A stretch of 64,000 bases of DNA from Adhaeribacter pallidiroseus (lineage in GTDB: Bacteria; Bacteroidota; Bacteroidia; Cytophagales; Hymenobacteraceae): positions 4,216,001 through 4,280,000 of the forward strand of contig NZ_QASA01000001.1 in NCBI RefSeq assembly GCF_003340495.1. The letters run 5' to 3'. A program made the translations under genes and the position numbers. Shown here piece after piece: positions 1 through 64,000 of the stretch (the first letter of the stretch is position 1; every line of letters begins with the position of its first letter). Below the pieces are notes generated by a model. The model saw only the letters and a program-made list of their open reading frames with translations. It searched no databases and had not been told where the DNA came from.

Positions 1-3000
1 TACTGGGTTATAAAACTCGAAAGTGATGGCACTAAAGCCTGGGACAAAACAATTGGTGGTACCTATGGAGACCGGTTATTTGTTGTGCGGCAAACAAAAG
101 ATGGTGGCTACATTCTGGGCGGCACTTCTAATTCCTACACATCTGGTGATAAAACAGAATCTTTCCTAGGAGAGTATGATGGCTGGGATAATGGTGATTA
201 CTGGGTAGTAAAACTAGACGCCACGGGTAAAAAGATCTGGGATAAAACCCACGGGGGATCCGAGAACGAGGATCTAAACTCCCTGGAGCAAACCCAGGAT
301 GGCGGCTATATTCTGGCGGGTGAAACGAATGCATCGGGGGAAATCTTAAAATTAACGCCGAACGGCGATAAAGTATGGAATACGGGCCCCGATCTAAACG
401 GAAATGATTACGAAAAACGATTAACCTCCATTGTGCAAACCAGCGATGGCGGTTATCTGGCCGGAGGAGAAGATACTTTCGAAGGAGGCGTTTATATCCT
501 CAAGCTAGCCCAGAACAAAGCTCAAACGATCACCTTCACGCCTATTCCTACTAAATTATACGGCGTAACTCCTTTCACGGTATCGGCTAAGGCCAGCTCC
601 GGTTTGCCCGTAACCTATGAAGTGCTATCCGGCTCGGTGGAACTCAAGGGTACTACCCTTACCCCCACCGGAGTGGGCACCGTAACCATAATAGCCTACC
701 AGGCCGGTAACGAAACGTATGCACCTACCCAAGCGAAATACACTTTTAACCTTGTTTATCCATCTCAGGTAACTACTAATAAAGTAATTGGAGGTAGTGC
801 CGAAGACAAGTTAGCGGTAATGCAAAAAACCAAGGATGGGGGCTATATTCTGGGCGGCTCTTCTAAATCCGGCGTTAGCGGCGATAAAACGCAAGCTAGT
901 AAAGGAGAATTGGATTTTTGGATAGTTAAACTGAAGGCGGATGGCCGTATCGAGTGGAACAAGACGCTGGGTGGTAGTAAAAGCGATCAGTTAAAGGCGC
1001 TCCAACAAACCCAGGATGGCGGTTACATTCTCGGCGGCACTTCTTCTTCCAGTATCAGCGGCGATAAAAGCCAGGCTGGCAAAGGACAGGCGGATTACTG
1101 GGTTATTAAGTTAAACGCTGATGGCAGCAAAGCCTGGGATAAAACCTGGGGTGGTACCAGCCAAGATAGTTTATCGGCGCTGCAACAAACAAAGGATGGC
1201 GGTTATATCCTAGGTGGGTACTCCTACTCCAATAAAAGTGCCGATAAAGCGGTAGATAGTAAAGGAGCTGCTGACTTCTGGGTAGTAAAACTAAGCGCTA
1301 CTGGCGCCAAGGAATGGGATAAAACTTTTGGCGGCAGCGGCCTTGATATCTTAACCTCGCTCCAGCAAACCAAGGACAACGGGTATATTTTGGGTGGTGC
1401 TTCCGCTTCCAACATCAGTGGCGATAAAACCCAGGTCAGTCGAGGGGGTTTGGATTATTGGATAGTAAAGCTCCAGGCCGATGGTAGTAAAGAATGGGAC
1501 AGAACTGCGGGTGGCGATCAAAAGGATTATTTAACCGTGGTGCGTCAAACTGCCGATAATAATTATATTCTAGCCGGTAGCTCTAATTCTTCGGACATAG
1601 GCGGCGATAAGTCACAACCATCCAAGGGGAAAACAGATTATTGGATCGTAAAGGTAGATTCTTACGGAATAGACTGGAACAGCACCTACGGGGGTAACGA
1701 AGATGATTATTTAACTTCCATTCAGGAGCTAGACAATCAAAAATTTTTACTTGGCGGCTATTCCGCTTCCGGTGTTTCGGGTGATAAAACGGAACCCAAT
1801 AGAGGCAATGCCGCTGAATCCGGAACATTAACCGCTGATTACTGGGTAGTAAAAGTGGAAAAAAGAGAAGGAATTTCCGGCACTTATAAAGTATGGGATA
1901 AAACCATCGGCGGGAACGGTCAGGAGGAGTTAATAGCGGCGCTACCCACCAGCAACGGAAACTATGTTTTAGGCGGCAGTTCCAACTCTGGTGTTAGCGG
2001 GGATAAAACGCAAGCCTCCAAAGGGTTTAGAGACTACTGGATAGTAGACTTAAATTTAAACGAAATGCCTACCGTCCCTTATTGGAACATGCGCTACGGC
2101 GGATATTTACCGGATAACTTTACTACCTTAATTAAAACAGCCGATGGCGGGTACTTATCCGGAGGGTACACTACTTCCCGAAACAGTGGCGATGTAGAAT
2201 ACGCGGAAGGAGTAGCAAAACAGAACTATTGGATAATTAAGACGGACCGGAATGGCAAGAAAGAATGGGATAAACTTTACGGCGGGCTGAACGATGATTA
2301 TCTGAATCAGGTCATCCAGACCCAAGATGGCGGTTACTTGTTAGCCGGTTCTTCTTTTTCGGGCAACAGCATTAACAAAGGCCAGGCCAGCCGCGGTGGC
2401 CGGGACTACTGGATCGTGAAGATAGGCGCGCAGGGTACCCGGCAATGGGACAAACGTTTTGGGGGCACGGGCAACGATGAGCTCAAGAAAGTGATTCAAT
2501 TAACCACTGGCGAATACGTGCTGGCCGGTTACAGCAACTCCCCGGCCAGTGGCGACAAGAGCCAGGGTAGCCAGGGCGGCAACGATTACTGGTTGATCAA
2601 ACTTACCAAAACCGGGATAAAGCTGTGGGATAAACGCTACGGCGGCAACCAGAATGATGAACTGGAAAGCATTACCCTCACCGCTACCAATGGATTTATT
2701 CTGGGCGGCACCTCTGCTTCCGGGATCGGCGGCGACAAAACGCAGGCCAGCCAAGGCAGCCAGGACTTTTGGTTAGTACGGGTAGATGCGGATGGCAACA
2801 AGATCTGGGATAAACGCTACGGTGGCACCGGGAACGAGGTGTTAACCACCGTAGGCTGGAACCGGGAATATAGCCCGCAAACCAATGTAGACGGCGATTA
2901 TTACCTGGCTGGTTACAGTACTTCTGGCATTAGTGGCGATAAAAAGCAGGCTAGCCAAGGGGGAAAGGATTTCTGGTTTTTGCAAATCAAGAGCAACGGC

Positions 3001-3681
3001 ATTTTGTACCGGGAAAAAAGTTACGGCGGTAGCGGCGACGAGGAACTGCGGTCCGTGCTTCAGACAGAGGAAGGTGATTATTTGCTGGCGGGTTCTTCTA
3101 ACTCCGGCGTAAGCGGCGATAAAAGCCAGGTCAGCAAAGGCAACAGCGATTACTGGTTAGTGCGAATCAATGCCACCGGGGCTAAGCAGTACGACCAAGC
3201 ATATGGGGGCAGCGACAAAGAAGAACTACGGGCCATGGTGCTGGCCGAAGATGGAGGCATTGTGCTGGGCGGTAGATCTGATTCCCCAATAAGCGGAGAT
3301 CGCAGTCAGCCTAGCCAGGGCCGTACCGATTACTGGTTAATCAAGATAGTCTCGGAAAAAAGCGGAATGGTAGTTAGCCGGGTAGCCAACGAACCCGAGC
3401 TAGCGATCGAACAATCAAGCAACGTACAGTTACTTGTTTACCCGAATCCGTTTCAAGAGAAAGTAACTATTAGCTTTACGCTGCCCGAAACTCAGCCCGC
3501 AACGGTTAGAGTACTTGATAGTCAGGGTTGCGAAATTACTACCTTATTCCAAAAGGAAGCACAAGCCAAACAGGCCTACCAAGTAGAATGGCAGGCGGGT
3601 AAACAAGCAGCCGGTATGTACTTGCTGCAATTACAAACGCCTACGGGACAAATCACCAAAAAAATACTTCGGAGCAGGTAA
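1..3681 (+). CDS. Array copy 1 (5'-truncated by window): T9SS multi-propeller repeat protein
   Basis: The reading frame is already open at base 1, in the middle of a repeat (YWVIKLESDG), so the start and signal peptide lie outside the window. The GTG near base 85 is internal and not a real start. Visible parts are the last three units of P1, the Ig-like domain (about bases 520-765), seven P2 units (about 780-2075), seven P3 units (about 2080-3350) and the sorting domain from about 3430, with YPNPF and the ending KKILRSR. P2 units 5 and 6 have drifted from DGGY to DNNY and DNQK. P3 begins YWNMRYGG and its last unit carries SGDRSQPSQG. Role: T9SS-exported surface or secreted protein, ligand unknown. 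The sorting domain is clear; the propeller fold is inferred from 60-residue units in sevens. Confidence 0.9.
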   Translation, partial: YWVIKLESDGTKAWDKTIGGTYGDRLFVVRQTKDGGYILGGTSNSYTSGDKTESFLGEYDGWDNGDYWVVKLDATGKKIWDKTHGGSENEDLNSLEQTQDGGYILAGETNASGEILKLTPNGDKVWNTGPDLNGNDYEKRLTSIVQTSDGGYLAGGEDTFEGGVYILKLAQNKAQTITFTPIPTKLYGVTPFTVSAKASSGLPVTYEVLSGSVELKGTTLTPTGVGTVTIIAYQAGNETYAPTQAKYTFNLVYPSQVTTNKVIGGSAEDKLAVMQKTKDGGYILGGSSKSGVSGDKTQASKGELDFWIVKLKADGRIEWNKTLGGSKSDQLKALQQTQDGGYILGGTSSSSISGDKSQAGKGQADYWVIKLNADGSKAWDKTWGGTSQDSLSALQQTKDGGYILGGYSYSNKSADKAVDSKGAADFWVVKLSATGAKEWDKTFGGSGLDILTSLQQTKDNGYILGGASASNISGDKTQVSRGGLDYWIVKLQADGSKEWDRTAGGDQKDYLTVVRQTADNNYILAGSSNSSDIGGDKSQPSKGKTDYWIVKVDSYGIDWNSTYGGNEDDYLTSIQELDNQKFLLGGYSASGVSGDKTEPNRGNAAESGTLTADYWVVKVEKREGISGTYKVWDKTIGGNGQEELIAALPTSNGNYVLGGSSNSGVSGDKTQASKGFRDYWIVDLNLNEMPTVPYWNMRYGGYLPDNFTTLIKTADGGYLSGGYTTSRNSGDVEYAEGVAKQNYWIIKTDRNGKKEWDKLYGGLNDDYLNQVIQTQDGGYLLAGSSFSGNSINKGQASRGGRDYWIVKIGAQGTRQWDKRFGGTGNDELKKVIQLTTGEYVLAGYSNSPASGDKSQGSQGGNDYWLIKLTKTGIKLWDKRYGGNQNDELESITLTATNGFILGGTSASGIGGDKTQASQGSQDFWLVRVDADGNKIWDKRYGGTGNEVLTTVGWNREYSPQTNVDGDYYLAGYSTSGISGDKKQASQGGKDFWFLQIKSNGILYREKSYGGSGDEELRSVLQTEEGDYLLAGSSNSGVSGDKSQVSKGNSDYWLVRINATGAKQYDQAYGGSDKEELRAMVLAEDGGIVLGGRSDSPISGDRSQPSQGRTDYWLIKIVSEKSGMVVSRVANEPELAIEQSSNVQLLVYPNPFQEKVTISFTLPETQPATVRVLDSQGCEITTLFQKEAQAKQAYQVEWQAGKQAAGMYLLQLQTPTGQITKKILRSR

Positions 3682-3705
3682 TTTTTTTAAATTTTTTCTT
3701 TTCTC

Positions 3706-3738
3706 AAGCCAGCCAGAACACTTCTGGCTGGCTTTTTT
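3706..3738 (+). terminator. Intrinsic terminator of copy 1
   Basis: A perfect 12-bp stem (AAGCCAGCCAGA, 3706-3717, with 3723-3734) and a 5-nt loop run into T6. It follows a T7-A3-T6 stretch that begins at the stop codon. The same arrangement (stop, T-A3-T tract, GCCGGC-type stem, T-run) recurs after most copies. Confidence 0.88.
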
Positions 3739-4704
3739 ATTCGATCTTTTTCAAATTCTCCGCATATTTTGTTTGCTTAGCGCTTTAATTTCTACTGGCC
3801 AGCATTGCGGCGTCTTATTGTTACAAAACCAAACTATAGCCAACGCAGCAGAATAATTAATGCTTTGCCCATGCTGCGAATAGTTTTAGTCTGCCGGCGT
3901 TTTAAGAAAAATGTAACTAAGATTCTATCCTGGCTTTAATAAAAGAGGTTCAGGTTAATTGCTTTGTTAAAATTTCAAATTTTTGAGTAATAATACTTAG
4001 CTAAATCGTTGGAAAATACTTACATTAAGGGGAAATAAGCAGCGTATTTATTTCTTTTATTAACCCGGCATCTCTTTTGGGCACCAAAGTTCAGCGCTTT
4101 CGGTTAGCAGTTCCTTTCACAATAGTTGTTATTTCTTGTTTAATTTTAATGTCTTCGTCTATGCAAACAAGAGTATTCCACTTGCACCAAAAATTTTAAA
4201 TTTTAGCTTCGACTACCCTTTTACCAGTGTTTCAGAATAAACTTTAGGAGCCGCCGCTGCGCAAATTATAGCGGGTGTAAGATCTTAGCTGATTTTGGCA
4301 ATAATTTACCATTCATGCTAGCGCATCGAAAGGAAGAGCTTCTGTTTTAAACTTAATCAGGATAAAACAGAAGCCCCTGGAGACCTAAAGAAGAAAGTTC
4401 AAGATTTTTCACCTCCATAGCAAATAGCAAAGCTAAAGAGTATCAATGCCAAAAAAAGGATACTAGCTGTTTTTCAAAAATAGCTACCATTTATTAATTT
4501 ATCATTTACTGGTTGCCAAATTGCTGCTTGCTTTATTCGCGTCATCACTTGTTTTCAGTACATCAATTAACTCCGCAACCGACCTAAATTTTAAAAAAAA
4601 TAAGGCCAGAAGCGTCTCCACCCTCGCGGCAACCCGGTTATAGAACTGACTGGGTTCTGGTTCTCCTGCTTCGTTTATTGCTCTTTTCCTTAAAACTTTA
4701 TTTT
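3739..4704. other. Longest intergenic gap, about 970 bp, no gene seen
   Basis: AT-rich sequence between the copy 1 terminator and copy 2. No open frame with family or other recognisable protein content was found on either strand. It lacks the 18-bp palindrome found upstream of copies 5, 6, 9 and 11-13. It holds a 12-bp inverted repeat (4338-4374) and a shorter 7-bp one (3844-3850 with 3872-3878). The promoter of copy 2 must lie here, but I cannot place it with confidence. Confidence 0.6.
4338..4374. repeat. Perfect 12-bp inverted repeat, 13-nt loop
   Basis: GCTTCTGTTTTA (4338-4349) pairs exactly with TAAAACAGAAGC (4363-4374). There is no T-run on either side, so it is not a standard terminator. 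It could be a structured leader element or the scar of a lost element; no other copy of it was noticed in the window. Confidence 0.5.
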
Positions 4705-7700
4705 ATGAAAACCGCTTTTATTAGTACCAGTAGGTGTTTTAAATTTCCCTATTTTACCTATTGGGTCCGGGCAATTTGGTTGGTATGCCTGCCCATCTCT
4801 TTTAATTCTTTTGCGCAAAATAAAATTTGGGATCAAACGTACGGGGGCCCACTAACGGACAAACTCTCCGCGATGGTAGCTACGCCGGATGGCGGCTTTC
4901 TATTGGGGGGATCTTCCCTGTCCAATAAAGGAGCCGATAAAACCGAAGATTGCCGGGATGGGAATAAAGCTTACATCAGCGAACCGGTGGGTGATTATTG
5001 GATTATTAAATTAGATGCCAACGGCCAAAAAGTATGGGATAAAACCTACGGCGGAGATAACACCGATAACCTGAAAACTGTAATAGCTACCTCGGACGGC
5101 GGCTATTTACTGGGTGGTTTTTCCTTGTCGGGTATCAGTGGCGACAAGAGTGAAAAAAACAGGGCCACTTTTGATCAAAATAAGCAAATTACGCCGGATT
5201 ATTGGGTGGTAAAAATTGATGCTAACGGAGAAAAAATTTGGGATAAAACTTTCGGGGGCAAAAATAGTGATATTTTAACCTCCCAGGTAACAACTGCCGA
5301 TGGGGGCTTTTTACTCGGTGGTTATTCTGATTCCGGAAAAGAAGGTGATAAAACGCAAGCAAATAAATGCAACCAAGATTACTGCGGCAGTGATTACTGG
5401 ATAGTAAAGCTAAAAGCCGACGGCAGTAAAGAATGGGATAAAACTTTCGGCGGCGATTATAACGAAAGCCTGGCCACCGTACTAGTAACCAATGATGGGG
5501 GCTACCTGCTGGGGGGGTCTTCTGAATCCGGCAAAAGCGGGGATAAAAGTGTGGCACCAACCGGAAACTGGTTATTAAAGCTGGATGTTACCGGCAAAAA
5601 AATCTGGGATAAAGTGTACGGTACCGGTGGTCTGCGGGCAATGGCAACTACAACCCAGGGAGGATATTTGCTGGGCAATGCCGACTATAGAATTACCAAA
5701 CTAAACGCCGCTGGCAGCAAAGAATGGGAAAAGAATTACCGCAGTAGCACCCAAGATATACTCGGAACGGTGCTTGTTAGCCCCGATGGCAGCTACTTAT
5801 TAGGCGGCATATCCCTCCGGGGTAAAGGCGGACATAAAAGTGAAGAAAAAAAAGGCTACTGGGTAGTAAAGGTAAACAAAAACGGCGATAAGATATGGGA
5901 AAGAACTTTTGGCAGCGACGACTTTTCCTTTAACTGGCCCGCTACTTTCGATCTGGATGTAATAATCACCCCCGATAAAAATTTCCTGCTGGGTGGTACG
6001 GCCGCCTCGGGTATCCGCGGCGATAAAAGTGAAGCCAGCCGTGGTTCTAACGACTATTGGGTCGTAAAAGTAGGTAATACCGATAAGCAAGTTCAAAACA
6101 TCACCTTCCCTACGCCACTCCTTACCAGAACACTGGGCGATGCGCCTGTTATTCTTAAAGCCCAAGCTAGTTCGGGGTTACCCGTTACTTTTTCGGTGAT
6201 TTCGGGCCCGGCTACCCTTACTCAAAATTTACTCACTTTTACGGGAATAGGGAGAATTATCATACAAGCTTCCCAAACCGGTAATGCTATCTTTGCCCCG
6301 GCATCTGCGATAAACCAGGTTATCATCGTGGACCCACCTGGCCCGGTTACTAAACTTTGGGATAAGCGTATTGGCGGCAAACGCAACGATCAGCTAATAA
6401 CCATGGTTGCCGCTCCCGATGGCGGCTATCTGCTGGCCGGCAACTCTAATTCAGATAAAGGGGGCGATAAAAGTAGTTCTAAAAATGGTTATTGGCTCGT
6501 GAAGATAGATCCGGATGGAAAAAAACTCTGGGACATTACTATAGCTGCCTTTGGCGATTTGGGCGACCGGTTCACAAGTCTGATAAGCACCACCGATGGC
6601 GGCTATTTATTAGGCAGCACTTCTTCTTTTGATTTTAGTGATCTGTACCGGGTAGTTAAAATCAGTAGTAGTGGTACAAAGCAATGGGAAAAAGCTATAG
6701 GAGGATTTAACGAAGCCGGGAACTCCCTGGATGCGTTATTGGCTACCCCGGATGGAGGCTATTTATTGGGTGGGTCCTCTAACGCCGACATTGGCGGGGA
6801 TAAAAGTGAACCCAGCCGGGGAGAACAAGATTACTGGCTGGTAAAGCTGGATGCAAACGGCAATAAGCTGTGGGATAAAACTTTAGGCGGTACGCAAAGC
6901 GAAGAGCTCACCTCACTGGTGGCAACCCCCGATGGCGGCTATCTGGCAGGTGGTTATTCTGGCTCCGGTAAAAATGGCGATAAGAGTGAAAATAACAAAG
7001 GAATTCCGGATGTATATGGCTATTTATCGGTGGATTATTGGATAGTAAAAATAGATGCAACCGGTAAGAAACTGTGGGATAAAACCTGGGGGGGAGATAA
7101 GAATGATTTTTTAAAAAGTATGGTAGCCACCCCGGATGGAGGGTATTTAGTAGGTGGTTCTTCCTTTTCGGATAAGAGCGGCGACAAAAGCGAAATCAAC
7201 CAGGGCCTACCGGATGCTAATGGCAGCTTAACCTCGGATTACTGGCTGGTAAAGATTGATGCCCAAGGCACCAAAATATGGGATGAAACCATAGGCGGAT
7301 CTAACTACGATCATCTGGCAACAATCGCGGCTACACCGGACGGAGATTATCTGCTGGGAGGAACTTCTACTTCCGGGATCGAGAAAGATAAAAGTGGCGA
7401 GGTTCGGGGAATAGATCAGGTTTATGGAGACTATTGGATCGTGAAGATAGATAAAGATGGCAAGAAGGTTTGGGATAAGATCTTAGGAGGAGAAAAAGGC
7501 GATGAGCTCACAACCATGGTGGCTTCCCCAAATGGTACCGGTTACATACTAGGAGGAAGTTCCGCTTCGGATGCTAATGGTGACAAGACTGAACCTAACT
7601 GGGGTGTATACGATTTTTGGTTAGTAAAGCTAAAAGAAGACCAACCGCTTGCAGCATCCTGGAACAGGCGCTACGGTGGCAGTGGCAGCGATAACCTGAC

Positions 7701-9231
7701 TTCTACCATTAAGACCCAAGATGGGGGTTACTTAAGTGGCGGTTACACCAACTCCGGGGTAAGTGGCGATAAAAGCCTAAACAGTCAGGGCCAGAACGAC
7801 TACTGGATTGTCAAGAGTGATAAAAACGGCAAAAAACTCTGGGACAAACGTTATGGTGGTTCAGGTGACGATTATCTCCACCGCGTGATCCAGACTGCTG
7901 ACGGTGGTTACTTACTAGCGGGCTCTTCTTTCTCGAACAAGAGCGGCGACAAGTCCCAGGCCAGTAAAGGTAACCGTGACTACTGGCTGGTGAAAACCGA
8001 TCAGCTGGGCAATAAGGAATGGGATAAAACCTACGGCGGCTCCGGCAAAGAGGAACTCGTTAAAGTCATTCAACTGCGTACTGGCGAGTACGTGTTGGGC
8101 GGACATAGCAACTCTCCCGTAAGTGGCGATAAAAGCCAAGCTAGTCAAGGTAGTTCAGATTACTGGATTTTAAAAATAAGCAGCACGGGCACTATTATTT
8201 GGGATAAACGCTATGGTGGCAGCTTAGCAGAAACACTCGGCAGCTTTGTTCAAACCCCGGATGGCGGCTACTTACTCGGAGGATCTTCCTTGTCCGGGAA
8301 AACCGGGGATAAAACGCAAAGTAGCCAAGGAGCGAGTGATTACTGGGTCGTGAAAACGGATCAACAAGGTAAGATCGTCTGGGAGAAAACCTATGGCGGC
8401 AGTAAAGCGGATCAAGTTTACTCGGTAGCTATGAACTCCGCTAAGAACTACTTTATTTCCGGAACGAGCAGTTCGGGTAAGAGTGGCGACAAGACACAAG
8501 CCAGTCAAGGAGGCCAAGATTACTGGTTAGTTACTTTAGATGAGAATGGCAATAAGCTGTGGGATCGTACATTCGGCGGCAGTAAAGATGATGAACTGCG
8601 GGCCAGCACGATTACCAGTAAAGGACATTACATACTGGCGGGTCACTCCTCCTCCGATGCAAGCGGCGATAAAACCCAGGACAGCCAGGGCGACAGTGAT
8701 TACTGGGTCGTAGCCGTAGACGAGCAAGGCAATAAAGTACAAGATTTACGCTACGGAGGCAGCGAAGCGGAAGTACTCCGCACCGTGACCCCGACCAAAG
8801 ACGGCGGCTTGCTGCTAGCCGGCAGATCTGCTTCGGGCGTGAGTGGGGATCGTACCCAGCCCAGTCAGGGCAGTACCGATTACTGGCTCGTGAAAGTAGC
8901 TCCCACCACTAATTCCCTGTTAGCTACTAGACAAGTAACTCTAGCCGAAGAACCAGTTAGTAAAACCGAAGGCTTTCAATTTCAAGCTTACCCCAATCCT
9001 TTCCGGGAGAAAGTTACTATAAGCTTTATGCTATCCCAGACTCAGTTTGCTCAGGTAAAAGTATCTGACAGCCAGGGTAGAGAAATAACTACTTTGTTTA
9101 AGGGAAGGGCCCAAGCCAACCAAACCTATCAGGTAGAGTGGCAAGGACACAACAAAGTTGCCGGCATGTACCTAGTGCACCTAAATACTTCGGCCAGGAA
9201 TGTTACAGCTAAAATCTTACTTAGCCCTTGA
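4705..9231 (+). CDS. Array copy 2: T9SS triple-propeller repeat protein (1508 aa)
   Basis: I chose the ATG at 4705 (MKTAF) over an in-frame TTG at 4678, because MKT opens most paralogues and gives a normal signal peptide (hydrophobic segment about residues 23-34, predicted cleavage A37|Q38). P1 has seven units (to about 460). The Ig-like domain spans about 462-544, P2 seven units about 545-985, P3 seven units about 985-1397, and the sorting domain about 1427-1508 (YPNPFREKV, ending KILLSP). P1 unit 3 carries the loop CNQDYC. P1 unit 5 is degenerate: GGYLLGN is followed by DYR, with no SGDK loop. P3 starts SWNRRYGG and closely matches copies 3, 4 and 13. No clear terminator follows in the 262-bp gap, and no palindrome precedes it. 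Function beyond surface or secreted localisation is unknown. Confidence 0.92.
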   Translation: MKTAFISTSRCFKFPYFTYWVRAIWLVCLPISFNSFAQNKIWDQTYGGPLTDKLSAMVATPDGGFLLGGSSLSNKGADKTEDCRDGNKAYISEPVGDYWIIKLDANGQKVWDKTYGGDNTDNLKTVIATSDGGYLLGGFSLSGISGDKSEKNRATFDQNKQITPDYWVVKIDANGEKIWDKTFGGKNSDILTSQVTTADGGFLLGGYSDSGKEGDKTQANKCNQDYCGSDYWIVKLKADGSKEWDKTFGGDYNESLATVLVTNDGGYLLGGSSESGKSGDKSVAPTGNWLLKLDVTGKKIWDKVYGTGGLRAMATTTQGGYLLGNADYRITKLNAAGSKEWEKNYRSSTQDILGTVLVSPDGSYLLGGISLRGKGGHKSEEKKGYWVVKVNKNGDKIWERTFGSDDFSFNWPATFDLDVIITPDKNFLLGGTAASGIRGDKSEASRGSNDYWVVKVGNTDKQVQNITFPTPLLTRTLGDAPVILKAQASSGLPVTFSVISGPATLTQNLLTFTGIGRIIIQASQTGNAIFAPASAINQVIIVDPPGPVTKLWDKRIGGKRNDQLITMVAAPDGGYLLAGNSNSDKGGDKSSSKNGYWLVKIDPDGKKLWDITIAAFGDLGDRFTSLISTTDGGYLLGSTSSFDFSDLYRVVKISSSGTKQWEKAIGGFNEAGNSLDALLATPDGGYLLGGSSNADIGGDKSEPSRGEQDYWLVKLDANGNKLWDKTLGGTQSEELTSLVATPDGGYLAGGYSGSGKNGDKSENNKGIPDVYGYLSVDYWIVKIDATGKKLWDKTWGGDKNDFLKSMVATPDGGYLVGGSSFSDKSGDKSEINQGLPDANGSLTSDYWLVKIDAQGTKIWDETIGGSNYDHLATIAATPDGDYLLGGTSTSGIEKDKSGEVRGIDQVYGDYWIVKIDKDGKKVWDKILGGEKGDELTTMVASPNGTGYILGGSSASDANGDKTEPNWGVYDFWLVKLKEDQPLAASWNRRYGGSGSDNLTSTIKTQDGGYLSGGYTNSGVSGDKSLNSQGQNDYWIVKSDKNGKKLWDKRYGGSGDDYLHRVIQTADGGYLLAGSSFSNKSGDKSQASKGNRDYWLVKTDQLGNKEWDKTYGGSGKEELVKVIQLRTGEYVLGGHSNSPVSGDKSQASQGSSDYWILKISSTGTIIWDKRYGGSLAETLGSFVQTPDGGYLLGGSSLSGKTGDKTQSSQGASDYWVVKTDQQGKIVWEKTYGGSKADQVYSVAMNSAKNYFISGTSSSGKSGDKTQASQGGQDYWLVTLDENGNKLWDRTFGGSKDDELRASTITSKGHYILAGHSSSDASGDKTQDSQGDSDYWVVAVDEQGNKVQDLRYGGSEAEVLRTVTPTKDGGLLLAGRSASGVSGDRTQPSQGSTDYWLVKVAPTTNSLLATRQVTLAEEPVSKTEGFQFQAYPNPFREKVTISFMLSQTQFAQVKVSDSQGREITTLFKGRAQANQTYQVEWQGHNKVAGMYLVHLNTSARNVTAKILLSP

Positions 9232-9493
9232 ATGAATTATTGCGGGTTTCCGTAACAAGAAAGATTAAATACGAGAAGAATTTCTTTGTTATCCTGCCTT
9301 TTGCCTTGTGGGCTTAGCGAGATTTGAATAGATATATCTAAACTTTCTTACGGGAAATTTTAGTTGTTTCGTTGCCCGAGTCTTTAAAATATAGTAAAAT
9401 TTCTATCCTTTTCAGTAGACAGGCTTAGCCGCTCATTGCTTTCTAATTTTCTGATGCTTCATTAGTGTCTCCTCTCTTTAAAACCCGATCGAT

Positions 9494-12400
9494 ATGAAAA
9501 CAACTTTTTCAATTGGAAATGCGCATTTTCTTTTCTTCTATCCTACCTGCTGGGAGCAAGGCTTTCTTTTGCTGGCTGGCCTGCTGGTTTCCTTCTCCTC
9601 CCTAGCTCAAACAAAGCTCTGGGATAAAACCTTAATCGGTGGAAATTCATTTGTAGTAGTACACCAAACGAGTGACAATGGCTACATTCTGGGCGGTAAC
9701 TCTTCCGAAGGCATTGGTCACGATAAAACCGAAGCCAATAGAGGCGAAGTAGATTATTGGGTAGTAAAGTTAAACGCCGATGGTACCAAAGCCTGGGACA
9801 AAACTTTTGGCGGAAACTCCTCTGACAACTTAACTAATCTGCTACAGACACCTGATGGAGGCTATATCTTAGGAGGATATTCCAACTCCGGAAAAAGCGG
9901 GGATAAAACGGAAGCAAATAAAGGCGGAGCAAACGTGTACGGTGAAATTACCAATGATTACTGGCTCCTTAAAATTAATGCAAATGGTACGAAACAATGG
10001 GATAAAACTTTTGGAGGCAATAACCACGATTATCTGAAAGCCCTGCAACTAACAAGCGATGGCGGTTACATACTAGGTGGGGTTTCCCGTTCCGGTAAGA
10101 GCGGTGATAAGAGTGAAGTTAATGTAGGGCCTAAAGATGAATACGGTGACTATTCTTTTGACTGTTGGATCATAAAGATTGATGCGACCGGTAAGAAGGT
10201 TTGGGATAAAACTTTGGGCGAAAAACGTGATGATGGGCTTGTTAATTTGGAGGTTGCGCCCGATGGCGGCTTTCTGCTGAGCGGTTTTATAGGTAATAAT
10301 TTTAAAATATTTAAAATAGCAGAAGATGGCACTAAAACTTCAGAAAACAAGATCAGCGTTAATAACATCAGGTCTTTTCAAACTACCACCGATGGTGGCT
10401 TTATTGTGAGTTATAGTCCAGTCTCTACTTGGAATTTTGGTCTAGTAAAGTTTAAAGCCGATGGCACGAAAGAATGGAATAAAATATTTGGCGGAAAGGA
10501 TGTGGACCGGCTGGAAACGCTCCAGCAAACGCACGATGGAGGTTTTATTCTGGGTAGCACTTCAAATTCCGGCTTGGGCAACGATAAGACGGAAGCCAGT
10601 AAAGGATTTGATGATTATTGGGTAGTAAAGCTGAGCGCTAATGGAACAAAAGTTTGGGATAGAACCTTTGGCGGTAATGGCGGCGAATGGTTACAATCAC
10701 TCCAACAAACCCGGGATGAGGGTTATATTTTGGGCGGCACCTCTGGTTCCGACAAAAGCGGTGATAAATCAGAAGAAGGACGTGGCTTTTGGATTGTAAA
10801 GCTAGATAATAAAATTCGTCAAAATCAAAACATCACCTTTGAACCTATATTGCTCAACAAAGCAGTAGGCGATGCTCCCTTCGCGCTTGTGGCTCAAGCT
10901 AGTTCCGGATTGCCGGTTAATTTTAAAATACTATCTGGGCCGGCTACAGTCAGCGGCAATATGGTTACGCTTACCGGGGTTGGTACGGTAAAAATTCAGG
11001 CTTATCAAGCAGGTAACGCTACTTATAATTTCGCAGAAGTTACCCATAGCTTTGTGGTAGAAGAAAAAAAAATTGTTAAAACAGAATGGGATAAAACGCT
11101 CGGTGGCTTTAACCTGGACCATCTTACCGCCATGGTGGCTACTCCGGATGGTGGTTACTTAGTAGGCGGCTATTCGGTTTCGGGAAAAACCGGAGATAAA
11201 AGTGAAAATAATAAAGGAACACCGAACCAACCAGGATACTATTTGGCTGATTATTGGGTGGTGAAACTTAACCACCAGGGAGCGAAATTGTGGGATAAAG
11301 CTTATGGCGGCACGGAAGCAGATAAACTTACAACTATTATTGTTACTCCGGATGGTGGTTATCTGCTAGGTGGTACTTCTGCCTCAAGTCAGTCCGGCGA
11401 TAAGAGTCAGGAAGGTAAAGGAAAAACCGACTTTTGGCTCGTAAAATTAGACGCCACTGGCCAGAAGATCTGGGATCAAACCTACGGGGGCAGCGAAGCA
11501 GATAATCTGAGTACTTTATTGGCTACGCCCGATGGGGGGTACTTGCTAGGAGGAAGCTCCGAATCGGGTAAAAGCGGGGATAAAAGTCAAGTTAGTAAAG
11601 GCAACAGTGATTATTGGCTTATCAAAATAGATGCCCAAGGCACAAAAATTTGGGACAAGACTTACGGAGGAAGCGAAGCTGATAAGCTGAACGCCATAGT
11701 AGTTTCGGCGAATGGAGGCTACCTGATTGGCGGTTCTTCAGCCTCGGGTAAAAGCGGGGATAAAAGTCAGGAAAGCCGAGGTATTGAAGATTACTGGATT
11801 CTTTGCCTGCAAGAAGATGGTACCAAGCTGTGGGATAAAACATACGGCGGCTTAAAAGAAACCTATTATCCGGAAGATTGTACTGCCGATCCTCCGGACC
11901 AATGCTTACACGATGCAGGTAGTTCCATCTTAACTACTTTACTTACTACTCCAGATGGGGGTTATTTGTTAGGTGGTTATTCGAGTGCTGAAAAAGGAGC
12001 AGAAAAGAGTGATAACAACCTGAATGTAATTTATGATGCAGGATTAAGCGACTATTGGGTAGTAAAAATAGATAGTATGGGCACTAAAGTTTGGGATAAA
12101 ACGTATGGCGGCATTAACACAGAGATAAATTTTTTTGTTTTTACAGGTAACTCTGAACTTAAAAATATCATCCCTACTCCGGATGGCAATTATCTGCTGG
12201 CGGGTACTTCTAATTCAAAAAAAGGAGGCGAGAAAAGTGAAGACAACCGGGGTGGGGCAATTATTGAATATCCATTGGGGGAAGGGTCATATAGGATATA
12301 TACTTTAGGAGCAGAAGATTATTGGCTGGTTAAGATTGATGGAGAAGGCACCCAAAAGTGGGATAAAACCATTGGTAGCTTAGATTATGATGGGCTTGCC

Positions 12401-14140
12401 GCAGTAGTGCCTGTTACGAACGGTGATTATGTAATAGCCGGTACTTCGGCGGCATACGGGATTGGGGGAGATAAAACAGCAGCGTCCCAGGATACTAACT
12501 TTATTTACCATTATAAGGAAGATTACTGGGTAGTAAAAGTGAAAGAAGACACTCCCGTTCAATCAGCCTGGAACAGGCGCTACGGTGGCAGTGGTACGGA
12601 TAACCTTACCTCCACCATTAAGACCCAAGATGGCGGCTACTTAAGCGGCGGCTACACCAACTCCGGCATAAGCGGCGATAAGTCGCAGAACTCGCAAGGT
12701 AAGAACGATTACTGGCTTGTGAAATCCGACAAAAATGGCAAGAAACTCTGGGATAAACGTTATGGCGGCTCGGGCGACGATTACCTGAACCGGGTGATCC
12801 AAACAGCTGACGGTGGTTACTTACTAGCGGGCTCTTCTTTTTCGGGTAAAAGCGGCGACAAGTCTCAGGCCAGTAAAGGTAACCTGGATTACTGGCTGGT
12901 GAAAACCGATCAGCTGGGCAACAAAGAATGGGATAAAACCTACGGCGGCTCCGGCGAAGAGGAACTCGTCAAAGTCATTCAACTGCGTACTGGCGAGTAC
13001 GTGTTGGGCGGCTTCAGCAACTCTCCCGTAAGTGGGGATAAAACCCAAGCTGCTCAAGGTGGAAGGGATTACTGGCTCGTCAAAATTTCCAAAAACGGTA
13101 CTATCCTCTGGGATCAACGCTATGGTGGTTCTATGGAGGAAATGCTAGGGAGCTTTATCGAGACTCCCGATGGCGGCTACTTACTCGGAGGATCTTCCTT
13201 GTCCGGGAAAAACGGGGATAAAACGCAAAGCAGCCAAGGAGTTAGTGATTACTGGGTCGTGAAAACGGATAAACAAGGCACCTTAGTCTGGGAGAAAACC
13301 TTGGGTGGTAATCAGCAGGATGAAGGCTACTCGGTGGGTATGAACTCCGCTAAGAACTACTTTATTTCCGGCACGAGTTCTTCGGGTAAGAGCGGCGATA
13401 AGAGCCAAGAGAGCAAAGGAGGCAAAGATTACTGGCTGGTTACCTTGGATCAGAATGGCAATAAGCTGTGGGAGCGTACATTCGGCGGCAGTAAAGATGA
13501 TGAACTCCGGGCCAGTACTTTCACCAGCCAAGGCCACTATGTTTTAGCGGGTCATTCCTCCTCCGAGGTCAGCGGCGATAAAACCCAGGCTAGTCAGGGC
13601 GAGAGCGACTACTGGATCGTAGAAGTTGACCAGCAAGGCAACCAAGTACAAGACTTACGTTATGGTGGCAGCGGTACGGAAGAGTTAAGAACGGTAACGC
13701 AAACCAAAGACGGCGGCTTACTTTTAGGTGGCAGATCTAACTCGGGGGTAAGTGGCGACCGTACCCAGCCGAGTCAAGGTAGTACCGATTACTGGCTCGT
13801 GAAAGTAGCCCCGCAAACCAGTCCCATGGTCGCTGAAAGAACAGCTACTCTAGCCCAAGAACCAGCAACTCCAACGGAATTCCCTGCTATAAAGGCTTAT
13901 CCTAATCCTTTCCAAAACCAAGTATCTATAAGCTTTACCTTACCCGAAACGCAACCTACTACTATAAAAATTTATGATCTTCAAGGTCGGGAAGTAGCCA
14001 CTTTATTTAAACAAGAAGCAAAAGCCCACTACTTCTATTCCCTGAAGTGGCAAGCCAGCAATAAAACTGCAGGAATGTATTTCCTACAATTACAAACCCC
14101 TGACAAACATTATCAAGTAAAATTACTCCTGACTAAGTAA
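9494..14140 (+). CDS. Array copy 3: T9SS triple-propeller repeat protein (1548 aa)
   Basis: Starts MKTTF; predicted cleavage A38|Q39. Seven P1 units are followed by the Ig-like domain at about 443-525, seven P2 units to about 1026, seven P3 units to about 1437, and a sorting domain about 1466-1548 (YPNPFQNQV, ending KLLLTK). P1 units 4 and 5 are the most eroded (GFLLSGFIGNN, GFIVSYSPVST), yet the count of seven is kept. P2 units 4-6 have long loop inserts, one with a cysteine pair (CTADPPDQC, near 11880), which explains the extra length. P3 is almost the same DNA as copies 2, 4 and 13, including a 101-bp stretch identical by reading to copy 13. No palindrome is seen in the 262-bp gap before it, and no GC-rich terminator after it. 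Confidence 0.92.
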   Translation: MKTTFSIGNAHFLFFYPTCWEQGFLLLAGLLVSFSSLAQTKLWDKTLIGGNSFVVVHQTSDNGYILGGNSSEGIGHDKTEANRGEVDYWVVKLNADGTKAWDKTFGGNSSDNLTNLLQTPDGGYILGGYSNSGKSGDKTEANKGGANVYGEITNDYWLLKINANGTKQWDKTFGGNNHDYLKALQLTSDGGYILGGVSRSGKSGDKSEVNVGPKDEYGDYSFDCWIIKIDATGKKVWDKTLGEKRDDGLVNLEVAPDGGFLLSGFIGNNFKIFKIAEDGTKTSENKISVNNIRSFQTTTDGGFIVSYSPVSTWNFGLVKFKADGTKEWNKIFGGKDVDRLETLQQTHDGGFILGSTSNSGLGNDKTEASKGFDDYWVVKLSANGTKVWDRTFGGNGGEWLQSLQQTRDEGYILGGTSGSDKSGDKSEEGRGFWIVKLDNKIRQNQNITFEPILLNKAVGDAPFALVAQASSGLPVNFKILSGPATVSGNMVTLTGVGTVKIQAYQAGNATYNFAEVTHSFVVEEKKIVKTEWDKTLGGFNLDHLTAMVATPDGGYLVGGYSVSGKTGDKSENNKGTPNQPGYYLADYWVVKLNHQGAKLWDKAYGGTEADKLTTIIVTPDGGYLLGGTSASSQSGDKSQEGKGKTDFWLVKLDATGQKIWDQTYGGSEADNLSTLLATPDGGYLLGGSSESGKSGDKSQVSKGNSDYWLIKIDAQGTKIWDKTYGGSEADKLNAIVVSANGGYLIGGSSASGKSGDKSQESRGIEDYWILCLQEDGTKLWDKTYGGLKETYYPEDCTADPPDQCLHDAGSSILTTLLTTPDGGYLLGGYSSAEKGAEKSDNNLNVIYDAGLSDYWVVKIDSMGTKVWDKTYGGINTEINFFVFTGNSELKNIIPTPDGNYLLAGTSNSKKGGEKSEDNRGGAIIEYPLGEGSYRIYTLGAEDYWLVKIDGEGTQKWDKTIGSLDYDGLAAVVPVTNGDYVIAGTSAAYGIGGDKTAASQDTNFIYHYKEDYWVVKVKEDTPVQSAWNRRYGGSGTDNLTSTIKTQDGGYLSGGYTNSGISGDKSQNSQGKNDYWLVKSDKNGKKLWDKRYGGSGDDYLNRVIQTADGGYLLAGSSFSGKSGDKSQASKGNLDYWLVKTDQLGNKEWDKTYGGSGEEELVKVIQLRTGEYVLGGFSNSPVSGDKTQAAQGGRDYWLVKISKNGTILWDQRYGGSMEEMLGSFIETPDGGYLLGGSSLSGKNGDKTQSSQGVSDYWVVKTDKQGTLVWEKTLGGNQQDEGYSVGMNSAKNYFISGTSSSGKSGDKSQESKGGKDYWLVTLDQNGNKLWERTFGGSKDDELRASTFTSQGHYVLAGHSSSEVSGDKTQASQGESDYWIVEVDQQGNQVQDLRYGGSGTEELRTVTQTKDGGLLLGGRSNSGVSGDRTQPSQGSTDYWLVKVAPQTSPMVAERTATLAQEPATPTEFPAIKAYPNPFQNQVSISFTLPETQPTTIKIYDLQGREVATLFKQEAKAHYFYSLKWQASNKTAGMYFLQLQTPDKHYQVKLLLTK

Positions 14141-14602
14141 CACATGTAAGTAATATTTATAATCAGTCGGAGTAAGCACTTTCCGGCCACATTACACATT
14201 AAATTTTAATACAGTTGGCTTATCAATCCAGTACCGGCCTGCATAAAAGTTTTTTTAAATTATTTTTAAAAAAACGCAAATCTCTCCTTCTGTTTTAGGA
14301 GTTCTGGGCTCGTATTTTTTATTTCGGGATGAGTACGGGCCTGTTTAGTTACATAAAACCTTATTCCTAACTTTTGCTTTTAACGCCTTACAATAGCTTA
14401 TTTTTCAAGATATCGATCACCTGTACTTTATCATTTATTTAAGCAAAATCTACTGGAGTCATTTTAGAAAAATGCTTAACTTATAAGGCCGTTTTATAAG
14501 CTTCTCGCATTTACCGCCCCTACTTTCTGGTTGTAATTTTTTTTGATCAGTGATTGCGCGTAGTCAAGTTTCCTTTTATACTATTTTAAAAAGCCCAAAC
14601 CT
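14141..14602. other. Intergenic, 462 bp, two AT-rich inverted repeats
   Basis: No gene is seen. A perfect 10-bp inverted repeat (GTTTTTTTAA, 14249-14258, with 14266-14275) lies about 110 bp after copy 3. A 7-bp one (CTTATAA, 14480-14486, with TTATAAG, 14494-14500) lies about 110 bp before copy 4. Neither resembles the GC-rich terminators or the TACCTAA palindrome found elsewhere in the array. Confidence 0.5.
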
Positions 14603-17600
14603 ATGAAAACACCCTTACTTGCTTTTTATAAAAATGCCCCAATTTTTAAGCTTTGGGGGCACCGCCTGGTATGGCTGCTAGTTTTTTTAAATATTTACAT
14701 TCTCCGGTTACACGCCCAAGGCATCCAATGGGATAAAACTTTGGGCGGAGACAAATCTGATCAATTTTCAGCTTTAGTAATCACCACTGACGGGGGATCC
14801 CTGATCGGCGGTACTTCTTCTTCCAATAAAAGCGCCGATAAATCGGAAGATTCAAAAGGAGGTGATGATTATTGGATAGTAAAACTCCGGTCTGATGGCA
14901 CCCAGGAATGGGATAAAACCATTGGGGGTAGTTATACGGATAACCTAACTACGATGCAGAAGACTCAGGATGGGGGCTATATTTTGGGTGGTTGGTCCTA
15001 CTCTGATGCAAGCGGTGATAAAAGCGAAAACAATAAACAAACTCTCTATTCTTCTCCCGATTACTGGGTGGTAAAACTAAATGCCAATGGTAGCAAAGAA
15101 TGGGATAAAACTATTGGGGGTAATGGCGGTGATGAACTACGTTTTTTGCAGCAAACCCGTGATGGCGGGTATATTTTGGGAGGTACTTCTAATTCCGACA
15201 AGGGTGATGATAAATCAGAAGATTCGAAAGCTGTTGATGAATCTCCGGATTATTGGGTAGTGAAGCTAAATGCCGACGGCAGTAAGGCCTGGGATAAAAC
15301 GCTGGGCGGTAATGATAACGACGACTTGCAAACCTTGCTGCAAACCCCGGACGGCGGTTATCTTTTAGGCGGTTTTTCTTCTTCCCATAAAAGTGGCGAC
15401 AAATCGGATAATGCTAAAGGAGCGGATGATTACTGGATCGTGAAACTACTACCCGATGGCACCAAAGCCTGGGATAAAACCATTGGTTCGGGTGGTGTTG
15501 ACCAGTTAACCTCTCTTCAACAAACCCCCGATGGTGGTTATATGTTGGGGGGCTACTCTAATTCCGGTAAGGGCGAAGATAAAACCGTAGATAGTAGAGA
15601 TTATGATTTCTGGTTAGTGAAGTTGCAGGCCAATGGCACCCAGGAATGGGATAAAACCATTGGCGGCACCCAAGGCGACTACTTACGCATTATGCAATCC
15701 ACCAGCGATGGCGGTTTTCTACTGGCTGGTTTCTCGGAATCTGGGAAAGACGGGGATAAAACCGGGGACAATAAAGGTTCTTATGGCTATGACTACTGGA
15801 TAGTGAAGGTAGCGGCCAATGGCACCCAGGAATGGGACAAAACCATTGGGGGTTATACAAACGATATATTGCAATCTTTTCAGTTTGCGCCGGATGGCGG
15901 CTATATGCTGGGAGGCTACTCTAATTCCCAAATCGGCGGGGATAAAACCGAAGAATACCTTGGGGGAGAATGGGATTATTGGGTAGTAAAAGTAAAAGAA
16001 AAGGGTACCAAAGAGCAAATCATCACTTTCGATCCGATTCCAAATAAAACGCTAGTCGATAGGCCCTTCGCCCTTTCGGCCCGGGCCAGTTCGGGCCTTC
16101 CGGTTACCCTTAAGGTTATTTCGGGTCCGGCTACTATACAAGATAGTATCGTTACCATAACCGGCATGGGCGAAGTTATTATTAAAGCAACCCAGGCGGG
16201 AGATGCTATCTATCTTTCGGCACAGGATGTTACCCGGACTTTTCAGGTGGAAGGAGAGAATCCGGTTCCGAAACAATGGGACAAAATCCTGGGTGGTAAC
16301 GGACGTGATGTACTTACAACAATGGCTACTTCCTCTGACGGCGGCTACTTATTAGGCGGCTACTCTGCCTCGGGAATAACGGGCGATAAAAGCCAGACCA
16401 ACCGGGGAGGCACCGATTATTGGATTGTTAAAATAAACAGCAACGGTTCTAAAACATGGGATAAAACCTTCGGGGGCAGCCAGGATGATAATCTCTCTGC
16501 CATTATTCCTACTCCGGATGGGGGCTATTTGCTGGGCGGCACTTCCGCTTCCAATGCCAACAACGATAAGAGTGAAGCCAATAAAGGCCGGAGCGACTAC
16601 TGGGTAGTAAAGATAGATGCACAGGGGGTGAAACAATGGGATAAAACCTTTGGGGGCTCGGACTTAGATTTCCTTCAAAGTATTGTTCCTACTTCCGATG
16701 GCGGCTACTTACTGGGAGGTTACTCTTATTCAGATGTTGGCGGCGATAAAAGTAATGCCAATAAGGGCGATTGGGGAGCCGATTACTGGGTAGTAAAAAT
16801 AGATCAACAAGGTCAAAAAACGTGGGATAAAACCTTCGGCGGTTCAACCGATGACATACTTAGCGATGTGGTTGCTAGATCAGATAACGGGTACTTATTA
16901 GGAGGATATTCTTCATCGGGCAAATCCGGGGATAAAAGCCAGAATTTTAAAGGAGGTTATGATTACTGGGTAATAAAAATAGATAGTAATGGCAAAAAAC
17001 TTTGGGATAAAACAGTTGGCGGCGATTCAGATGACCGCCTGGGTTCCTTAACTATTGGATCCGATGGAAGTTATTTGCTGGGCGGTTATTCCGAATCTCA
17101 TAAAAGCTCCGATAAAAGTGAAGATGGTCGCGGCAGTAATGATTATTGGCTGGTAAAATTAGATGCCACTGGCAAAAAAATTTGGGATAAAACTCTGGGC
17201 GGTGAATCGGATGATCGCTTAAGTTCCCTACTACCGCGCGCAGATGGGAGTTGCCTGCTGGGCGGTTCTTCGGCATCAGATAAAACAGGTGATAAAAGCC
17301 AGGTTAGCCGGGGAAGCTACGATTATTGGTTAGTTAAAGTAGATACGAACGGTAAAAAACTTTGGGATCGGGCGTACGGCGGCAACAGTAGCGATTTTTT
17401 AAATTTTCTTGTGCCAACGGCCGATGGTTATGTCGCGGGAGGTTGGTCCCAGTCCGATAAAAATGGCGACCAGAGCGAAGCCAATAACGGAGACCTGGAT
17501 TACTGGATTTTAAATGTAAAGGATAATGGTAAAAAAGAGCAAACAATTGCGTTCGACGTAGTCTTAAATAAAACAGTAAAGGATAAACCTTTTTTGCTTT

Positions 17601-20600
17601 CGGCGCAATCTACTTCTGGGTTGCCGGTACAATATGGGATTGTTTCGGGGCCAGCTAAAATAAAAGATTATACGGTTACTCTTACGGGTACCGGACAGGT
17701 TACCGTTAAAGCAACGCAGGCCGGAAACGCAAACTACCTGGCCCAGGAGGTTATGCAAGATTTCCTGGTAGAACCAGCCAATCCTGTTACCAAGATTTGG
17801 GAAAAAGCCTTTGGTGGCAGCGCCGGAGAAATTTTTACCAACATCATTCCCACACCAGATGGTGGTTACTTGCTAGGTGGCACTTCTAGTTCAGGTAAGA
17901 ACGGCGATAAATCTACGCCTGGTAAAGGGAGTGAAGACTACTGGATAGTAAAAATTGATAATAATGGTACCAAAATCTGGGATAAAACTTTTGGGGGTAC
18001 AAGCATTGATGAACTTCAAGACTTAATTGCTACTCCGGATGGCGGTTACTTGTTAGGCGGTACTTCTAGTTCAGGCATTAGCGGCGACAAAACCGAGGCA
18101 AGTCGTGGTAGTGCCGACTACTGGTTAGTAAAAATAGATGCCCAGGGCAAAAAACAATGGGATAAAACCTTTGGCGGTAATCAATACGAATACTTCCGAA
18201 CTTTAGTAAATGCCCCAGGGGGCGGCTACCTTCTGGGTGGTGTTTCCGAATCCGGTAAAAGCGGGGATAAAAGCCAGGCCCTAACGGGTACGTGGTTAGT
18301 TAAAATGGATGCCAATGGAAATAGAATATGGGATAAAAGCCCGGGGCATAATATTGATCTTCGGGATATGGTAGCCACTCTGGATAGCGGTTACCTTCTG
18401 GCTGGTATAGGATACTCTATCGTCAAAATAGATGGCACCGGAAAAGAAGAATGGCATAGAAATTTTAGAGGCGGCGAACAGCTACGTTCCTTAATTGCTA
18501 CTATGGATGGAGGTTATCTGTTGGGTGGGATTTCTCAATTAGACAAAGGAGGCGATAAGACGGAAAATAATCGGGGTATTAATGATTACTGGGTAGTAAA
18601 GGTAAATGCTACTGGTAATAAAGAATGGGATAAAACCATTGGTGGCGCGGGCCGCGATGAACTTTTTTCGCTACTAGCTACTTCCGATGGCGGTTATTTA
18701 CTGGGTGGTTATTCTGCTTCCAACATCAGCGGAGAAAAGAGCCAGGTACACCGCGGTTCCTGCGGCAATGATATTGTTAACTGCGGGCCAGATTACTGGG
18801 TGGTAAAAATTACGAACACCGGACAAAAAGTTTGGGATAAAACCATTGGGGGTAAGGACGCCAGTATACTGGATGAAACAATAACTGCCATGGTAACTAC
18901 ACCTGATGGCGGCTATCTTCTGGCTGGTTACTCTAACTCAGATAGAGGGGGTGATAAGAGTGAATCGACTAGAGGTTTTCTAGATTATTGGGTAGTGAAG
19001 ATAAAAGAAGAACAACCTAATATAACTGCCTGGAATATGCGCTATGGGGGTACAGGTCAAGATAATCTTACTTCGGTTATCAAAACCTACGATGGGGGCT
19101 ACTTATCGGGAGGCTACACCAACTCGGGTGCAAGCGGTGATAAAACCCAGCCTAGCCAAGGCCAGAACGACTACTGGATCGTGAAATCGGATAAGAACGG
19201 CCAGCAGATTTGGGATAAACGCTATGGGGGCAGCGAAGATGATTACCTGAACCGCGTCATTCAAACGCAAGATGGCGGCTACTTACTGGCGGGTTCTTCC
19301 TTGTCGGGTAAAAGCGGCGACAAGTCTCAGGCCAGTAAAGGTAACCTGGATTACTGGCTCGTAAAAACGGACGCTCAGGGCAACAAAGAATGGGATAAAA
19401 CCTACGGCGGCTCCGGCGAAGAGGAACTCGTCAAAGTTATTCAACTGCGTACTGGTGAGTACGTGCTGGGCGGACACAGCAATTCCCCAATCAGCGGGGA
19501 TAAAACCCAAGCTGCTCAAGGTGGAAGGGATTACTGGCTCATCAAAATTTCAAAAAATGGCACGCTGATCTGGGATCAACGCTATGGTGGTTCTATGGAA
19601 GAAAAGCTAGGGAGCTTTATCGAGACTCCAGATGGCGGCTACTTACTCGGAGGATCTTCCTTGTCCGGGAAAACCGGGGATAAAAGCCAAGTAAGTCAAG
19701 GAGCGAGTGATTACTGGGTCGTGAAAACCGATAAAAACGGAAAATTAGTCTGGGAGAAAACCTTTGGTGGTAATCAACAGGATCAAGTTTACTCGGTGGG
19801 TATGAACTCCGCTAAGAATTACTTTATTTCCGGAACGAGCAGTTCGGGTAAGAGTGGTAATAAAACCCAGGCAAGTCAAGGTGGTAAAGATTACTGGTTA
19901 GTTACTTTAGATGAGAAAGGTACAAAGTTATGGGATAGAACCTTCGGCGGCAGTAAAGATGACGAACTGCGGGCCAGTACTTTCACCAGCCAAGGGCATT
20001 ATGTTTTAGCGGGTCACTCCTCCTCCGAGGTCAGCGGCGATAAAACCCAGGCTAGTCAGGGCGAGAGCGACTACTGGATCGTAGAAGTTGACCAGCAAGG
20101 CAACCAAGTACAAGACCTACGCTACGGCGGCAGCGGTACGGAAGAACTCCGCACCGTGACCCCGACCAAAGACGGCGGCTTACTGCTGGCCGGCAGATCC
20201 AACTCGGGCGTGAGTGGCGACCGGACGCAAACCAGTCAAGGCAGCACCGATTACTGGCTCGTGAAAGTAGCCCCGCAAACCAGTCCCATGGTCGCTGAAA
20301 GAACAGCTACTCTAGCCGAAGAACTACAGGTAAAATCCAAAGCTTTCATCCTGCAAGCTTACCCCAATCCTTTCCAAGGCCAAATAACCATCCGCTTTTC
20401 GGTAGAAACTACTCAACCCGTTAACTTAACAGCATACGACAGTGAAGGCAGAAAAGTAGTAACCTTGTTTCAGGGAGAAGCACAAGCTAAGCACGTGCAG
20501 CAGGTAGAATGGCAAGCTAAAAATCAGGTTGGCGGCTTGTACTTCCTGCGCTTACAGACTGATGGTAAAGTACAATACCACAAAGTACTCCTGACCAGGT

Positions 20601-20602
20601 AA
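14603..20602 (+). CDS. Array copy 4: T9SS four-propeller repeat protein with two Ig domains (1999 aa)
   Basis: Largest member. MKTPLL start; predicted cleavage A38|Q39. The order is seven units (P1), Ig-like (about 470-549), seven units, a second Ig-like (about 977-1053), seven units, seven units (P3-type, about 1475-1887) and a sorting domain (about 1917-1999, YPNPFQGQI, ending KVLLTR). That is 28 units: the usual plan plus one whole Ig-plus-seven module. The third block has the eroded unit LDSGYLLAGIGYS and a loop with two cysteines (CGNDIVNC, 18761-18784). The sorting domain is the SVETTQP/LQAYDSEG subtype, also used by copies 5, 7 and 12. Upstream lacks the palindrome. The added module suggests reach or binding sites can grow by block duplication (inference). 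Confidence 0.93.
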   Translation: MKTPLLAFYKNAPIFKLWGHRLVWLLVFLNIYILRLHAQGIQWDKTLGGDKSDQFSALVITTDGGSLIGGTSSSNKSADKSEDSKGGDDYWIVKLRSDGTQEWDKTIGGSYTDNLTTMQKTQDGGYILGGWSYSDASGDKSENNKQTLYSSPDYWVVKLNANGSKEWDKTIGGNGGDELRFLQQTRDGGYILGGTSNSDKGDDKSEDSKAVDESPDYWVVKLNADGSKAWDKTLGGNDNDDLQTLLQTPDGGYLLGGFSSSHKSGDKSDNAKGADDYWIVKLLPDGTKAWDKTIGSGGVDQLTSLQQTPDGGYMLGGYSNSGKGEDKTVDSRDYDFWLVKLQANGTQEWDKTIGGTQGDYLRIMQSTSDGGFLLAGFSESGKDGDKTGDNKGSYGYDYWIVKVAANGTQEWDKTIGGYTNDILQSFQFAPDGGYMLGGYSNSQIGGDKTEEYLGGEWDYWVVKVKEKGTKEQIITFDPIPNKTLVDRPFALSARASSGLPVTLKVISGPATIQDSIVTITGMGEVIIKATQAGDAIYLSAQDVTRTFQVEGENPVPKQWDKILGGNGRDVLTTMATSSDGGYLLGGYSASGITGDKSQTNRGGTDYWIVKINSNGSKTWDKTFGGSQDDNLSAIIPTPDGGYLLGGTSASNANNDKSEANKGRSDYWVVKIDAQGVKQWDKTFGGSDLDFLQSIVPTSDGGYLLGGYSYSDVGGDKSNANKGDWGADYWVVKIDQQGQKTWDKTFGGSTDDILSDVVARSDNGYLLGGYSSSGKSGDKSQNFKGGYDYWVIKIDSNGKKLWDKTVGGDSDDRLGSLTIGSDGSYLLGGYSESHKSSDKSEDGRGSNDYWLVKLDATGKKIWDKTLGGESDDRLSSLLPRADGSCLLGGSSASDKTGDKSQVSRGSYDYWLVKVDTNGKKLWDRAYGGNSSDFLNFLVPTADGYVAGGWSQSDKNGDQSEANNGDLDYWILNVKDNGKKEQTIAFDVVLNKTVKDKPFLLSAQSTSGLPVQYGIVSGPAKIKDYTVTLTGTGQVTVKATQAGNANYLAQEVMQDFLVEPANPVTKIWEKAFGGSAGEIFTNIIPTPDGGYLLGGTSSSGKNGDKSTPGKGSEDYWIVKIDNNGTKIWDKTFGGTSIDELQDLIATPDGGYLLGGTSSSGISGDKTEASRGSADYWLVKIDAQGKKQWDKTFGGNQYEYFRTLVNAPGGGYLLGGVSESGKSGDKSQALTGTWLVKMDANGNRIWDKSPGHNIDLRDMVATLDSGYLLAGIGYSIVKIDGTGKEEWHRNFRGGEQLRSLIATMDGGYLLGGISQLDKGGDKTENNRGINDYWVVKVNATGNKEWDKTIGGAGRDELFSLLATSDGGYLLGGYSASNISGEKSQVHRGSCGNDIVNCGPDYWVVKITNTGQKVWDKTIGGKDASILDETITAMVTTPDGGYLLAGYSNSDRGGDKSESTRGFLDYWVVKIKEEQPNITAWNMRYGGTGQDNLTSVIKTYDGGYLSGGYTNSGASGDKTQPSQGQNDYWIVKSDKNGQQIWDKRYGGSEDDYLNRVIQTQDGGYLLAGSSLSGKSGDKSQASKGNLDYWLVKTDAQGNKEWDKTYGGSGEEELVKVIQLRTGEYVLGGHSNSPISGDKTQAAQGGRDYWLIKISKNGTLIWDQRYGGSMEEKLGSFIETPDGGYLLGGSSLSGKTGDKSQVSQGASDYWVVKTDKNGKLVWEKTFGGNQQDQVYSVGMNSAKNYFISGTSSSGKSGNKTQASQGGKDYWLVTLDEKGTKLWDRTFGGSKDDELRASTFTSQGHYVLAGHSSSEVSGDKTQASQGESDYWIVEVDQQGNQVQDLRYGGSGTEELRTVTPTKDGGLLLAGRSNSGVSGDRTQTSQGSTDYWLVKVAPQTSPMVAERTATLAEELQVKSKAFILQAYPNPFQGQITIRFSVETTQPVNLTAYDSEGRKVVTLFQGEAQAKHVQQVEWQAKNQVGGLYFLRLQTDGKVQYHKVLLTR

Positions 20603-20626
20603 GTTTTTTAAATTTTTTACATTCTT

Positions 20627-20660
20627 AAAGCCGGCTAAGCTAATACCAGCCGGCTTTTTT
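20627..20660 (+). terminator. Intrinsic terminator of copy 4
   Basis: Perfect 10-bp stem AAAGCCGGCT (20627-20636) with AGCCGGCTTT (20648-20657), 11-nt loop, then a T-run. It is preceded by the post-stop T-A3-T tract. Confidence 0.88.
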
Positions 20661-20769
20661 AATTTTATAAGGTCCTGTTCGTAGAATTATTCACATCATC
20701 CCAACATCTTAATTTTATGCAATTAAAACTTAGCGCAGCAATAAATAATTCAACATCAATCATCTTAAA

Positions 20770-20817
20770 ATACCTAAACTTAGGTATTGCAGCTACTCAG
20801 CCGTAAGCTTACATTTA
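20770..20817 (+). promoter_or_regulatory. Palindromic operator and promoter of copy 5
   Basis: ATACCTAAACTTAGGTAT (20770-20787) has 8-bp arms around a 2-bp centre. It overlaps TTG (20787-20789, candidate -33 box). Exactly 20 bp later comes TACATTTA (20810-20817), fitting the Bacteroidetes -7 consensus TAnnTTTG except for the last base. The palindrome centre then falls near -42, a typical activator position. The gene starts 86 bp downstream. Confidence 0.75.
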
Positions 20818-20902
20818 TACCACATACCAATACGCTGGAGCAAACCAACAGCTGCCAACTTATTCCGGTAAGTGCTACTAATTTTAAAATTTCTACTAAT
20901 TT

Positions 20903-23900
20903 ATGAAAACAAAATTTACTTCCCCTGTTCGCTGTTTGGCCAAACGGACGTGGCGGGCAAGTTGGCCCCAACTAGCCAGCTGCTTAATACTATTACTCGG
21001 CTTCCGCTACTCTACCCTGCAAGCCCAAACCAAACAATGGGATAAAACCTTGGGCGGTAGCAAAAATGATCAACTAAGTATTTCCCAACCTACTCTGGAC
21101 GGCGGCTATATTTTGGGCGGCACTTCGGAATCTAACCAAAGCGGGGACAAGTCGCAAAATAGTAAGGGCAGTCAGGATTACTGGATCGTAAAACTCGATG
21201 CTACCGGCAACAAACAATGGAATAAAACCTTCGGTGGTACAGATTATGATCAGCTAGGAGCCTTGCAGCAAACTGCTGATGGGGGCTATATCTTGGGCGG
21301 TTCTTCTCGATCAAATAAGAGCGGGGATAAATCCGCTAACCGGAAAGGCGGTACAGACTACTGGATAATAAAACTAGATGCATCCGGTACTAAACTCTGG
21401 GATAAAACTTTGGGGGGCAGCAGCGGAGAAGGATTAACAGCCCTACAACAAACCGCGGATGGCGGCTATATTCTGGGCGGCTATTCCTTATCATCAGCTG
21501 GTCAGGATAAATCTGAGAATAATAGAGGTGGTATTGACTCCGATTTCATTGATTACTGGATTATAAAACTAGATGGTTCCGGCACTAAACAATGGGACAA
21601 AACCTTTGGCGGTACTTACGACGATGGCTTAACGTCCCTACAGCAAACCCCGGATGGCGGTTATCTGCTGGGTGGGCAATCTGCTTCAAATAAAAGTATT
21701 GATAAAAGTGAAGACAGCCGGAATCCAAACAATATTTTCAGTTACGATGGTTGGGTAATTAAGATTAACGGCCAGGGACAAAAAGAATGGGATAAAACAC
21801 TGGGGGGTACGAGCGACGAGGCTATAACCACCCTGGAAACTACTTCCGATGGCGGCTATATGTTAGGTGGTTGGTCGGCTTCCGGAATTAATTTCGATAA
21901 ATCTGGAGCCAATAAAGGACAATCCGATTATTGGCTGATTAAGTTAACTGCCACGGGCCAGAAAGTTTGGGATAAAACCCTGGGTGGTAACGATACCGAC
22001 ACGATGACTTCCCTGGAACAGGTAAGCGATGGAAGTTATATATTGGGCGGCTCTTCTTACTCGAACACGGGCGGTGACAAATCCGAAGACAGCAAAGGTG
22101 AAGGGGATTACTGGGTAGTAAAAGTAGATGCGAAGGGCAGTAAAATATGGGACAAAACCATTGGCAGTGCCGGAAAAGATGAATTAAGATCGATTCGCCA
22201 AACGAAAGACGGCAACTATATTTTAGGGGGCACTTCTGGCGCTAATAAAAGTGGCGATAAATCTGAAATCAGCAAAGGCCTTGACGATTATTGGGTTGTA
22301 AAGTTAACGGCTGCTAATATTCAATCCCAAACCATTACTTTCGAGGCTATCCCCAATAAAACTATTTTTGATAAAACTTTTGCCCTGAAAGCTACGTCTA
22401 GTTCGGGTTTACCGGTTAGTTTTCGGGTAGTATCGGGGCCAGCTACCGTTCAGGGCAATCTGGTTACGATTACCAGTACAGGCACGGTTACCATCGAAGC
22501 TTCGCAGCCGGGAAATGCAACTTATAAACCAGCTTCCAAAGTAACGCAAACCTTTGTGGTGGAAGCACCCATCACCAAGCAATGGGATAAAACATTAGGT
22601 GGCAGCGAGGCTGATTTTCTTTACGCTATGGTGCCAACTGCGGATGGCGGTTATTTGTTGGGGGGTTCTTCTTCCTCGCCGCAAAGCGGAGACAAAAGCC
22701 AACCCAGTCAGGGCGGTTCCGACTACTGGATTGTAAAAGTAGATAACACCGGCAAAAAACGCTGGGATAAAACCTTTGGCGGAAATGGCAACGACCAAAT
22801 GCAAGCCATAGTTGCTACTCCCGATGGCGGCTACTTACTGGGGGGTACCTCTGCCTCGGGTAAGAGCGAAGACAAAAGCCAGGAGAGCAAAGGAAAAGAA
22901 GATTTCTGGCTAGTAAAAATAGATGGCAACGGCCAAAAACTTTGGGACAAAACCTACGGCAGCGATTCGACGGATGCTTTAATTTCCTTGATTACTACCA
23001 CCGATGGTGGTTTTTTGCTCGGAGGTTACACGATTGGCGGTAAGAGCGAAGATAAGAGCCAGCCGAGCCGCGACACTTCTACAGACCCGAATGACTCCTA
23101 CTACCGGGGTGATTACTGGGTAATTAAAATTAACAGCCAAGGTCAGAAAATATGGGACAAAACTTTGGGTGGCAGCAAAGGCGACCGCATAGGCAGTATT
23201 GCTGTTACTACCGGCGGTTATATAGTATCGGGTGGCTCTAATTCAACTATTAGCGGCGACCGCACCGTCTCCAATAGTTACGATGGTGAGCCTAACGCTG
23301 GCTTTCTGGCAAACGATATTTGGCTGGTGAAGCTGGGCGAAAACGGGCAAGTTATCTGGGACAAAAGTTTAGATGCCGGTTCTCGTTACGACCATTTCAG
23401 TGCGGAAATTTTAGCTACCTCCGACGGCAATTTCGTGGTGAGTGGCGAAACCTATTACGACCACGACACAGTTTTATATACCGTATTTAAGGTAAATAAA
23501 GAAGGGCAGCCCATTTGGTTTAAATTCTTTACAAGTGGAACAGGCAGTTACCGGGGAGCAATTATTCAAACGCCTGATGGCGGTTACTTGCTGGGCGGAG
23601 AGTTAACCAAAATAGATGCTAACGGCGAAATAGTATATACCTACCCGCTCTTTGCTGAAACTTTATTCAACACGCCGGATGGGGGCTACTTACTAGGTAA
23701 CAGTTCGGCAGCAAATAAAACTGTTGTTAAGAGCGAAGATAGCCGCGGCAGTTATGATTACTGGGTGGTTAAAATTAAAGAAGATAGCCCTAATGCCTTA
23801 GCCTGGAACCTGCGTTACGGGGGTACCGGCAACGAAGGCTTACTGGCCGTACAAAAAACAGCCGACGGCGGCTACTTAGCCGCCGGGTACACCAACTCCG

Positions 23901-25378
23901 GGGTGAGCGGCGATAAAACCCAGCCCAGCCGCGGTAAGAACGACTACTGGCTGGTAAAAACCAACGCCGCCGGTCAGAAACAATGGGACAAGCGCTTCGG
24001 CGGCTCCGACCACGACTACTTGAACCGGGTCATCCAAACCCCGGATGGCAGTTTTCTCTTAGCCGGTTCTTCTTTCTCGGGCCAGGGCGGGGACAAAAGC
24101 CAGCCTTCCCGCGGTGGTCGTGACTATTGGATCATTAAAATTTCCAGCGCTGGCGTAAAGCTTTGGGATATGCGCTTTGGCGGCAGCGGCGACGATGAAC
24201 TCAAGAAAGTGGTGCAGCTGGCCACGGGCGAATACATCCTGGCCGGCTACAGCAACTCCCCCGCCGATGGCGATAAGAGCCAAGGCAGCCGGGGCGGTAC
24301 CGACTACTGGCTGGTAAAAGTAAGCAGCACGGGCACCAAAATATGGGACAAACGCTATGGCGGCAGCTTAAACGACGAACTCAGCGGTTTGGTAGAAACA
24401 GCCAACGGCGGCTTCTTGCTGGCGGGTAGTTCTTTGTCGGGCAAAGGCGGCGAGAAAAGCCAGGTCAGCCGGGGCGGCCAAGACTTCTGGCTGGTGCAAA
24501 CCGATAGAAACGGCAATAAGCTATGGGATCAGACGTACGGCGGCAGCGGCGAAGACGAAGCCTACGCCTTAAGCCGGGCCGGGAACATGTACTGGGTAGC
24601 CGGTCAGAGCAACTCGCCGCAAAGTGGCGAGCAAACGCAAGCTAGCTTTGGCGGGACAGACTTCTGGCTCCTGCAAGTAAGCAGCACGGGCGCAAAAATG
24701 TGGGATAAACGTTATGGCGGCAACCAGGACGAAGAACTACGGGCCGGTATTGTCACCCAAGACGGCGGCTACTTATTAGCGGGTCGCTCCTACTCAGGAC
24801 GGAGTGGCACTAAAACCCAGGCCAGCCAAGGCGTAAGTGATTACTGGATCGTGAAAGTAGATCCGCAAGGTACTTACCAGTGGGATCAGGCGTTTGGCGG
24901 TAGCGACGTGGAAGAACTCCGGGCCGTAACCCAGGCTACGGATGGCAACTACGTACTGGCGGGCCGTTCGTACTCGGGCGTAAGTGGCGACAGAACCCAG
25001 CCCAGCCAGGGCGGTAGTGATTACTGGCTGGTAAAAGTAAATGCTCCCCAAACTTCCTCCCTGGTAGCTACTCGGGTTAGTAACCTCGTACCAGAAGAAG
25101 TAGCGGTAAAAACCGAAGCTTTAAACTTACAAGCTTACCCCAACCCGTTCCAGGAGAAAGTAACCGTAAGCTTCGCGGTAGAAACTACCCAGCCCGTGAG
25201 TTTGCAGGCGTACGATAGCCAGGGCCGCAAAGTAGCGACCCTCTTCCAAGGTCAGGCGCAAGCTAAGCAGCCGTACGAAGTAGAATGGCAAGCTAAAAAC
25301 CAGGCTACCGGCTTGTACTTTTTACGCCTGCAAACTGCCGGTAAAGTACAACACCAGAAAGTACTGCTGACCAGGTAA
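20903..25378 (+). CDS. Array copy 5: T9SS triple-propeller repeat protein (1491 aa)
   Basis: Shortest intact copy. MKTKF start; predicted cleavage A41|Q42. Seven P1 units lead to the Ig-like domain (about 473-553), seven P2 units (about 556-965), seven P3 units (about 965-1376) and the sorting domain (about 1408-1491, YPNPFQEKV, ending KVLLTR). P2 units 4-6 are diverged (TTGGYIVSG, DGNFVVSGETYYD, DGGYLLGGELTK). P3 is more GC-rich and of a different lineage from copies 2, 3 and 4: unit 5 reads GNMYWVAGQSNSP and the block starts AWNLRYGG. The tail, stop region and terminator resemble those of copies 8 and 12. It is preceded by the palindromic promoter, so it probably shares control with copies 6, 9, 11, 12 and 13. 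Confidence 0.93.
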   Translation: MKTKFTSPVRCLAKRTWRASWPQLASCLILLLGFRYSTLQAQTKQWDKTLGGSKNDQLSISQPTLDGGYILGGTSESNQSGDKSQNSKGSQDYWIVKLDATGNKQWNKTFGGTDYDQLGALQQTADGGYILGGSSRSNKSGDKSANRKGGTDYWIIKLDASGTKLWDKTLGGSSGEGLTALQQTADGGYILGGYSLSSAGQDKSENNRGGIDSDFIDYWIIKLDGSGTKQWDKTFGGTYDDGLTSLQQTPDGGYLLGGQSASNKSIDKSEDSRNPNNIFSYDGWVIKINGQGQKEWDKTLGGTSDEAITTLETTSDGGYMLGGWSASGINFDKSGANKGQSDYWLIKLTATGQKVWDKTLGGNDTDTMTSLEQVSDGSYILGGSSYSNTGGDKSEDSKGEGDYWVVKVDAKGSKIWDKTIGSAGKDELRSIRQTKDGNYILGGTSGANKSGDKSEISKGLDDYWVVKLTAANIQSQTITFEAIPNKTIFDKTFALKATSSSGLPVSFRVVSGPATVQGNLVTITSTGTVTIEASQPGNATYKPASKVTQTFVVEAPITKQWDKTLGGSEADFLYAMVPTADGGYLLGGSSSSPQSGDKSQPSQGGSDYWIVKVDNTGKKRWDKTFGGNGNDQMQAIVATPDGGYLLGGTSASGKSEDKSQESKGKEDFWLVKIDGNGQKLWDKTYGSDSTDALISLITTTDGGFLLGGYTIGGKSEDKSQPSRDTSTDPNDSYYRGDYWVIKINSQGQKIWDKTLGGSKGDRIGSIAVTTGGYIVSGGSNSTISGDRTVSNSYDGEPNAGFLANDIWLVKLGENGQVIWDKSLDAGSRYDHFSAEILATSDGNFVVSGETYYDHDTVLYTVFKVNKEGQPIWFKFFTSGTGSYRGAIIQTPDGGYLLGGELTKIDANGEIVYTYPLFAETLFNTPDGGYLLGNSSAANKTVVKSEDSRGSYDYWVVKIKEDSPNALAWNLRYGGTGNEGLLAVQKTADGGYLAAGYTNSGVSGDKTQPSRGKNDYWLVKTNAAGQKQWDKRFGGSDHDYLNRVIQTPDGSFLLAGSSFSGQGGDKSQPSRGGRDYWIIKISSAGVKLWDMRFGGSGDDELKKVVQLATGEYILAGYSNSPADGDKSQGSRGGTDYWLVKVSSTGTKIWDKRYGGSLNDELSGLVETANGGFLLAGSSLSGKGGEKSQVSRGGQDFWLVQTDRNGNKLWDQTYGGSGEDEAYALSRAGNMYWVAGQSNSPQSGEQTQASFGGTDFWLLQVSSTGAKMWDKRYGGNQDEELRAGIVTQDGGYLLAGRSYSGRSGTKTQASQGVSDYWIVKVDPQGTYQWDQAFGGSDVEELRAVTQATDGNYVLAGRSYSGVSGDRTQPSQGGSDYWLVKVNAPQTSSLVATRVSNLVPEEVAVKTEALNLQAYPNPFQEKVTVSFAVETTQPVSLQAYDSQGRKVATLFQGQAQAKQPYEVEWQAKNQATGLYFLRLQTAGKVQHQKVLLTR

Positions 25379-25402
25379 TTTTTTAAATTTTTACTTTTCC
25401 CG

Positions 25403-25434
25403 AAAGCCGGCCGGAGCATCTCTAGCCGGCTTTT
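25403..25434 (+). terminator. Intrinsic terminator of copy 5
   Basis: 9-bp stem AAAGCCGGC (25403-25411) with GCCGGCTTT (25425-25433), followed by TTTTGTATTT. Between here and the next promoter (25441-25617) I see no gene or other clear element. Confidence 0.83.
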
Positions 25435-25617
25435 GTATTTTCTTAAGAAAACCTGCTAAAAGTGGCTTCAGTAATAGCTATAAGCAATGACTAGAACGTA
25501 AAAACGCAATAACAGAAAGTACTGTGCTCCTTCGGTAAACTTAAAATTTAAAAAATTACTTTAACCAGCTACTCAGTAGCTGGCTGAGGCGCTTTATAGA
25601 CTTGGCAAGCGGTAAAA

Positions 25618-25665
25618 ATACCTAACCTTAGGTATTGCTTACTGTATCATATAACCATAATATTG
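25618..25665 (+). promoter_or_regulatory. Palindromic operator and promoter of copy 6
   Basis: ATACCTAACCTTAGGTAT (25618-25635) overlaps TTG (25635-25637); 20 bp later comes TAATATTG (25658-25665). The bases between the boxes include ATATAACCA just before the -7 box, shared with copies 12 and 13 (copy 9 has ATACAACCA). A GGTAT follows about 10 bp after the -7 box in copies 6, 9, 12 and 13. Confidence 0.75.
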
Positions 25666-25774
25666 TCAGAGAGGTATCCTAAGCAACCGGTACATAACTA
25701 CTGTTATCCTCCAAAGCAAGCGGCTTCCGTTGTTGCGTACTTTCTACTAAAAACATTCTTCTACATATCCTGCT

Positions 25775-26971
25775 ATGAAAACATTTTTTACCCGTGCTAT
25801 TTCCTTCTTACAACAACATGGGCTTCGCCAAAGCTGGCAAAAAGCCATGGGGCTATATCTACTTCTCCAGTGTCTGATGCCGGCGGCACAAGCCCAGAAA
25901 ATACAATGGGATAAAACCCTGGGCGGCAAAGCCGAAGAAACGTTAAGATCCGTTCAGCAAACCCGCGATGGCGGCTACATTGTTGGCGGCTATTCGGAGT
26001 CGGGCAAAGGAGGCGATAAATCTGAAAAAAACCGGGGAAATCATTTTGCTCCGCAAGACTATTGGGTCGTTAAGTTAAAGGTCGACGGCACCAAAGCCTG
26101 GGATAAAACCTTTGGTGGCAAAGACAGTGATCGGTTAACGGCCATTCAGCAAACAAGTGATAACGGCTATATTCTGGGTGGTTATTCCGATTCCGGCAAA
26201 AACAATGATAAATCCGAAGATCGGATAGGGGTTAACGATTACTGGCTCGTAAAACTAGATGCCGCGGGTAATAAGGAATGGGATAAGACTTTGGGTGGTG
26301 ATCAGGCCGACTATTTAACGGCTATAGTTCAAACTCCCGACGGGGGTTATGTAGCGGGTGGTTATTCCGATTCCGGTAAAAGCGCCGATAAAAGTCAAAG
26401 CAGCAAAGGCAGCACCGATTATTGGCTTATAAAAATAAATGCCCAAGGTCAAAAAGTGTGGGATGTAACTGTTGGCGGCAATGGTCAGGATAATTTAATA
26501 TCGTTGCAATTAACCCAGGATGGTGGTTTTATTCTGGGAGGTAGCTCGCAATCCGGCATTAGTGGTGATAAAACAGAGACGAACAAAGGCGGAGAAGATT
26601 ATTGGGTAGTAAAACTAAACGCTACCGGGCAAAAAGAATGGGATAAAACCCTGGGTGGTGCCCGAAATGATTATTTTGCGGTTGTTCAGCCAACGCCAGA
26701 CCAGGGCTATATGGTGGGGGGATCCTCTGAATCGGATAGCAGTAGTGATAAAAGTGAAAATAACCGCGGCGTAATGGACGAAGATGGGTATATCTCGGCA
26801 GATTATTGGGTTGTAAAATTAAATGCGGCAGGCGCAAAAGTTTGGGACAAAACCATTGGCGGAAATTCTGACGACGCTTTAAGTGCCATTCAACAGGTAA
26901 GCGATGGCAGTTATGTGCTGGGAGGCTCTTCTTTTTCAGGGGTACGGGGGATAAATCAGAAGAAAATATAA
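25775..26971 (+). CDS. Copy 6, translatable 5' part (398 aa)
   Basis: This is what would be made if the frameshift is real: a signal peptide followed by five complete P1 units and part of the sixth, ending in the out-of-frame tail VRGINQKKI. It lacks the Ig-like domain, two propellers and the sorting domain, so any product would be exported to the periplasm but not taken by the T9SS. Confidence 0.6.
   Translation: MKTFFTRAISFLQQHGLRQSWQKAMGLYLLLQCLMPAAQAQKIQWDKTLGGKAEETLRSVQQTRDGGYIVGGYSESGKGGDKSEKNRGNHFAPQDYWVVKLKVDGTKAWDKTFGGKDSDRLTAIQQTSDNGYILGGYSDSGKNNDKSEDRIGVNDYWLVKLDAAGNKEWDKTLGGDQADYLTAIVQTPDGGYVAGGYSDSGKSADKSQSSKGSTDYWLIKINAQGQKVWDVTVGGNGQDNLISLQLTQDGGFILGGSSQSGISGDKTETNKGGEDYWVVKLNATGQKEWDKTLGGARNDYFAVVQPTPDQGYMVGGSSESDSSSDKSENNRGVMDEDGYISADYWVVKLNAAGAKVWDKTIGGNSDDALSAIQQVSDGSYVLGGSSFSGVRGINQKKI
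26939..26950 (+). other. Frameshift site in copy 6 (G4-TAC-G5)
   Basis: GGGG (26939-26942), TAC, GGGGG (26946-26950). Comparison with the repeat consensus (S-x-x-x-G-D-K) needs one more base here. Short G-runs are prone both to replication slippage and to base-calling errors. Confidence 0.8.
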
Positions 26972-27066
26972 GTGATTATGACTACTGGTTTTTAAAAATT
27001 GATAGTTCGGGCAAGAAAATCTGGGATAAAACCATCGGCGGCGATAGGAATGATTATTTACAATCT

Positions 27067-30000
27067 TTGAAACAAACCCAGGATGGCGGCTATATTCTGG
27101 GCGGTAGTTCTAGTTCCGGTAAAGGCGGCTATAAGAGCGAAAGCAACCGCGGTACCAACGGCTATAGCCTGGATTATTGGGTTGTAAAAACGGATAGCAC
27201 CTACAAAAAAGCCCAAACCATTACCTTCGATCCCATACCGGACCAGATTATTAGTGAAACCCCTTTAACCCTTACGGCCAAAGCCAGTTCCGGATTACCC
27301 ATTACCTACACCTTGGGCGGTTTTCCGGAAACAGGCGCTACTTTAATAAATAATAGACTTATTTTTAAAAATCCGGGTGGCATTTGGGTTACTGCTTCCC
27401 AAGCCGGCAATGCTGAATATGGCCCGGCGGTGCGTGTTTTCCAGTTTTTTAAAGTAATTGCTCCGGTAACCAAAAACTGGGACCGTACCTTGGGAGGTAA
27501 CAAAGAAGATAGATTAAGTACTTCCTTAGCCACTCCGGATGGGGGTTACCTGCTGGGTGGTTCTTCTATCTCGGATCAGAGCAACGACAAAAGTCAAACC
27601 AATACGGGCGGTCAGGATTTTTGGGTGGTAAAAACCGATAGCCTTGGTCAGAAAGTGTGGGATAAAACCTACGGTGGGCTCGCTAACGAAGAGCTGAAAG
27701 CCCTGGTGGCTACTCCGGACGGCGGCTACCTGCTGGCCGGCACTACTTTTGCCGGCACCCTCGACGATCTAAACCTTACCCGCCGACCGACTGCCGATTA
27801 CTGGGTAGTAAAAATTACAACCGATGGCACCCAACTCTGGGAGAAAACCTTTGGAGGCAGTCTCGGCGATGCCCTGGCGGCCGTAACCGCTACCCCGGAC
27901 GGCGGTTTCTTGTTGGGTGGCACCTCCGTATCGGGTACCAGCCGCGACAAAACCGAAGCCAGCCGCGATCTAAGTCCGGCTAAAGATTACACGTACCAAG
28001 GCGATTACTGGCTCGTCAAAATAAACAGCCAGGGCCAAAAGCTCTGGGATATAACCTTAGGCGGCCCGGCCGCCGATAACTTATCCGAGATACTCGCTAC
28101 CCCGGATGGCAACTACCTGTTAGCCGGCTATTCTAACTCCAGTACCGGCGGCGATAAAACAGCACCCAATGCAAGTACAGCCAGTAGCGGTAACCAGGAT
28201 TTCTGGATTTTAAAAATAAATGCCCAAGGCCAAAAAATCTGGGACAAAGGCTTTGGCGATACCGCTCTGGATTATTACGTGCCTACAATTATAGCCACTA
28301 CCGATGGCAACTACCTGCTGGGCGGTCGAGCAACCACTGGTAAAAAATCCTATCAAAGTGTATTTAAATTAGATCCCCAAGGAAATAAAATCTGGCAGCA
28401 ACAGTACGATTTTGGCGGCGGAGTCTGGAATAACCTGCGGTCCCGGTTAGCCATGATTAACACCCCCGATGGCCGCTACCTGCTCGCCGGCTCCAGCAAT
28501 CCCTACGCTACCTTTACCCAATACCGCCTCCAGAAAATAGATGCCAACGGTATTGAACTGTGGGGGAAGCAATTCGGCAGCGACAATAGTTACCTCGACA
28601 GCTACGTGGCCGATTTAAAAATTACCCCGGATGGCGGCTATTTACTAAGCGGCTGGTCTAACTCCGACTCTACCGAAGATAAAAGCGCGGCCAGTAAAGG
28701 CGGGTTTGATTACTGGGTTATAAAATTAAAAGACCTGGAACCACCGGTATTAGCCGCCTGGGATTACCGCTACGGCAGCGCCGCAGCCGATAACTTTACC
28801 ACGGTAATTAAAACCAACGATGGTGGCTATTTGGCCGGTGGGTATTCGGCGGGGAGTGTGGGCGGCGATAAAACCCAGTTTGGCCAGGGAAGCACGGATT
28901 TCTGGATTGTGAAGACCAACGCGGCCGGCAAAAAGCTGTGGGATAAACGCTACGGCGGCACCGGCCACGATTACCTGAACCGCCTGATTGCCACTAAGGA
29001 CGGCGGTTATTTACTCGGCGGCAGTTCGTTTTCGGGTAATAGCGGTGATAAAACACAAGGCAGTCGCGGCGATCGCGATTACTGGGTTGTGAAAATAGAT
29101 GCGGCGGGCAACAAACAATGGGACAAACGTTTCGGTGGGTCGGGCTCCGACGAATTAAAAAAAGTAATGCAACTTACTACGGGCGAATACGTGCTGGGTG
29201 GCTACAGTAACTCTCCGGTAAGCGGCGACAAAACCCAAACCAGCCAGGGCGGCACGGATTACTGGCTCGTCAAAATTAGCAGTACCGGGGATAAAATATG
29301 GGATAAACGCTACGGCGGCGCTTTAAACGAAACCCTGAGTGGTTTTGTGCAAACCTGGGATGGCGGCTTTTTACTAGGCGGTAGTTCTTTATCGGGTGTG
29401 GGCGGCGACAAAACCCAGGCGAGCCAGGGCGAAAGCGACTTCTGGCTCGTGCAAATAGATAAAAACGGCACCAAACGTTGGGATAAACGATTTGGGGGCA
29501 GCGGCCAGGACCAGGTATTTGCCGTAGGCCAGGTAGAAAACGATTTCTTTATCTCGGGGCAAAGTAACTCGCCGGCCAATGGCGACAAAACCCAAACCAG
29601 CCAGGGCGGTCAGGATTTCTGGCTGGTAAAAGTAAGCGCCACCGGCGGCAAACTCTGGGATAAACGTTACGGCGGCGATAAAGACGATGAGTTACGGGCC
29701 GCCATTCAGCAACCCCAAGGAGGGTTTGTATTAGCGGGTACTTCTTACTCCGGCGTAAGCGGCGATAAAACCCAAGCCAGCCAGGGCAACAGCGATTATT
29801 GGCTGGTACAGGTAGATGCCAACGGCCACTTGCAAAAAGATTTTCGCTACGGTGGCACTGGCGCCGAAGATTTGCGCACCGTGTTGCCAACCACCGACGG
29901 CGGTTACTTGTTAGGGGGTCGTTCCGATTCCGGCATCAGCGGCGATAGAAACCAGTCCAATCAAGGCCTTACGGATTACTGGCTCGTGAAAGTAGCCCCG

Positions 30001-30333
30001 GATTCCAGTTCTACCGGTATAATCGCCAGTCGGGCGGCAACTGTTTTCGATCCGGTAGTTGCCCCGGAGCAAACCAGTATACTTGCTCACCCCAACCCTT
30101 TCGGGGAACAAGTAGTTATCCGCTTTATCCTGGCCCAAACCCAACTGGTAAGTTTGCAAGCCTACGACAGCCAGGGCCGGCCAGTAGCTACCATTTACCA
30201 GGGACAAATTACCGCCAATAAAACAACCGAACAAACCTGGCAACCCGCTCCCACGCTGGCCAACGGCGTGTATCTCTTGCGCCTGCAAACCCAAAGTAAA
30301 GTTATGTACCACAAAGTCCTGCTTTCCCGCTAA
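27067..30333 (+). CDS. Copy 6, 3' part after the frameshift (1088 aa)
   Basis: The open frame continues P1 unit 7, Ig-like domain, P2, P3 and sorting domain. The apparent start is a TTG codon inside a repeat (LKQTQDGGY) with no signal peptide, so independent translation and export are unlikely. The frame is open further upstream, to about 26945. Confidence 0.5.
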   Translation: MKQTQDGGYILGGSSSSGKGGYKSESNRGTNGYSLDYWVVKTDSTYKKAQTITFDPIPDQIISETPLTLTAKASSGLPITYTLGGFPETGATLINNRLIFKNPGGIWVTASQAGNAEYGPAVRVFQFFKVIAPVTKNWDRTLGGNKEDRLSTSLATPDGGYLLGGSSISDQSNDKSQTNTGGQDFWVVKTDSLGQKVWDKTYGGLANEELKALVATPDGGYLLAGTTFAGTLDDLNLTRRPTADYWVVKITTDGTQLWEKTFGGSLGDALAAVTATPDGGFLLGGTSVSGTSRDKTEASRDLSPAKDYTYQGDYWLVKINSQGQKLWDITLGGPAADNLSEILATPDGNYLLAGYSNSSTGGDKTAPNASTASSGNQDFWILKINAQGQKIWDKGFGDTALDYYVPTIIATTDGNYLLGGRATTGKKSYQSVFKLDPQGNKIWQQQYDFGGGVWNNLRSRLAMINTPDGRYLLAGSSNPYATFTQYRLQKIDANGIELWGKQFGSDNSYLDSYVADLKITPDGGYLLSGWSNSDSTEDKSAASKGGFDYWVIKLKDLEPPVLAAWDYRYGSAAADNFTTVIKTNDGGYLAGGYSAGSVGGDKTQFGQGSTDFWIVKTNAAGKKLWDKRYGGTGHDYLNRLIATKDGGYLLGGSSFSGNSGDKTQGSRGDRDYWVVKIDAAGNKQWDKRFGGSGSDELKKVMQLTTGEYVLGGYSNSPVSGDKTQTSQGGTDYWLVKISSTGDKIWDKRYGGALNETLSGFVQTWDGGFLLGGSSLSGVGGDKTQASQGESDFWLVQIDKNGTKRWDKRFGGSGQDQVFAVGQVENDFFISGQSNSPANGDKTQTSQGGQDFWLVKVSATGGKLWDKRYGGDKDDELRAAIQQPQGGFVLAGTSYSGVSGDKTQASQGNSDYWLVQVDANGHLQKDFRYGGTGAEDLRTVLPTTDGGYLLGGRSDSGISGDRNQSNQGLTDYWLVKVAPDSSSTGIIASRAATVFDPVVAPEQTSILAHPNPFGEQVVIRFILAQTQLVSLQAYDSQGRPVATIYQGQITANKTTEQTWQPAPTLANGVYLLRLQTQSKVMYHKVLLSR

Positions 30334-30335
30334 AT

Positions 30336-30377
30336 TTTTCCTTTGGTCTGCTTGCGGGCAAGCAGACCAAAGGAAAA
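30336..30377 (+). terminator. Long palindromic hairpin after copy 6
   Basis: A perfect 20-bp inverted repeat (TTTTCCTTTGGTCTGCTTGC, 30336-30355, with 30358-30377) separated by only GG begins two bases after the stop codon. It is unrelated in sequence to the AAGCCGGC-type stems of the other copies. An A-run follows on the + strand and a T-run precedes it, so it could also terminate minus-strand transcripts. The remaining gap to copy 7 (30378-30641) is AT-rich and holds no gene. Confidence 0.7.
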
Positions 30378-30641
30378 TTTAAAAAAAATGCACTTGATCC
30401 AAATTGGAAAGAAGCATACCAAGGTTCTTTCTCCTTTATTTAAAAATTAAGTGATCTTAAATATAAGTAACAGGACAAAATTAATTTGATAAAAACCTAA
30501 GTTTAAGTACTTGATTATTAATTTATTAACGAACGAACAACTAAAAACGAACAACTACTTACACCGTCTGTTTTTTTAAATTTTTACTTTTTTCTCCAGC
30601 GGTTTTTAAACTTTATCCCGCATTTTCTTCCACTACCAGAT

Positions 30642-31262
30642 ATGAAAACATCTTTTACATTCCGCTCCTTTCCGTTTCGTTTACCAGTAACCTGGCTCCC
30701 AATAGCGAGCTTTTTCCTGCTGGGCCTAAGCTTCGCTAATCCAGCCCTGGCCCAAACCATCCAGTGGGATAAAACGCTCGGTGGCTTCCATGACGACATA
30801 CTAACGGCGATGCAGCCCACGAGCGATGGCGGTTATATTGTGGGGGGCTCCTCCTCCTCGGGAATAGGTGGCGATAAAAGTGAACCTAACCGAGAAAACT
30901 CGTTTAATTCTAACGACTACTCTGATTATTGGATAGTAAAAACGGATGCGAAAGGTCAAAAAGTATGGGATAGAACTTTTGGCGGTGATTATTATGAATT
31001 TTTAAGTACTGTGCAGCAGACTAAAGATGGAGGTTATATTTTGGCTGGCACTTCGCATTCTAATATAAGTGGGGATAAAACCGAAAACAGTAAAGGCCAA
31101 GCAGATTTTTGGGTAGTGAAGGTAGACGCGACTGGTAATAAACAATGGGATAAAACCATCGGGGGAAAGTTAGATGATCAGTTAAGTTCTGTTCTGCAAA
31201 CAAGCGATGGTGGTTATATTTTGTACGGAGGATCTGAATCCAATACAAGTGGGGATAAATAA
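30642..31262 (+). CDS. Copy 7, translatable 5' part (206 aa)
   Basis: Signal peptide plus the first two P1 units and most of the third, ending SNTSGDK before the TAA. No sorting domain, so no T9SS export is expected. Confidence 0.6.
   Translation: MKTSFTFRSFPFRLPVTWLPIASFFLLGLSFANPALAQTIQWDKTLGGFHDDILTAMQPTSDGGYIVGGSSSSGIGGDKSEPNRENSFNSNDYSDYWIVKTDAKGQKVWDRTFGGDYYEFLSTVQQTKDGGYILAGTSHSNISGDKTENSKGQADFWVVKVDATGNKQWDKTIGGKLDDQLSSVLQTSDGGYILYGGSESNTSGDK
31260..31262 (+). other. Premature TAA in copy 7
   Basis: GAT AAA TAA GAA GAA here, where sister units read GAT AAA TCA GAA GAA. A single C-to-A substitution; the frame is unchanged on both sides. Confidence 0.88.
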
Positions 31263-31370
31263 GAAGAAAGCAAAGGAAGCCATGACTATTGGCTAGTAAA
31301 GATAGATGCCACTGGTAAAAAAGAATGGGATAAAACCTGGGGAGGCAATAATTACGATTTTTTAAGTGAA

Positions 31371-34300
31371 TTGCGACAAACTGCGGACGGGGGTTATATT
31401 CTGGGAGGTAGTTCCAGTTCTGATAAAAGCGGGGATAAATCGGAACCCAACCGAGAAAATAAAGCCCTGTATCGGGGAACTAGCGATTATTGGATCATAA
31501 AATTAAACGCCACCGGCCAAAAACAATGGGATAGAACATTTGGCGGGGCAGTAAGTGATTACTTAGCTTCTCTGCAACAAACCAGCGATGGGGGCTATAT
31601 CCTGGGTGGGTCATCTAACTCGGGCAAAAGTGGCGATAAAAGCGAAGCGCTCCGCAGTAGTTGCGCCGATACTTATTGCAATGATGACTACTGGGTAGTA
31701 AAGCTCAATGCCACGGGCCAGAAAGAATGGGACAAAACAATCGGTGGGAATAATAGTGATGCGCTAACCAACCTGCTACTAACCCAGGAGGACGGGTATA
31801 TGCTGGGCGGGTATTCCAATTCCGATATAGGCGGCGATAAATCGGATGGTAGAAAAGCGAAGAGTACAGATTATTGGGTAGTAAGGCTGGATGCGCTGGG
31901 CAATAAACTGGCGGATAAAACCATTGGCGGCAACAAACAAGATCAACTTACGGCTTTAGTTAATACGCCCGATAATGGTTTTCTCCTGGGCGGGTACTCT
32001 TATTCTGGCCGTAACGGCGATAAAACGGAACCGAACCGAGACCCAAATATTGAACTCTACAGCGAAACGTATGATTATTGGCTCGTTAAAATAGACAACA
32101 GCCTCAAGAAAGATCAAACTATTGCTATGGATTCCATTCACTATAAATCGCGTCTGGATTCGCCTTTCGCTCTTTCCGCCAAAGCCAGTACCGGCCTGCC
32201 CATTACCTATAGTATTGTATCAGGACCGGCCACCGTGAAAGGCAATGTAGTTACATTAACCGGTAAAAATGGTTTAGTTACCGTAAAAGCTACCCAGGCC
32301 GGCAATGCCACCTACAATCCGGTTACTATCACGAAATCTTTCCAGGTGTATTTACCCGCCCCTATTACCAAACAATGGGATCGGTTCCTGGGTGGCCAGG
32401 GCGGAGATAACCTGGAAGTCATGGTAGCCACCCCGGATGGGGGCTACTTACTGGGGGGTAGTAGTTCCGGTTCCGGCATCTCGGGGAACAAAAGCGAGTC
32501 CAACCGGGGAAAATACGATTACTGGGTTATCAAAGTAGATGTAAATGGATATAAAGTTTGGGACAAAACCTTTGGTGGCTCCCAATACGATTTCCTGAAA
32601 GCTTTGGTGGCTACCCCCGACGGCGGTTACCTGCTGGGCGGCACTTCGCAATCGGGTATAAGCAAGGATAAAACCGAAGCCAACAAAGGCGAACCCGATA
32701 AATACGGGAGCCCGGATACGGATTACTGGGTTGTAAAAATTGATGCTAACGGTAACAAACTTTGGGATAAAACCATCGGCGGCGACTTCCAGGAGAGCTT
32801 AACTTCTTTAGCCGCGGCTCCCGACGGGAGCTACTTGCTAAGTGGCCTTTCGTTGTCTGGTATTAGCGATGACAAAACCGAAGACCGGAAAGGCTGCGAC
32901 GAGGAATATCCGGATTATTGCTTTACCGATGTCTGGGTAGTAAAGTTAGACCATGACGGGAACAAACTCTGGGACCGTACTTTAGGTTATCAAGGATCTA
33001 GCGACTATCCAACCTCGCTGGTAGCTACACCCGATAATCAGTTTCTGTTGGGTGGTACTTACAATGGTTATTGGTTACTTAAGCTCGACACCAACGGCCA
33101 GCAGGTTTGGGAAAAGTCTTTTGAGTATGGTACTTTACAAAAGCTCATTGCTACTTCTGATAGTGGGTATTTACTGGGTGGTACGTCTAATTCAGGCATT
33201 ACCAAAGATAAAAGCGAACCCCCTATTAAAACCCCCGACCTGTATACCACTACCGATTACTGGCTAATAAAAGTAGATGCTAATGGTAACAAAGTGTGGG
33301 ATAAAACGCTAGGTAGTACTAGCGAAGACGAATTAGCATCCCTGGCCGAAACCCCTGATGGTGGCTTTTTGGTGGGCGGCACGTCGGGCGGGAACTTAGG
33401 CGCCGATAAAAGCGAAGATTCTCAGTCTTCCGATATGTGGTTGGTTAAAATCAACGGCACCACGGGACAGAAGGAGTGGGATAAAACCTTTAGCTTTGAA
33501 GGTCCGAATAATTTAAAAGATGTAATTGTTTCCCGCACGGGGGATTATTTGGTGGGCGGTAGCTTCGACCCGAAATATGTAAAATCTGAAGACTGGAAAG
33601 GTAGTTCTGACTATTGGGTAATTAAATTAAGAGAGTTTCAAACTTCTTCACTAGCCTCTTCCTGGGAAATGCGCTACGGCGGCAACGGTACCGATAACCT
33701 TACCTCTACCATTAAAACTACCGATGGCGGCTACTTAAGCGGCGGTTACACCAACTCGGGCGTAAGCGGCGACAAGAGCCAAACCGCTCACGGTAAAAAC
33801 GACTACTGGATTGTAAAATCCGACAAGAACGGCAAGAAAATCTGGGATAAACGCTATGGTGGTAGTGGTGAAGATTACCTGAACCGCGTGATACAAACGG
33901 CTGACGGTGGTTTCTTACTAGCGGGTTCTTCGTTCTCAGGCAAGAGCGGCGACAAGTCCGAAGCTAGTAAAGGCAACCGCGACTACTGGCTGGTAAAAAC
34001 CGATGTGCAGGGCAATAAACAGTGGGATAAGACTTACGGCGGTTCCGGGGAAGAGGAACTCGTGAAAGTTATTCAACTGAGTACGGGCGAGTACGTACTG
34101 GGCGGGTATAGCAACTCGCCAACCAGCGGCGATAAAACCCAAGTAACACAAGGAGGAACGGATTACTGGCTCGTCAAAATTTCAAAAAATGGCACTTTAC
34201 TCTGGGATCAACGCTACGGGGGCAACTTAGCCGAAACGCTCGGCAGCTTTGTTCAAACTCCCGATGGCGGCTACTTACTCGGAGGCAGTTCCTTGTCGGG

Positions 34301-35234
34301 TAAGTCCGGGGATAAAAGCCTGGTCAGCCAGGGAGCGAGTGATTACTGGGTGGTGAAAACGGATAAACAAGGCAAGATCGTCTGGGAGAAAACCTTGGGT
34401 GGCAATCAGCAGGATGAAGTCTACTCGGTGGGTATGAACTCCGCTAAAAACTACTTTATCGCCGGCACAAGTTCTTCCGGCAAAAGCGGCGACAAAAGCC
34501 AAGCAAATCAAGGAGGCAAAGATTACTGGTTAATCACCCTGGATCAGAATGGCAATAAACTGTGGGATCGTACTTTTGACGGCAGTAAAGATGATGAACT
34601 TCGGGCTAGCACGTTTACCAGTAAAGGCCACTACGTACTGGCCGGTCATTCCTCCTCCGAGGTAAGCGGCGATAAAACCCAGGACAGCCAAGGCGACAAT
34701 GATTACTGGGTAGTAACCGTAGACCAGCAAGGAAATAAAGTACAAGACTTGCGTTATGGCGGCAGCGGTACGGAAGAACTCCGCACCGTGACCCAAACCA
34801 AAGATGGCGGTCTGCTCTTAGCCGGTAGATCTGCTTCGGGCGTAAGTGGAGATAGAACGCAACCTAGTCAAGGCGGCACGGATTACTGGCTCGTGAAAGT
34901 AGCTCCCCAAACTAGTCCAGCAGTAGCCGCCAGACAAGCTAACTTGGTAGCAGAACCCGTAACGCAACCGGTATTCATCAACCTGCAAGCTTATCCCAAC
35001 CCGTTCCAAGAGAAAGTTACCATCCGCTTTTCGGTAGAAACTACCCAGACCGTGAGTTTGCAAGCCTACGATAGTCAGGGCAGAAAAGTAGCTACTCTTT
35101 ACCAGAACCAAGCTCAAGCGCAACAAGTATATCAGGTAGAATGGCAAGCTACTTCACAACCCACTGGTCTGTACTTTTTACGTCTGCAAACGCAAGACAA
35201 AGTACAAACCCTGAAAGTACTCTTAACTAAGTAA
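31371..35234 (+). CDS. Copy 7, 3' part after the stop (1287 aa)
   Basis: Same frame as the upstream part. It encodes P1 units 4-7, the Ig-like domain, P2, P3 and the sorting domain. The apparent TTG start lies inside a repeat (LRQTADGGY) and there is no signal peptide, so on its own it is probably not a functional exported protein. Confidence 0.5.
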   Translation: MRQTADGGYILGGSSSSDKSGDKSEPNRENKALYRGTSDYWIIKLNATGQKQWDRTFGGAVSDYLASLQQTSDGGYILGGSSNSGKSGDKSEALRSSCADTYCNDDYWVVKLNATGQKEWDKTIGGNNSDALTNLLLTQEDGYMLGGYSNSDIGGDKSDGRKAKSTDYWVVRLDALGNKLADKTIGGNKQDQLTALVNTPDNGFLLGGYSYSGRNGDKTEPNRDPNIELYSETYDYWLVKIDNSLKKDQTIAMDSIHYKSRLDSPFALSAKASTGLPITYSIVSGPATVKGNVVTLTGKNGLVTVKATQAGNATYNPVTITKSFQVYLPAPITKQWDRFLGGQGGDNLEVMVATPDGGYLLGGSSSGSGISGNKSESNRGKYDYWVIKVDVNGYKVWDKTFGGSQYDFLKALVATPDGGYLLGGTSQSGISKDKTEANKGEPDKYGSPDTDYWVVKIDANGNKLWDKTIGGDFQESLTSLAAAPDGSYLLSGLSLSGISDDKTEDRKGCDEEYPDYCFTDVWVVKLDHDGNKLWDRTLGYQGSSDYPTSLVATPDNQFLLGGTYNGYWLLKLDTNGQQVWEKSFEYGTLQKLIATSDSGYLLGGTSNSGITKDKSEPPIKTPDLYTTTDYWLIKVDANGNKVWDKTLGSTSEDELASLAETPDGGFLVGGTSGGNLGADKSEDSQSSDMWLVKINGTTGQKEWDKTFSFEGPNNLKDVIVSRTGDYLVGGSFDPKYVKSEDWKGSSDYWVIKLREFQTSSLASSWEMRYGGNGTDNLTSTIKTTDGGYLSGGYTNSGVSGDKSQTAHGKNDYWIVKSDKNGKKIWDKRYGGSGEDYLNRVIQTADGGFLLAGSSFSGKSGDKSEASKGNRDYWLVKTDVQGNKQWDKTYGGSGEEELVKVIQLSTGEYVLGGYSNSPTSGDKTQVTQGGTDYWLVKISKNGTLLWDQRYGGNLAETLGSFVQTPDGGYLLGGSSLSGKSGDKSLVSQGASDYWVVKTDKQGKIVWEKTLGGNQQDEVYSVGMNSAKNYFIAGTSSSGKSGDKSQANQGGKDYWLITLDQNGNKLWDRTFDGSKDDELRASTFTSKGHYVLAGHSSSEVSGDKTQDSQGDNDYWVVTVDQQGNKVQDLRYGGSGTEELRTVTQTKDGGLLLAGRSASGVSGDRTQPSQGGTDYWLVKVAPQTSPAVAARQANLVAEPVTQPVFINLQAYPNPFQEKVTIRFSVETTQTVSLQAYDSQGRKVATLYQNQAQAQQVYQVEWQATSQPTGLYFLRLQTQDKVQTLKVLLTK

Positions 35235-35249
35235 GTTACTTCTAGTAGT

Positions 35250-35287
35250 AGCCAACAACCAGCACACGATTATGCTGGTTATTGGCT
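35250..35287 (+). terminator. Hairpin after copy 7, possible terminator
   Basis: 15-bp stem with one mismatch, AGCCAACAACCAGCA (35250-35264) with 35273-35287, and an 8-nt loop. Only ATTAATT follows, with no clear T-run, so termination efficiency is doubtful. It differs in sequence from the common stem type. Confidence 0.5.
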
Positions 35288-35314
35288 ATTAATTACCGAT
35301 TGAGTTACCCCAAA

Positions 35315-35361
35315 ATACCTGAATCAGGTGTTTTCCCATGCGGCATTTAAAACTAACTTGT
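35315..35361 (+). promoter_or_regulatory. Diverged operator and promoter of copy 8
   Basis: ATACCTGAATCAGGTGT (35315-35331) contains the inverted repeat ACCTGA/TCAGGT, with arms one base closer than in the other sites. After AGGTGT-TT there are again exactly 20 bp before TAACTTGT (35354-35361). The TTG box has become TTT. The retained spacing argues that this is the same promoter, altered. Confidence 0.5.
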
Positions 35362-35488
35362 GTTCCAACGCTGATTGCTGATTCAGGGATAAGAAATTAA
35401 AAATACTTATTACGAAACACTTACTTGGGTCAATCCCAATCGGTTAGCCAATACCAAAACCTATAAAAATCTCATTAATTCTACTCTT

Positions 35489-38400
35489 ATGAAAACAAGC
35501 TTTACTCCCTCCGTTTTCTGGCTTCCAGCATTTTATTTTTTTAGAAATTTAGCCCAAATCCTAATTCTTCTGCTTTTCTGCTTATGCCTCTCTCCTTTTG
35601 CACAAGCCCAAACCATTGAATGGGATAAAACCTTCGGTGGTTCAGGGAATGATAAATTATCCACGGTGCAACCAACGAGCGATGGTGGCTATATTCTGGG
35701 CGGAAGTTCTTCGTCGGGTATCAGTGGTGAAAAATCCGAACCTAATAGAGGAGGGAATGATTATTGGATGGTGAAAACAGATGCCCAAGGTCAAAAAATA
35801 TGGGATAAAACATTCGGTAGCGCAGGAGATGATTTCCTGAACGTTGTGCAGCAAACCCAAGATGGTGGCTATATCTTGGGTGGTTATTCCAGTTCGGATA
35901 AAAGTGGGGATAAGTCTCAGGATGGTAATGGCGGGGCTGATGAGTGGGGGCTGATTGCCAATGATTTTTGGATTATTAAGGTAAATAGCCAAGGCAGTAA
36001 AGAATGGGATAAAACCATTGGCGGCATTGGCGAAGATCAGTTACAAACCATCTACCAAACCAAGGATGGCGGTTACCTGTTAGGAGGAACTTCCTTTGCT
36101 GGTATTAGCGGCGACAAGAGCCAAAGTAGCAAAGGTAACAGCGATTATTGGATTGTAAAGATAAACGCATCTGGCCAAAAAGAATGGGATCAAGCCTTTG
36201 GGGGTGATCGTTTTGAATACCTAGCCGAATTACAGCCAACTGCCGATGGCGGTTATATCTTAGGCGGTAACTCTAGTTCCGATAAAGGAGGAGATAAATC
36301 GGAACCCAATAGAATAAACCGGGAAAAATACAAAGAAACCCACGATTACTGGATAGTTAAATTGTCTGCTACCGGCCAAAAAGAATGGGACAGAACTTAC
36401 GGCGGCGAAGTAAGCGAATTCTTAACCGCCCTCCAACCAACCCGGGATGGCGGCTACATATTAGGTGGAACCTCTAACTCTGGTAAAACCGGCGATAAAA
36501 GCGAAGGCGTTAAAAGTACTTGCCGCTATAGTTATTGTAAGCTCAATTATTGGGTAGTAAAGCTCAACTCCACAGGCAATAAGGAATGGGACAAGACTTT
36601 AGGGGGCAATTATTCTGAATATTTAACCGCCTTACAGCAAACAAGCTCTGGTGGTTATTTAATAGGTGGTTACTCCGAATCCGATCAGGGAGGCGACAAA
36701 TCGGATTCAAATAAAATCGGGAATAAGGGATATAATTACAACGATTACTGGGTAGTGACCTTAGATGCCCAAGGTAACAAACTAGCGGATAAAACCATTG
36801 GCGGTACCAACTACGACGAACTAGCTGCTATTATTAATACTCCAGATGGCGGTTTTTTATTGGGCGGATATTCGCATTCGGGTATTAGCGGCGATAAAAC
36901 CGAACCCAATCGGGATCCGGATTTTACTACTAATACTAATGCCTATGATTATTGGATTGTTAAAATCGATAATGGTATTAAGAAAGACCAAAACCTGGTT
37001 TTTGATACTATATCCTACAAAACGCACCTGGATTCGCCTTTTACGCTTTCAGCCAAAGCCAGTACCGGCCTGCCCGTTACCTTTAGCATTGTGTCGGGGC
37101 CGGCCACGGTAAAAAACAATGTAGTTACTTTAACCGGTAAAAACGGCCTGGTTACCGTTAAAGCTACCCAAACGGGAAATACCACCTACAACTCCGTTTC
37201 TATTACCCAAACTTTTTATGTGTATTTGCCCGCCCCTATTACGAAACAATGGGACCAATTTCTGGGTGGCAGTGCCGATGATGGCTTGGCAACTTTAATA
37301 GCTACCCCGGATGGCGGTTATTTGTTAGGCGGCAATTCCAGTTCCGGCATTTCGGGCACCAAAAGCGAACCTAACCGGGGCCGCAGCGATTACTGGATTA
37401 TAAAAGTAGATGTAAATGGCCAGAAAGTTTGGGATAAAACCTTTGGCGGAGCGGATAGCGAATACCTGAAAGCTTTAGTCGCCACTCCGGATGGTGGTTA
37501 TTTGCTGGGCGGCACGTCGGAATCCGGTATTAGCGGCGATAAAACCGAAGACCGCAAAGGCGAACCCGATGAGTTTGGATACCCTGATTCGGATTACTGG
37601 GTAATAAAAATAGATGCCAAGGGTAACAAAATCTGGGATAAAACCCTTGGGGGTGATTTTGGAGAGAGTTTAACTTCTGTTGCCGCCGCGCCGGATGGGA
37701 GTTTGCTGCTAAGCGGGCTTTCTTATTCGGGCATCAGCGATGATAAAACCGAAGACCGGCAAGGCTGCAACCCGGAATATCCGGATTATATTTGTTATAA
37801 TGATGTGTGGGTAGTAAAGTTAGACCGCGACGGCAATAAACTCTGGGACCGTACTTTGGGTTATAAAGAAGGTGATGACAATCCAACTTTTCTGTTAGCC
37901 ACGCCCGATAACCAGTTTCTGTTGGGCGGTACTTACAATGGTTATTGGTTACTCAAGCTCGATACCAACGGCCAGCAAGTTTGGGAGAAAAGGTATTTCG
38001 CAGGGATTTTACAAAAAGTAATTACCACATTTGATGGAGGCTTTTTGCTGGGTGGGTGGTCAGGCCATAGCATCACCCAAGACAAAAGTGAACCGGTTAT
38101 CGGCGATCCTTTTTGGGAATATCCAGACTACTGGGTAGTAAAAATAGATGTTAATGGTAATAAAATTTGGGATAAAACCTTGGGTGGTACCAGCGAAGAC
38201 GTCTTAATTTCCATGGCCGAAACGCCCGACCACGGCTTTTTATTGGGTGGTACATCAAGCTCGAAACGCGGTGCGGATAAGAGTGAAGATTCAAACTATG
38301 AAGACATGTGGCTGATTAAAATTAACGGCACCAATGGGCAGAAAGAATGGGATAAGACTTTTGTTAACGGAGGTAAGTATGCATTTAGAGATGTAATCGT

Positions 38401-40102
38401 TACCCGCGAAGGCGATTATCTCATAGGAGGCGCCTTCATTCCCCAACAGCCAACGAATGAGATTGAAAAAGGCTCTAATTACTGGATTATTAAATTAAAA
38501 GAATTCCAGACATCTTCATTAGCTTCCTTCTGGAACCTGCGCTATGGCGGCAATGGCACCGATAATCTTACCTCTACGATCAAAACCCAAGATGGTGGTT
38601 ATCTTTCCGGTGGCTACACCAACTCCGGCATAAGCGGTGATAAAACGCAAATTAGCCAAGGTAAAAACGATTACTGGATTGTAAAATGCGATAAAAATGG
38701 CAAAAAGCTTTGGGACAAACGCTATGGTGGTTCCAATGATGATTACCTGAACCGCGTCCTCCAAACGCAAGACGGCGGCTACTTACTAGCGGGTTCCTCG
38801 CTATCGGGTAAAAGTGGTGATAAAACAGAAGTGAGTAAAGGTGACCGCGACTACTGGATCATTAAAACCGATGCACAAGGTAACAAGCAGTGGGACAAAA
38901 CTTTTGGCGGTTCCGGCGAAGAAGAACTTGTGAAAGTAATTCAGCTAAGTACCGGAGAATACGTGCTGGGTGGTTACAGCAACTCGCCGGTAAGCGGCGA
39001 CAAAACGCAAGCCTCTCAAGGCAGCTCGGATTACTGGATTTTAAAAATAAGTAGTACCGGTACCCTGATCTGGGATCAACGCTACGGCGGGGGCGCAGCA
39101 GAAACGCTGGGCAGTTTCATCCAAACAACTGATGGGGGTTTCTTACTTGGGGGTAGTTCCTTATCCGGAAAGTCAGGTGATAAAAGTCAAGTAAGCCAAG
39201 GTGGCAGTGATTACTGGGTGGTAAAAACCGATAAACAAGGCACCTTAGTTTGGGAGAAAACCTTCGGTGGCAACAGTGCTGATGAGGCTTACTCCGTGGG
39301 CATGAACTCCGATAACAACTACTTCATCTCCGGCACCAGTAGTTCGGGCAAAAGCGGCAATAAAACGCAAGCGAGTCAAGGCGGTAAAGATTTCTGGTTA
39401 GTTACTTTAGATGAGAAAGGTACAAAGTTATGGGATAGAACCTTCGGGGGTAGTAAAGATGATGAACTGCGGGCTAGCACTTACACCCACCAAGGCCACT
39501 ACGTACTGGCGGGTCACTCCTACTCGGATATCAGTGGCGATAAAACCCAGGACAGTCAGGGCGAAAGCGACTACTGGGCAGTAGTAGTAGACGAAAACGG
39601 TAATAAAGTACAAGACCTACGCTTTGGTGGCAGCGGTAAAGAAGAACTCAGAACCGTTACCCAGACCAAAGATGGCGGCATACTCTTAGCAGGAAGATCC
39701 AGCTCGGGCGTAAGTGGGGATCGTACCCAGCCGAGTCAAGGTAGCACCGATTATTGGCTGGTGAAAGTAGCTCCTCAAACCAGCCCGATCCTCGCTGCCC
39801 GGCAAGCTACTGTAACGGCAGAACCCGTAAGTAAAACGGCATTTTTAAACCTGCAAGCTTATCCCAATCCTTTCCAGGAGAAAGTAACCATCAGCTTTAC
39901 CCTACCCGACACGCAAATGGTTACAGTTAAAGTACTCGATAGCCAGGGTAAGGCAATTGCTACGCTGTTCCAAGAAGATGCTAACGCCAACCAAACCTAC
40001 CAGGTAGAGTGGCAAGCGGGTAAACAAGAAAGTGGCTTGTACTTTTTACGCCTGCAAACTGCCGGAAAAGTACAACATCAAAAAGTACTCCTCACCAAGT
40101 AG
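35489..40102 (+). CDS. Array copy 8: T9SS triple-propeller repeat protein (1537 aa)
   Basis: MKTSF start with a long n-region containing FFRNL; predicted cleavage A40|Q41. Seven P1 units, Ig-like about 498-580, seven P2 units to about 1011, seven P3 units to about 1425, and a sorting domain about 1454-1537. P1 unit 5 has CRYSYC (36521-36538). P2 unit 3 has CNPEYPDYIC, matching copy 7. P2 unit 4 is shortened (DNQFLLGGTYNGYW), also as in copy 7. The sorting domain is a mosaic: the first part is the TLPDTQ/VLDSQG subtype and the end (LYFLRLQTAGKV) is the subtype of copies 5 and 12. It ends in TAG, unlike most copies. P3 is of the copy 2/3/4/13 lineage. Confidence 0.93.
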   Translation: MKTSFTPSVFWLPAFYFFRNLAQILILLLFCLCLSPFAQAQTIEWDKTFGGSGNDKLSTVQPTSDGGYILGGSSSSGISGEKSEPNRGGNDYWMVKTDAQGQKIWDKTFGSAGDDFLNVVQQTQDGGYILGGYSSSDKSGDKSQDGNGGADEWGLIANDFWIIKVNSQGSKEWDKTIGGIGEDQLQTIYQTKDGGYLLGGTSFAGISGDKSQSSKGNSDYWIVKINASGQKEWDQAFGGDRFEYLAELQPTADGGYILGGNSSSDKGGDKSEPNRINREKYKETHDYWIVKLSATGQKEWDRTYGGEVSEFLTALQPTRDGGYILGGTSNSGKTGDKSEGVKSTCRYSYCKLNYWVVKLNSTGNKEWDKTLGGNYSEYLTALQQTSSGGYLIGGYSESDQGGDKSDSNKIGNKGYNYNDYWVVTLDAQGNKLADKTIGGTNYDELAAIINTPDGGFLLGGYSHSGISGDKTEPNRDPDFTTNTNAYDYWIVKIDNGIKKDQNLVFDTISYKTHLDSPFTLSAKASTGLPVTFSIVSGPATVKNNVVTLTGKNGLVTVKATQTGNTTYNSVSITQTFYVYLPAPITKQWDQFLGGSADDGLATLIATPDGGYLLGGNSSSGISGTKSEPNRGRSDYWIIKVDVNGQKVWDKTFGGADSEYLKALVATPDGGYLLGGTSESGISGDKTEDRKGEPDEFGYPDSDYWVIKIDAKGNKIWDKTLGGDFGESLTSVAAAPDGSLLLSGLSYSGISDDKTEDRQGCNPEYPDYICYNDVWVVKLDRDGNKLWDRTLGYKEGDDNPTFLLATPDNQFLLGGTYNGYWLLKLDTNGQQVWEKRYFAGILQKVITTFDGGFLLGGWSGHSITQDKSEPVIGDPFWEYPDYWVVKIDVNGNKIWDKTLGGTSEDVLISMAETPDHGFLLGGTSSSKRGADKSEDSNYEDMWLIKINGTNGQKEWDKTFVNGGKYAFRDVIVTREGDYLIGGAFIPQQPTNEIEKGSNYWIIKLKEFQTSSLASFWNLRYGGNGTDNLTSTIKTQDGGYLSGGYTNSGISGDKTQISQGKNDYWIVKCDKNGKKLWDKRYGGSNDDYLNRVLQTQDGGYLLAGSSLSGKSGDKTEVSKGDRDYWIIKTDAQGNKQWDKTFGGSGEEELVKVIQLSTGEYVLGGYSNSPVSGDKTQASQGSSDYWILKISSTGTLIWDQRYGGGAAETLGSFIQTTDGGFLLGGSSLSGKSGDKSQVSQGGSDYWVVKTDKQGTLVWEKTFGGNSADEAYSVGMNSDNNYFISGTSSSGKSGNKTQASQGGKDFWLVTLDEKGTKLWDRTFGGSKDDELRASTYTHQGHYVLAGHSYSDISGDKTQDSQGESDYWAVVVDENGNKVQDLRFGGSGKEELRTVTQTKDGGILLAGRSSSGVSGDRTQPSQGSTDYWLVKVAPQTSPILAARQATVTAEPVSKTAFLNLQAYPNPFQEKVTISFTLPDTQMVTVKVLDSQGKAIATLFQEDANANQTYQVEWQAGKQESGLYFLRLQTAGKVQHQKVLLTK

Positions 40103-40125
40103 TTTTTTAAATTTTTACTTTTCCC

Positions 40126-40158
40126 GAAAGCCAGCCCGAGCATCTCTGGCCGGCTTTC
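40126..40158 (+). terminator. Intrinsic terminator of copy 8
   Basis: 11-bp stem with one mismatch, GAAAGCCAGCC (40126-40136) with GGCCGGCTTTC (40148-40158), then GTATTTTC. The bases from the stop codon through the stem and on to GTATTTTCTTAAG closely match those after copy 5. Confidence 0.8.
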
Positions 40159-40259
40159 GTATTTTCTTAAGTGAAAGTACCAAGCAGAACCTGGGTTACC
40201 TATCCCCTATCAATCGCTAGCTTTAAAGTTATAAAATCAGCCCGGCTATCTGTATTAAA

Positions 40260-40307
40260 ATACCTAAACTTAGGTATTGCCTGCTGCCTAATACAACCAT
40301 AATATTG
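40260..40307 (+). promoter_or_regulatory. Palindromic operator and promoter of copy 9
   Basis: ATACCTAAACTTAGGTAT (40260-40277), overlapping TTG (40277-40279), 20 bp, then TAATATTG (40300-40307). The gene starts 105 bp downstream. The rest of the 310-bp gap shows no gene. Confidence 0.75.
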
Positions 40308-40412
40308 TAAGCGCGGTATATTTCTAAGCTACAACTAATTACCGTTGAATCTCATTTTCCGGCTGCCCTTAGTTGTGGATTACCTGCTATTAAAAATATT
40401 TTACTCTTTTGT

Positions 40413-43400
40413 ATGAAAACACGCGCTACTTATTTCACCTTTTCCCTCCCGGAATTACTTTTTTTTAAAAAATGGCGAAACTTAATGCCCTTCCTGGTGC
40501 TTTGGCTAAGCCTTTCTTCCATTGTTCAGGCGCAAACCATTGAATGGGATAAAACCTTCGGTGGAGACCGAGATGAGTATCTTAATATTGTTCAGCAAAC
40601 CCAAGATGGCGGCTATATTCTGGGTGGCGGTTCTTCCTCCGGCAACAATGGCGACAAGAGCCAAACTAATAAAGGAGAATGTTATCCGTGGTACTGTTCA
40701 TATGATTACTGGATCGTAAAGTTAGATACTAAAGGCAATAAGCAATGGGATAAAACTATTGGTGGTAGTTCCAGCGATTTTCTTACTTCCATGCAGCAAA
40801 CCAAAGACGGAGGTTATATTCTGGGTGGCAATTCAAATTCCAACAGAAGCGGCGATAAATCAGAAAACAATAGAAATAGTAATGATTATTGGGTCGTAAA
40901 ATTAGATGGCAATGGCAATAAACAATGGGATAAAACTTTAGGAGGAAGTGAAACAGATTACTTAACTACGTTACAACAAACCCAGGACGGCGGCTATATT
41001 CTAGGAGGTGATTCCTGGTCCGATGACCTCGATAAAAGCGAGGTTTCTAAAGGCCGTAGAGATTTCTGGATAATAAAATTAAACGCCGATGGTACTAAAA
41101 TATGGGATAAAACCATTGGCGGAAATAGTGAGGATAGAATAACCGCCTTACAACAGACCCAAGACGCAGGGTATATTCTGGGGGGCTACTCCAGCTCCAG
41201 TATAACCGGCGACAAATCGGAAGCCCGTAGAGGTGGAGAAGATTATTGGGTGGTTAAGTTGGATGGCAACGGTAACAAAGTGTGGGATAAAACCCTGGGG
41301 GGTAATAGTAAAGATTTACTATACTCCTTACAACAAACCAATGATGGCGGCTATATCCTGGGCGGCACTTCTTTCTCTTCTAAAAGCAGCGACAAATCCG
41401 AAAATAATACGGCCAATAATTCTTACGACACTGATTACTGGCTGGTAAAAATAGATGCCTCCGGGAAAAAAGAATGGGACCAAACCCTCGGGGGAAACGG
41501 CGGGGATGATTTGCGATCGGTACAGCAAATCAATGATGGCGGCTATATCTTGGGCGGCTTTTCGCGATCCGATAAAAAAGGCGATAAATCCGAAGAAAAT
41601 AAAGGAGACCATCACGATTATTGGATTATAAAAGTAGATGCGGCTGGTAACAAACAATGGGATCAAACCATTGGCGGTAATAAAAACGATGAGCTTAGAT
41701 CCCTGCAGCAAACCCATGATGGCGGCTTTATTGTGGGCGGCTTTTCGCAATCGGGTAAGAGCGGCGATAAGAGCGAAGCCAACAAAACTATTAATGGATC
41801 TTATGAATACGGTGATCCGACAAACGATTACTGGGTAGTTAAGTTAAAAGCCACTGGTAATAAAACGCAAAACATTGTTTTCAATCCCATTCCGGATAAA
41901 ACTATTTTTGATAAATCGTTTACCCTGCAGGCTACCGCTACTTCCGGATTACCCGTGCTGTTTCGGGTGGTTGCCAGAGCCGCTACGGTTAAAGGCAATG
42001 TAGTAACGCTTACCAACAACAAAAAACAAGACCAAGTTACGATTGAAGCCTATCAGCCCGGAGACGACAACTTCCGGGCCGCTCCCAAAGTTACGCGTAC
42101 TTTTAACGTAGAAATTGCTTTTACCGAACTTTGGGAGCGAACTATTAAAGGAGACGCCCAACTCAGTGCCATCGTACCTACTCCGGAAGGGGGTTACCTG
42201 CTGGGCGGCTCTACTTTTTCGGGCAAAGCCTGGTATAAGAGCCAACCCAGCCAAGGAGCATCGGATTATTGGATAGTAAAGGTAGATAGCAGCGGCCATA
42301 AACTCTGGGACAAACGCTTTGGGGGCAGCAGTTTCGATTACCTGAAAGCCCTGGTAGCGGCACCGGATGGCGGCTATTTACTGGGGGGCTCGTCGGCTTC
42401 GGGCATAAGCGGGGATAAAACCGAAGCCCGCCGCGACACCGTTACCAACGATGATTACTGGGACTACCACAGTGATTATTGGGTAGTAAAAATTGACCGC
42501 AACGGCAACAAGCTGTGGGATAAAACTTTTGGCAGTGATGCCAAAGATGAGTTTACGTGTTTAACTACTACGCCTACCGGCGGCTTTCTGCTGGGAGGTT
42601 ATACTTCTGGCAGCAACACCGGCGACAAAACAGATCCCCGCCGCGATTCTGTCGCTTATTCTGCCGACTACTGGGTGGTAAAAATAGACGGTAAGGGAAA
42701 CAAAATTTGGGATAAAACCTTCGGCGGAAACTATTACGAGAGACTAACCGGGATACTAACGGCCCCAGATGGCTATGTACTGGCTGGCTACTCCACATCG
42801 GTGCTGTACGACGACGGCACGGTTACCAAGCCAACCAAAAATGATTACTGGGTGATAAAGCTGCATGAAAATGGACAGCTTATCTGGGACAAAAGTTATG
42901 CGCAACCCGGCAGTGCCCACTCTATCGCCAGTATTCTGGCTACTACCGATGGTAATTACCTGGTGGGTGGCCCCTCACGAGATAATTCAAATTATCTAAA
43001 TTACTTTGCCCTTATTAAAATTAACCAGGATGGTAAGGCTTTGTGGTCTAAAAAGTATACCGGGGGCGCTCAAACCAGCCCCTTATTGTTGATGAACACG
43101 CCAGAAGGAGGTTACCAGCTAGCCGGCAACGTAGATGGCCGGGACCGGAATTATCTAATTAAGTTAGATGCCGATGGTAATCAGATTTACTCCCATCGCC
43201 GGGGTACGTATCCGCTGCGGGTTATGCTCCCTACCGCTGATAAAGGCTTTTTACTGGGCGAAGATGGTTACCGCATCTACCGGCTCAAAGAAGCCGATGC
43301 GGCACCACCCGCGCTTGCCTGGAACTACCGCTATGGCGGTACTCTCAACGATAAACTCACGGTTACCATTCCAACTTTCGACCACGGCTTTTTGGTGGGA

Positions 43401-45002
43401 GGTTACTCCCGCTCCGCCAAAAACGGCGATAAATCGCAACAGCGCCACGGGCACGAAGATTATTGGCTGGTAAAAACCGATAAGCAAGGTAAAAAGCTCT
43501 GGGATAAACGATTTGGGGGTCCGCGCCACGACTTTCTTAACTCCGTGGTACAAACCATTGATGGCGGCTATTTACTGGGGGGCAGTTCCGACTCTGGCAT
43601 TGGTGGCGACAAAACCCAAGCCAGCCAGGGTGGGCGCGATTACTGGATCGTCCGGTTGGATGAAAATGGCACTAAACTTTGGGATAAACGCTATGGCGGT
43701 TCGGGGTACGATGAATTGCGCCAGATGCAGGTACTTTCTAACGGCGACTTCCTGCTGGTTGGATACAGCGATTCGCCCCAAAGCGGCGACAAGAGCCAGG
43801 ACAGTAGAGGCAGCTTGGATTACTGGATTATAAAAATTGATAGTAAAGGCAACAAACGCTGGGATAAACGTTACGGGGGCTCGGCTAATGACTACCTGCA
43901 AAACGTAGTAACTATCAATAGCTCTAGTATTACGGAACAAGGCTATTGGAATTTTTCAGAAAATGGATTTATGCTGGCCGGCAGTTCCGATTCCGGACAG
44001 GGCGGTGATAAAACCCAACCCAGCCGGGGAGGCCGGGATTACTGGATTGTAAAAATAGACAGCACTGGTAATAAGCTGGCCGACTTCCGCTTCGGTGGGT
44101 CGGGCCAGGACGAACTCTACGGGCTTACCGCCTACAACGAAAGCGATTTTGTATTAGCCGGCCACAGCGATTCTCCCAAAGGGGGTGATAAAAGTCAGGG
44201 TAGTTTAGGCCAGACCGATTTTTGGGCGTTGTACATCCGAATAGACGCTAATGCCGATAGAATTAGTGCTGGTAAAATCTGGGATAGGCGTTATGGCGGT
44301 AAAGGGCGGGAAGAATTACGCTCCCTCACCTACATCGCTGATCATGAATACCTAAGTAAAAATGAAGGTTTTTTATTGGGTGGCACTACTCACTTGGATA
44401 AGAGTGGCCATGTAAGTCAGAATAGCCGGGGCGGCACTGATTACTGGATAGTACGGATCAATGTATCAACAGGCCGACCGCTCAGCGACCAACGCCTGGG
44501 GGGCAACGGCTTAGACGAACTGCGGAGCGTGGTTCGCACGGGCGAGAATGAGTTTTTGCTGGCCGGCCGATCGGAGTCCGGGGTAAGCGGCAACCGGACC
44601 CAGCCCAGCCAGGGCCAAATGGATTACTGGCTTATTCAGACTACCCTCGGCATTGAACCACTCGCTACCGAAAAAGCTGCTGCTTTAATAGCTCTTTCAG
44701 AAACTACTATAGATTCTTCTGCTTCAGTAGTTTTAAAACTAGAACAAAATTTAACTGCTTATCCTAATCCGTTCCAGGAGAAAGTAACTATAAGCTTTAC
44801 TTTACCCGAAACCCAAGCGGTTACCGTGCGGGTACTCGATAGCCAAGGCAGGGAAATTAAAACTTTATTCCAGCAGGAAGCCAAAGCCAACCAAACCTAT
44901 CAGGTAGAGTGGCAAGCGGGTAAACAAGCAACTGGCATGTACTTGCTGCAATTACAAACCCCTACCCAGCAAAAAACCCAAAAAATACTCTTAACCAGGT
45001 AA
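40413..45002 (+). CDS. Array copy 9: T9SS triple-propeller repeat protein (1529 aa)
   Basis: MKTRA start; the signal peptide has the n-region motif FFKKW (encoded by T8A6) before the hydrophobic stretch, predicted cleavage A40|Q41. Seven P1 units, Ig-like about 484-566, seven P2 units to about 967, seven P3 units to about 1406, and a sorting domain about 1446-1529 (YPNPFQEKV, ending KILLTR). P1 unit 1 carries CYPWYC (40680-40697). P2 units 4-7 are strongly diverged (DGYVLAGYSTS, DGNYLVGGPSRDN, EGGYQLAGNVDGR, DKGFLLGEDGYRI). P3 is a distinct lineage shared only with copy 12: it has FGGPRHDFLN, longer units 4 and 6, and a linker GIEPLATEKAAA. The Ig-like domain has an unusual VARAATV in place of VSGPATV. 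Confidence 0.93.
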   Translation: MKTRATYFTFSLPELLFFKKWRNLMPFLVLWLSLSSIVQAQTIEWDKTFGGDRDEYLNIVQQTQDGGYILGGGSSSGNNGDKSQTNKGECYPWYCSYDYWIVKLDTKGNKQWDKTIGGSSSDFLTSMQQTKDGGYILGGNSNSNRSGDKSENNRNSNDYWVVKLDGNGNKQWDKTLGGSETDYLTTLQQTQDGGYILGGDSWSDDLDKSEVSKGRRDFWIIKLNADGTKIWDKTIGGNSEDRITALQQTQDAGYILGGYSSSSITGDKSEARRGGEDYWVVKLDGNGNKVWDKTLGGNSKDLLYSLQQTNDGGYILGGTSFSSKSSDKSENNTANNSYDTDYWLVKIDASGKKEWDQTLGGNGGDDLRSVQQINDGGYILGGFSRSDKKGDKSEENKGDHHDYWIIKVDAAGNKQWDQTIGGNKNDELRSLQQTHDGGFIVGGFSQSGKSGDKSEANKTINGSYEYGDPTNDYWVVKLKATGNKTQNIVFNPIPDKTIFDKSFTLQATATSGLPVLFRVVARAATVKGNVVTLTNNKKQDQVTIEAYQPGDDNFRAAPKVTRTFNVEIAFTELWERTIKGDAQLSAIVPTPEGGYLLGGSTFSGKAWYKSQPSQGASDYWIVKVDSSGHKLWDKRFGGSSFDYLKALVAAPDGGYLLGGSSASGISGDKTEARRDTVTNDDYWDYHSDYWVVKIDRNGNKLWDKTFGSDAKDEFTCLTTTPTGGFLLGGYTSGSNTGDKTDPRRDSVAYSADYWVVKIDGKGNKIWDKTFGGNYYERLTGILTAPDGYVLAGYSTSVLYDDGTVTKPTKNDYWVIKLHENGQLIWDKSYAQPGSAHSIASILATTDGNYLVGGPSRDNSNYLNYFALIKINQDGKALWSKKYTGGAQTSPLLLMNTPEGGYQLAGNVDGRDRNYLIKLDADGNQIYSHRRGTYPLRVMLPTADKGFLLGEDGYRIYRLKEADAAPPALAWNYRYGGTLNDKLTVTIPTFDHGFLVGGYSRSAKNGDKSQQRHGHEDYWLVKTDKQGKKLWDKRFGGPRHDFLNSVVQTIDGGYLLGGSSDSGIGGDKTQASQGGRDYWIVRLDENGTKLWDKRYGGSGYDELRQMQVLSNGDFLLVGYSDSPQSGDKSQDSRGSLDYWIIKIDSKGNKRWDKRYGGSANDYLQNVVTINSSSITEQGYWNFSENGFMLAGSSDSGQGGDKTQPSRGGRDYWIVKIDSTGNKLADFRFGGSGQDELYGLTAYNESDFVLAGHSDSPKGGDKSQGSLGQTDFWALYIRIDANADRISAGKIWDRRYGGKGREELRSLTYIADHEYLSKNEGFLLGGTTHLDKSGHVSQNSRGGTDYWIVRINVSTGRPLSDQRLGGNGLDELRSVVRTGENEFLLAGRSESGVSGNRTQPSQGQMDYWLIQTTLGIEPLATEKAAALIALSETTIDSSASVVLKLEQNLTAYPNPFQEKVTISFTLPETQAVTVRVLDSQGREIKTLFQQEAKANQTYQVEWQAGKQATGMYLLQLQTPTQQKTQKILLTR

Positions 45003-45026
45003 TTTTTTAAATTTTTGCCTTTCCCC

Positions 45027-45068
45027 AAAACCGGCAGGAGCTAATCCTGTCGGTTTTCGTTTTTTTTT
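45027..45068 (+). terminator. Intrinsic terminator of copy 9
   Basis: 13-bp stem with one G-T wobble, AAAACCGGCAGGA (45027-45039) with TCCTGTCGGTTTT (45045-45057), 5-nt loop, then CG and T9. Strongest T-run of the set. Confidence 0.9.
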
Positions 45069-45350
45069 AAGCCTAAACCCGTAAAACTACCCGAGTTTAA
45101 ACATCAGCCAGATACGCATTCCTACCGGATAATTTCTATATATCATCTGCTGTAAAAACTTAACTCTAGTAATATTTTTTAAATTTTATCCGGAAATAAT
45201 TTACTTTAGGATAGAATATTAATTTACAACGTTCTGTATCCTCGCCTGTTATCTTTTCAGCAGCGAGAAACCTACCTGATTACCTCAGTTTCTCTGATCA
45301 ACAACTTGTATGAAGCATTCATACCGGAATCAAAACGAAATCTTACCTTG
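45069..45350. other. Leader region of copy 10, no palindrome
   Basis: About 280 bp of AT-rich sequence with a T-A3-T tract near 45175 but without the ATACCTAA palindrome. No gene or confident promoter is seen. A short upstream extension from a TTG at 45306 is in frame with copy 10 but is not needed for its signal peptide. Confidence 0.5.
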
Positions 45351-48300
45351 ATGAAAATATCTTCATATTATTTCTGGCAAGTTCAAAATCTCCGGGTAAC
45401 GGCTTCCGAGTGGCGCTTTATCGGCATCATTCTAGTTTTATATGCCGGATTAGCAACCAGAGTTTTTGCTCAAAATAAGCTATGGGATAAGACCTTAGGC
45501 GGAGCATCGACTGATCACTTAACGGTAGTGCAACAAACCACCGATGGCGGATCTATCGTGGGTGGTTTTTCATCTTCCGGCATGAGCGGCGACAAATCAG
45601 CGGCCAGCAAAGGTCAACATGATTATTGGATAATTAAATTAAAAGCCGATGGTACCAAAGAATGGGATAAAGCCTACGGCGGAAAAGAAAACGATGAATT
45701 AACCTCTCTCCAACAAACCAAAGATGGCGGCTACATTCTGGGCGGCTATTCTGGGTCGGGTAAAAGCGGGGATAAAACGCAGAACAGTAAAGGTAGCTAC
45801 GATTATTGGCTCGTAAAAATAGATGCAAAAGGCAACAAGGACTGGGATAAAACCATTGGCGGCAAGGCTTATGATGTGCTGGTCTCGGTGCAGCAAACCA
45901 GCGATGGCGGCTATCTCTTGGGTGGTTATTCGGAGTCGGGTAAAAGCGGCGATAAATCAACGGCTAACCAAGGAAATTGCGATGAATTTTATTGTTCTGT
46001 CGATTATTGGGTAGTAAAGTTAAAAGCCGATGGCACGAAAGAATGGGATAAAACTTTTGGGGGCACGTGGGACGAACGCTTAGCTTCCTTGCAGCAAACC
46101 CCAGATGGCGGGTATATTGTAGGAGGCACTTCCGATTCCGGAATTAGCGGTAATAAAACCGAAGCTTGTAAGGGTGGCAACGATTATTGGATCGTCAAGT
46201 TAAAGGCCGATGGCAGCAAAATTTGGGATAAAACCATAGGAGGCATGCATGATGATGGTTTAGGCGCATTGCAGCAAACTCCCGATGGCGGCTATATTCT
46301 GGGCGGTTCTTCTGCTTCCGGCATTGGTGAGGACAAAACCGAAACCAGCAAAGACGGCAATGTTTATGCAGATTATTGGGTAGTAAAGTTAAAGGCCGAT
46401 GGTAGCAAAGAATGGGATAAAACCCTGGGCAGCGCGAGTAGCGACCGGTTAAAATCACTCCGGCAAACCAAAGATGGCGGTTACATTCTGGGCGGCGACT
46501 CGGAATCGGAAACTGGTAGCGATAAAACCGAAGCCTCGAAGGGGGGGATTGATTTCTGGATTGTAAAGCTAAAGCCTGATGGAACAAAAGTATGGGATAA
46601 AACGATTGGCAGCAATGATAATGATGAGTTTATGTCGCTGCACCAAACTACTCAAGGCGACTTTATTTTGGGAGGAAGATCTTACGCCGGCATAAGCGGC
46701 GATAAATCGGAACCCAATAGAGGAGCATCGTTTAGTAATGATTACTGGGTCGTAAAATTAGATAATAGCAATACCAACGTTAGTCAATACGTTACTTTTG
46801 CTCCTATTTCTTTCCAGATTTTGGGAGCCGTGCCTTTTAAATTGCAGGCTACTGCCACATCGGGTTTGCCCATTACCTTTAGTGTAGTGTCAGGCCCGGC
46901 TACCGTAAAAGGCCATCTCATCACTCTTACTGGCCGGGGTACTGTTATCGTAAAAGCTCGCCAACCCGGTAATGCCACTTACCAATCCACCGAAGCTACG
47001 CAAACCTTTGTGGTGGGGTCAGCACCCGTGGTAAAAAAAGAATGGGATAAAACCTTGGGCGGAGAGTATTCTGATCAGTTAATTGTAGTACAGCAAACGA
47101 GTGATGGCGGCTATATCTTGGGGGGGGATTCTAATTCGGGTATTAGTGGCGATAAGACCGCATATAGTAACGGTTATGGTAGCTTTTGGGTAGTAAAACT
47201 AAAGGCTGATGGCAGCAAAGAATGGGATAAAACTTTTATTGATTCTAATGCTAACGGACCGGAATATTTTGCCACTGTACAACAGACGAAAGACGGAGGG
47301 TATATCATAGGCCGTAGCCAGGAAGACAAGAGTTATTCCTGTGCTTATGAAGACGGAGTTCCTTGTATTCTTGATTACTGGCTGATAAAATTAAATCCGG
47401 ACGGCACCACTGCTTGGGATAAAGTTTATAAGGCCAATGGTAATAATCTATTAACTACTCTCCAACAAACCACAGATGGCGGCTACATCTTGGGCGGTAA
47501 CTCTAATTCTAACCAAAGTGGAGATAAAAGCGAGGACCGTCGTAATGCTTGTTCTGATGCACCTTATTGCGACAAAGATTATTGGGTAATTAAAGTAGAT
47601 GCCGATGGTAAGAAAGAATGGGATAAAACCTTTGGGGGAGATAAGAATGATGAGCTGGTAGCAATCAAGCAAACCCCTGATGGCGGGTATATTCTGGGCG
47701 GTAACTCTAATTCTAACCAAAGTGGAGATAAGAGCGAAGCATCAAAAGGTAAAAAATGCCAAAACTTATATGGTTGCCCAAGTGATTATTGGATAATAAA
47801 AATACGCGCCAATGGCACCAAAGAATGGGATAAAACCATTGGCGGGGAGAGTGATGAAGCGTTAACGGCCCTGCAACAAACTCCCGATGGCGGCTATATA
47901 CTAGGCGGTAAAAACAATGGTTTCCAGGTTCTGAATGATTATAGAGTAGTGCGGTTGAATGCTCAGGGAAAAATGGAATGGGAGACGACTATTGGCGGTA
48001 GTGGGAATGATTATTTAAGTTCTATCCAGCTAACTCCCGATGGCGGCTACTTGCTGGGAGGATCTTCTGCCTCTGATGCCGGCGGGGATAAGTCAGAACC
48101 TAGCCGCGGCAGTTCTGACTTTTGGCTGGTAAAAATTAAAGCGAACGGCACAAAGGAATGGGACAAAATTTTCGGGGGAGATGATGCCGATCATTTGGCT
48201 GTTATCCAAAATACGCAGGATGGTGGCTACATCCTGGGGGGAACTTCTAACTCTAACCAGAGCAACGACAAATCGGAAGCTGGTAAAGGACAAGAAGATT

Positions 48301-49934
48301 ACTGGATCGTAAAAATAAGCGAAGAACAATTGCTTACCGCACAGTGGAATAGGCGTTACGGTGGAAAAAGCACGGATAATTTTACCGCGATGATCCGGAC
48401 GAAAGATGGCGGGTACTTAGCCGGGGGTTACACCAACTCCGGGCTAAGCGGCGATAAAACCCAACCTGGCCGAGAAAAAAACGACTACTGGATTGTGAAA
48501 ACCGACAAAAACGGGCAAAAACTTTGGGATAAACGCTACGGCGGCAGCAACCACGATTACCTGAACCACGTCATTCAAACCCAGGATGGGGGCTACTTGC
48601 TGGCGGGTTCGTCCCTATCGGAGAAAAGTGGCGATAAGAGTGCCGGCAGCCGTGGCGACCGGGATTACTGGATCGTGAAAACCAATGCCCAGGGGAATAT
48701 AGAATGGGATAAAACCTTTGGCGGTAGCGGTTACGATGAACTCAAGAAAGTAGCCCAACTTAGCACCGGGCAATACCTACTGGGCGGTTACAGCCGTTCC
48801 CCACAGAGTGGTGATAAAAGCGAAAGCAGCCAGGGTGGCACCGATTATTGGGTCGTAAAACTCAGTTACACGGGCACCAAGTTGTGGGATAAACGATACG
48901 GCGGGGCTCAGGATGAAATCCTGGGTAGCTTTAGCGTGCTACCCGACGGGGGCTTGCTGCTGGGCGGTTCTTCGCGCTCGGGCGTAAGCGGCGATAAAAC
49001 CCAGCCCAGCCAAGGCGGTAGCGACTTTTGGCTGGTGCGACTCGATATTCGCGGAAATAAGATCTGGGATAAGCGCTTCGGCGGGGCCGGCGACGAAGAA
49101 TTATACTCCATGGGACTTAATCAATTTGAGAGCGAGCAAGCTACCTACGCCGGCGACTATTTTGTGGGCGGTACGAGTACTTCGGGCATTGGCGGCAACA
49201 AAACGCAGGCCAGACAGGGCGGTAAAGATTTCTGGCTGGTGCAACTGCACCGCAATGGCAACCTGGTACGCGACTTAACTTACGGCGGGGATCAGGACGA
49301 GGAGTTGCGCTCCGTAATCCAAACCTCAAACGGCGATTACTTGCTAGCGGGTACTTCCTCTTCGGGCCAGAGCGGCGATATAAGCCAGGCCAGCAAAGGC
49401 CAGGGTGATTACTGGATAGTCCATAGCGATGCTTTTGGCAACAAGTACTACGACCAGCGTTACGGCGGCAGCGGTACAGAAGAGCTACGCTACTTGCAAC
49501 GCACCCCCGACGGCGGCTTTGTGCTGGGCGGCCGATCCGACTCGGGGGTAAGTGGTGATCGTACGCAGCCCAGCCAGGGCGGTACCGATTACTGGCTCGT
49601 GAAAGTGGCTCCTCACACTAGCCCAGCAGTAGCCAGCCGCGAAGCTAACTTGGTAGAAGAACCCGTTGCAGAACTAACTACCGTAAAAGCTTACCCCAAT
49701 CCTTTTCAGGATAAAGTAATCGTAATTTTTACTTTACCCGAAACGCAAGCGGCTACCGTGCGGGTACTCGACAGCCAGGGCCGGGAAATTAATACTTTGT
49801 TCCAGCAGGAAGCCAAAGCCAACCAAACCTATCAGGTAGAGTGGCAAGCCGGTAAACAAGCCAGTGGCATGTACTTGCTGCAACTGCAAACCCCTACGGA
49901 GCAAAATACCCAGAAACTACTCTTAACCAGGTAA
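45351..49934 (+). CDS. Array copy 10: T9SS triple-propeller repeat protein (1527 aa)
   Basis: I chose the ATG at 45351 (MKISS) over the in-frame TTG at 45306: the extra 15 residues are charged and would spoil the signal peptide, whose predicted cleavage is A40|Q41. Seven P1 units, Ig-like about 476-560, seven P2 units to about 995, seven P3 units to about 1417, sorting domain about 1445-1527 (YPNPFQDKV, ending LLLTR). It is the copy richest in cysteine loops: CDEFYC (45978-45995), CAYEDGVPC near 47340, CSDAPYC (47550-47570) and CQNLYGC (47757-47777). P2 unit 2 is short (GGYIIGRSQED) and unit 5 lacks the SGDK loop. No palindromic promoter is present, so it is probably controlled differently from its neighbours 9 and 11. 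Confidence 0.92.
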   Translation: MKISSYYFWQVQNLRVTASEWRFIGIILVLYAGLATRVFAQNKLWDKTLGGASTDHLTVVQQTTDGGSIVGGFSSSGMSGDKSAASKGQHDYWIIKLKADGTKEWDKAYGGKENDELTSLQQTKDGGYILGGYSGSGKSGDKTQNSKGSYDYWLVKIDAKGNKDWDKTIGGKAYDVLVSVQQTSDGGYLLGGYSESGKSGDKSTANQGNCDEFYCSVDYWVVKLKADGTKEWDKTFGGTWDERLASLQQTPDGGYIVGGTSDSGISGNKTEACKGGNDYWIVKLKADGSKIWDKTIGGMHDDGLGALQQTPDGGYILGGSSASGIGEDKTETSKDGNVYADYWVVKLKADGSKEWDKTLGSASSDRLKSLRQTKDGGYILGGDSESETGSDKTEASKGGIDFWIVKLKPDGTKVWDKTIGSNDNDEFMSLHQTTQGDFILGGRSYAGISGDKSEPNRGASFSNDYWVVKLDNSNTNVSQYVTFAPISFQILGAVPFKLQATATSGLPITFSVVSGPATVKGHLITLTGRGTVIVKARQPGNATYQSTEATQTFVVGSAPVVKKEWDKTLGGEYSDQLIVVQQTSDGGYILGGDSNSGISGDKTAYSNGYGSFWVVKLKADGSKEWDKTFIDSNANGPEYFATVQQTKDGGYIIGRSQEDKSYSCAYEDGVPCILDYWLIKLNPDGTTAWDKVYKANGNNLLTTLQQTTDGGYILGGNSNSNQSGDKSEDRRNACSDAPYCDKDYWVIKVDADGKKEWDKTFGGDKNDELVAIKQTPDGGYILGGNSNSNQSGDKSEASKGKKCQNLYGCPSDYWIIKIRANGTKEWDKTIGGESDEALTALQQTPDGGYILGGKNNGFQVLNDYRVVRLNAQGKMEWETTIGGSGNDYLSSIQLTPDGGYLLGGSSASDAGGDKSEPSRGSSDFWLVKIKANGTKEWDKIFGGDDADHLAVIQNTQDGGYILGGTSNSNQSNDKSEAGKGQEDYWIVKISEEQLLTAQWNRRYGGKSTDNFTAMIRTKDGGYLAGGYTNSGLSGDKTQPGREKNDYWIVKTDKNGQKLWDKRYGGSNHDYLNHVIQTQDGGYLLAGSSLSEKSGDKSAGSRGDRDYWIVKTNAQGNIEWDKTFGGSGYDELKKVAQLSTGQYLLGGYSRSPQSGDKSESSQGGTDYWVVKLSYTGTKLWDKRYGGAQDEILGSFSVLPDGGLLLGGSSRSGVSGDKTQPSQGGSDFWLVRLDIRGNKIWDKRFGGAGDEELYSMGLNQFESEQATYAGDYFVGGTSTSGIGGNKTQARQGGKDFWLVQLHRNGNLVRDLTYGGDQDEELRSVIQTSNGDYLLAGTSSSGQSGDISQASKGQGDYWIVHSDAFGNKYYDQRYGGSGTEELRYLQRTPDGGFVLGGRSDSGVSGDRTQPSQGGTDYWLVKVAPHTSPAVASREANLVEEPVAELTTVKAYPNPFQDKVIVIFTLPETQAATVRVLDSQGREINTLFQQEAKANQTYQVEWQAGKQASGMYLLQLQTPTEQNTQKLLLTR

Positions 49935-49958
49935 TTTTTTTAAAATCTTACTTTGTTT

Positions 49959-49990
49959 AAAGCCGGCCCGGACACCTCGGACCGGCTTTT
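49959..49990 (+). terminator. Intrinsic terminator of copy 10
   Basis: AAAGCCGG (49959-49966) pairs with CCGGCTTT (49982-49989), extendable inward past one mismatch, followed by T. Preceded by the post-stop T-A tract. Confidence 0.78.
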
Positions 49991-50056
49991 CTATGCAGGG
50001 GTCCTATCTATTTTTAAATTAATCTCCTTTAAAATTTTTACCCGGCAGAGGCATAA

Positions 50057-50104
50057 ATACCTAAACTTAGGTATTGTGCTGGGCTTAGCGAACCGCTATA
50101 TTTA
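50057..50104 (+). promoter_or_regulatory. Palindromic operator and promoter of copy 11
   Basis: ATACCTAAACTTAGGTAT (50057-50074), overlapping TTG (50074-50076), 20 bp, then TATATTTA (50097-50104). The -7 box is the TAnATTTA variant also used by copy 5; the bases between the boxes otherwise differ. Confidence 0.75.
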
Positions 50105-50201
50105 TCTGATTTATAGGGAATTTTAACCCACCCGTTAACCTGCTACCGGCCCCAAACATTTTGGTCAGTCGTTTACCTGCCGTTTTTTTAAAAAATATAC
50201 T

Positions 50202-53200
50202 ATGAGAAAACTACTTCTTACCCACTTGCTTTTACCTTTCAGATCCAACCGCCCGGGTAGTTGGGTAATTTTCTTTTTTTTAAATTTTAACCTGGTTTAC
50301 CTGGCTTCGGCGCAAAATATTCTGTGGGAGAAAACCCTGGGCGGACCAGGTTCCGAGTACCTGAGTACTATCCGGTTAACCCGCGATGGCGGGTATATTC
50401 TGGGCGGAACCTCTAACTCGCCCGTTTCGGGGGATAAAACAGACCCGCGGCGGGGCGAAACCGATTACTGGATAATAAAGTACCATGCCGATGGCACCAA
50501 AGCCTGGGATAAAACGTACGGGGGCCATGGCGGCGACGGTTTACGATCTATCCAGCAAACGCAGGATGGCGGTTACATTCTGGGCGGCACTTCCGGTTCC
50601 GGCAATACCGGCGATAAAAGCGAAAAATCACGCGGGCAATCGGATTATTGGATGATAAAAATAGATGCCCAAGGGAAAAAGCAATGGGACAAAACCTACG
50701 GCGGCAGCCAGACCGATCAATTAGTTGCTATCCAACAAACCCCCGATGGCGGTTACCTGGTAGGCGGCGATACCTATTCGAACGTTAGCGGCGATAAAAC
50801 TTTACCCAGTTTCGGTTATACCGATTTCTGGGTGTTAAAGCTAGATGCCGCCGGTAACAAGGTTTGGGAGAAAACGTTCGGGGGAAAACTTTTCGAAAGG
50901 TTTCGAGCTATTACGGCTACCCCCGATGGTAATTTTATTTTGGCCGGCGATTCGGATTCGAAAGTTAATGGCAATAAAACAGCTCCCGGCAAAGGCCAGG
51001 AAGATTATTGGCTAATTAAAATAAAACCCGATGGCACTAAAATATGGGAAAAAGCTTACGGCGGCAGCGACGGCGACAATCTGGCTACTTTGCAGCCCAC
51101 GCAGGATGGCGGTTACATTCTGGGCGGCTGGTCTACTTCGGGTATTTCGGGCGATAAATCAGAAGAAAATAAAAGCATTGATTCCTTTGTGCAGGATTAT
51201 TGGGTGATAAAAGTAGATGCCGAGGGTACCAAACAATGGGATAAAACCCTGGGGGGAGATGAAGCGGACCAATTAACAACGCTGCGCCAAACCCAAGATG
51301 GCAGTTACCTGGTAGGCGGAATTTCGGAGTCGGCCAAAAGTGATGATAAATCGCAATCCCAAATTGGTGGAGAAGGCACGGCCGACTTCTGGGTTGTAAA
51401 ATTAAGCGCTACGGGTAAATTTATTGCGGATAAAACAATTGGCGGCAGTAAACGCGATATATTATGGGATTTGCAACAAACGCCGGATGGTAACTTTTTA
51501 TTAGGTGGTTCTTCGGATTCACAAAAAAGCGGCAATAAATCGCAGAATAGCAAAGGAAATACCGATATCTGGCTGGTGAAAATAGACGATAAATTTAAAA
51601 AAAATCAAGCTATTTCCTTTCCGCCGCTTTATAACCAGGTATTAGCAAAGGCTCCGATAACCCTTTCGGCGAAAGCTAACTCCGGGTTACCGGTCAGCTT
51701 TGAAGTACGGTCGGGAGCGGCCACTATCCAGGGCAACCAGCTTACCTTAACTGGTCCCGGTCCGGTAAGAATAGCCGCGCTCCAACCCGGCAACGCAACG
51801 TATAATCCCACCGAAACTATTCAGACTTTTACCGCCACCCTGAACGGCCGGCAAGCCGATTATACTTTCGGGGGCAGCCAGGCCGATACGCTGGCCAGTG
51901 TAATTGCTACCCCGGACGGCGGTTACCTGCTCGGCGGCACTTCTAATTCAGGAGCTAGCGGCAGCAAAAGCCAGAACGCCCAAGGCAGCACCGACTACTG
52001 GATCGTAAAAATAAACAAAGCCGGCCAGAAACTCTGGGATAAAACGTACGGCGGTAAAGACCAGGATAAACTCACGGCGCTGGTAGCTACCCCCGACGGA
52101 GGTTACTTACTCGGGGGCTCTTCGGTATCGGGCCAAACCGGTGATAAAAGCCAGGCTGGTAAAGGCAAATCTGATTACTGGATTTTAAAAATAAATGCCA
52201 CCGGCGAGAAAGTGTGGGATAAAACTTATGGCGGCCGTGAAACGGATCAGCTCGCGGCCATTATCGTTACCCCAAAAGGTTACTTACTCGGCGGCAGTTC
52301 TGCTTCGGGCACCTCTCCGGATAAAAGCCAGGCCAGTAAAGGCCTAATGGATTACTGGGTTCTGGAAGTGGACCACGCGGGTAACAAGCTTTGGGATAAA
52401 ACCTATGGGGGCAGTAAAACCGATAAACTAGCAGCCTTGCTGGCCAGCCCGGCCGGCGGATTTCTGGTGGGCGGCAGTTCGGCCTCGGAGGTTTCCGGCG
52501 ATAAAAGCCAGCCTGCCCGATCTTTAACGGATTACTGGGTTATCCGGATTAACGAGCAGGGCACTATTGTTTGGGATAAAACGTACGGCGGTAGTAAGGT
52601 GGCCGACCGGTATGTAAAAGGAGATTTCATTGAATCGGCTAATTCTTACCTGAGCGCTCTGGTACCTACCCCTGACGGCGGCTATCTGGTGGGTGGTTCT
52701 TCCAGCGCCGTTAAAGGTTTTGAAAAATCAGAAGATAACATTGAACCCCGGTACGAGGCTCCGGATTACTGGGTACTAAAAATAAACAGCCAGGGCGAAA
52801 AAGTTTGGGATAATACCTACGGGGGCGAATCGTATGGTAGTTCTTGGTTAAGCGCCATCGTAGCCGCGCCCACTGGCGGCTATTTACTGGCGGGCACTTC
52901 CGACCTCGGCAAAGGCCGGGATAAAACCGAAACTTCCATTATCGAAGATTTCTGGATAATTAATATAAACGAGCAAGGCAAAAAATTAACCGACCGGACT
53001 ATTACTGGCAGTTACTTAGATTATTTATCGGCAGCAGTTAAAACTCCGGACGGAAACTTTTTGCTCGCGGGTTATTCCGAGTCCGAACCAGGTGCTGATA
53101 AAAAAGGGGCTAGTCTGGGTGGTACCGATTACTGGTTGGTACAGGTAAGTTCCACCGAAGTACCCGATCCGGGAGTGCTGGCCTGGGATTATACCATTGG

Positions 53201-54764
53201 CTGGGAAAACGGGGAACAATTAATGGATGTAATCCGGACCCGGGACGGTGGTTACCTGGCGGCGGGCACAACATTCTCCATCGATGAGTATTTTGGGGGT
53301 AAAATTGATTATTATCTGGCCAAAGTTAATAAAGCTGGCGAATACCAGTATACCACCACCATTGGGGGCACCGCGAACGATTACCTGAACCGGGTGATTC
53401 AAACCCAGGACGGAGGTTACCTTCTGGCCGGTACTTCGCTTTCGGGTATCAGCAAAAACAAAACCCAGGCGAGCCAGGGCAAGCAAGATTACTGGCTGAT
53501 AAAATTAGATACGTTGGGTAACAAGCAATGGGATAAACGTTTCGGCGGCAGTGGCTCCGATGATCTGCGGAAAGTAGTACAACTCCCCACCGGCGAGTAC
53601 GTGCTCGGCGGCACCAGCAATTCCTCCACCAGCGGCGATAAAAGCCAGAGCACTCAGGGGGGCACCGATTACTGGTTACTAAAAATTTCAAAAAACGGGA
53701 ATAAAATCTGGGACAAACGCTACGGCGGCAGTGCCAACGAAACCTTAGGCAGTTTTGTGGTTACCGAGCAAGGCGGCTTTTTACTGGCTGGCACTTCCCA
53801 GTCGGGTAAAAGCGGCGACAAAACCCAGGCCAACCAAGGCAGCACCGATTATTGGCTGGTAAACACCGATGCGGCCGGCAACGTGCTGTGGGATAAAGCC
53901 TACGGGGGCAGCGGCGCCGATCAGTTATTTTCGCTTAGCCGCCGGGGCAATAGCTATTTTCTGGCCGGTACCAGCCGTTCGGGCAAAAGCGGCGATAAAA
54001 CGCAGGCCGGTAAAGGCGGTAATGATTACTGGATTTTAAAAATAAATGCCACCGGCACCAAACTTTGGGATAAAACCTTTGGCGGCAGCGACGACGATGA
54101 CCTGCGGGCCAGCACTTTCACTAACCAAGGTTTGTACGTAATAGCCGGTACCTCTTATTCCGAAATGAGCGGCGACAAAACGCAAAGCAGCCGGGGTGGC
54201 AGCGACTATTGGGTAGTAGCCGTAGACGATGCCGGCAACCCAGTATACGACCAGCGGTTTGGCGGCACCGGCAACGAAGAACTGCGCGCCGTTTTGCAAA
54301 CCCGCGACGGTGGCTTTTTGCTGGGTGGCTTTTCCGATTCTGGTCAGAGCGGCGACAAGAGCGAAGGCAATTACAGCTACTCCGAATTTTACCTCGGCGG
54401 CGAAAGCACCGATTTCTGGTTGGTAAAAGTAGCGCCGATAGCCCGCAATTTAGCAGCCAGCCGGCAAACCAGCAGGGTAGAAGAAACCATTGTTCTGGAT
54501 AAACACCATCCGCTACAAGCTTACCCCAATCCTTTCCGGGAGAAAGTAACGATCAACTTTATCCTTCCGGAAACCCAACCGGCTACTGTTAAAATACTCG
54601 ATGGCCATGGGAGAGCCGTTACTACTTTGTTCCAGGATAAAGCGCAAGCCAACCAAACGTACCAACTAGAATGGCAGGCGGGTAAGCAAGCTAGCGGTAT
54701 GTACCTGCTGCAACTGCAAACTCCTACGGGGCAAAACACGCAGAAACTGCTCTTAACCCGGTAA
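50202..54764 (+). CDS. Array copy 11: T9SS triple-propeller repeat protein (1520 aa)
   Basis: MRKLL start instead of MKT; predicted cleavage A37|Q38. Seven P1 units, Ig-like about 465-546, seven P2 units to about 991, seven P3 units to about 1407, and a sorting domain about 1437-1520 (YPNPFREKV, ending LLLTR). Most divergent of the intact copies. P2 opens DYTFGG without the usual W. P3 opens AWDYTIGW with unit 1 lacking the SGDK loop. The last P3 unit has SGDKSEGNYSYSEF with Lys where eleven other copies have Arg (SGDRTQ-type). No cysteine-pair loops were seen. Higher GC than copies 2-4. It is preceded by the palindromic promoter. Confidence 0.93.
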   Translation: MRKLLLTHLLLPFRSNRPGSWVIFFFLNFNLVYLASAQNILWEKTLGGPGSEYLSTIRLTRDGGYILGGTSNSPVSGDKTDPRRGETDYWIIKYHADGTKAWDKTYGGHGGDGLRSIQQTQDGGYILGGTSGSGNTGDKSEKSRGQSDYWMIKIDAQGKKQWDKTYGGSQTDQLVAIQQTPDGGYLVGGDTYSNVSGDKTLPSFGYTDFWVLKLDAAGNKVWEKTFGGKLFERFRAITATPDGNFILAGDSDSKVNGNKTAPGKGQEDYWLIKIKPDGTKIWEKAYGGSDGDNLATLQPTQDGGYILGGWSTSGISGDKSEENKSIDSFVQDYWVIKVDAEGTKQWDKTLGGDEADQLTTLRQTQDGSYLVGGISESAKSDDKSQSQIGGEGTADFWVVKLSATGKFIADKTIGGSKRDILWDLQQTPDGNFLLGGSSDSQKSGNKSQNSKGNTDIWLVKIDDKFKKNQAISFPPLYNQVLAKAPITLSAKANSGLPVSFEVRSGAATIQGNQLTLTGPGPVRIAALQPGNATYNPTETIQTFTATLNGRQADYTFGGSQADTLASVIATPDGGYLLGGTSNSGASGSKSQNAQGSTDYWIVKINKAGQKLWDKTYGGKDQDKLTALVATPDGGYLLGGSSVSGQTGDKSQAGKGKSDYWILKINATGEKVWDKTYGGRETDQLAAIIVTPKGYLLGGSSASGTSPDKSQASKGLMDYWVLEVDHAGNKLWDKTYGGSKTDKLAALLASPAGGFLVGGSSASEVSGDKSQPARSLTDYWVIRINEQGTIVWDKTYGGSKVADRYVKGDFIESANSYLSALVPTPDGGYLVGGSSSAVKGFEKSEDNIEPRYEAPDYWVLKINSQGEKVWDNTYGGESYGSSWLSAIVAAPTGGYLLAGTSDLGKGRDKTETSIIEDFWIININEQGKKLTDRTITGSYLDYLSAAVKTPDGNFLLAGYSESEPGADKKGASLGGTDYWLVQVSSTEVPDPGVLAWDYTIGWENGEQLMDVIRTRDGGYLAAGTTFSIDEYFGGKIDYYLAKVNKAGEYQYTTTIGGTANDYLNRVIQTQDGGYLLAGTSLSGISKNKTQASQGKQDYWLIKLDTLGNKQWDKRFGGSGSDDLRKVVQLPTGEYVLGGTSNSSTSGDKSQSTQGGTDYWLLKISKNGNKIWDKRYGGSANETLGSFVVTEQGGFLLAGTSQSGKSGDKTQANQGSTDYWLVNTDAAGNVLWDKAYGGSGADQLFSLSRRGNSYFLAGTSRSGKSGDKTQAGKGGNDYWILKINATGTKLWDKTFGGSDDDDLRASTFTNQGLYVIAGTSYSEMSGDKTQSSRGGSDYWVVAVDDAGNPVYDQRFGGTGNEELRAVLQTRDGGFLLGGFSDSGQSGDKSEGNYSYSEFYLGGESTDFWLVKVAPIARNLAASRQTSRVEETIVLDKHHPLQAYPNPFREKVTINFILPETQPATVKILDGHGRAVTTLFQDKAQANQTYQLEWQAGKQASGMYLLQLQTPTGQNTQKLLLTR

Positions 54765-54790
54765 GTTTTTTTAAATTTTTCTATTTCCCC

Positions 54791-54822
54791 AGGCCAGCCC
54801 CGGGCATCTCGGGCCGGCTTTA
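54791..54822 (+). terminator. Imperfect terminator hairpin of copy 11
   Basis: AGGCCAGCCC (54791-54800) pairs with GGGCCGGCTT (54811-54820) with one mismatch and one wobble, loop 10 nt, but only a short T-run follows. The position and the preceding post-stop T7-A3-T5 tract match the other copies. Confidence 0.6.
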
Positions 54823-54975
54823 AACCTTCCCTGAGAAGAGAATGCAACTGGCAAAAAGTTGTATTTAAATCGGGGAAACTTAATCGAAGCCATGCTCCGA
54901 AAATAGTTAAAATTTAAAAAACAGCTCCCCTCAGCCGGAACAGCACCCTTTCATAACCCGTTTAACTACCTGAAA

Positions 54976-55023
54976 ATACCTAAACCTAGGTATTGTTTGT
55001 TGTAGTATATAACCATATTATTG
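54976..55023 (+). promoter_or_regulatory. Palindromic operator and promoter of copy 12
   Basis: ATACCTAAACCTAGGTAT (54976-54993; one arm mismatch), overlapping TTG (54993-54995), 20 bp, then TATTATTG (55016-55023). The gene starts about 120 bp downstream. No gene is seen in the rest of the 378-bp gap. Confidence 0.75.
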
Positions 55024-55142
55024 TAAAACTGGTATATATTCTTCCGTAAATAGCAACTAACGGTTGTTGTATTTCTATAAAAGACCAGCCCTGGTTGTTG
55101 CGTACACCATACCCTTAAAACTCCTTTTACCTCTCCCCTTTT

Positions 55143-58100
55143 ATGAGAACACGTTTTACTTCCTTTACTCTTTTTCTTCCAGCATGGCTTTTTTTTAAAA
55201 AATGGGCCAGCCTAGCGCTCTTCCTTGCCCTCTGGTTAAGTCTTTCTTTCTTAGCCCAAGCGCAAACCATTGAATGGCAACAAACCATTGGCGGGAGCCA
55301 GGAGGATCAATTAACTATTACGCAGCAAACCAGCGACGGCGGCTATATCTTAGGGGGCACTTCTTATTCCGGTAAAGGCGGCGACAAATTCGAAAATAGC
55401 AGAGGCAATCTAGATTATTGGATTGTTAAGCTCGACTCTACAGGGAAAAAACAATGGGACCGAACCTTTGGTGGCAACGATTACGATCATCTCATGGCAC
55501 TACAGCAAACGAGTGATGGGGGTTATATTTTGGGGGGATCTTCCAGATCCAACGTCAGCGGGGATAAATCGGAAAAAAGTCAGGGGGAAGCAGATTATTG
55601 GATAATCAAACTAAATCCGAATGGTCAAAAAATGTGGGATAAAACCTTAGGTGGGAACTTTACTGATTTACTGGTTTCTGTACAACAAACCCACGATGGG
55701 GGGTATATCCTGGGCGGTTCTTCTTATTCGGCTAAAAGCGGCGATAAATCCGAAGGTAGCAAAGGTAGCGATGATTACTGGATTGTTAAGTTAGATGCGG
55801 CGGGTAAAAAGCAATGGGACAAGATTATTGGTGGCAGCGATTACGACCGGTTAAGAGCATTACAACAAACCCCGGATGGGGGCTATATTCTGGGAGGCAC
55901 TTCTGGATCCAATAGCAGCAGTGATAAATCCGAAGATAGCCGAGGAGGTAATGATTATTGGATAGTAAAGTTAACTGCGGCCGGTGTAAAACAATGGGAC
56001 CAAACATTTGGCGGCAGCAGTGACGACTATTTAACGGCACTACAACAAACCCAGGATGAGGGCTACATTGTAGGCGGGGAATCAAGATCTGATAGTAGTG
56101 GGGATAAATCACATGGTCGTAAAGGAAATACTTCTAACTCGGACTACTGGATTTTAAAGCTAAAAGCTGATGGGACTAAAGATTGGGACAAAACCTTTGG
56201 GGGGAGTAATTCTGATGCATTAACCTCCATTCAACTCACCAATGATGGGGGGTATATTCTGGGGGGTAGTTCGGATTCTCGTATTGGTGGAGATAAATCC
56301 GAAGATAGAAGAGGAGGAGCTGATTATTGGATTGTAAAGTTAACTGGAGCCGGTAAAAAACAATGGGACCAAACCCTGGGCGGAACGGGTTATGATATAT
56401 TAACCTCGGTAGAGCAAACCCAAGACGGCGGCTATATTCTGGGAGGCTATTCTGGTTCTGGTATAAGTGGTGATAAAACAGGAGCCTCCAGAGGCAATAC
56501 AGATTACTGGGTAGTGAAACTGAAAGCCGGCAGTAATAAGCCCCAGAAAATCACCTTCGCTGCTATTCCTCCTAAAACTGTTTACGATAAACCTTTTGCG
56601 CTGCAAGCCACCGCCAGTTCCGGATTGCCCGTTATCTTTCGGGTAATTTCGGGGCCGGCTACCATTAAAGGCAACCTAATTACCCTTACGGGCGGTGGTA
56701 CGGTTACCATCGAAGCTTCCCAGCCCGGCAATGCCGAATTTAGAGGCGCTCCGGAAGTTATTCGCTCGTTTCTGGTGGATGTAGATTATACCCGCCTCTG
56801 GGATCGTACCCTGGGTGGTAGCCATGCCGATAAACTAAGCGCCATGATTCCTACGCCTGATGGGGGTTACTTACTCGGCGGCACTTCCAACTCCAGCAGC
56901 ACCTGGGACAAAAGCCAGTCCCGTCAGGGGGGCACCGACTTCTGGATCGTAAAACTCGACAGTAGCGGCTACAAACTCTGGGATAAAACGTACGGGGGCG
57001 CAGCTAACGATAACCTACAGGCTCTTGTAGCCACCCCAGATGGCGGCTTCTTACTGGGCGGCACTTCCGCCTCGGGCAACACTGGTGCTAAAAGCCAACC
57101 TAGCCGAGGGAAAGAAGATTACTGGGTCGTAAAAATAGACAGTAGCGGTACCCAGCTTTGGGATAAAACTTACGGCACCGACCAGAGTGATACCTTTACG
57201 GCCCTAATTATCACTCCGGATGGAGGTTACTTACTCGGCGGGTATACGGGTGGGGGCATTAACGGCGATAAAACTGAAGCCAGCCGCGATACTACCGGCA
57301 CCCCTTACGTATACAACGACTTTTGGGTATTAAAGCTCGATAGCCAAGGGGCAAAACAATGGGATAAAACCATCGGGGGTAAATCCGTAGAATTGCTGGG
57401 CGGACTAATCAATACCCCCGGTGGCTACTTACTCGCTGGTAAGTCCAGTTCCAATAGCAGCGGCGATAGAACCGCGCCCAATTATTACACCATAGATGGC
57501 GGCCGTTCGGATGTGTGGGTAGTAAAGATAAATGAAGGCGGACAGATTCTGTGGGATCGGGCGTATGCGCACGGTATTTTATACGATAACTACCAAGCTA
57601 ATATTTTTGCGACCACCGATGGCAACTACCTGGTGGGGGGTTACACCTACGACGATGATTTTGGCGTGTATTCGGTATTTAAAATAACCCCGGCCGGAGA
57701 ACAACTTTGGTCAAATGCCTATGGGCAGGGAGATTACGCTACCAACCTTCCCATGTCCATGGTAAATACTCCGGATGGGGGGTATTTGCTGGCGAATACC
57801 AACGGCGACTATTCTTACAGCGGTTCCTATTGGCTACAAAAAGTGGATAAGGACGGCAATAAAATGTATACCAAATTTTTCGGGAATGGGAAGTACAATG
57901 CTAGTGAGAACTACTTAACTGCTTTACTCGCCACTGCGGATGGTAGTTACTTGCTAGGTGGGTATTCTAATTCAAACCAAAATGCCGTTAAAAGCGAAAC
58001 CAGTAAGGGTGATTTTGATTATTGGATATTGAAAATTAAAGAAGCCGACATGCCGCCGGTAACAGATACTAGCTGGAACTATCGCTACGGGGGCAGCTGG

Positions 58101-59738
58101 CACGATAAACTAACTTCTACCATCCGCACTTTTGACGGCGGGTACGTAGCCGCCGGTTATTCCCGCTCGCCGAAGAACGGCGACAAAACGCAGTCGCGCA
58201 TTGGCCTGGAAGATTACTGGCTGTTGAAAACCGACCAACAAGGTAAAAAGCTCTGGGACAAACGTTTCGGTGGACCGCGGCACGACTTTCTTAACCAAGT
58301 TATTCAAACCAGTGATGGCGGCTATTTACTTGCTGGGAGCTCAGACTCGGGTATCGGGGGCGATAAAACTCAGAACAGCCAGGGTAACCGGGATTACTGG
58401 GTAATCCGGCTGGATAAGAACGGCAATAAACTGTGGGATAAACGTTACGGCGGCTCGGGTTACGATGAACTCCGGCAAATCAAACAACTGCCTTCGGGTG
58501 GTTACCTGTTGGCCGGTTACAGCAATTCGCCCGCTAGCGGCGATAAGAGCCAGCTGAGCAAAGGCGGCATGGATTATTGGATCGTGCAGATTGACGCGAA
58601 TGGAGAAAAACAATGGGATAAAACTTACGGCGGCTCCGCCGATGATTACCTGCAAGATGTAGCGTTCACCAGCAGTTTGGTGCCCGATACGGGCTATCAA
58701 CCGGACGGAGGTTTATTTTTAGGGGGCAGTTCTAACTCCGGTCTAAATGGCGACAAAAGCCAGGCAAGCCGGGGGGGCCACGACTACTGGATTATCCGCG
58801 TGGACAGTACGGGTCAGAAAGTGTGGGATAAGCGTTATGGCGGTACAGGCCAGGATAAGTTCTTTGCTTTTGGTAGTAATAGTTTAACGAGTGCTGGCAT
58901 TAGATTAGCCGGAAACAGCGATTCTCCGAAGAGTGGCGACAAAAGTCAACCCAGCAAAGGTGGCACCGATTACTGGTTAGTAGTAATAGATGCAGCAGGA
59001 GAGATAGAAGAGAGTTTAGGCAGCATAAGAGGGGATTACACCTACGGCGGCAGTGGTCGGGAGGAGTTGCGTTCTTTAAGCTATGTCTATGATCAGGATT
59101 ACTTAGAAGATGGATTTATGCTGGGCGGTACCTCGTACTCCGGCAAGAGCGGCGACAAAAGTCAGGAGAGTCAAGGCGGTGCGGATTACTGGGTAGTGCG
59201 CGTTGATATTTACGGCAGAAAGCTGGCCGACCAGCGCCTGGGCGGCAGCGAATCTGATGAACTACGCGCTGTAGTGCAAACCGGTGAAAACCAATTCCTG
59301 TTAGCCGGTCGTTCCGAGTCCGGGGTAAGCGGCGATCGTACCCAGCCCAGCCAGGGCCAGAGTGATTACTGGCTCATTCATACTACGATTGGCACCGAAC
59401 CACTCGCCACCGAAAAAGCCGCTGCTGTAGCGGCTCGTGCGGAAACTGCTATTCAGAGAACTGCTCTAGATACTTTAGCAACCAACTTCGTGGCTTACCC
59501 CAATCCGTTCCGGGAGAAAGCAACCGTCCGCTTCTCGGTAGAAACTACCCAACCCGTGAGTTTGCAAGTGCACGATAGCCAGGGCCGGCAAGTAGCTACT
59601 TTGTTTCAAGGTCAGGCGCAAGCGAAGCAGCCGTACACAGTAGTATGGCAGGCTAAAAACCAGGCTGCTGGCTTATACTTCCTCCGCCTGCAAACTGCCG
59701 GCAAAGTACAACACCAGAAAGTACTGCTGGCTAAGTAA
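55143..59738 (+). CDS. Array copy 12: T9SS triple-propeller repeat protein (1531 aa)
   Basis: MRTRF start; the signal peptide has FFKKW (T8A6 tract) like copy 9, predicted cleavage A40|Q41. Seven P1 units, Ig-like about 464-545, seven P2 units to about 975, seven P3 units to about 1411, and a sorting domain about 1449-1531 (YPNPFREKA, ending KVLLAK). The Ig-like domain, P2 and P3 resemble copy 9 (including FGGPRHDFLN and TEPLATEKAAA), but the sorting domain is the SVETTQP subtype of copies 4, 5 and 7. The gene therefore looks recombinant near its 3' end. P1 units are very regular, with little loop insertion. The palindromic promoter precedes it and a long stem terminator follows. Confidence 0.93.
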   Translation: MRTRFTSFTLFLPAWLFFKKWASLALFLALWLSLSFLAQAQTIEWQQTIGGSQEDQLTITQQTSDGGYILGGTSYSGKGGDKFENSRGNLDYWIVKLDSTGKKQWDRTFGGNDYDHLMALQQTSDGGYILGGSSRSNVSGDKSEKSQGEADYWIIKLNPNGQKMWDKTLGGNFTDLLVSVQQTHDGGYILGGSSYSAKSGDKSEGSKGSDDYWIVKLDAAGKKQWDKIIGGSDYDRLRALQQTPDGGYILGGTSGSNSSSDKSEDSRGGNDYWIVKLTAAGVKQWDQTFGGSSDDYLTALQQTQDEGYIVGGESRSDSSGDKSHGRKGNTSNSDYWILKLKADGTKDWDKTFGGSNSDALTSIQLTNDGGYILGGSSDSRIGGDKSEDRRGGADYWIVKLTGAGKKQWDQTLGGTGYDILTSVEQTQDGGYILGGYSGSGISGDKTGASRGNTDYWVVKLKAGSNKPQKITFAAIPPKTVYDKPFALQATASSGLPVIFRVISGPATIKGNLITLTGGGTVTIEASQPGNAEFRGAPEVIRSFLVDVDYTRLWDRTLGGSHADKLSAMIPTPDGGYLLGGTSNSSSTWDKSQSRQGGTDFWIVKLDSSGYKLWDKTYGGAANDNLQALVATPDGGFLLGGTSASGNTGAKSQPSRGKEDYWVVKIDSSGTQLWDKTYGTDQSDTFTALIITPDGGYLLGGYTGGGINGDKTEASRDTTGTPYVYNDFWVLKLDSQGAKQWDKTIGGKSVELLGGLINTPGGYLLAGKSSSNSSGDRTAPNYYTIDGGRSDVWVVKINEGGQILWDRAYAHGILYDNYQANIFATTDGNYLVGGYTYDDDFGVYSVFKITPAGEQLWSNAYGQGDYATNLPMSMVNTPDGGYLLANTNGDYSYSGSYWLQKVDKDGNKMYTKFFGNGKYNASENYLTALLATADGSYLLGGYSNSNQNAVKSETSKGDFDYWILKIKEADMPPVTDTSWNYRYGGSWHDKLTSTIRTFDGGYVAAGYSRSPKNGDKTQSRIGLEDYWLLKTDQQGKKLWDKRFGGPRHDFLNQVIQTSDGGYLLAGSSDSGIGGDKTQNSQGNRDYWVIRLDKNGNKLWDKRYGGSGYDELRQIKQLPSGGYLLAGYSNSPASGDKSQLSKGGMDYWIVQIDANGEKQWDKTYGGSADDYLQDVAFTSSLVPDTGYQPDGGLFLGGSSNSGLNGDKSQASRGGHDYWIIRVDSTGQKVWDKRYGGTGQDKFFAFGSNSLTSAGIRLAGNSDSPKSGDKSQPSKGGTDYWLVVIDAAGEIEESLGSIRGDYTYGGSGREELRSLSYVYDQDYLEDGFMLGGTSYSGKSGDKSQESQGGADYWVVRVDIYGRKLADQRLGGSESDELRAVVQTGENQFLLAGRSESGVSGDRTQPSQGQSDYWLIHTTIGTEPLATEKAAAVAARAETAIQRTALDTLATNFVAYPNPFREKATVRFSVETTQPVSLQVHDSQGRQVATLFQGQAQAKQPYTVVWQAKNQAAGLYFLRLQTAGKVQHQKVLLAK

Positions 59739-59763
59739 TTTTTTTAAATTTTTCTATTTCCCG

Positions 59764-59795
59764 AAAGCCGGCCGGAGCTACTCTGGCCGGCTTTT
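59764..59795 (+). terminator. Intrinsic terminator of copy 12
   Basis: AAAGCCGGCC (59764-59773) with GGCCGGCTTT (59785-59794), extended inward by four more pairs (one wobble) to a 3-nt loop, followed by TTTGTATTTTTT. Confidence 0.9.
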
Positions 59796-59960
59796 GTATT
59801 TTTTATAAAGAAATACTTAGCAGAAACTAGCCTTGCAAATCTGTAAAACTTAAGCGGAACCCATATCAACGAAATACAGCATTTCAGTAGTACTTCAAAT
59901 TACCCCTCCTATCAGAGTCTAACTTTATAGTTATAAATCAACTTGAACACCCTTATTAAA

Positions 59961-60008
59961 ATACCTAACCTTAGGTATTGCTTGCTGTATCATATAACCA
60001 TACTATTG
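59961..60008 (+). promoter_or_regulatory. Palindromic operator and promoter of copy 13
   Basis: ATACCTAACCTTAGGTAT (59961-59978), overlapping TTG (59978-59980), 20 bp, then TACTATTG (60001-60008). Palindrome and following bases are nearly the same as at copy 6. The 378-bp gap shows no gene otherwise. Confidence 0.75.
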
Positions 60009-60116
60009 TAAGAGGGGTATACTCTTTAGCAACAGGTAACCCCATGCTGTTGCACGCCCATCCAAACTACTTTCTGGTTGTTGTTTATTTTAAGCCATTA
60101 AATACATTTTGCTCCT

Positions 60117-62882
60117 ATGAAAACAAACACTACTTTCTCCCTTTACTGGCTTTCAGTGTTTTATTTTTTTAAAAATTGGCAGCGATTCACCTTCTTCCTA
60201 CTTGTTTACTTGTGCTTTACTCCTTTGGTGCAAGCTCAAATTATGGAGTGGAACAAAACCTTTGGAGGAAATAAACCGGATAATCTTAGTTCGCTGCAAT
60301 TAACCCAAGATGGCGGCTATATCTTGGGTGGCACTTCGTTTTCTAATAAAAGCGGGGAAAAAACCGGAGGCAACCGCGGACAAAACGATTACTGGGTAGT
60401 GAAGCTGGATGCAGCCGGTAACAAACAGTGGGATAAGACCTTGGGCGGTAGCAGCTACGATAACTTAACTACTCTGCAGCCAACCCAAGATGGGGGCTAT
60501 ATTTTGGGCGGTTCTTCTGATTCTAAGAACAGTGGTAATAAATCGGAAAACAGTAGAGGCTCTGAGGATTATTGGATCGTAAAGTTGGATGTTAATGGCA
60601 ATAAACAATGGGATAAAACCTTTGGGGGCAATCAGCGTGACTATTTAAATGCCGTGCAACAAACTAGTGATGGTGGCTATATTTTGGGTGGCTACTCTTT
60701 TTCATCCAAGAGCGGTGACAAATTGGAGGATAACAAAGGTGATTCCGATTATTGGATAGTTAAAATAGATGCGCGCGGCACCAAGCAGTGGGATAAGACC
60801 TTGGGCGGTAGCAAGTATGACTATCTTACAGCGCTGCAGCAAACGCAGGATAATGGTTATTTGCTGGGGGGATATTCTGATTCAGGGAAAAGTTTCGATA
60901 AATCACAAGCTTCTAAAGGCTATGAGGATTTTTGGATAGTAAAGCTAGATGGTTCCGGTAATAAACAATGGGATAAAACTATTGGTGGCGATGGAGGAGA
61001 ACAATTACAATCACTCCGGCAAATGCGCGACGGTGGGTATATTTTAGGTGGAACTTCTTCTTCGGGAAAAGGCCGTGACAAATCCGAAGAAAGCAAAGGT
61101 TATAATGATTACTGGTTGGTTAAACTTAATATAACCGGCAAGAGGCAATGGGATAAAACCTTTGGCGGTAGCAATACCGATGATTTAGTTTCCCTGGAGT
61201 TTACCAGTGATGGGGGATACTTGCTAAGCGGTTATTCTTATTCGCCTACAAGCGGTGACAAATCGGAAAATTCAAAAGGTTCCTGGACAATAGCGGTAGA
61301 CGCCGCTGGCACAAAGGTCTGGGATAAAACCTTTGACTTTGATTTTCCCGTACGACTCGTTCCGGCTGGTGGTTATATTGCGGCCGGTAGCAGCAACGTG
61401 AGTAGAGTAGATTACCAAATAATAAAGCTAAACCTGTCGCAACAGGTTCAAACCATTGCTTTTACTCCTATTCCGGATCAGCCGTATAATGCGGATCCTT
61501 TTGCTCTGAAAGCTAAGGCAAGTTCCGGCTTGCCGGTTACTTTCAGTTTGGTTTCGGGTCCGGCCACCTTAAAAGACAGTATCCTTACCATTGCCGGCGA
61601 GGGTGCCATTACCGTAAAAGCTATTCAGGCGGGTGATTCTACCTATTTTGCTGCCCCGGACGTAGTGCAAACCTTTAAAGTAATCGATAGCCGGAAAACC
61701 CAGACGATTACTTTCCAGTCTATCCCCGGTAAAACAATTTACGATAAACCTTTCACCCTACTAGCTACAGCTAGTTCAGGCCTACCGGTTAGTTTCCGGG
61801 TAATATCGGGAGCCGCTACAATCAAAGGCAATACCGTTACTTTAACTAACCACCGGAGTGGCACGATTACTATTGAAGCCTTGCAACCAGGTAATGAAAA
61901 CTATAAACCAGCACCGGCAGTTACGCAAACATTCGGTGTAGTAGCCCCTTTTACCAAAATCTGGGATCGCACCATCGGAGGAAACAAATCAGATGGGCTA
62001 AGTGCCATGGTTCCTACCGCCGATGGTGGGTACTTGCTGGGCGGCACTTCGGATTCAGACCAAAGCGGTGATAAGTCACAGGCTAATAAAGGGGAAGTCG
62101 ACATAAATGGGAATCCTACAACCGATTACTGGATCGTAAAGGTGGATGCCGCGGGTAACAAAGAGTGGGATCAAACCTATGGTGGTAACAGCTATGATGG
62201 TTTAACTTCTTTGGTACAAACCAGTGATGGCGGTTACTTGTTAGGCGGAATATCTAGTTCTAACAAAAGTGACGATAAATCCGAAGATAATAAAAGCACA
62301 GGTTCGTATGACGGCGACTATTGGATTGTAAAGCTAGACGCTACCGGAAAGAAAATGTGGGATAAAACGATTGGTGGTAATAGCTATGATGAATTAAAAA
62401 CCGTCCGGCAAACCAGCGATGGCGGCTATATCTTAGGCGGAACTTCTACTTCTGACATAAGCGGGGATAAGACAAAAGCAAATAAAGGGTGGAAGGATTA
62501 CTGGATCGTAAAACTCGATGCAGCGGGCAACAAACAATGGGATCAAACCTATGGCGAATTTTATGTTTATGATGGTCAAGTATATGGAGGAACTAGTGAA
62601 TTGACCACCGTGCAACAAACCCCGGATGGCGGCTATATTCTCGGGGGATCTTCTACGCCGGAAGATGAAGAATATACCAAATTTTGGCTAATAAAGGTAG
62701 ATGCGAGCGGCAACACACAATGGGCAAAACGTATAGGAGGAGGTAGTGAAGGGGATTATCTTACTACCTTGCAACAAACCCAAGATGGTGGCTATATTCT
62801 GGGGGTGGTACACCTTCTTACGGAAATAGTGCCGGTGGAGACAAATCGGAAGATGGCAAGGGAGGCAACGATTACTGGGTGA
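60117..62882 (+). CDS. Copy 13, translatable 5' part (921 aa)
   Basis: Signal peptide, P1, both Ig-like domains and the first four P2 units with part of the fifth, ending in a short out-of-frame tail. It lacks P3 and the sorting domain. Confidence 0.6.
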   Translation: MKTNTTFSLYWLSVFYFFKNWQRFTFFLLVYLCFTPLVQAQIMEWNKTFGGNKPDNLSSLQLTQDGGYILGGTSFSNKSGEKTGGNRGQNDYWVVKLDAAGNKQWDKTLGGSSYDNLTTLQPTQDGGYILGGSSDSKNSGNKSENSRGSEDYWIVKLDVNGNKQWDKTFGGNQRDYLNAVQQTSDGGYILGGYSFSSKSGDKLEDNKGDSDYWIVKIDARGTKQWDKTLGGSKYDYLTALQQTQDNGYLLGGYSDSGKSFDKSQASKGYEDFWIVKLDGSGNKQWDKTIGGDGGEQLQSLRQMRDGGYILGGTSSSGKGRDKSEESKGYNDYWLVKLNITGKRQWDKTFGGSNTDDLVSLEFTSDGGYLLSGYSYSPTSGDKSENSKGSWTIAVDAAGTKVWDKTFDFDFPVRLVPAGGYIAAGSSNVSRVDYQIIKLNLSQQVQTIAFTPIPDQPYNADPFALKAKASSGLPVTFSLVSGPATLKDSILTIAGEGAITVKAIQAGDSTYFAAPDVVQTFKVIDSRKTQTITFQSIPGKTIYDKPFTLLATASSGLPVSFRVISGAATIKGNTVTLTNHRSGTITIEALQPGNENYKPAPAVTQTFGVVAPFTKIWDRTIGGNKSDGLSAMVPTADGGYLLGGTSDSDQSGDKSQANKGEVDINGNPTTDYWIVKVDAAGNKEWDQTYGGNSYDGLTSLVQTSDGGYLLGGISSSNKSDDKSEDNKSTGSYDGDYWIVKLDATGKKMWDKTIGGNSYDELKTVRQTSDGGYILGGTSTSDISGDKTKANKGWKDYWIVKLDAAGNKQWDQTYGEFYVYDGQVYGGTSELTTVQQTPDGGYILGGSSTPEDEEYTKFWLIKVDASGNTQWAKRIGGGSEGDYLTTLQQTQDGGYILGVVHLLTEIVPVETNRKMAREATITG
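62801..62805 (+). other. Frameshift site in copy 13 (G5)
   Basis: G5 where the repeat frame needs G6. Upstream codons start at 60117 plus multiples of three; downstream repeat codons resume one base out of phase, at 62807. Confidence 0.8.
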
Positions 62883-64000
62883 TTAAGCTGGATAGTAAAG
62901 GCAACAAAGAATGGGATCGAACAATTGGCGGAAGATACCAGGATCAATTATCCGATATACAACAAACCCCCGACGGCGGGTACATTTTAGGTGGTAGTTC
63001 TTTGTCGGGCATCAGTGCAGATAAATCGGAAAACAACTATGGCGATTATTTCGTCTTCCAGGGCGTTGTTCAATATTCCAACTCCGATCTCTGGATTGTG
63101 AAGCTAAACGCTACCGGTGAAAAGATATGGGATAAAACCATTGGCGGCACTGGAAATGAAGGTTTAGCTTTCCTGCAACAGACTGGCGATGGCAGCTATA
63201 TTATAGGTGGTAGTTCTGCTTCCGATGTTAGTGGCGATAAATCCGAAGATAATAAAAGCACAGGTTCGTATGACGGCGACTATTGGATTATTAAAATTCA
63301 AGAAAACCAGCCTGTTACGACTGCCTGGAACAGGCGCTACGGTGGCAGTGGTACGGATAACCTTACCTCCACCATTAAGACCCAAGATGGCGGCTACTTA
63401 AGCGGCGGCTACACCAACTCCGGGGTAAGTGGCGATAAGTCGCAGAACTCGCAAGGTAAGAACGATTACTGGATTGTGAAATCCGACAAAAATGGCAAGA
63501 AACTCTGGGATAAACGTTATGGCGGCTCCGGTGAGGATTACCTGAACCGGGTGATACAAACAGCTGACGATGGTTACTTACTAGCGGGCTCTTCTTTTTC
63601 GGGCAAGAGCGGCGACAAGTCCCAGGCCAGTAAAGGTAACCGTGACTACTGGCTGGTGAAAACCGATCAGCTGGGCAACAAAGAATGGGATAAAACCTAC
63701 GGCGGCTCCGGCGAAGAGGAACTCGTCAAAGTCATTCAATTAGCTTCCGGTGAGTACGTGTTAGGCGGCTTCAGCAACTCCCCTATCAGCGGGGATAAAA
63801 CCCAAGCGCCTCAGGGTAGTTCAGACTACTGGCTCGTCAAAATTTCCAAAAACGGTACTATCATCTGGGATCAACGCTATGGTGGTTCTATGGAAGAAAA
63901 GCTAGGGAGCTTTATCGAGACTCCGGATGGCGGCTTCTTACTCGGAGGATCTTCCTTGTCCGGGAAAACCGGCGATAAAACGCAAAGTAGCCAAGGAGCG
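62807..64000 (+). CDS. Copy 13, part after the frameshift, open to window edge
   Basis: In-frame repeat coding from GGTPSYGN through the rest of P2 and four P3 units, still open at base 64000. It has no start of its own. Confidence 0.5.

Follow-up and report, generated by a model that had tools for sequence, protein, structure and literature searches.

Blocks of tandem repeats in a row of very large bacterial proteins hold exactly seven units each, and this strict count, which within our sample fails only in broken genes, is the point of interest of the family. Seven-bladed beta-propellers are a common fold, so the fold itself, which is well supported for each block by the models described below, is ordinary; the strictness of the count is what is unusual.

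Very probably, the number is upheld by ring closure in a row of exported rings. According to the explanation that we propose, each unit of about 60 residues would represent one four-stranded blade, and seven blades would close into a beta-propeller ring, the opening strand of the block completing blade 7. The most likely reason for the constancy is that a ring of such blades would close properly only at seven, which would place the count under selection; changes in the number of units would still arise, and those seen sit in broken genes.

The gene array and its repeat blocks

The window (i.e., the whole stretch of 64,000 nucleotides analysed, positions 4216001-4280000 of contig NZ_QASA01000001.1, in a genome of 6.43 Mb) carries 13 consecutive genes on the plus strand, coding for very large proteins with secretion tags; the first and the last of them (copies 1 and 13) are cut by the window edges. 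They are as follows, all the block bounds being bounds of profile matches:

Copy 1, 1..3681 (+): 5' end in the upstream locus L001; end of block 1, Ig, block 2 778-2055, block 3 2083-3354, C-terminal tail; unit profile matches.
Copy 2, 4678..9231 (+): block 1 4828-6087, Ig 6088-6357, block 2 6358-7641, block 3 7660-8907, type IX sorting tail 8989-9219; profile and AlphaFold model of blocks 2 and 3.
Copy 3, 9494..14140 (+): block 1 9620-10813 (units 4-5 eroded), Ig, block 2 11087-12550, block 3 12569-13810; profile and AlphaFold model of block 1 and Ig.
Copy 4, 14603..20602 (+): four blocks, 14729-16015, Ig, 16277-17539, Ig, 17798-19015, 19031-20272; sorting tail.
Copy 5, 20903..25378 (+): blocks 21038-22315, 22583-23785, 23804-25051; profile.
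Copy 6, 25775..30333 (+): frames 25775-26971 and 27067-30333, the frame break falling within unit 6 of block 1; block 2 27478-28731, block 3 28759-29997.
Copy 7, 30642..35234 (+): frames 30642-31262 and 31371-35234, the frame break falling within unit 3 of block 1; block 2 32376-33635, block 3 33663-34904.
Copy 8, 35489..40102 (+): blocks 35621-36973, 37250-38503, 38531-39772; profile.
Copy 9, 40413..45002 (+): blocks 40545-41864, 42132-43298 (unit 7 eroded), 43320-44642; profile and reading.
Copy 10, 45306..49934 (+): blocks 45483-46775, 47043-48326, 48345-49610; profile.
Copy 11, 50202..54764 (+): blocks 50325-51602, 51858-53156, 53184-54431; profile; sorting tail.
Copy 12, 55143..59738 (+): blocks 55275-56540, 56799-58043, 58074-59384; profile.
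Copy 13, 60117..64000 (+): 3' end in the downstream locus L002; block 1 starts at 60249 and is followed by two Ig-like stretches that reach about 61961; block 2, which contains a frame break near 62880, starts at 61962, and block 3 runs from 63326 past the window edge.

The unit profile has 60 positions and was built on 110 seed units and then refined on relatives. The consensus core of the unit reads W(D)KT-GG----D-L---T-DGGY-LGG-S-S---GDK-----G--DYW-VK-D--G-K, with conserved Asp residues at profile positions 11, 37, and 47, and positions 12 and 46 variable across the family. Over the 984 pairs of successive units from 164 blocks of the source genome and of other species, the spacing has a median of 60 residues, a 5-95% range of 57-68, and extremes of 34 and 92. 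The name "Ig" was given by the first-pass annotation to a stretch of about 85 residues with predicted strands; no Ig family matched it in the three proteins scanned with Pfam.

The same annotation had reported the order 7 / Ig / 7 / 7 in copies 2, 3, and 5-12, and the counts obtained with the unit profile confirmed it, copies 2, 3, 5, and 8-12 being open frames and the broken copies 6 and 7 being counted in pieces. In copy 6, block 1 has five units and a sixth one cut at the break, the rest of which lies with the seventh in the other frame; in copy 7, two units and a cut third are followed in the other frame by the rest of the latter and by units 4-7. The partial copies 1 and 13, which had been said to agree as far as they are visible, do so once they are completed by L001 and L002, respectively: block 1 of copy 1 has four units up to the window edge in L001 and three inside the window, and in copy 13, blocks 1 and 2 are separated by two consecutive Ig-like stretches, the frame break being in unit 5 of block 2. 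Copy 4, left out of the first count, also obeys the rule, with the order 7 / Ig / 7 / Ig / 7 / 7. The number had been said to hold even where single units are badly eroded; units 4-5 of block 1 in copy 3 were modelled with four strands each, and unit 7 of block 2 in copy 9 is present though eroded. The latter is the one open copy in which the automatic count deviated (13 for blocks 2 and 3 together), the eroded unit being evident on reading. Combining profile count and reading, all 40 blocks within or overlapping the window have seven units.

The two ends of a block differ from its interior. A block begins with an isolated tryptophan strand (xxWDKTxGG), and the third strand is the last one of its seventh unit. 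Over the 164 blocks of seven units, profile position 59 is where units 1-6 end (83-96% of them reach position 58 or beyond), compared to position 54 for unit 7 (only 9% reach position 58 or beyond); the fourth strand is therefore absent at the block end. Judging from the strand order, the opening strand would most likely be the outer strand of blade 7, in a 3+1 velcro closure of the kind described for propellers in the available text of PMC3797127. The early end of unit 7 also separates block 2 from block 3.

Unit counts in other loci and genomes

The same counter was run on 20 stretches of the source genome, on 40 stretches of five other genomes (three from the same genus), and on 80 loci of other species. 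The latter are the best-scoring 80 of the 108 relatives retrieved with a two-ring query, a set in which divergent members with other counts could be missed; they come mostly from Bacteroidota, with single records labelled Planctomycetota, Verrucomicrobia, Opitutales, and Thermoanaerobaculia. The automatic count gave a multiple of seven for 277 of the 289 complete runs, that is, 22/23 in the window, 23/25 in the rest of the genome, 139/143 in the five other genomes, and 93/98 in the other species. After reading, the multiples of seven rose to 282 of 289, corresponding to 376 rings in total. These figures exclude one of two overlapping edge frames in one of the five genomes (G003) and include L070, a weak run with a gap-filled unit.

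Five of the 12 automatic misses were read as seven, namely copy 9, L003 (an eroded unit), and L083, L093, and G003:6220208 (each with one unit split by an insertion). As for the others, L067 and L085 showed single extra matches of 4 and 2 bits, respectively; the miss in L079 is the second part of a run that a frame break divides into 3+4; and L020 is a gene remnant of 295 residues with three units. The remaining three belong to two adjacent broken genes of G003, within its stretch 1749929-1758579, which contain a block of eight with a real eighth unit, a block of one, and a run of two cut by a frame break. The blocks of eight and one are neighbours in one genome and could represent one event or an assembly fault.

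The counts were also restricted to intact frames, i.e., those with at least 15 residues before the first unit and at least 60 after the last one, away from edges, with the five readings included. Seven was found in 9/9 of them in the window, 17/18 in the rest of the genome, 80/80 in the five other genomes, and 82/85 in the other species, the misses being L020 in the rest of the genome and L067, L079, and L085 in the other species. Automated counting, proposed beforehand as a way of finding intact copies that depart from seven, thus returned seven in intact genes, with five runs that needed reading by eye. The number of rings per protein ranges from one to four, and a single seven-unit ring stands alone in 8 of the 18 intact frames from the rest of the genome, in 11 of the 80 from the five other genomes, and in 77 of the 85 from the other species.

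The distribution within the genus was checked by probing seven other genomes with block 3. At an E-value of 1e-110 or better, three of them harbor at least 25, at least 33, and at least 45 copies, respectively, and none was retrieved from the other four (one of which is 78% complete). Upstream of the array lies the polymerase III alpha gene, whose identity is 96-97% in the carriers versus 84-86% in the others; since this identity groups the carriers, the array looks like an expansion in one sub-clade. In one genome (G004), the array adjoins the same DUF6929 gene as in the source genome. Part of one genus has expanded the array proteins to tens of genes.

Shared descent and amplification of the blades

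The fixed number had been taken by the first-pass annotation to imply a closed structure. The structural part of this claim is supported, but paralogues copied as whole genes can share a count as well, and this applies to the third block. Shared descent, which had been overlooked, explains the last block well and has left weak traces elsewhere, the blade register being almost gone in most rings. In its extreme form, this would mean that seven is merely inherited from one seven-unit ancestor, copied as whole genes or blocks without any structural upkeep; we consider this improbable.

The register of the blades was compared between blocks having exactly seven detected units, plus block 3 of copy 9; P1, P2, and P3 stand for blocks 1, 2, and 3, and Sc for the C-terminal single propellers of the source genome. 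Inheritance is apparent in the third block, where blade position is kept (shift 0 is the best one) in 189 of 190 P3-P3 block pairs and in 119 of 140 P3-Sc pairs. The register is weak yet detectable for P1-P1 (30/105) and P2-P2 (24/105), both values being above all 300 shift permutations, and in a tree of 1148 blades, the nearest neighbour of 47 of the 105 block-2 blades is the same position in another block. Furthermore, the exact DNA tracts common to different-position blades of one block never exceed 37 bp, so that no recent blade turnover is seen in the source genome, and a recent blade duplication inside its rings was dropped as a candidate on the same ground.

On the other hand, at a matched best-shift identity of 0.48-0.60, shift 0 is the best one in 129/130 P3-P3 pairs against 3/24 for P2-P3, 12/66 for P1-P3, and 242/1034 for the rings of other species, chance being 1 in 7; saturation was judged, from these matched-identity pairs, an unlikely cause of the lost register. 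Between P2 and P3 of one gene, shift 0 is the best in 0 of 15 cases. Ring pairs of other species above 0.65 identity kept the register in 132/132 cases, as expected for orthologues. Two propellers have all their seven blades in one clade of the blade tree, the Runella ring L028 (support 0.91) and the Rufibacter ring L041 (0.80), which makes 2 of 164 blocks; four further rings form clades of four to six of their own blades, with support from 0.18 to 0.89. Off-count blocks do exist, in broken genes, and the early end of unit 7 is not predicted by inheritance alone. Among the other species, only in 23 of 98 rings do the blades resemble one another more than they resemble the best other ring.

Because block 3 shares its count by descent, its many copies represent few independent observations, and strong evidence for independent amplification is limited. 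Some rings were amplified anew, ending at seven. Two related analyses were dropped, i.e., concerted evolution within block 1 (identity of 0.47 within blocks versus 0.46 between blocks at different positions) and the counting of independent origins by single-linkage clusters of register memory, which yields anything from 4 to 78 depending on the threshold. The comparisons of within-block identity and of exact tracts took in one mislabelled run, a piece of copy 13 at the window edge whose frame lies at window residue 20916 and whose seven units come from block 2 (three) and block 3 (four); the register analysis left it out.

Going beyond closure as what upholds the count, the blade itself might encode the ring size, so that fresh amplification from one blade would always end at seven and changes would survive only in dead genes; we put this forward tentatively, as an idea that may well turn out otherwise. 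If true, seven would be enforced by selection on closure, unlike the case of WD40 blades, fragments of which close into rings with between six and nine blades. According to the available text of PMC9218822 and PMC6805158, highly repetitive propellers (WD40 and others) are likewise amplified from single blades, but their blade numbers vary, whereas the array family has seven in nearly every run. The former source, in the part available, describes blade numbers as forming a continuum, in which the WD40 family peaks at 7 and 14, and the latter, in the part available, reports that building blocks of a seven-bladed WRAP gave rings of eight and nine. Set against this published continuum, the 376 rings at seven represent a natural test set for what fixes blade number.

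Predicted fold, nearest relatives, and probable export

Structure prediction had been suggested as a means of telling rings from an open solenoid, and the models gave seven predicted four-stranded units per block rather than such a solenoid. Block 1 of copy 3, picked because its units 4-5 are eroded, was modelled together with its Ig stretch (mean pLDDT 87.3, pTM 0.76) and showed the opening strand plus 27 others, i.e., 28 strands or seven times four. Blocks 2 and 3 of copy 2 (pLDDT 79.7, with a modest pTM of 0.59) gave 56 strands, divided into 28+28. Both AlphaFold models were built on only 11 and 12 aligned paralogues. The top match of both in a Foldseek search against the PDB was the CylK propeller: 7fh7 for the one-ring model (E 2.5e-18, TM 0.65) and CylK again for the two-ring model (E 8e-24), with 7fh6 superposed at 2.6 A over 424 columns. 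The other four of the first five CylK superpositions of the two-ring model have an rmsd of 15-17 A, which may be expected for a two-ring query. In a sequence search of the PDB with two proteins, CylK was the sole significant match (E 1e-24 and 2e-26). The earlier proposal of a seven-bladed beta-propeller is thus supported by the predicted strands, the CylK match, and the early end of unit 7, from which ring closure is inferred; its corollary of three propellers in a row per protein stands for the typical copies and not for copy 4, which has four blocks.

The profile matches of blocks 2 and 3 lie only about 5-10 residues apart and amount together to 14 units, a number that one large ring, or two unequal ones (e.g., 6+8), could also accommodate. 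This appears very unlikely in place of 7+7, since block 2 ends in a unit 7 that lacks the fourth strand, after which come a short linker and another opening strand, as would be expected where a ring ends, the model of copy 2 is divided into 28+28 strands, and single seven-unit rings stand alone in many proteins.

According to the available text of PMC8916777, crystallography showed the C-terminal domain of CylK to be a seven-bladed propeller in which each blade junction carries calcium. Like the array blocks, the CylK propeller (PDB 7ron, 7roo, and 7fh6-7fh8) has seven four-stranded blades with a long loop inside each blade, in addition to being the significant sequence match and the best fold match. 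In the aligned blade, the Asp at the blade junction falls on the conserved Asp at profile position 11 of the family, and the conserved Asp residues at positions 11, 37, and 47 may be compatible with the CylK calcium sites. In contrast, CylK is a biosynthetic enzyme in which a single ring is joined to a Ca-binding beta-roll domain, and the array proteins combine up to four rings with an Ig-like domain and a secretion tail. Since CylK is the nearest solved relative by both sequence and fold, the rings might be thought of as alkylating enzymes of the CylK type rather than as binding modules. There is little to be said for this: the N-terminal domain of CylK, the source of Arg105, lies outside the matched region, Asp440 and Tyr473 are replaced by Q and N, respectively, in the alignment with copy 11 (these residue numbers agree with the available text of PMC8916777), and profile positions 12 and 46 are variable. 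CylK-like catalysis is therefore unlikely, two compared ring residues not being kept and the Arg105 domain being outside the match. Lastly, fixed-length tandem repeats are by themselves compatible with an open solenoid or a beta-helix, which is hardly credible here given that both models match propellers, CylK best, that the count is fixed, and that the end unit is shortened as for velcro closure.

Among family models, the best NCBIfam match over several units was the LipL53 family SBBP repeat beta-propeller lipoprotein (NF047494), found in 3/3 proteins with E-values from 5e-32 to 2e-43; the array proteins reach 111-149 bits against a cut-off of 400 and, unlike that family, are multi-ring proteins with a T9SS tail. 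The delta-60 repeat (TIGR02608) has a similar repeat length (model length 55) and matched weakly (E 9e-5 for copy 4 and 0.006 for copy 11), but the highest score of the array proteins is 22 bits, the cut-off being 76.5. Pfam covers the unit poorly: of three proteins scanned, two have only the sorting tail above the cut-off, and the third also has one stretch just above that of DUF5736 (27.8 bits versus 27.4). A literature search over open-licence papers did not retrieve the array family among the matches listed.

In the preferred reading, in which the blocks are closed rings, the typical protein would be made up of a signal-like stretch, a ring, an Ig-like domain, two further rings, and a type IX sorting tail. 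Such a protein would cross the outer membrane by export and then be either displayed or released, as a row of three rings (four in one case), likely forming a secreted or surface-anchored string whose rings would most likely bind ligands. Reading by eye shows a hydrophobic, signal-like stretch that ends in AQ at the start of copies 2-13, and a type IX sorting tail of type A scored above the cut-off in 3/3 proteins scanned, with 35.5-41.8 bits versus 27 for PF18962 and 33-39 versus 23 for TIGR04183.

Homogeneity and spread of block 3

The pairwise comparison of the blocks revealed that block 3 shares 82-90% identity among copies 2, 3, 4, 7, and 8, whereas the values drop to just 35-54% for block 1 (copies 2, 3, 4, and 8) and to 42-51% for block 2 (all five copies, save that copies 7 and 8 share 74% with each other). 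The compared blocks belong to the following reading frames (window positions, forward strand):

4678-9231, copy 2
9494-14140, copy 3
14603-20602, copy 4
31371-35234, copy 7
35489-40102, copy 8

Being far more alike between copies than blocks 1 and 2, block 3 looks homogenised across these five genes, perhaps through gene conversion. Three of the seven other genomes of the genus harbor the block 3 family, with at least 25-45 copies each; the search at E 1e-110 did not retrieve it from the other four. The family looks like a patchy, sub-clade expansion within the genus.

Deviating and broken copies

Two neighbouring broken genes of one of these genomes (G003, contig C2, 1749929-1758579) contain a block of one unit and a block of eight, the only clear departures from seven among the blocks counted; unequal crossing-over between adjoining genes is a possible source of both. 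Within the window, a frame break is present in each of three copies (forward strand):

25775-30333, copy 6
30642-35234, copy 7
60117-64000, copy 13

Several copies are likewise broken in the sister genomes, and decay, switching, or assembly error may account for these breaks.

The ring in other proteins and domain matches

At three loci outside the window (L005, L009, and L014), long N-terminal regions devoid of units (561-1751 residues) precede a C-terminal ring and a tail; judging from this arrangement, the ring may serve there as an exchangeable C-terminal module.

Two Pfam matches, both inside propeller repeats, were retrieved from one gene:

50202-54764, forward strand, copy 11, carrying DUF5736 and Arylsulfotrans matches

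DUF5736 (residues 908-967, block 2) lies narrowly above its cut-off (27.8 bits vs. 27.4), and Arylsulfotrans (residues 336-452) under its own.

A short way downstream of the array, past a DUF6929 gene and on the opposite strand, the stretch completing copy 13 (L002) encodes a protein that combines Kelch repeats and a type IX sorting tail (2624-4699).
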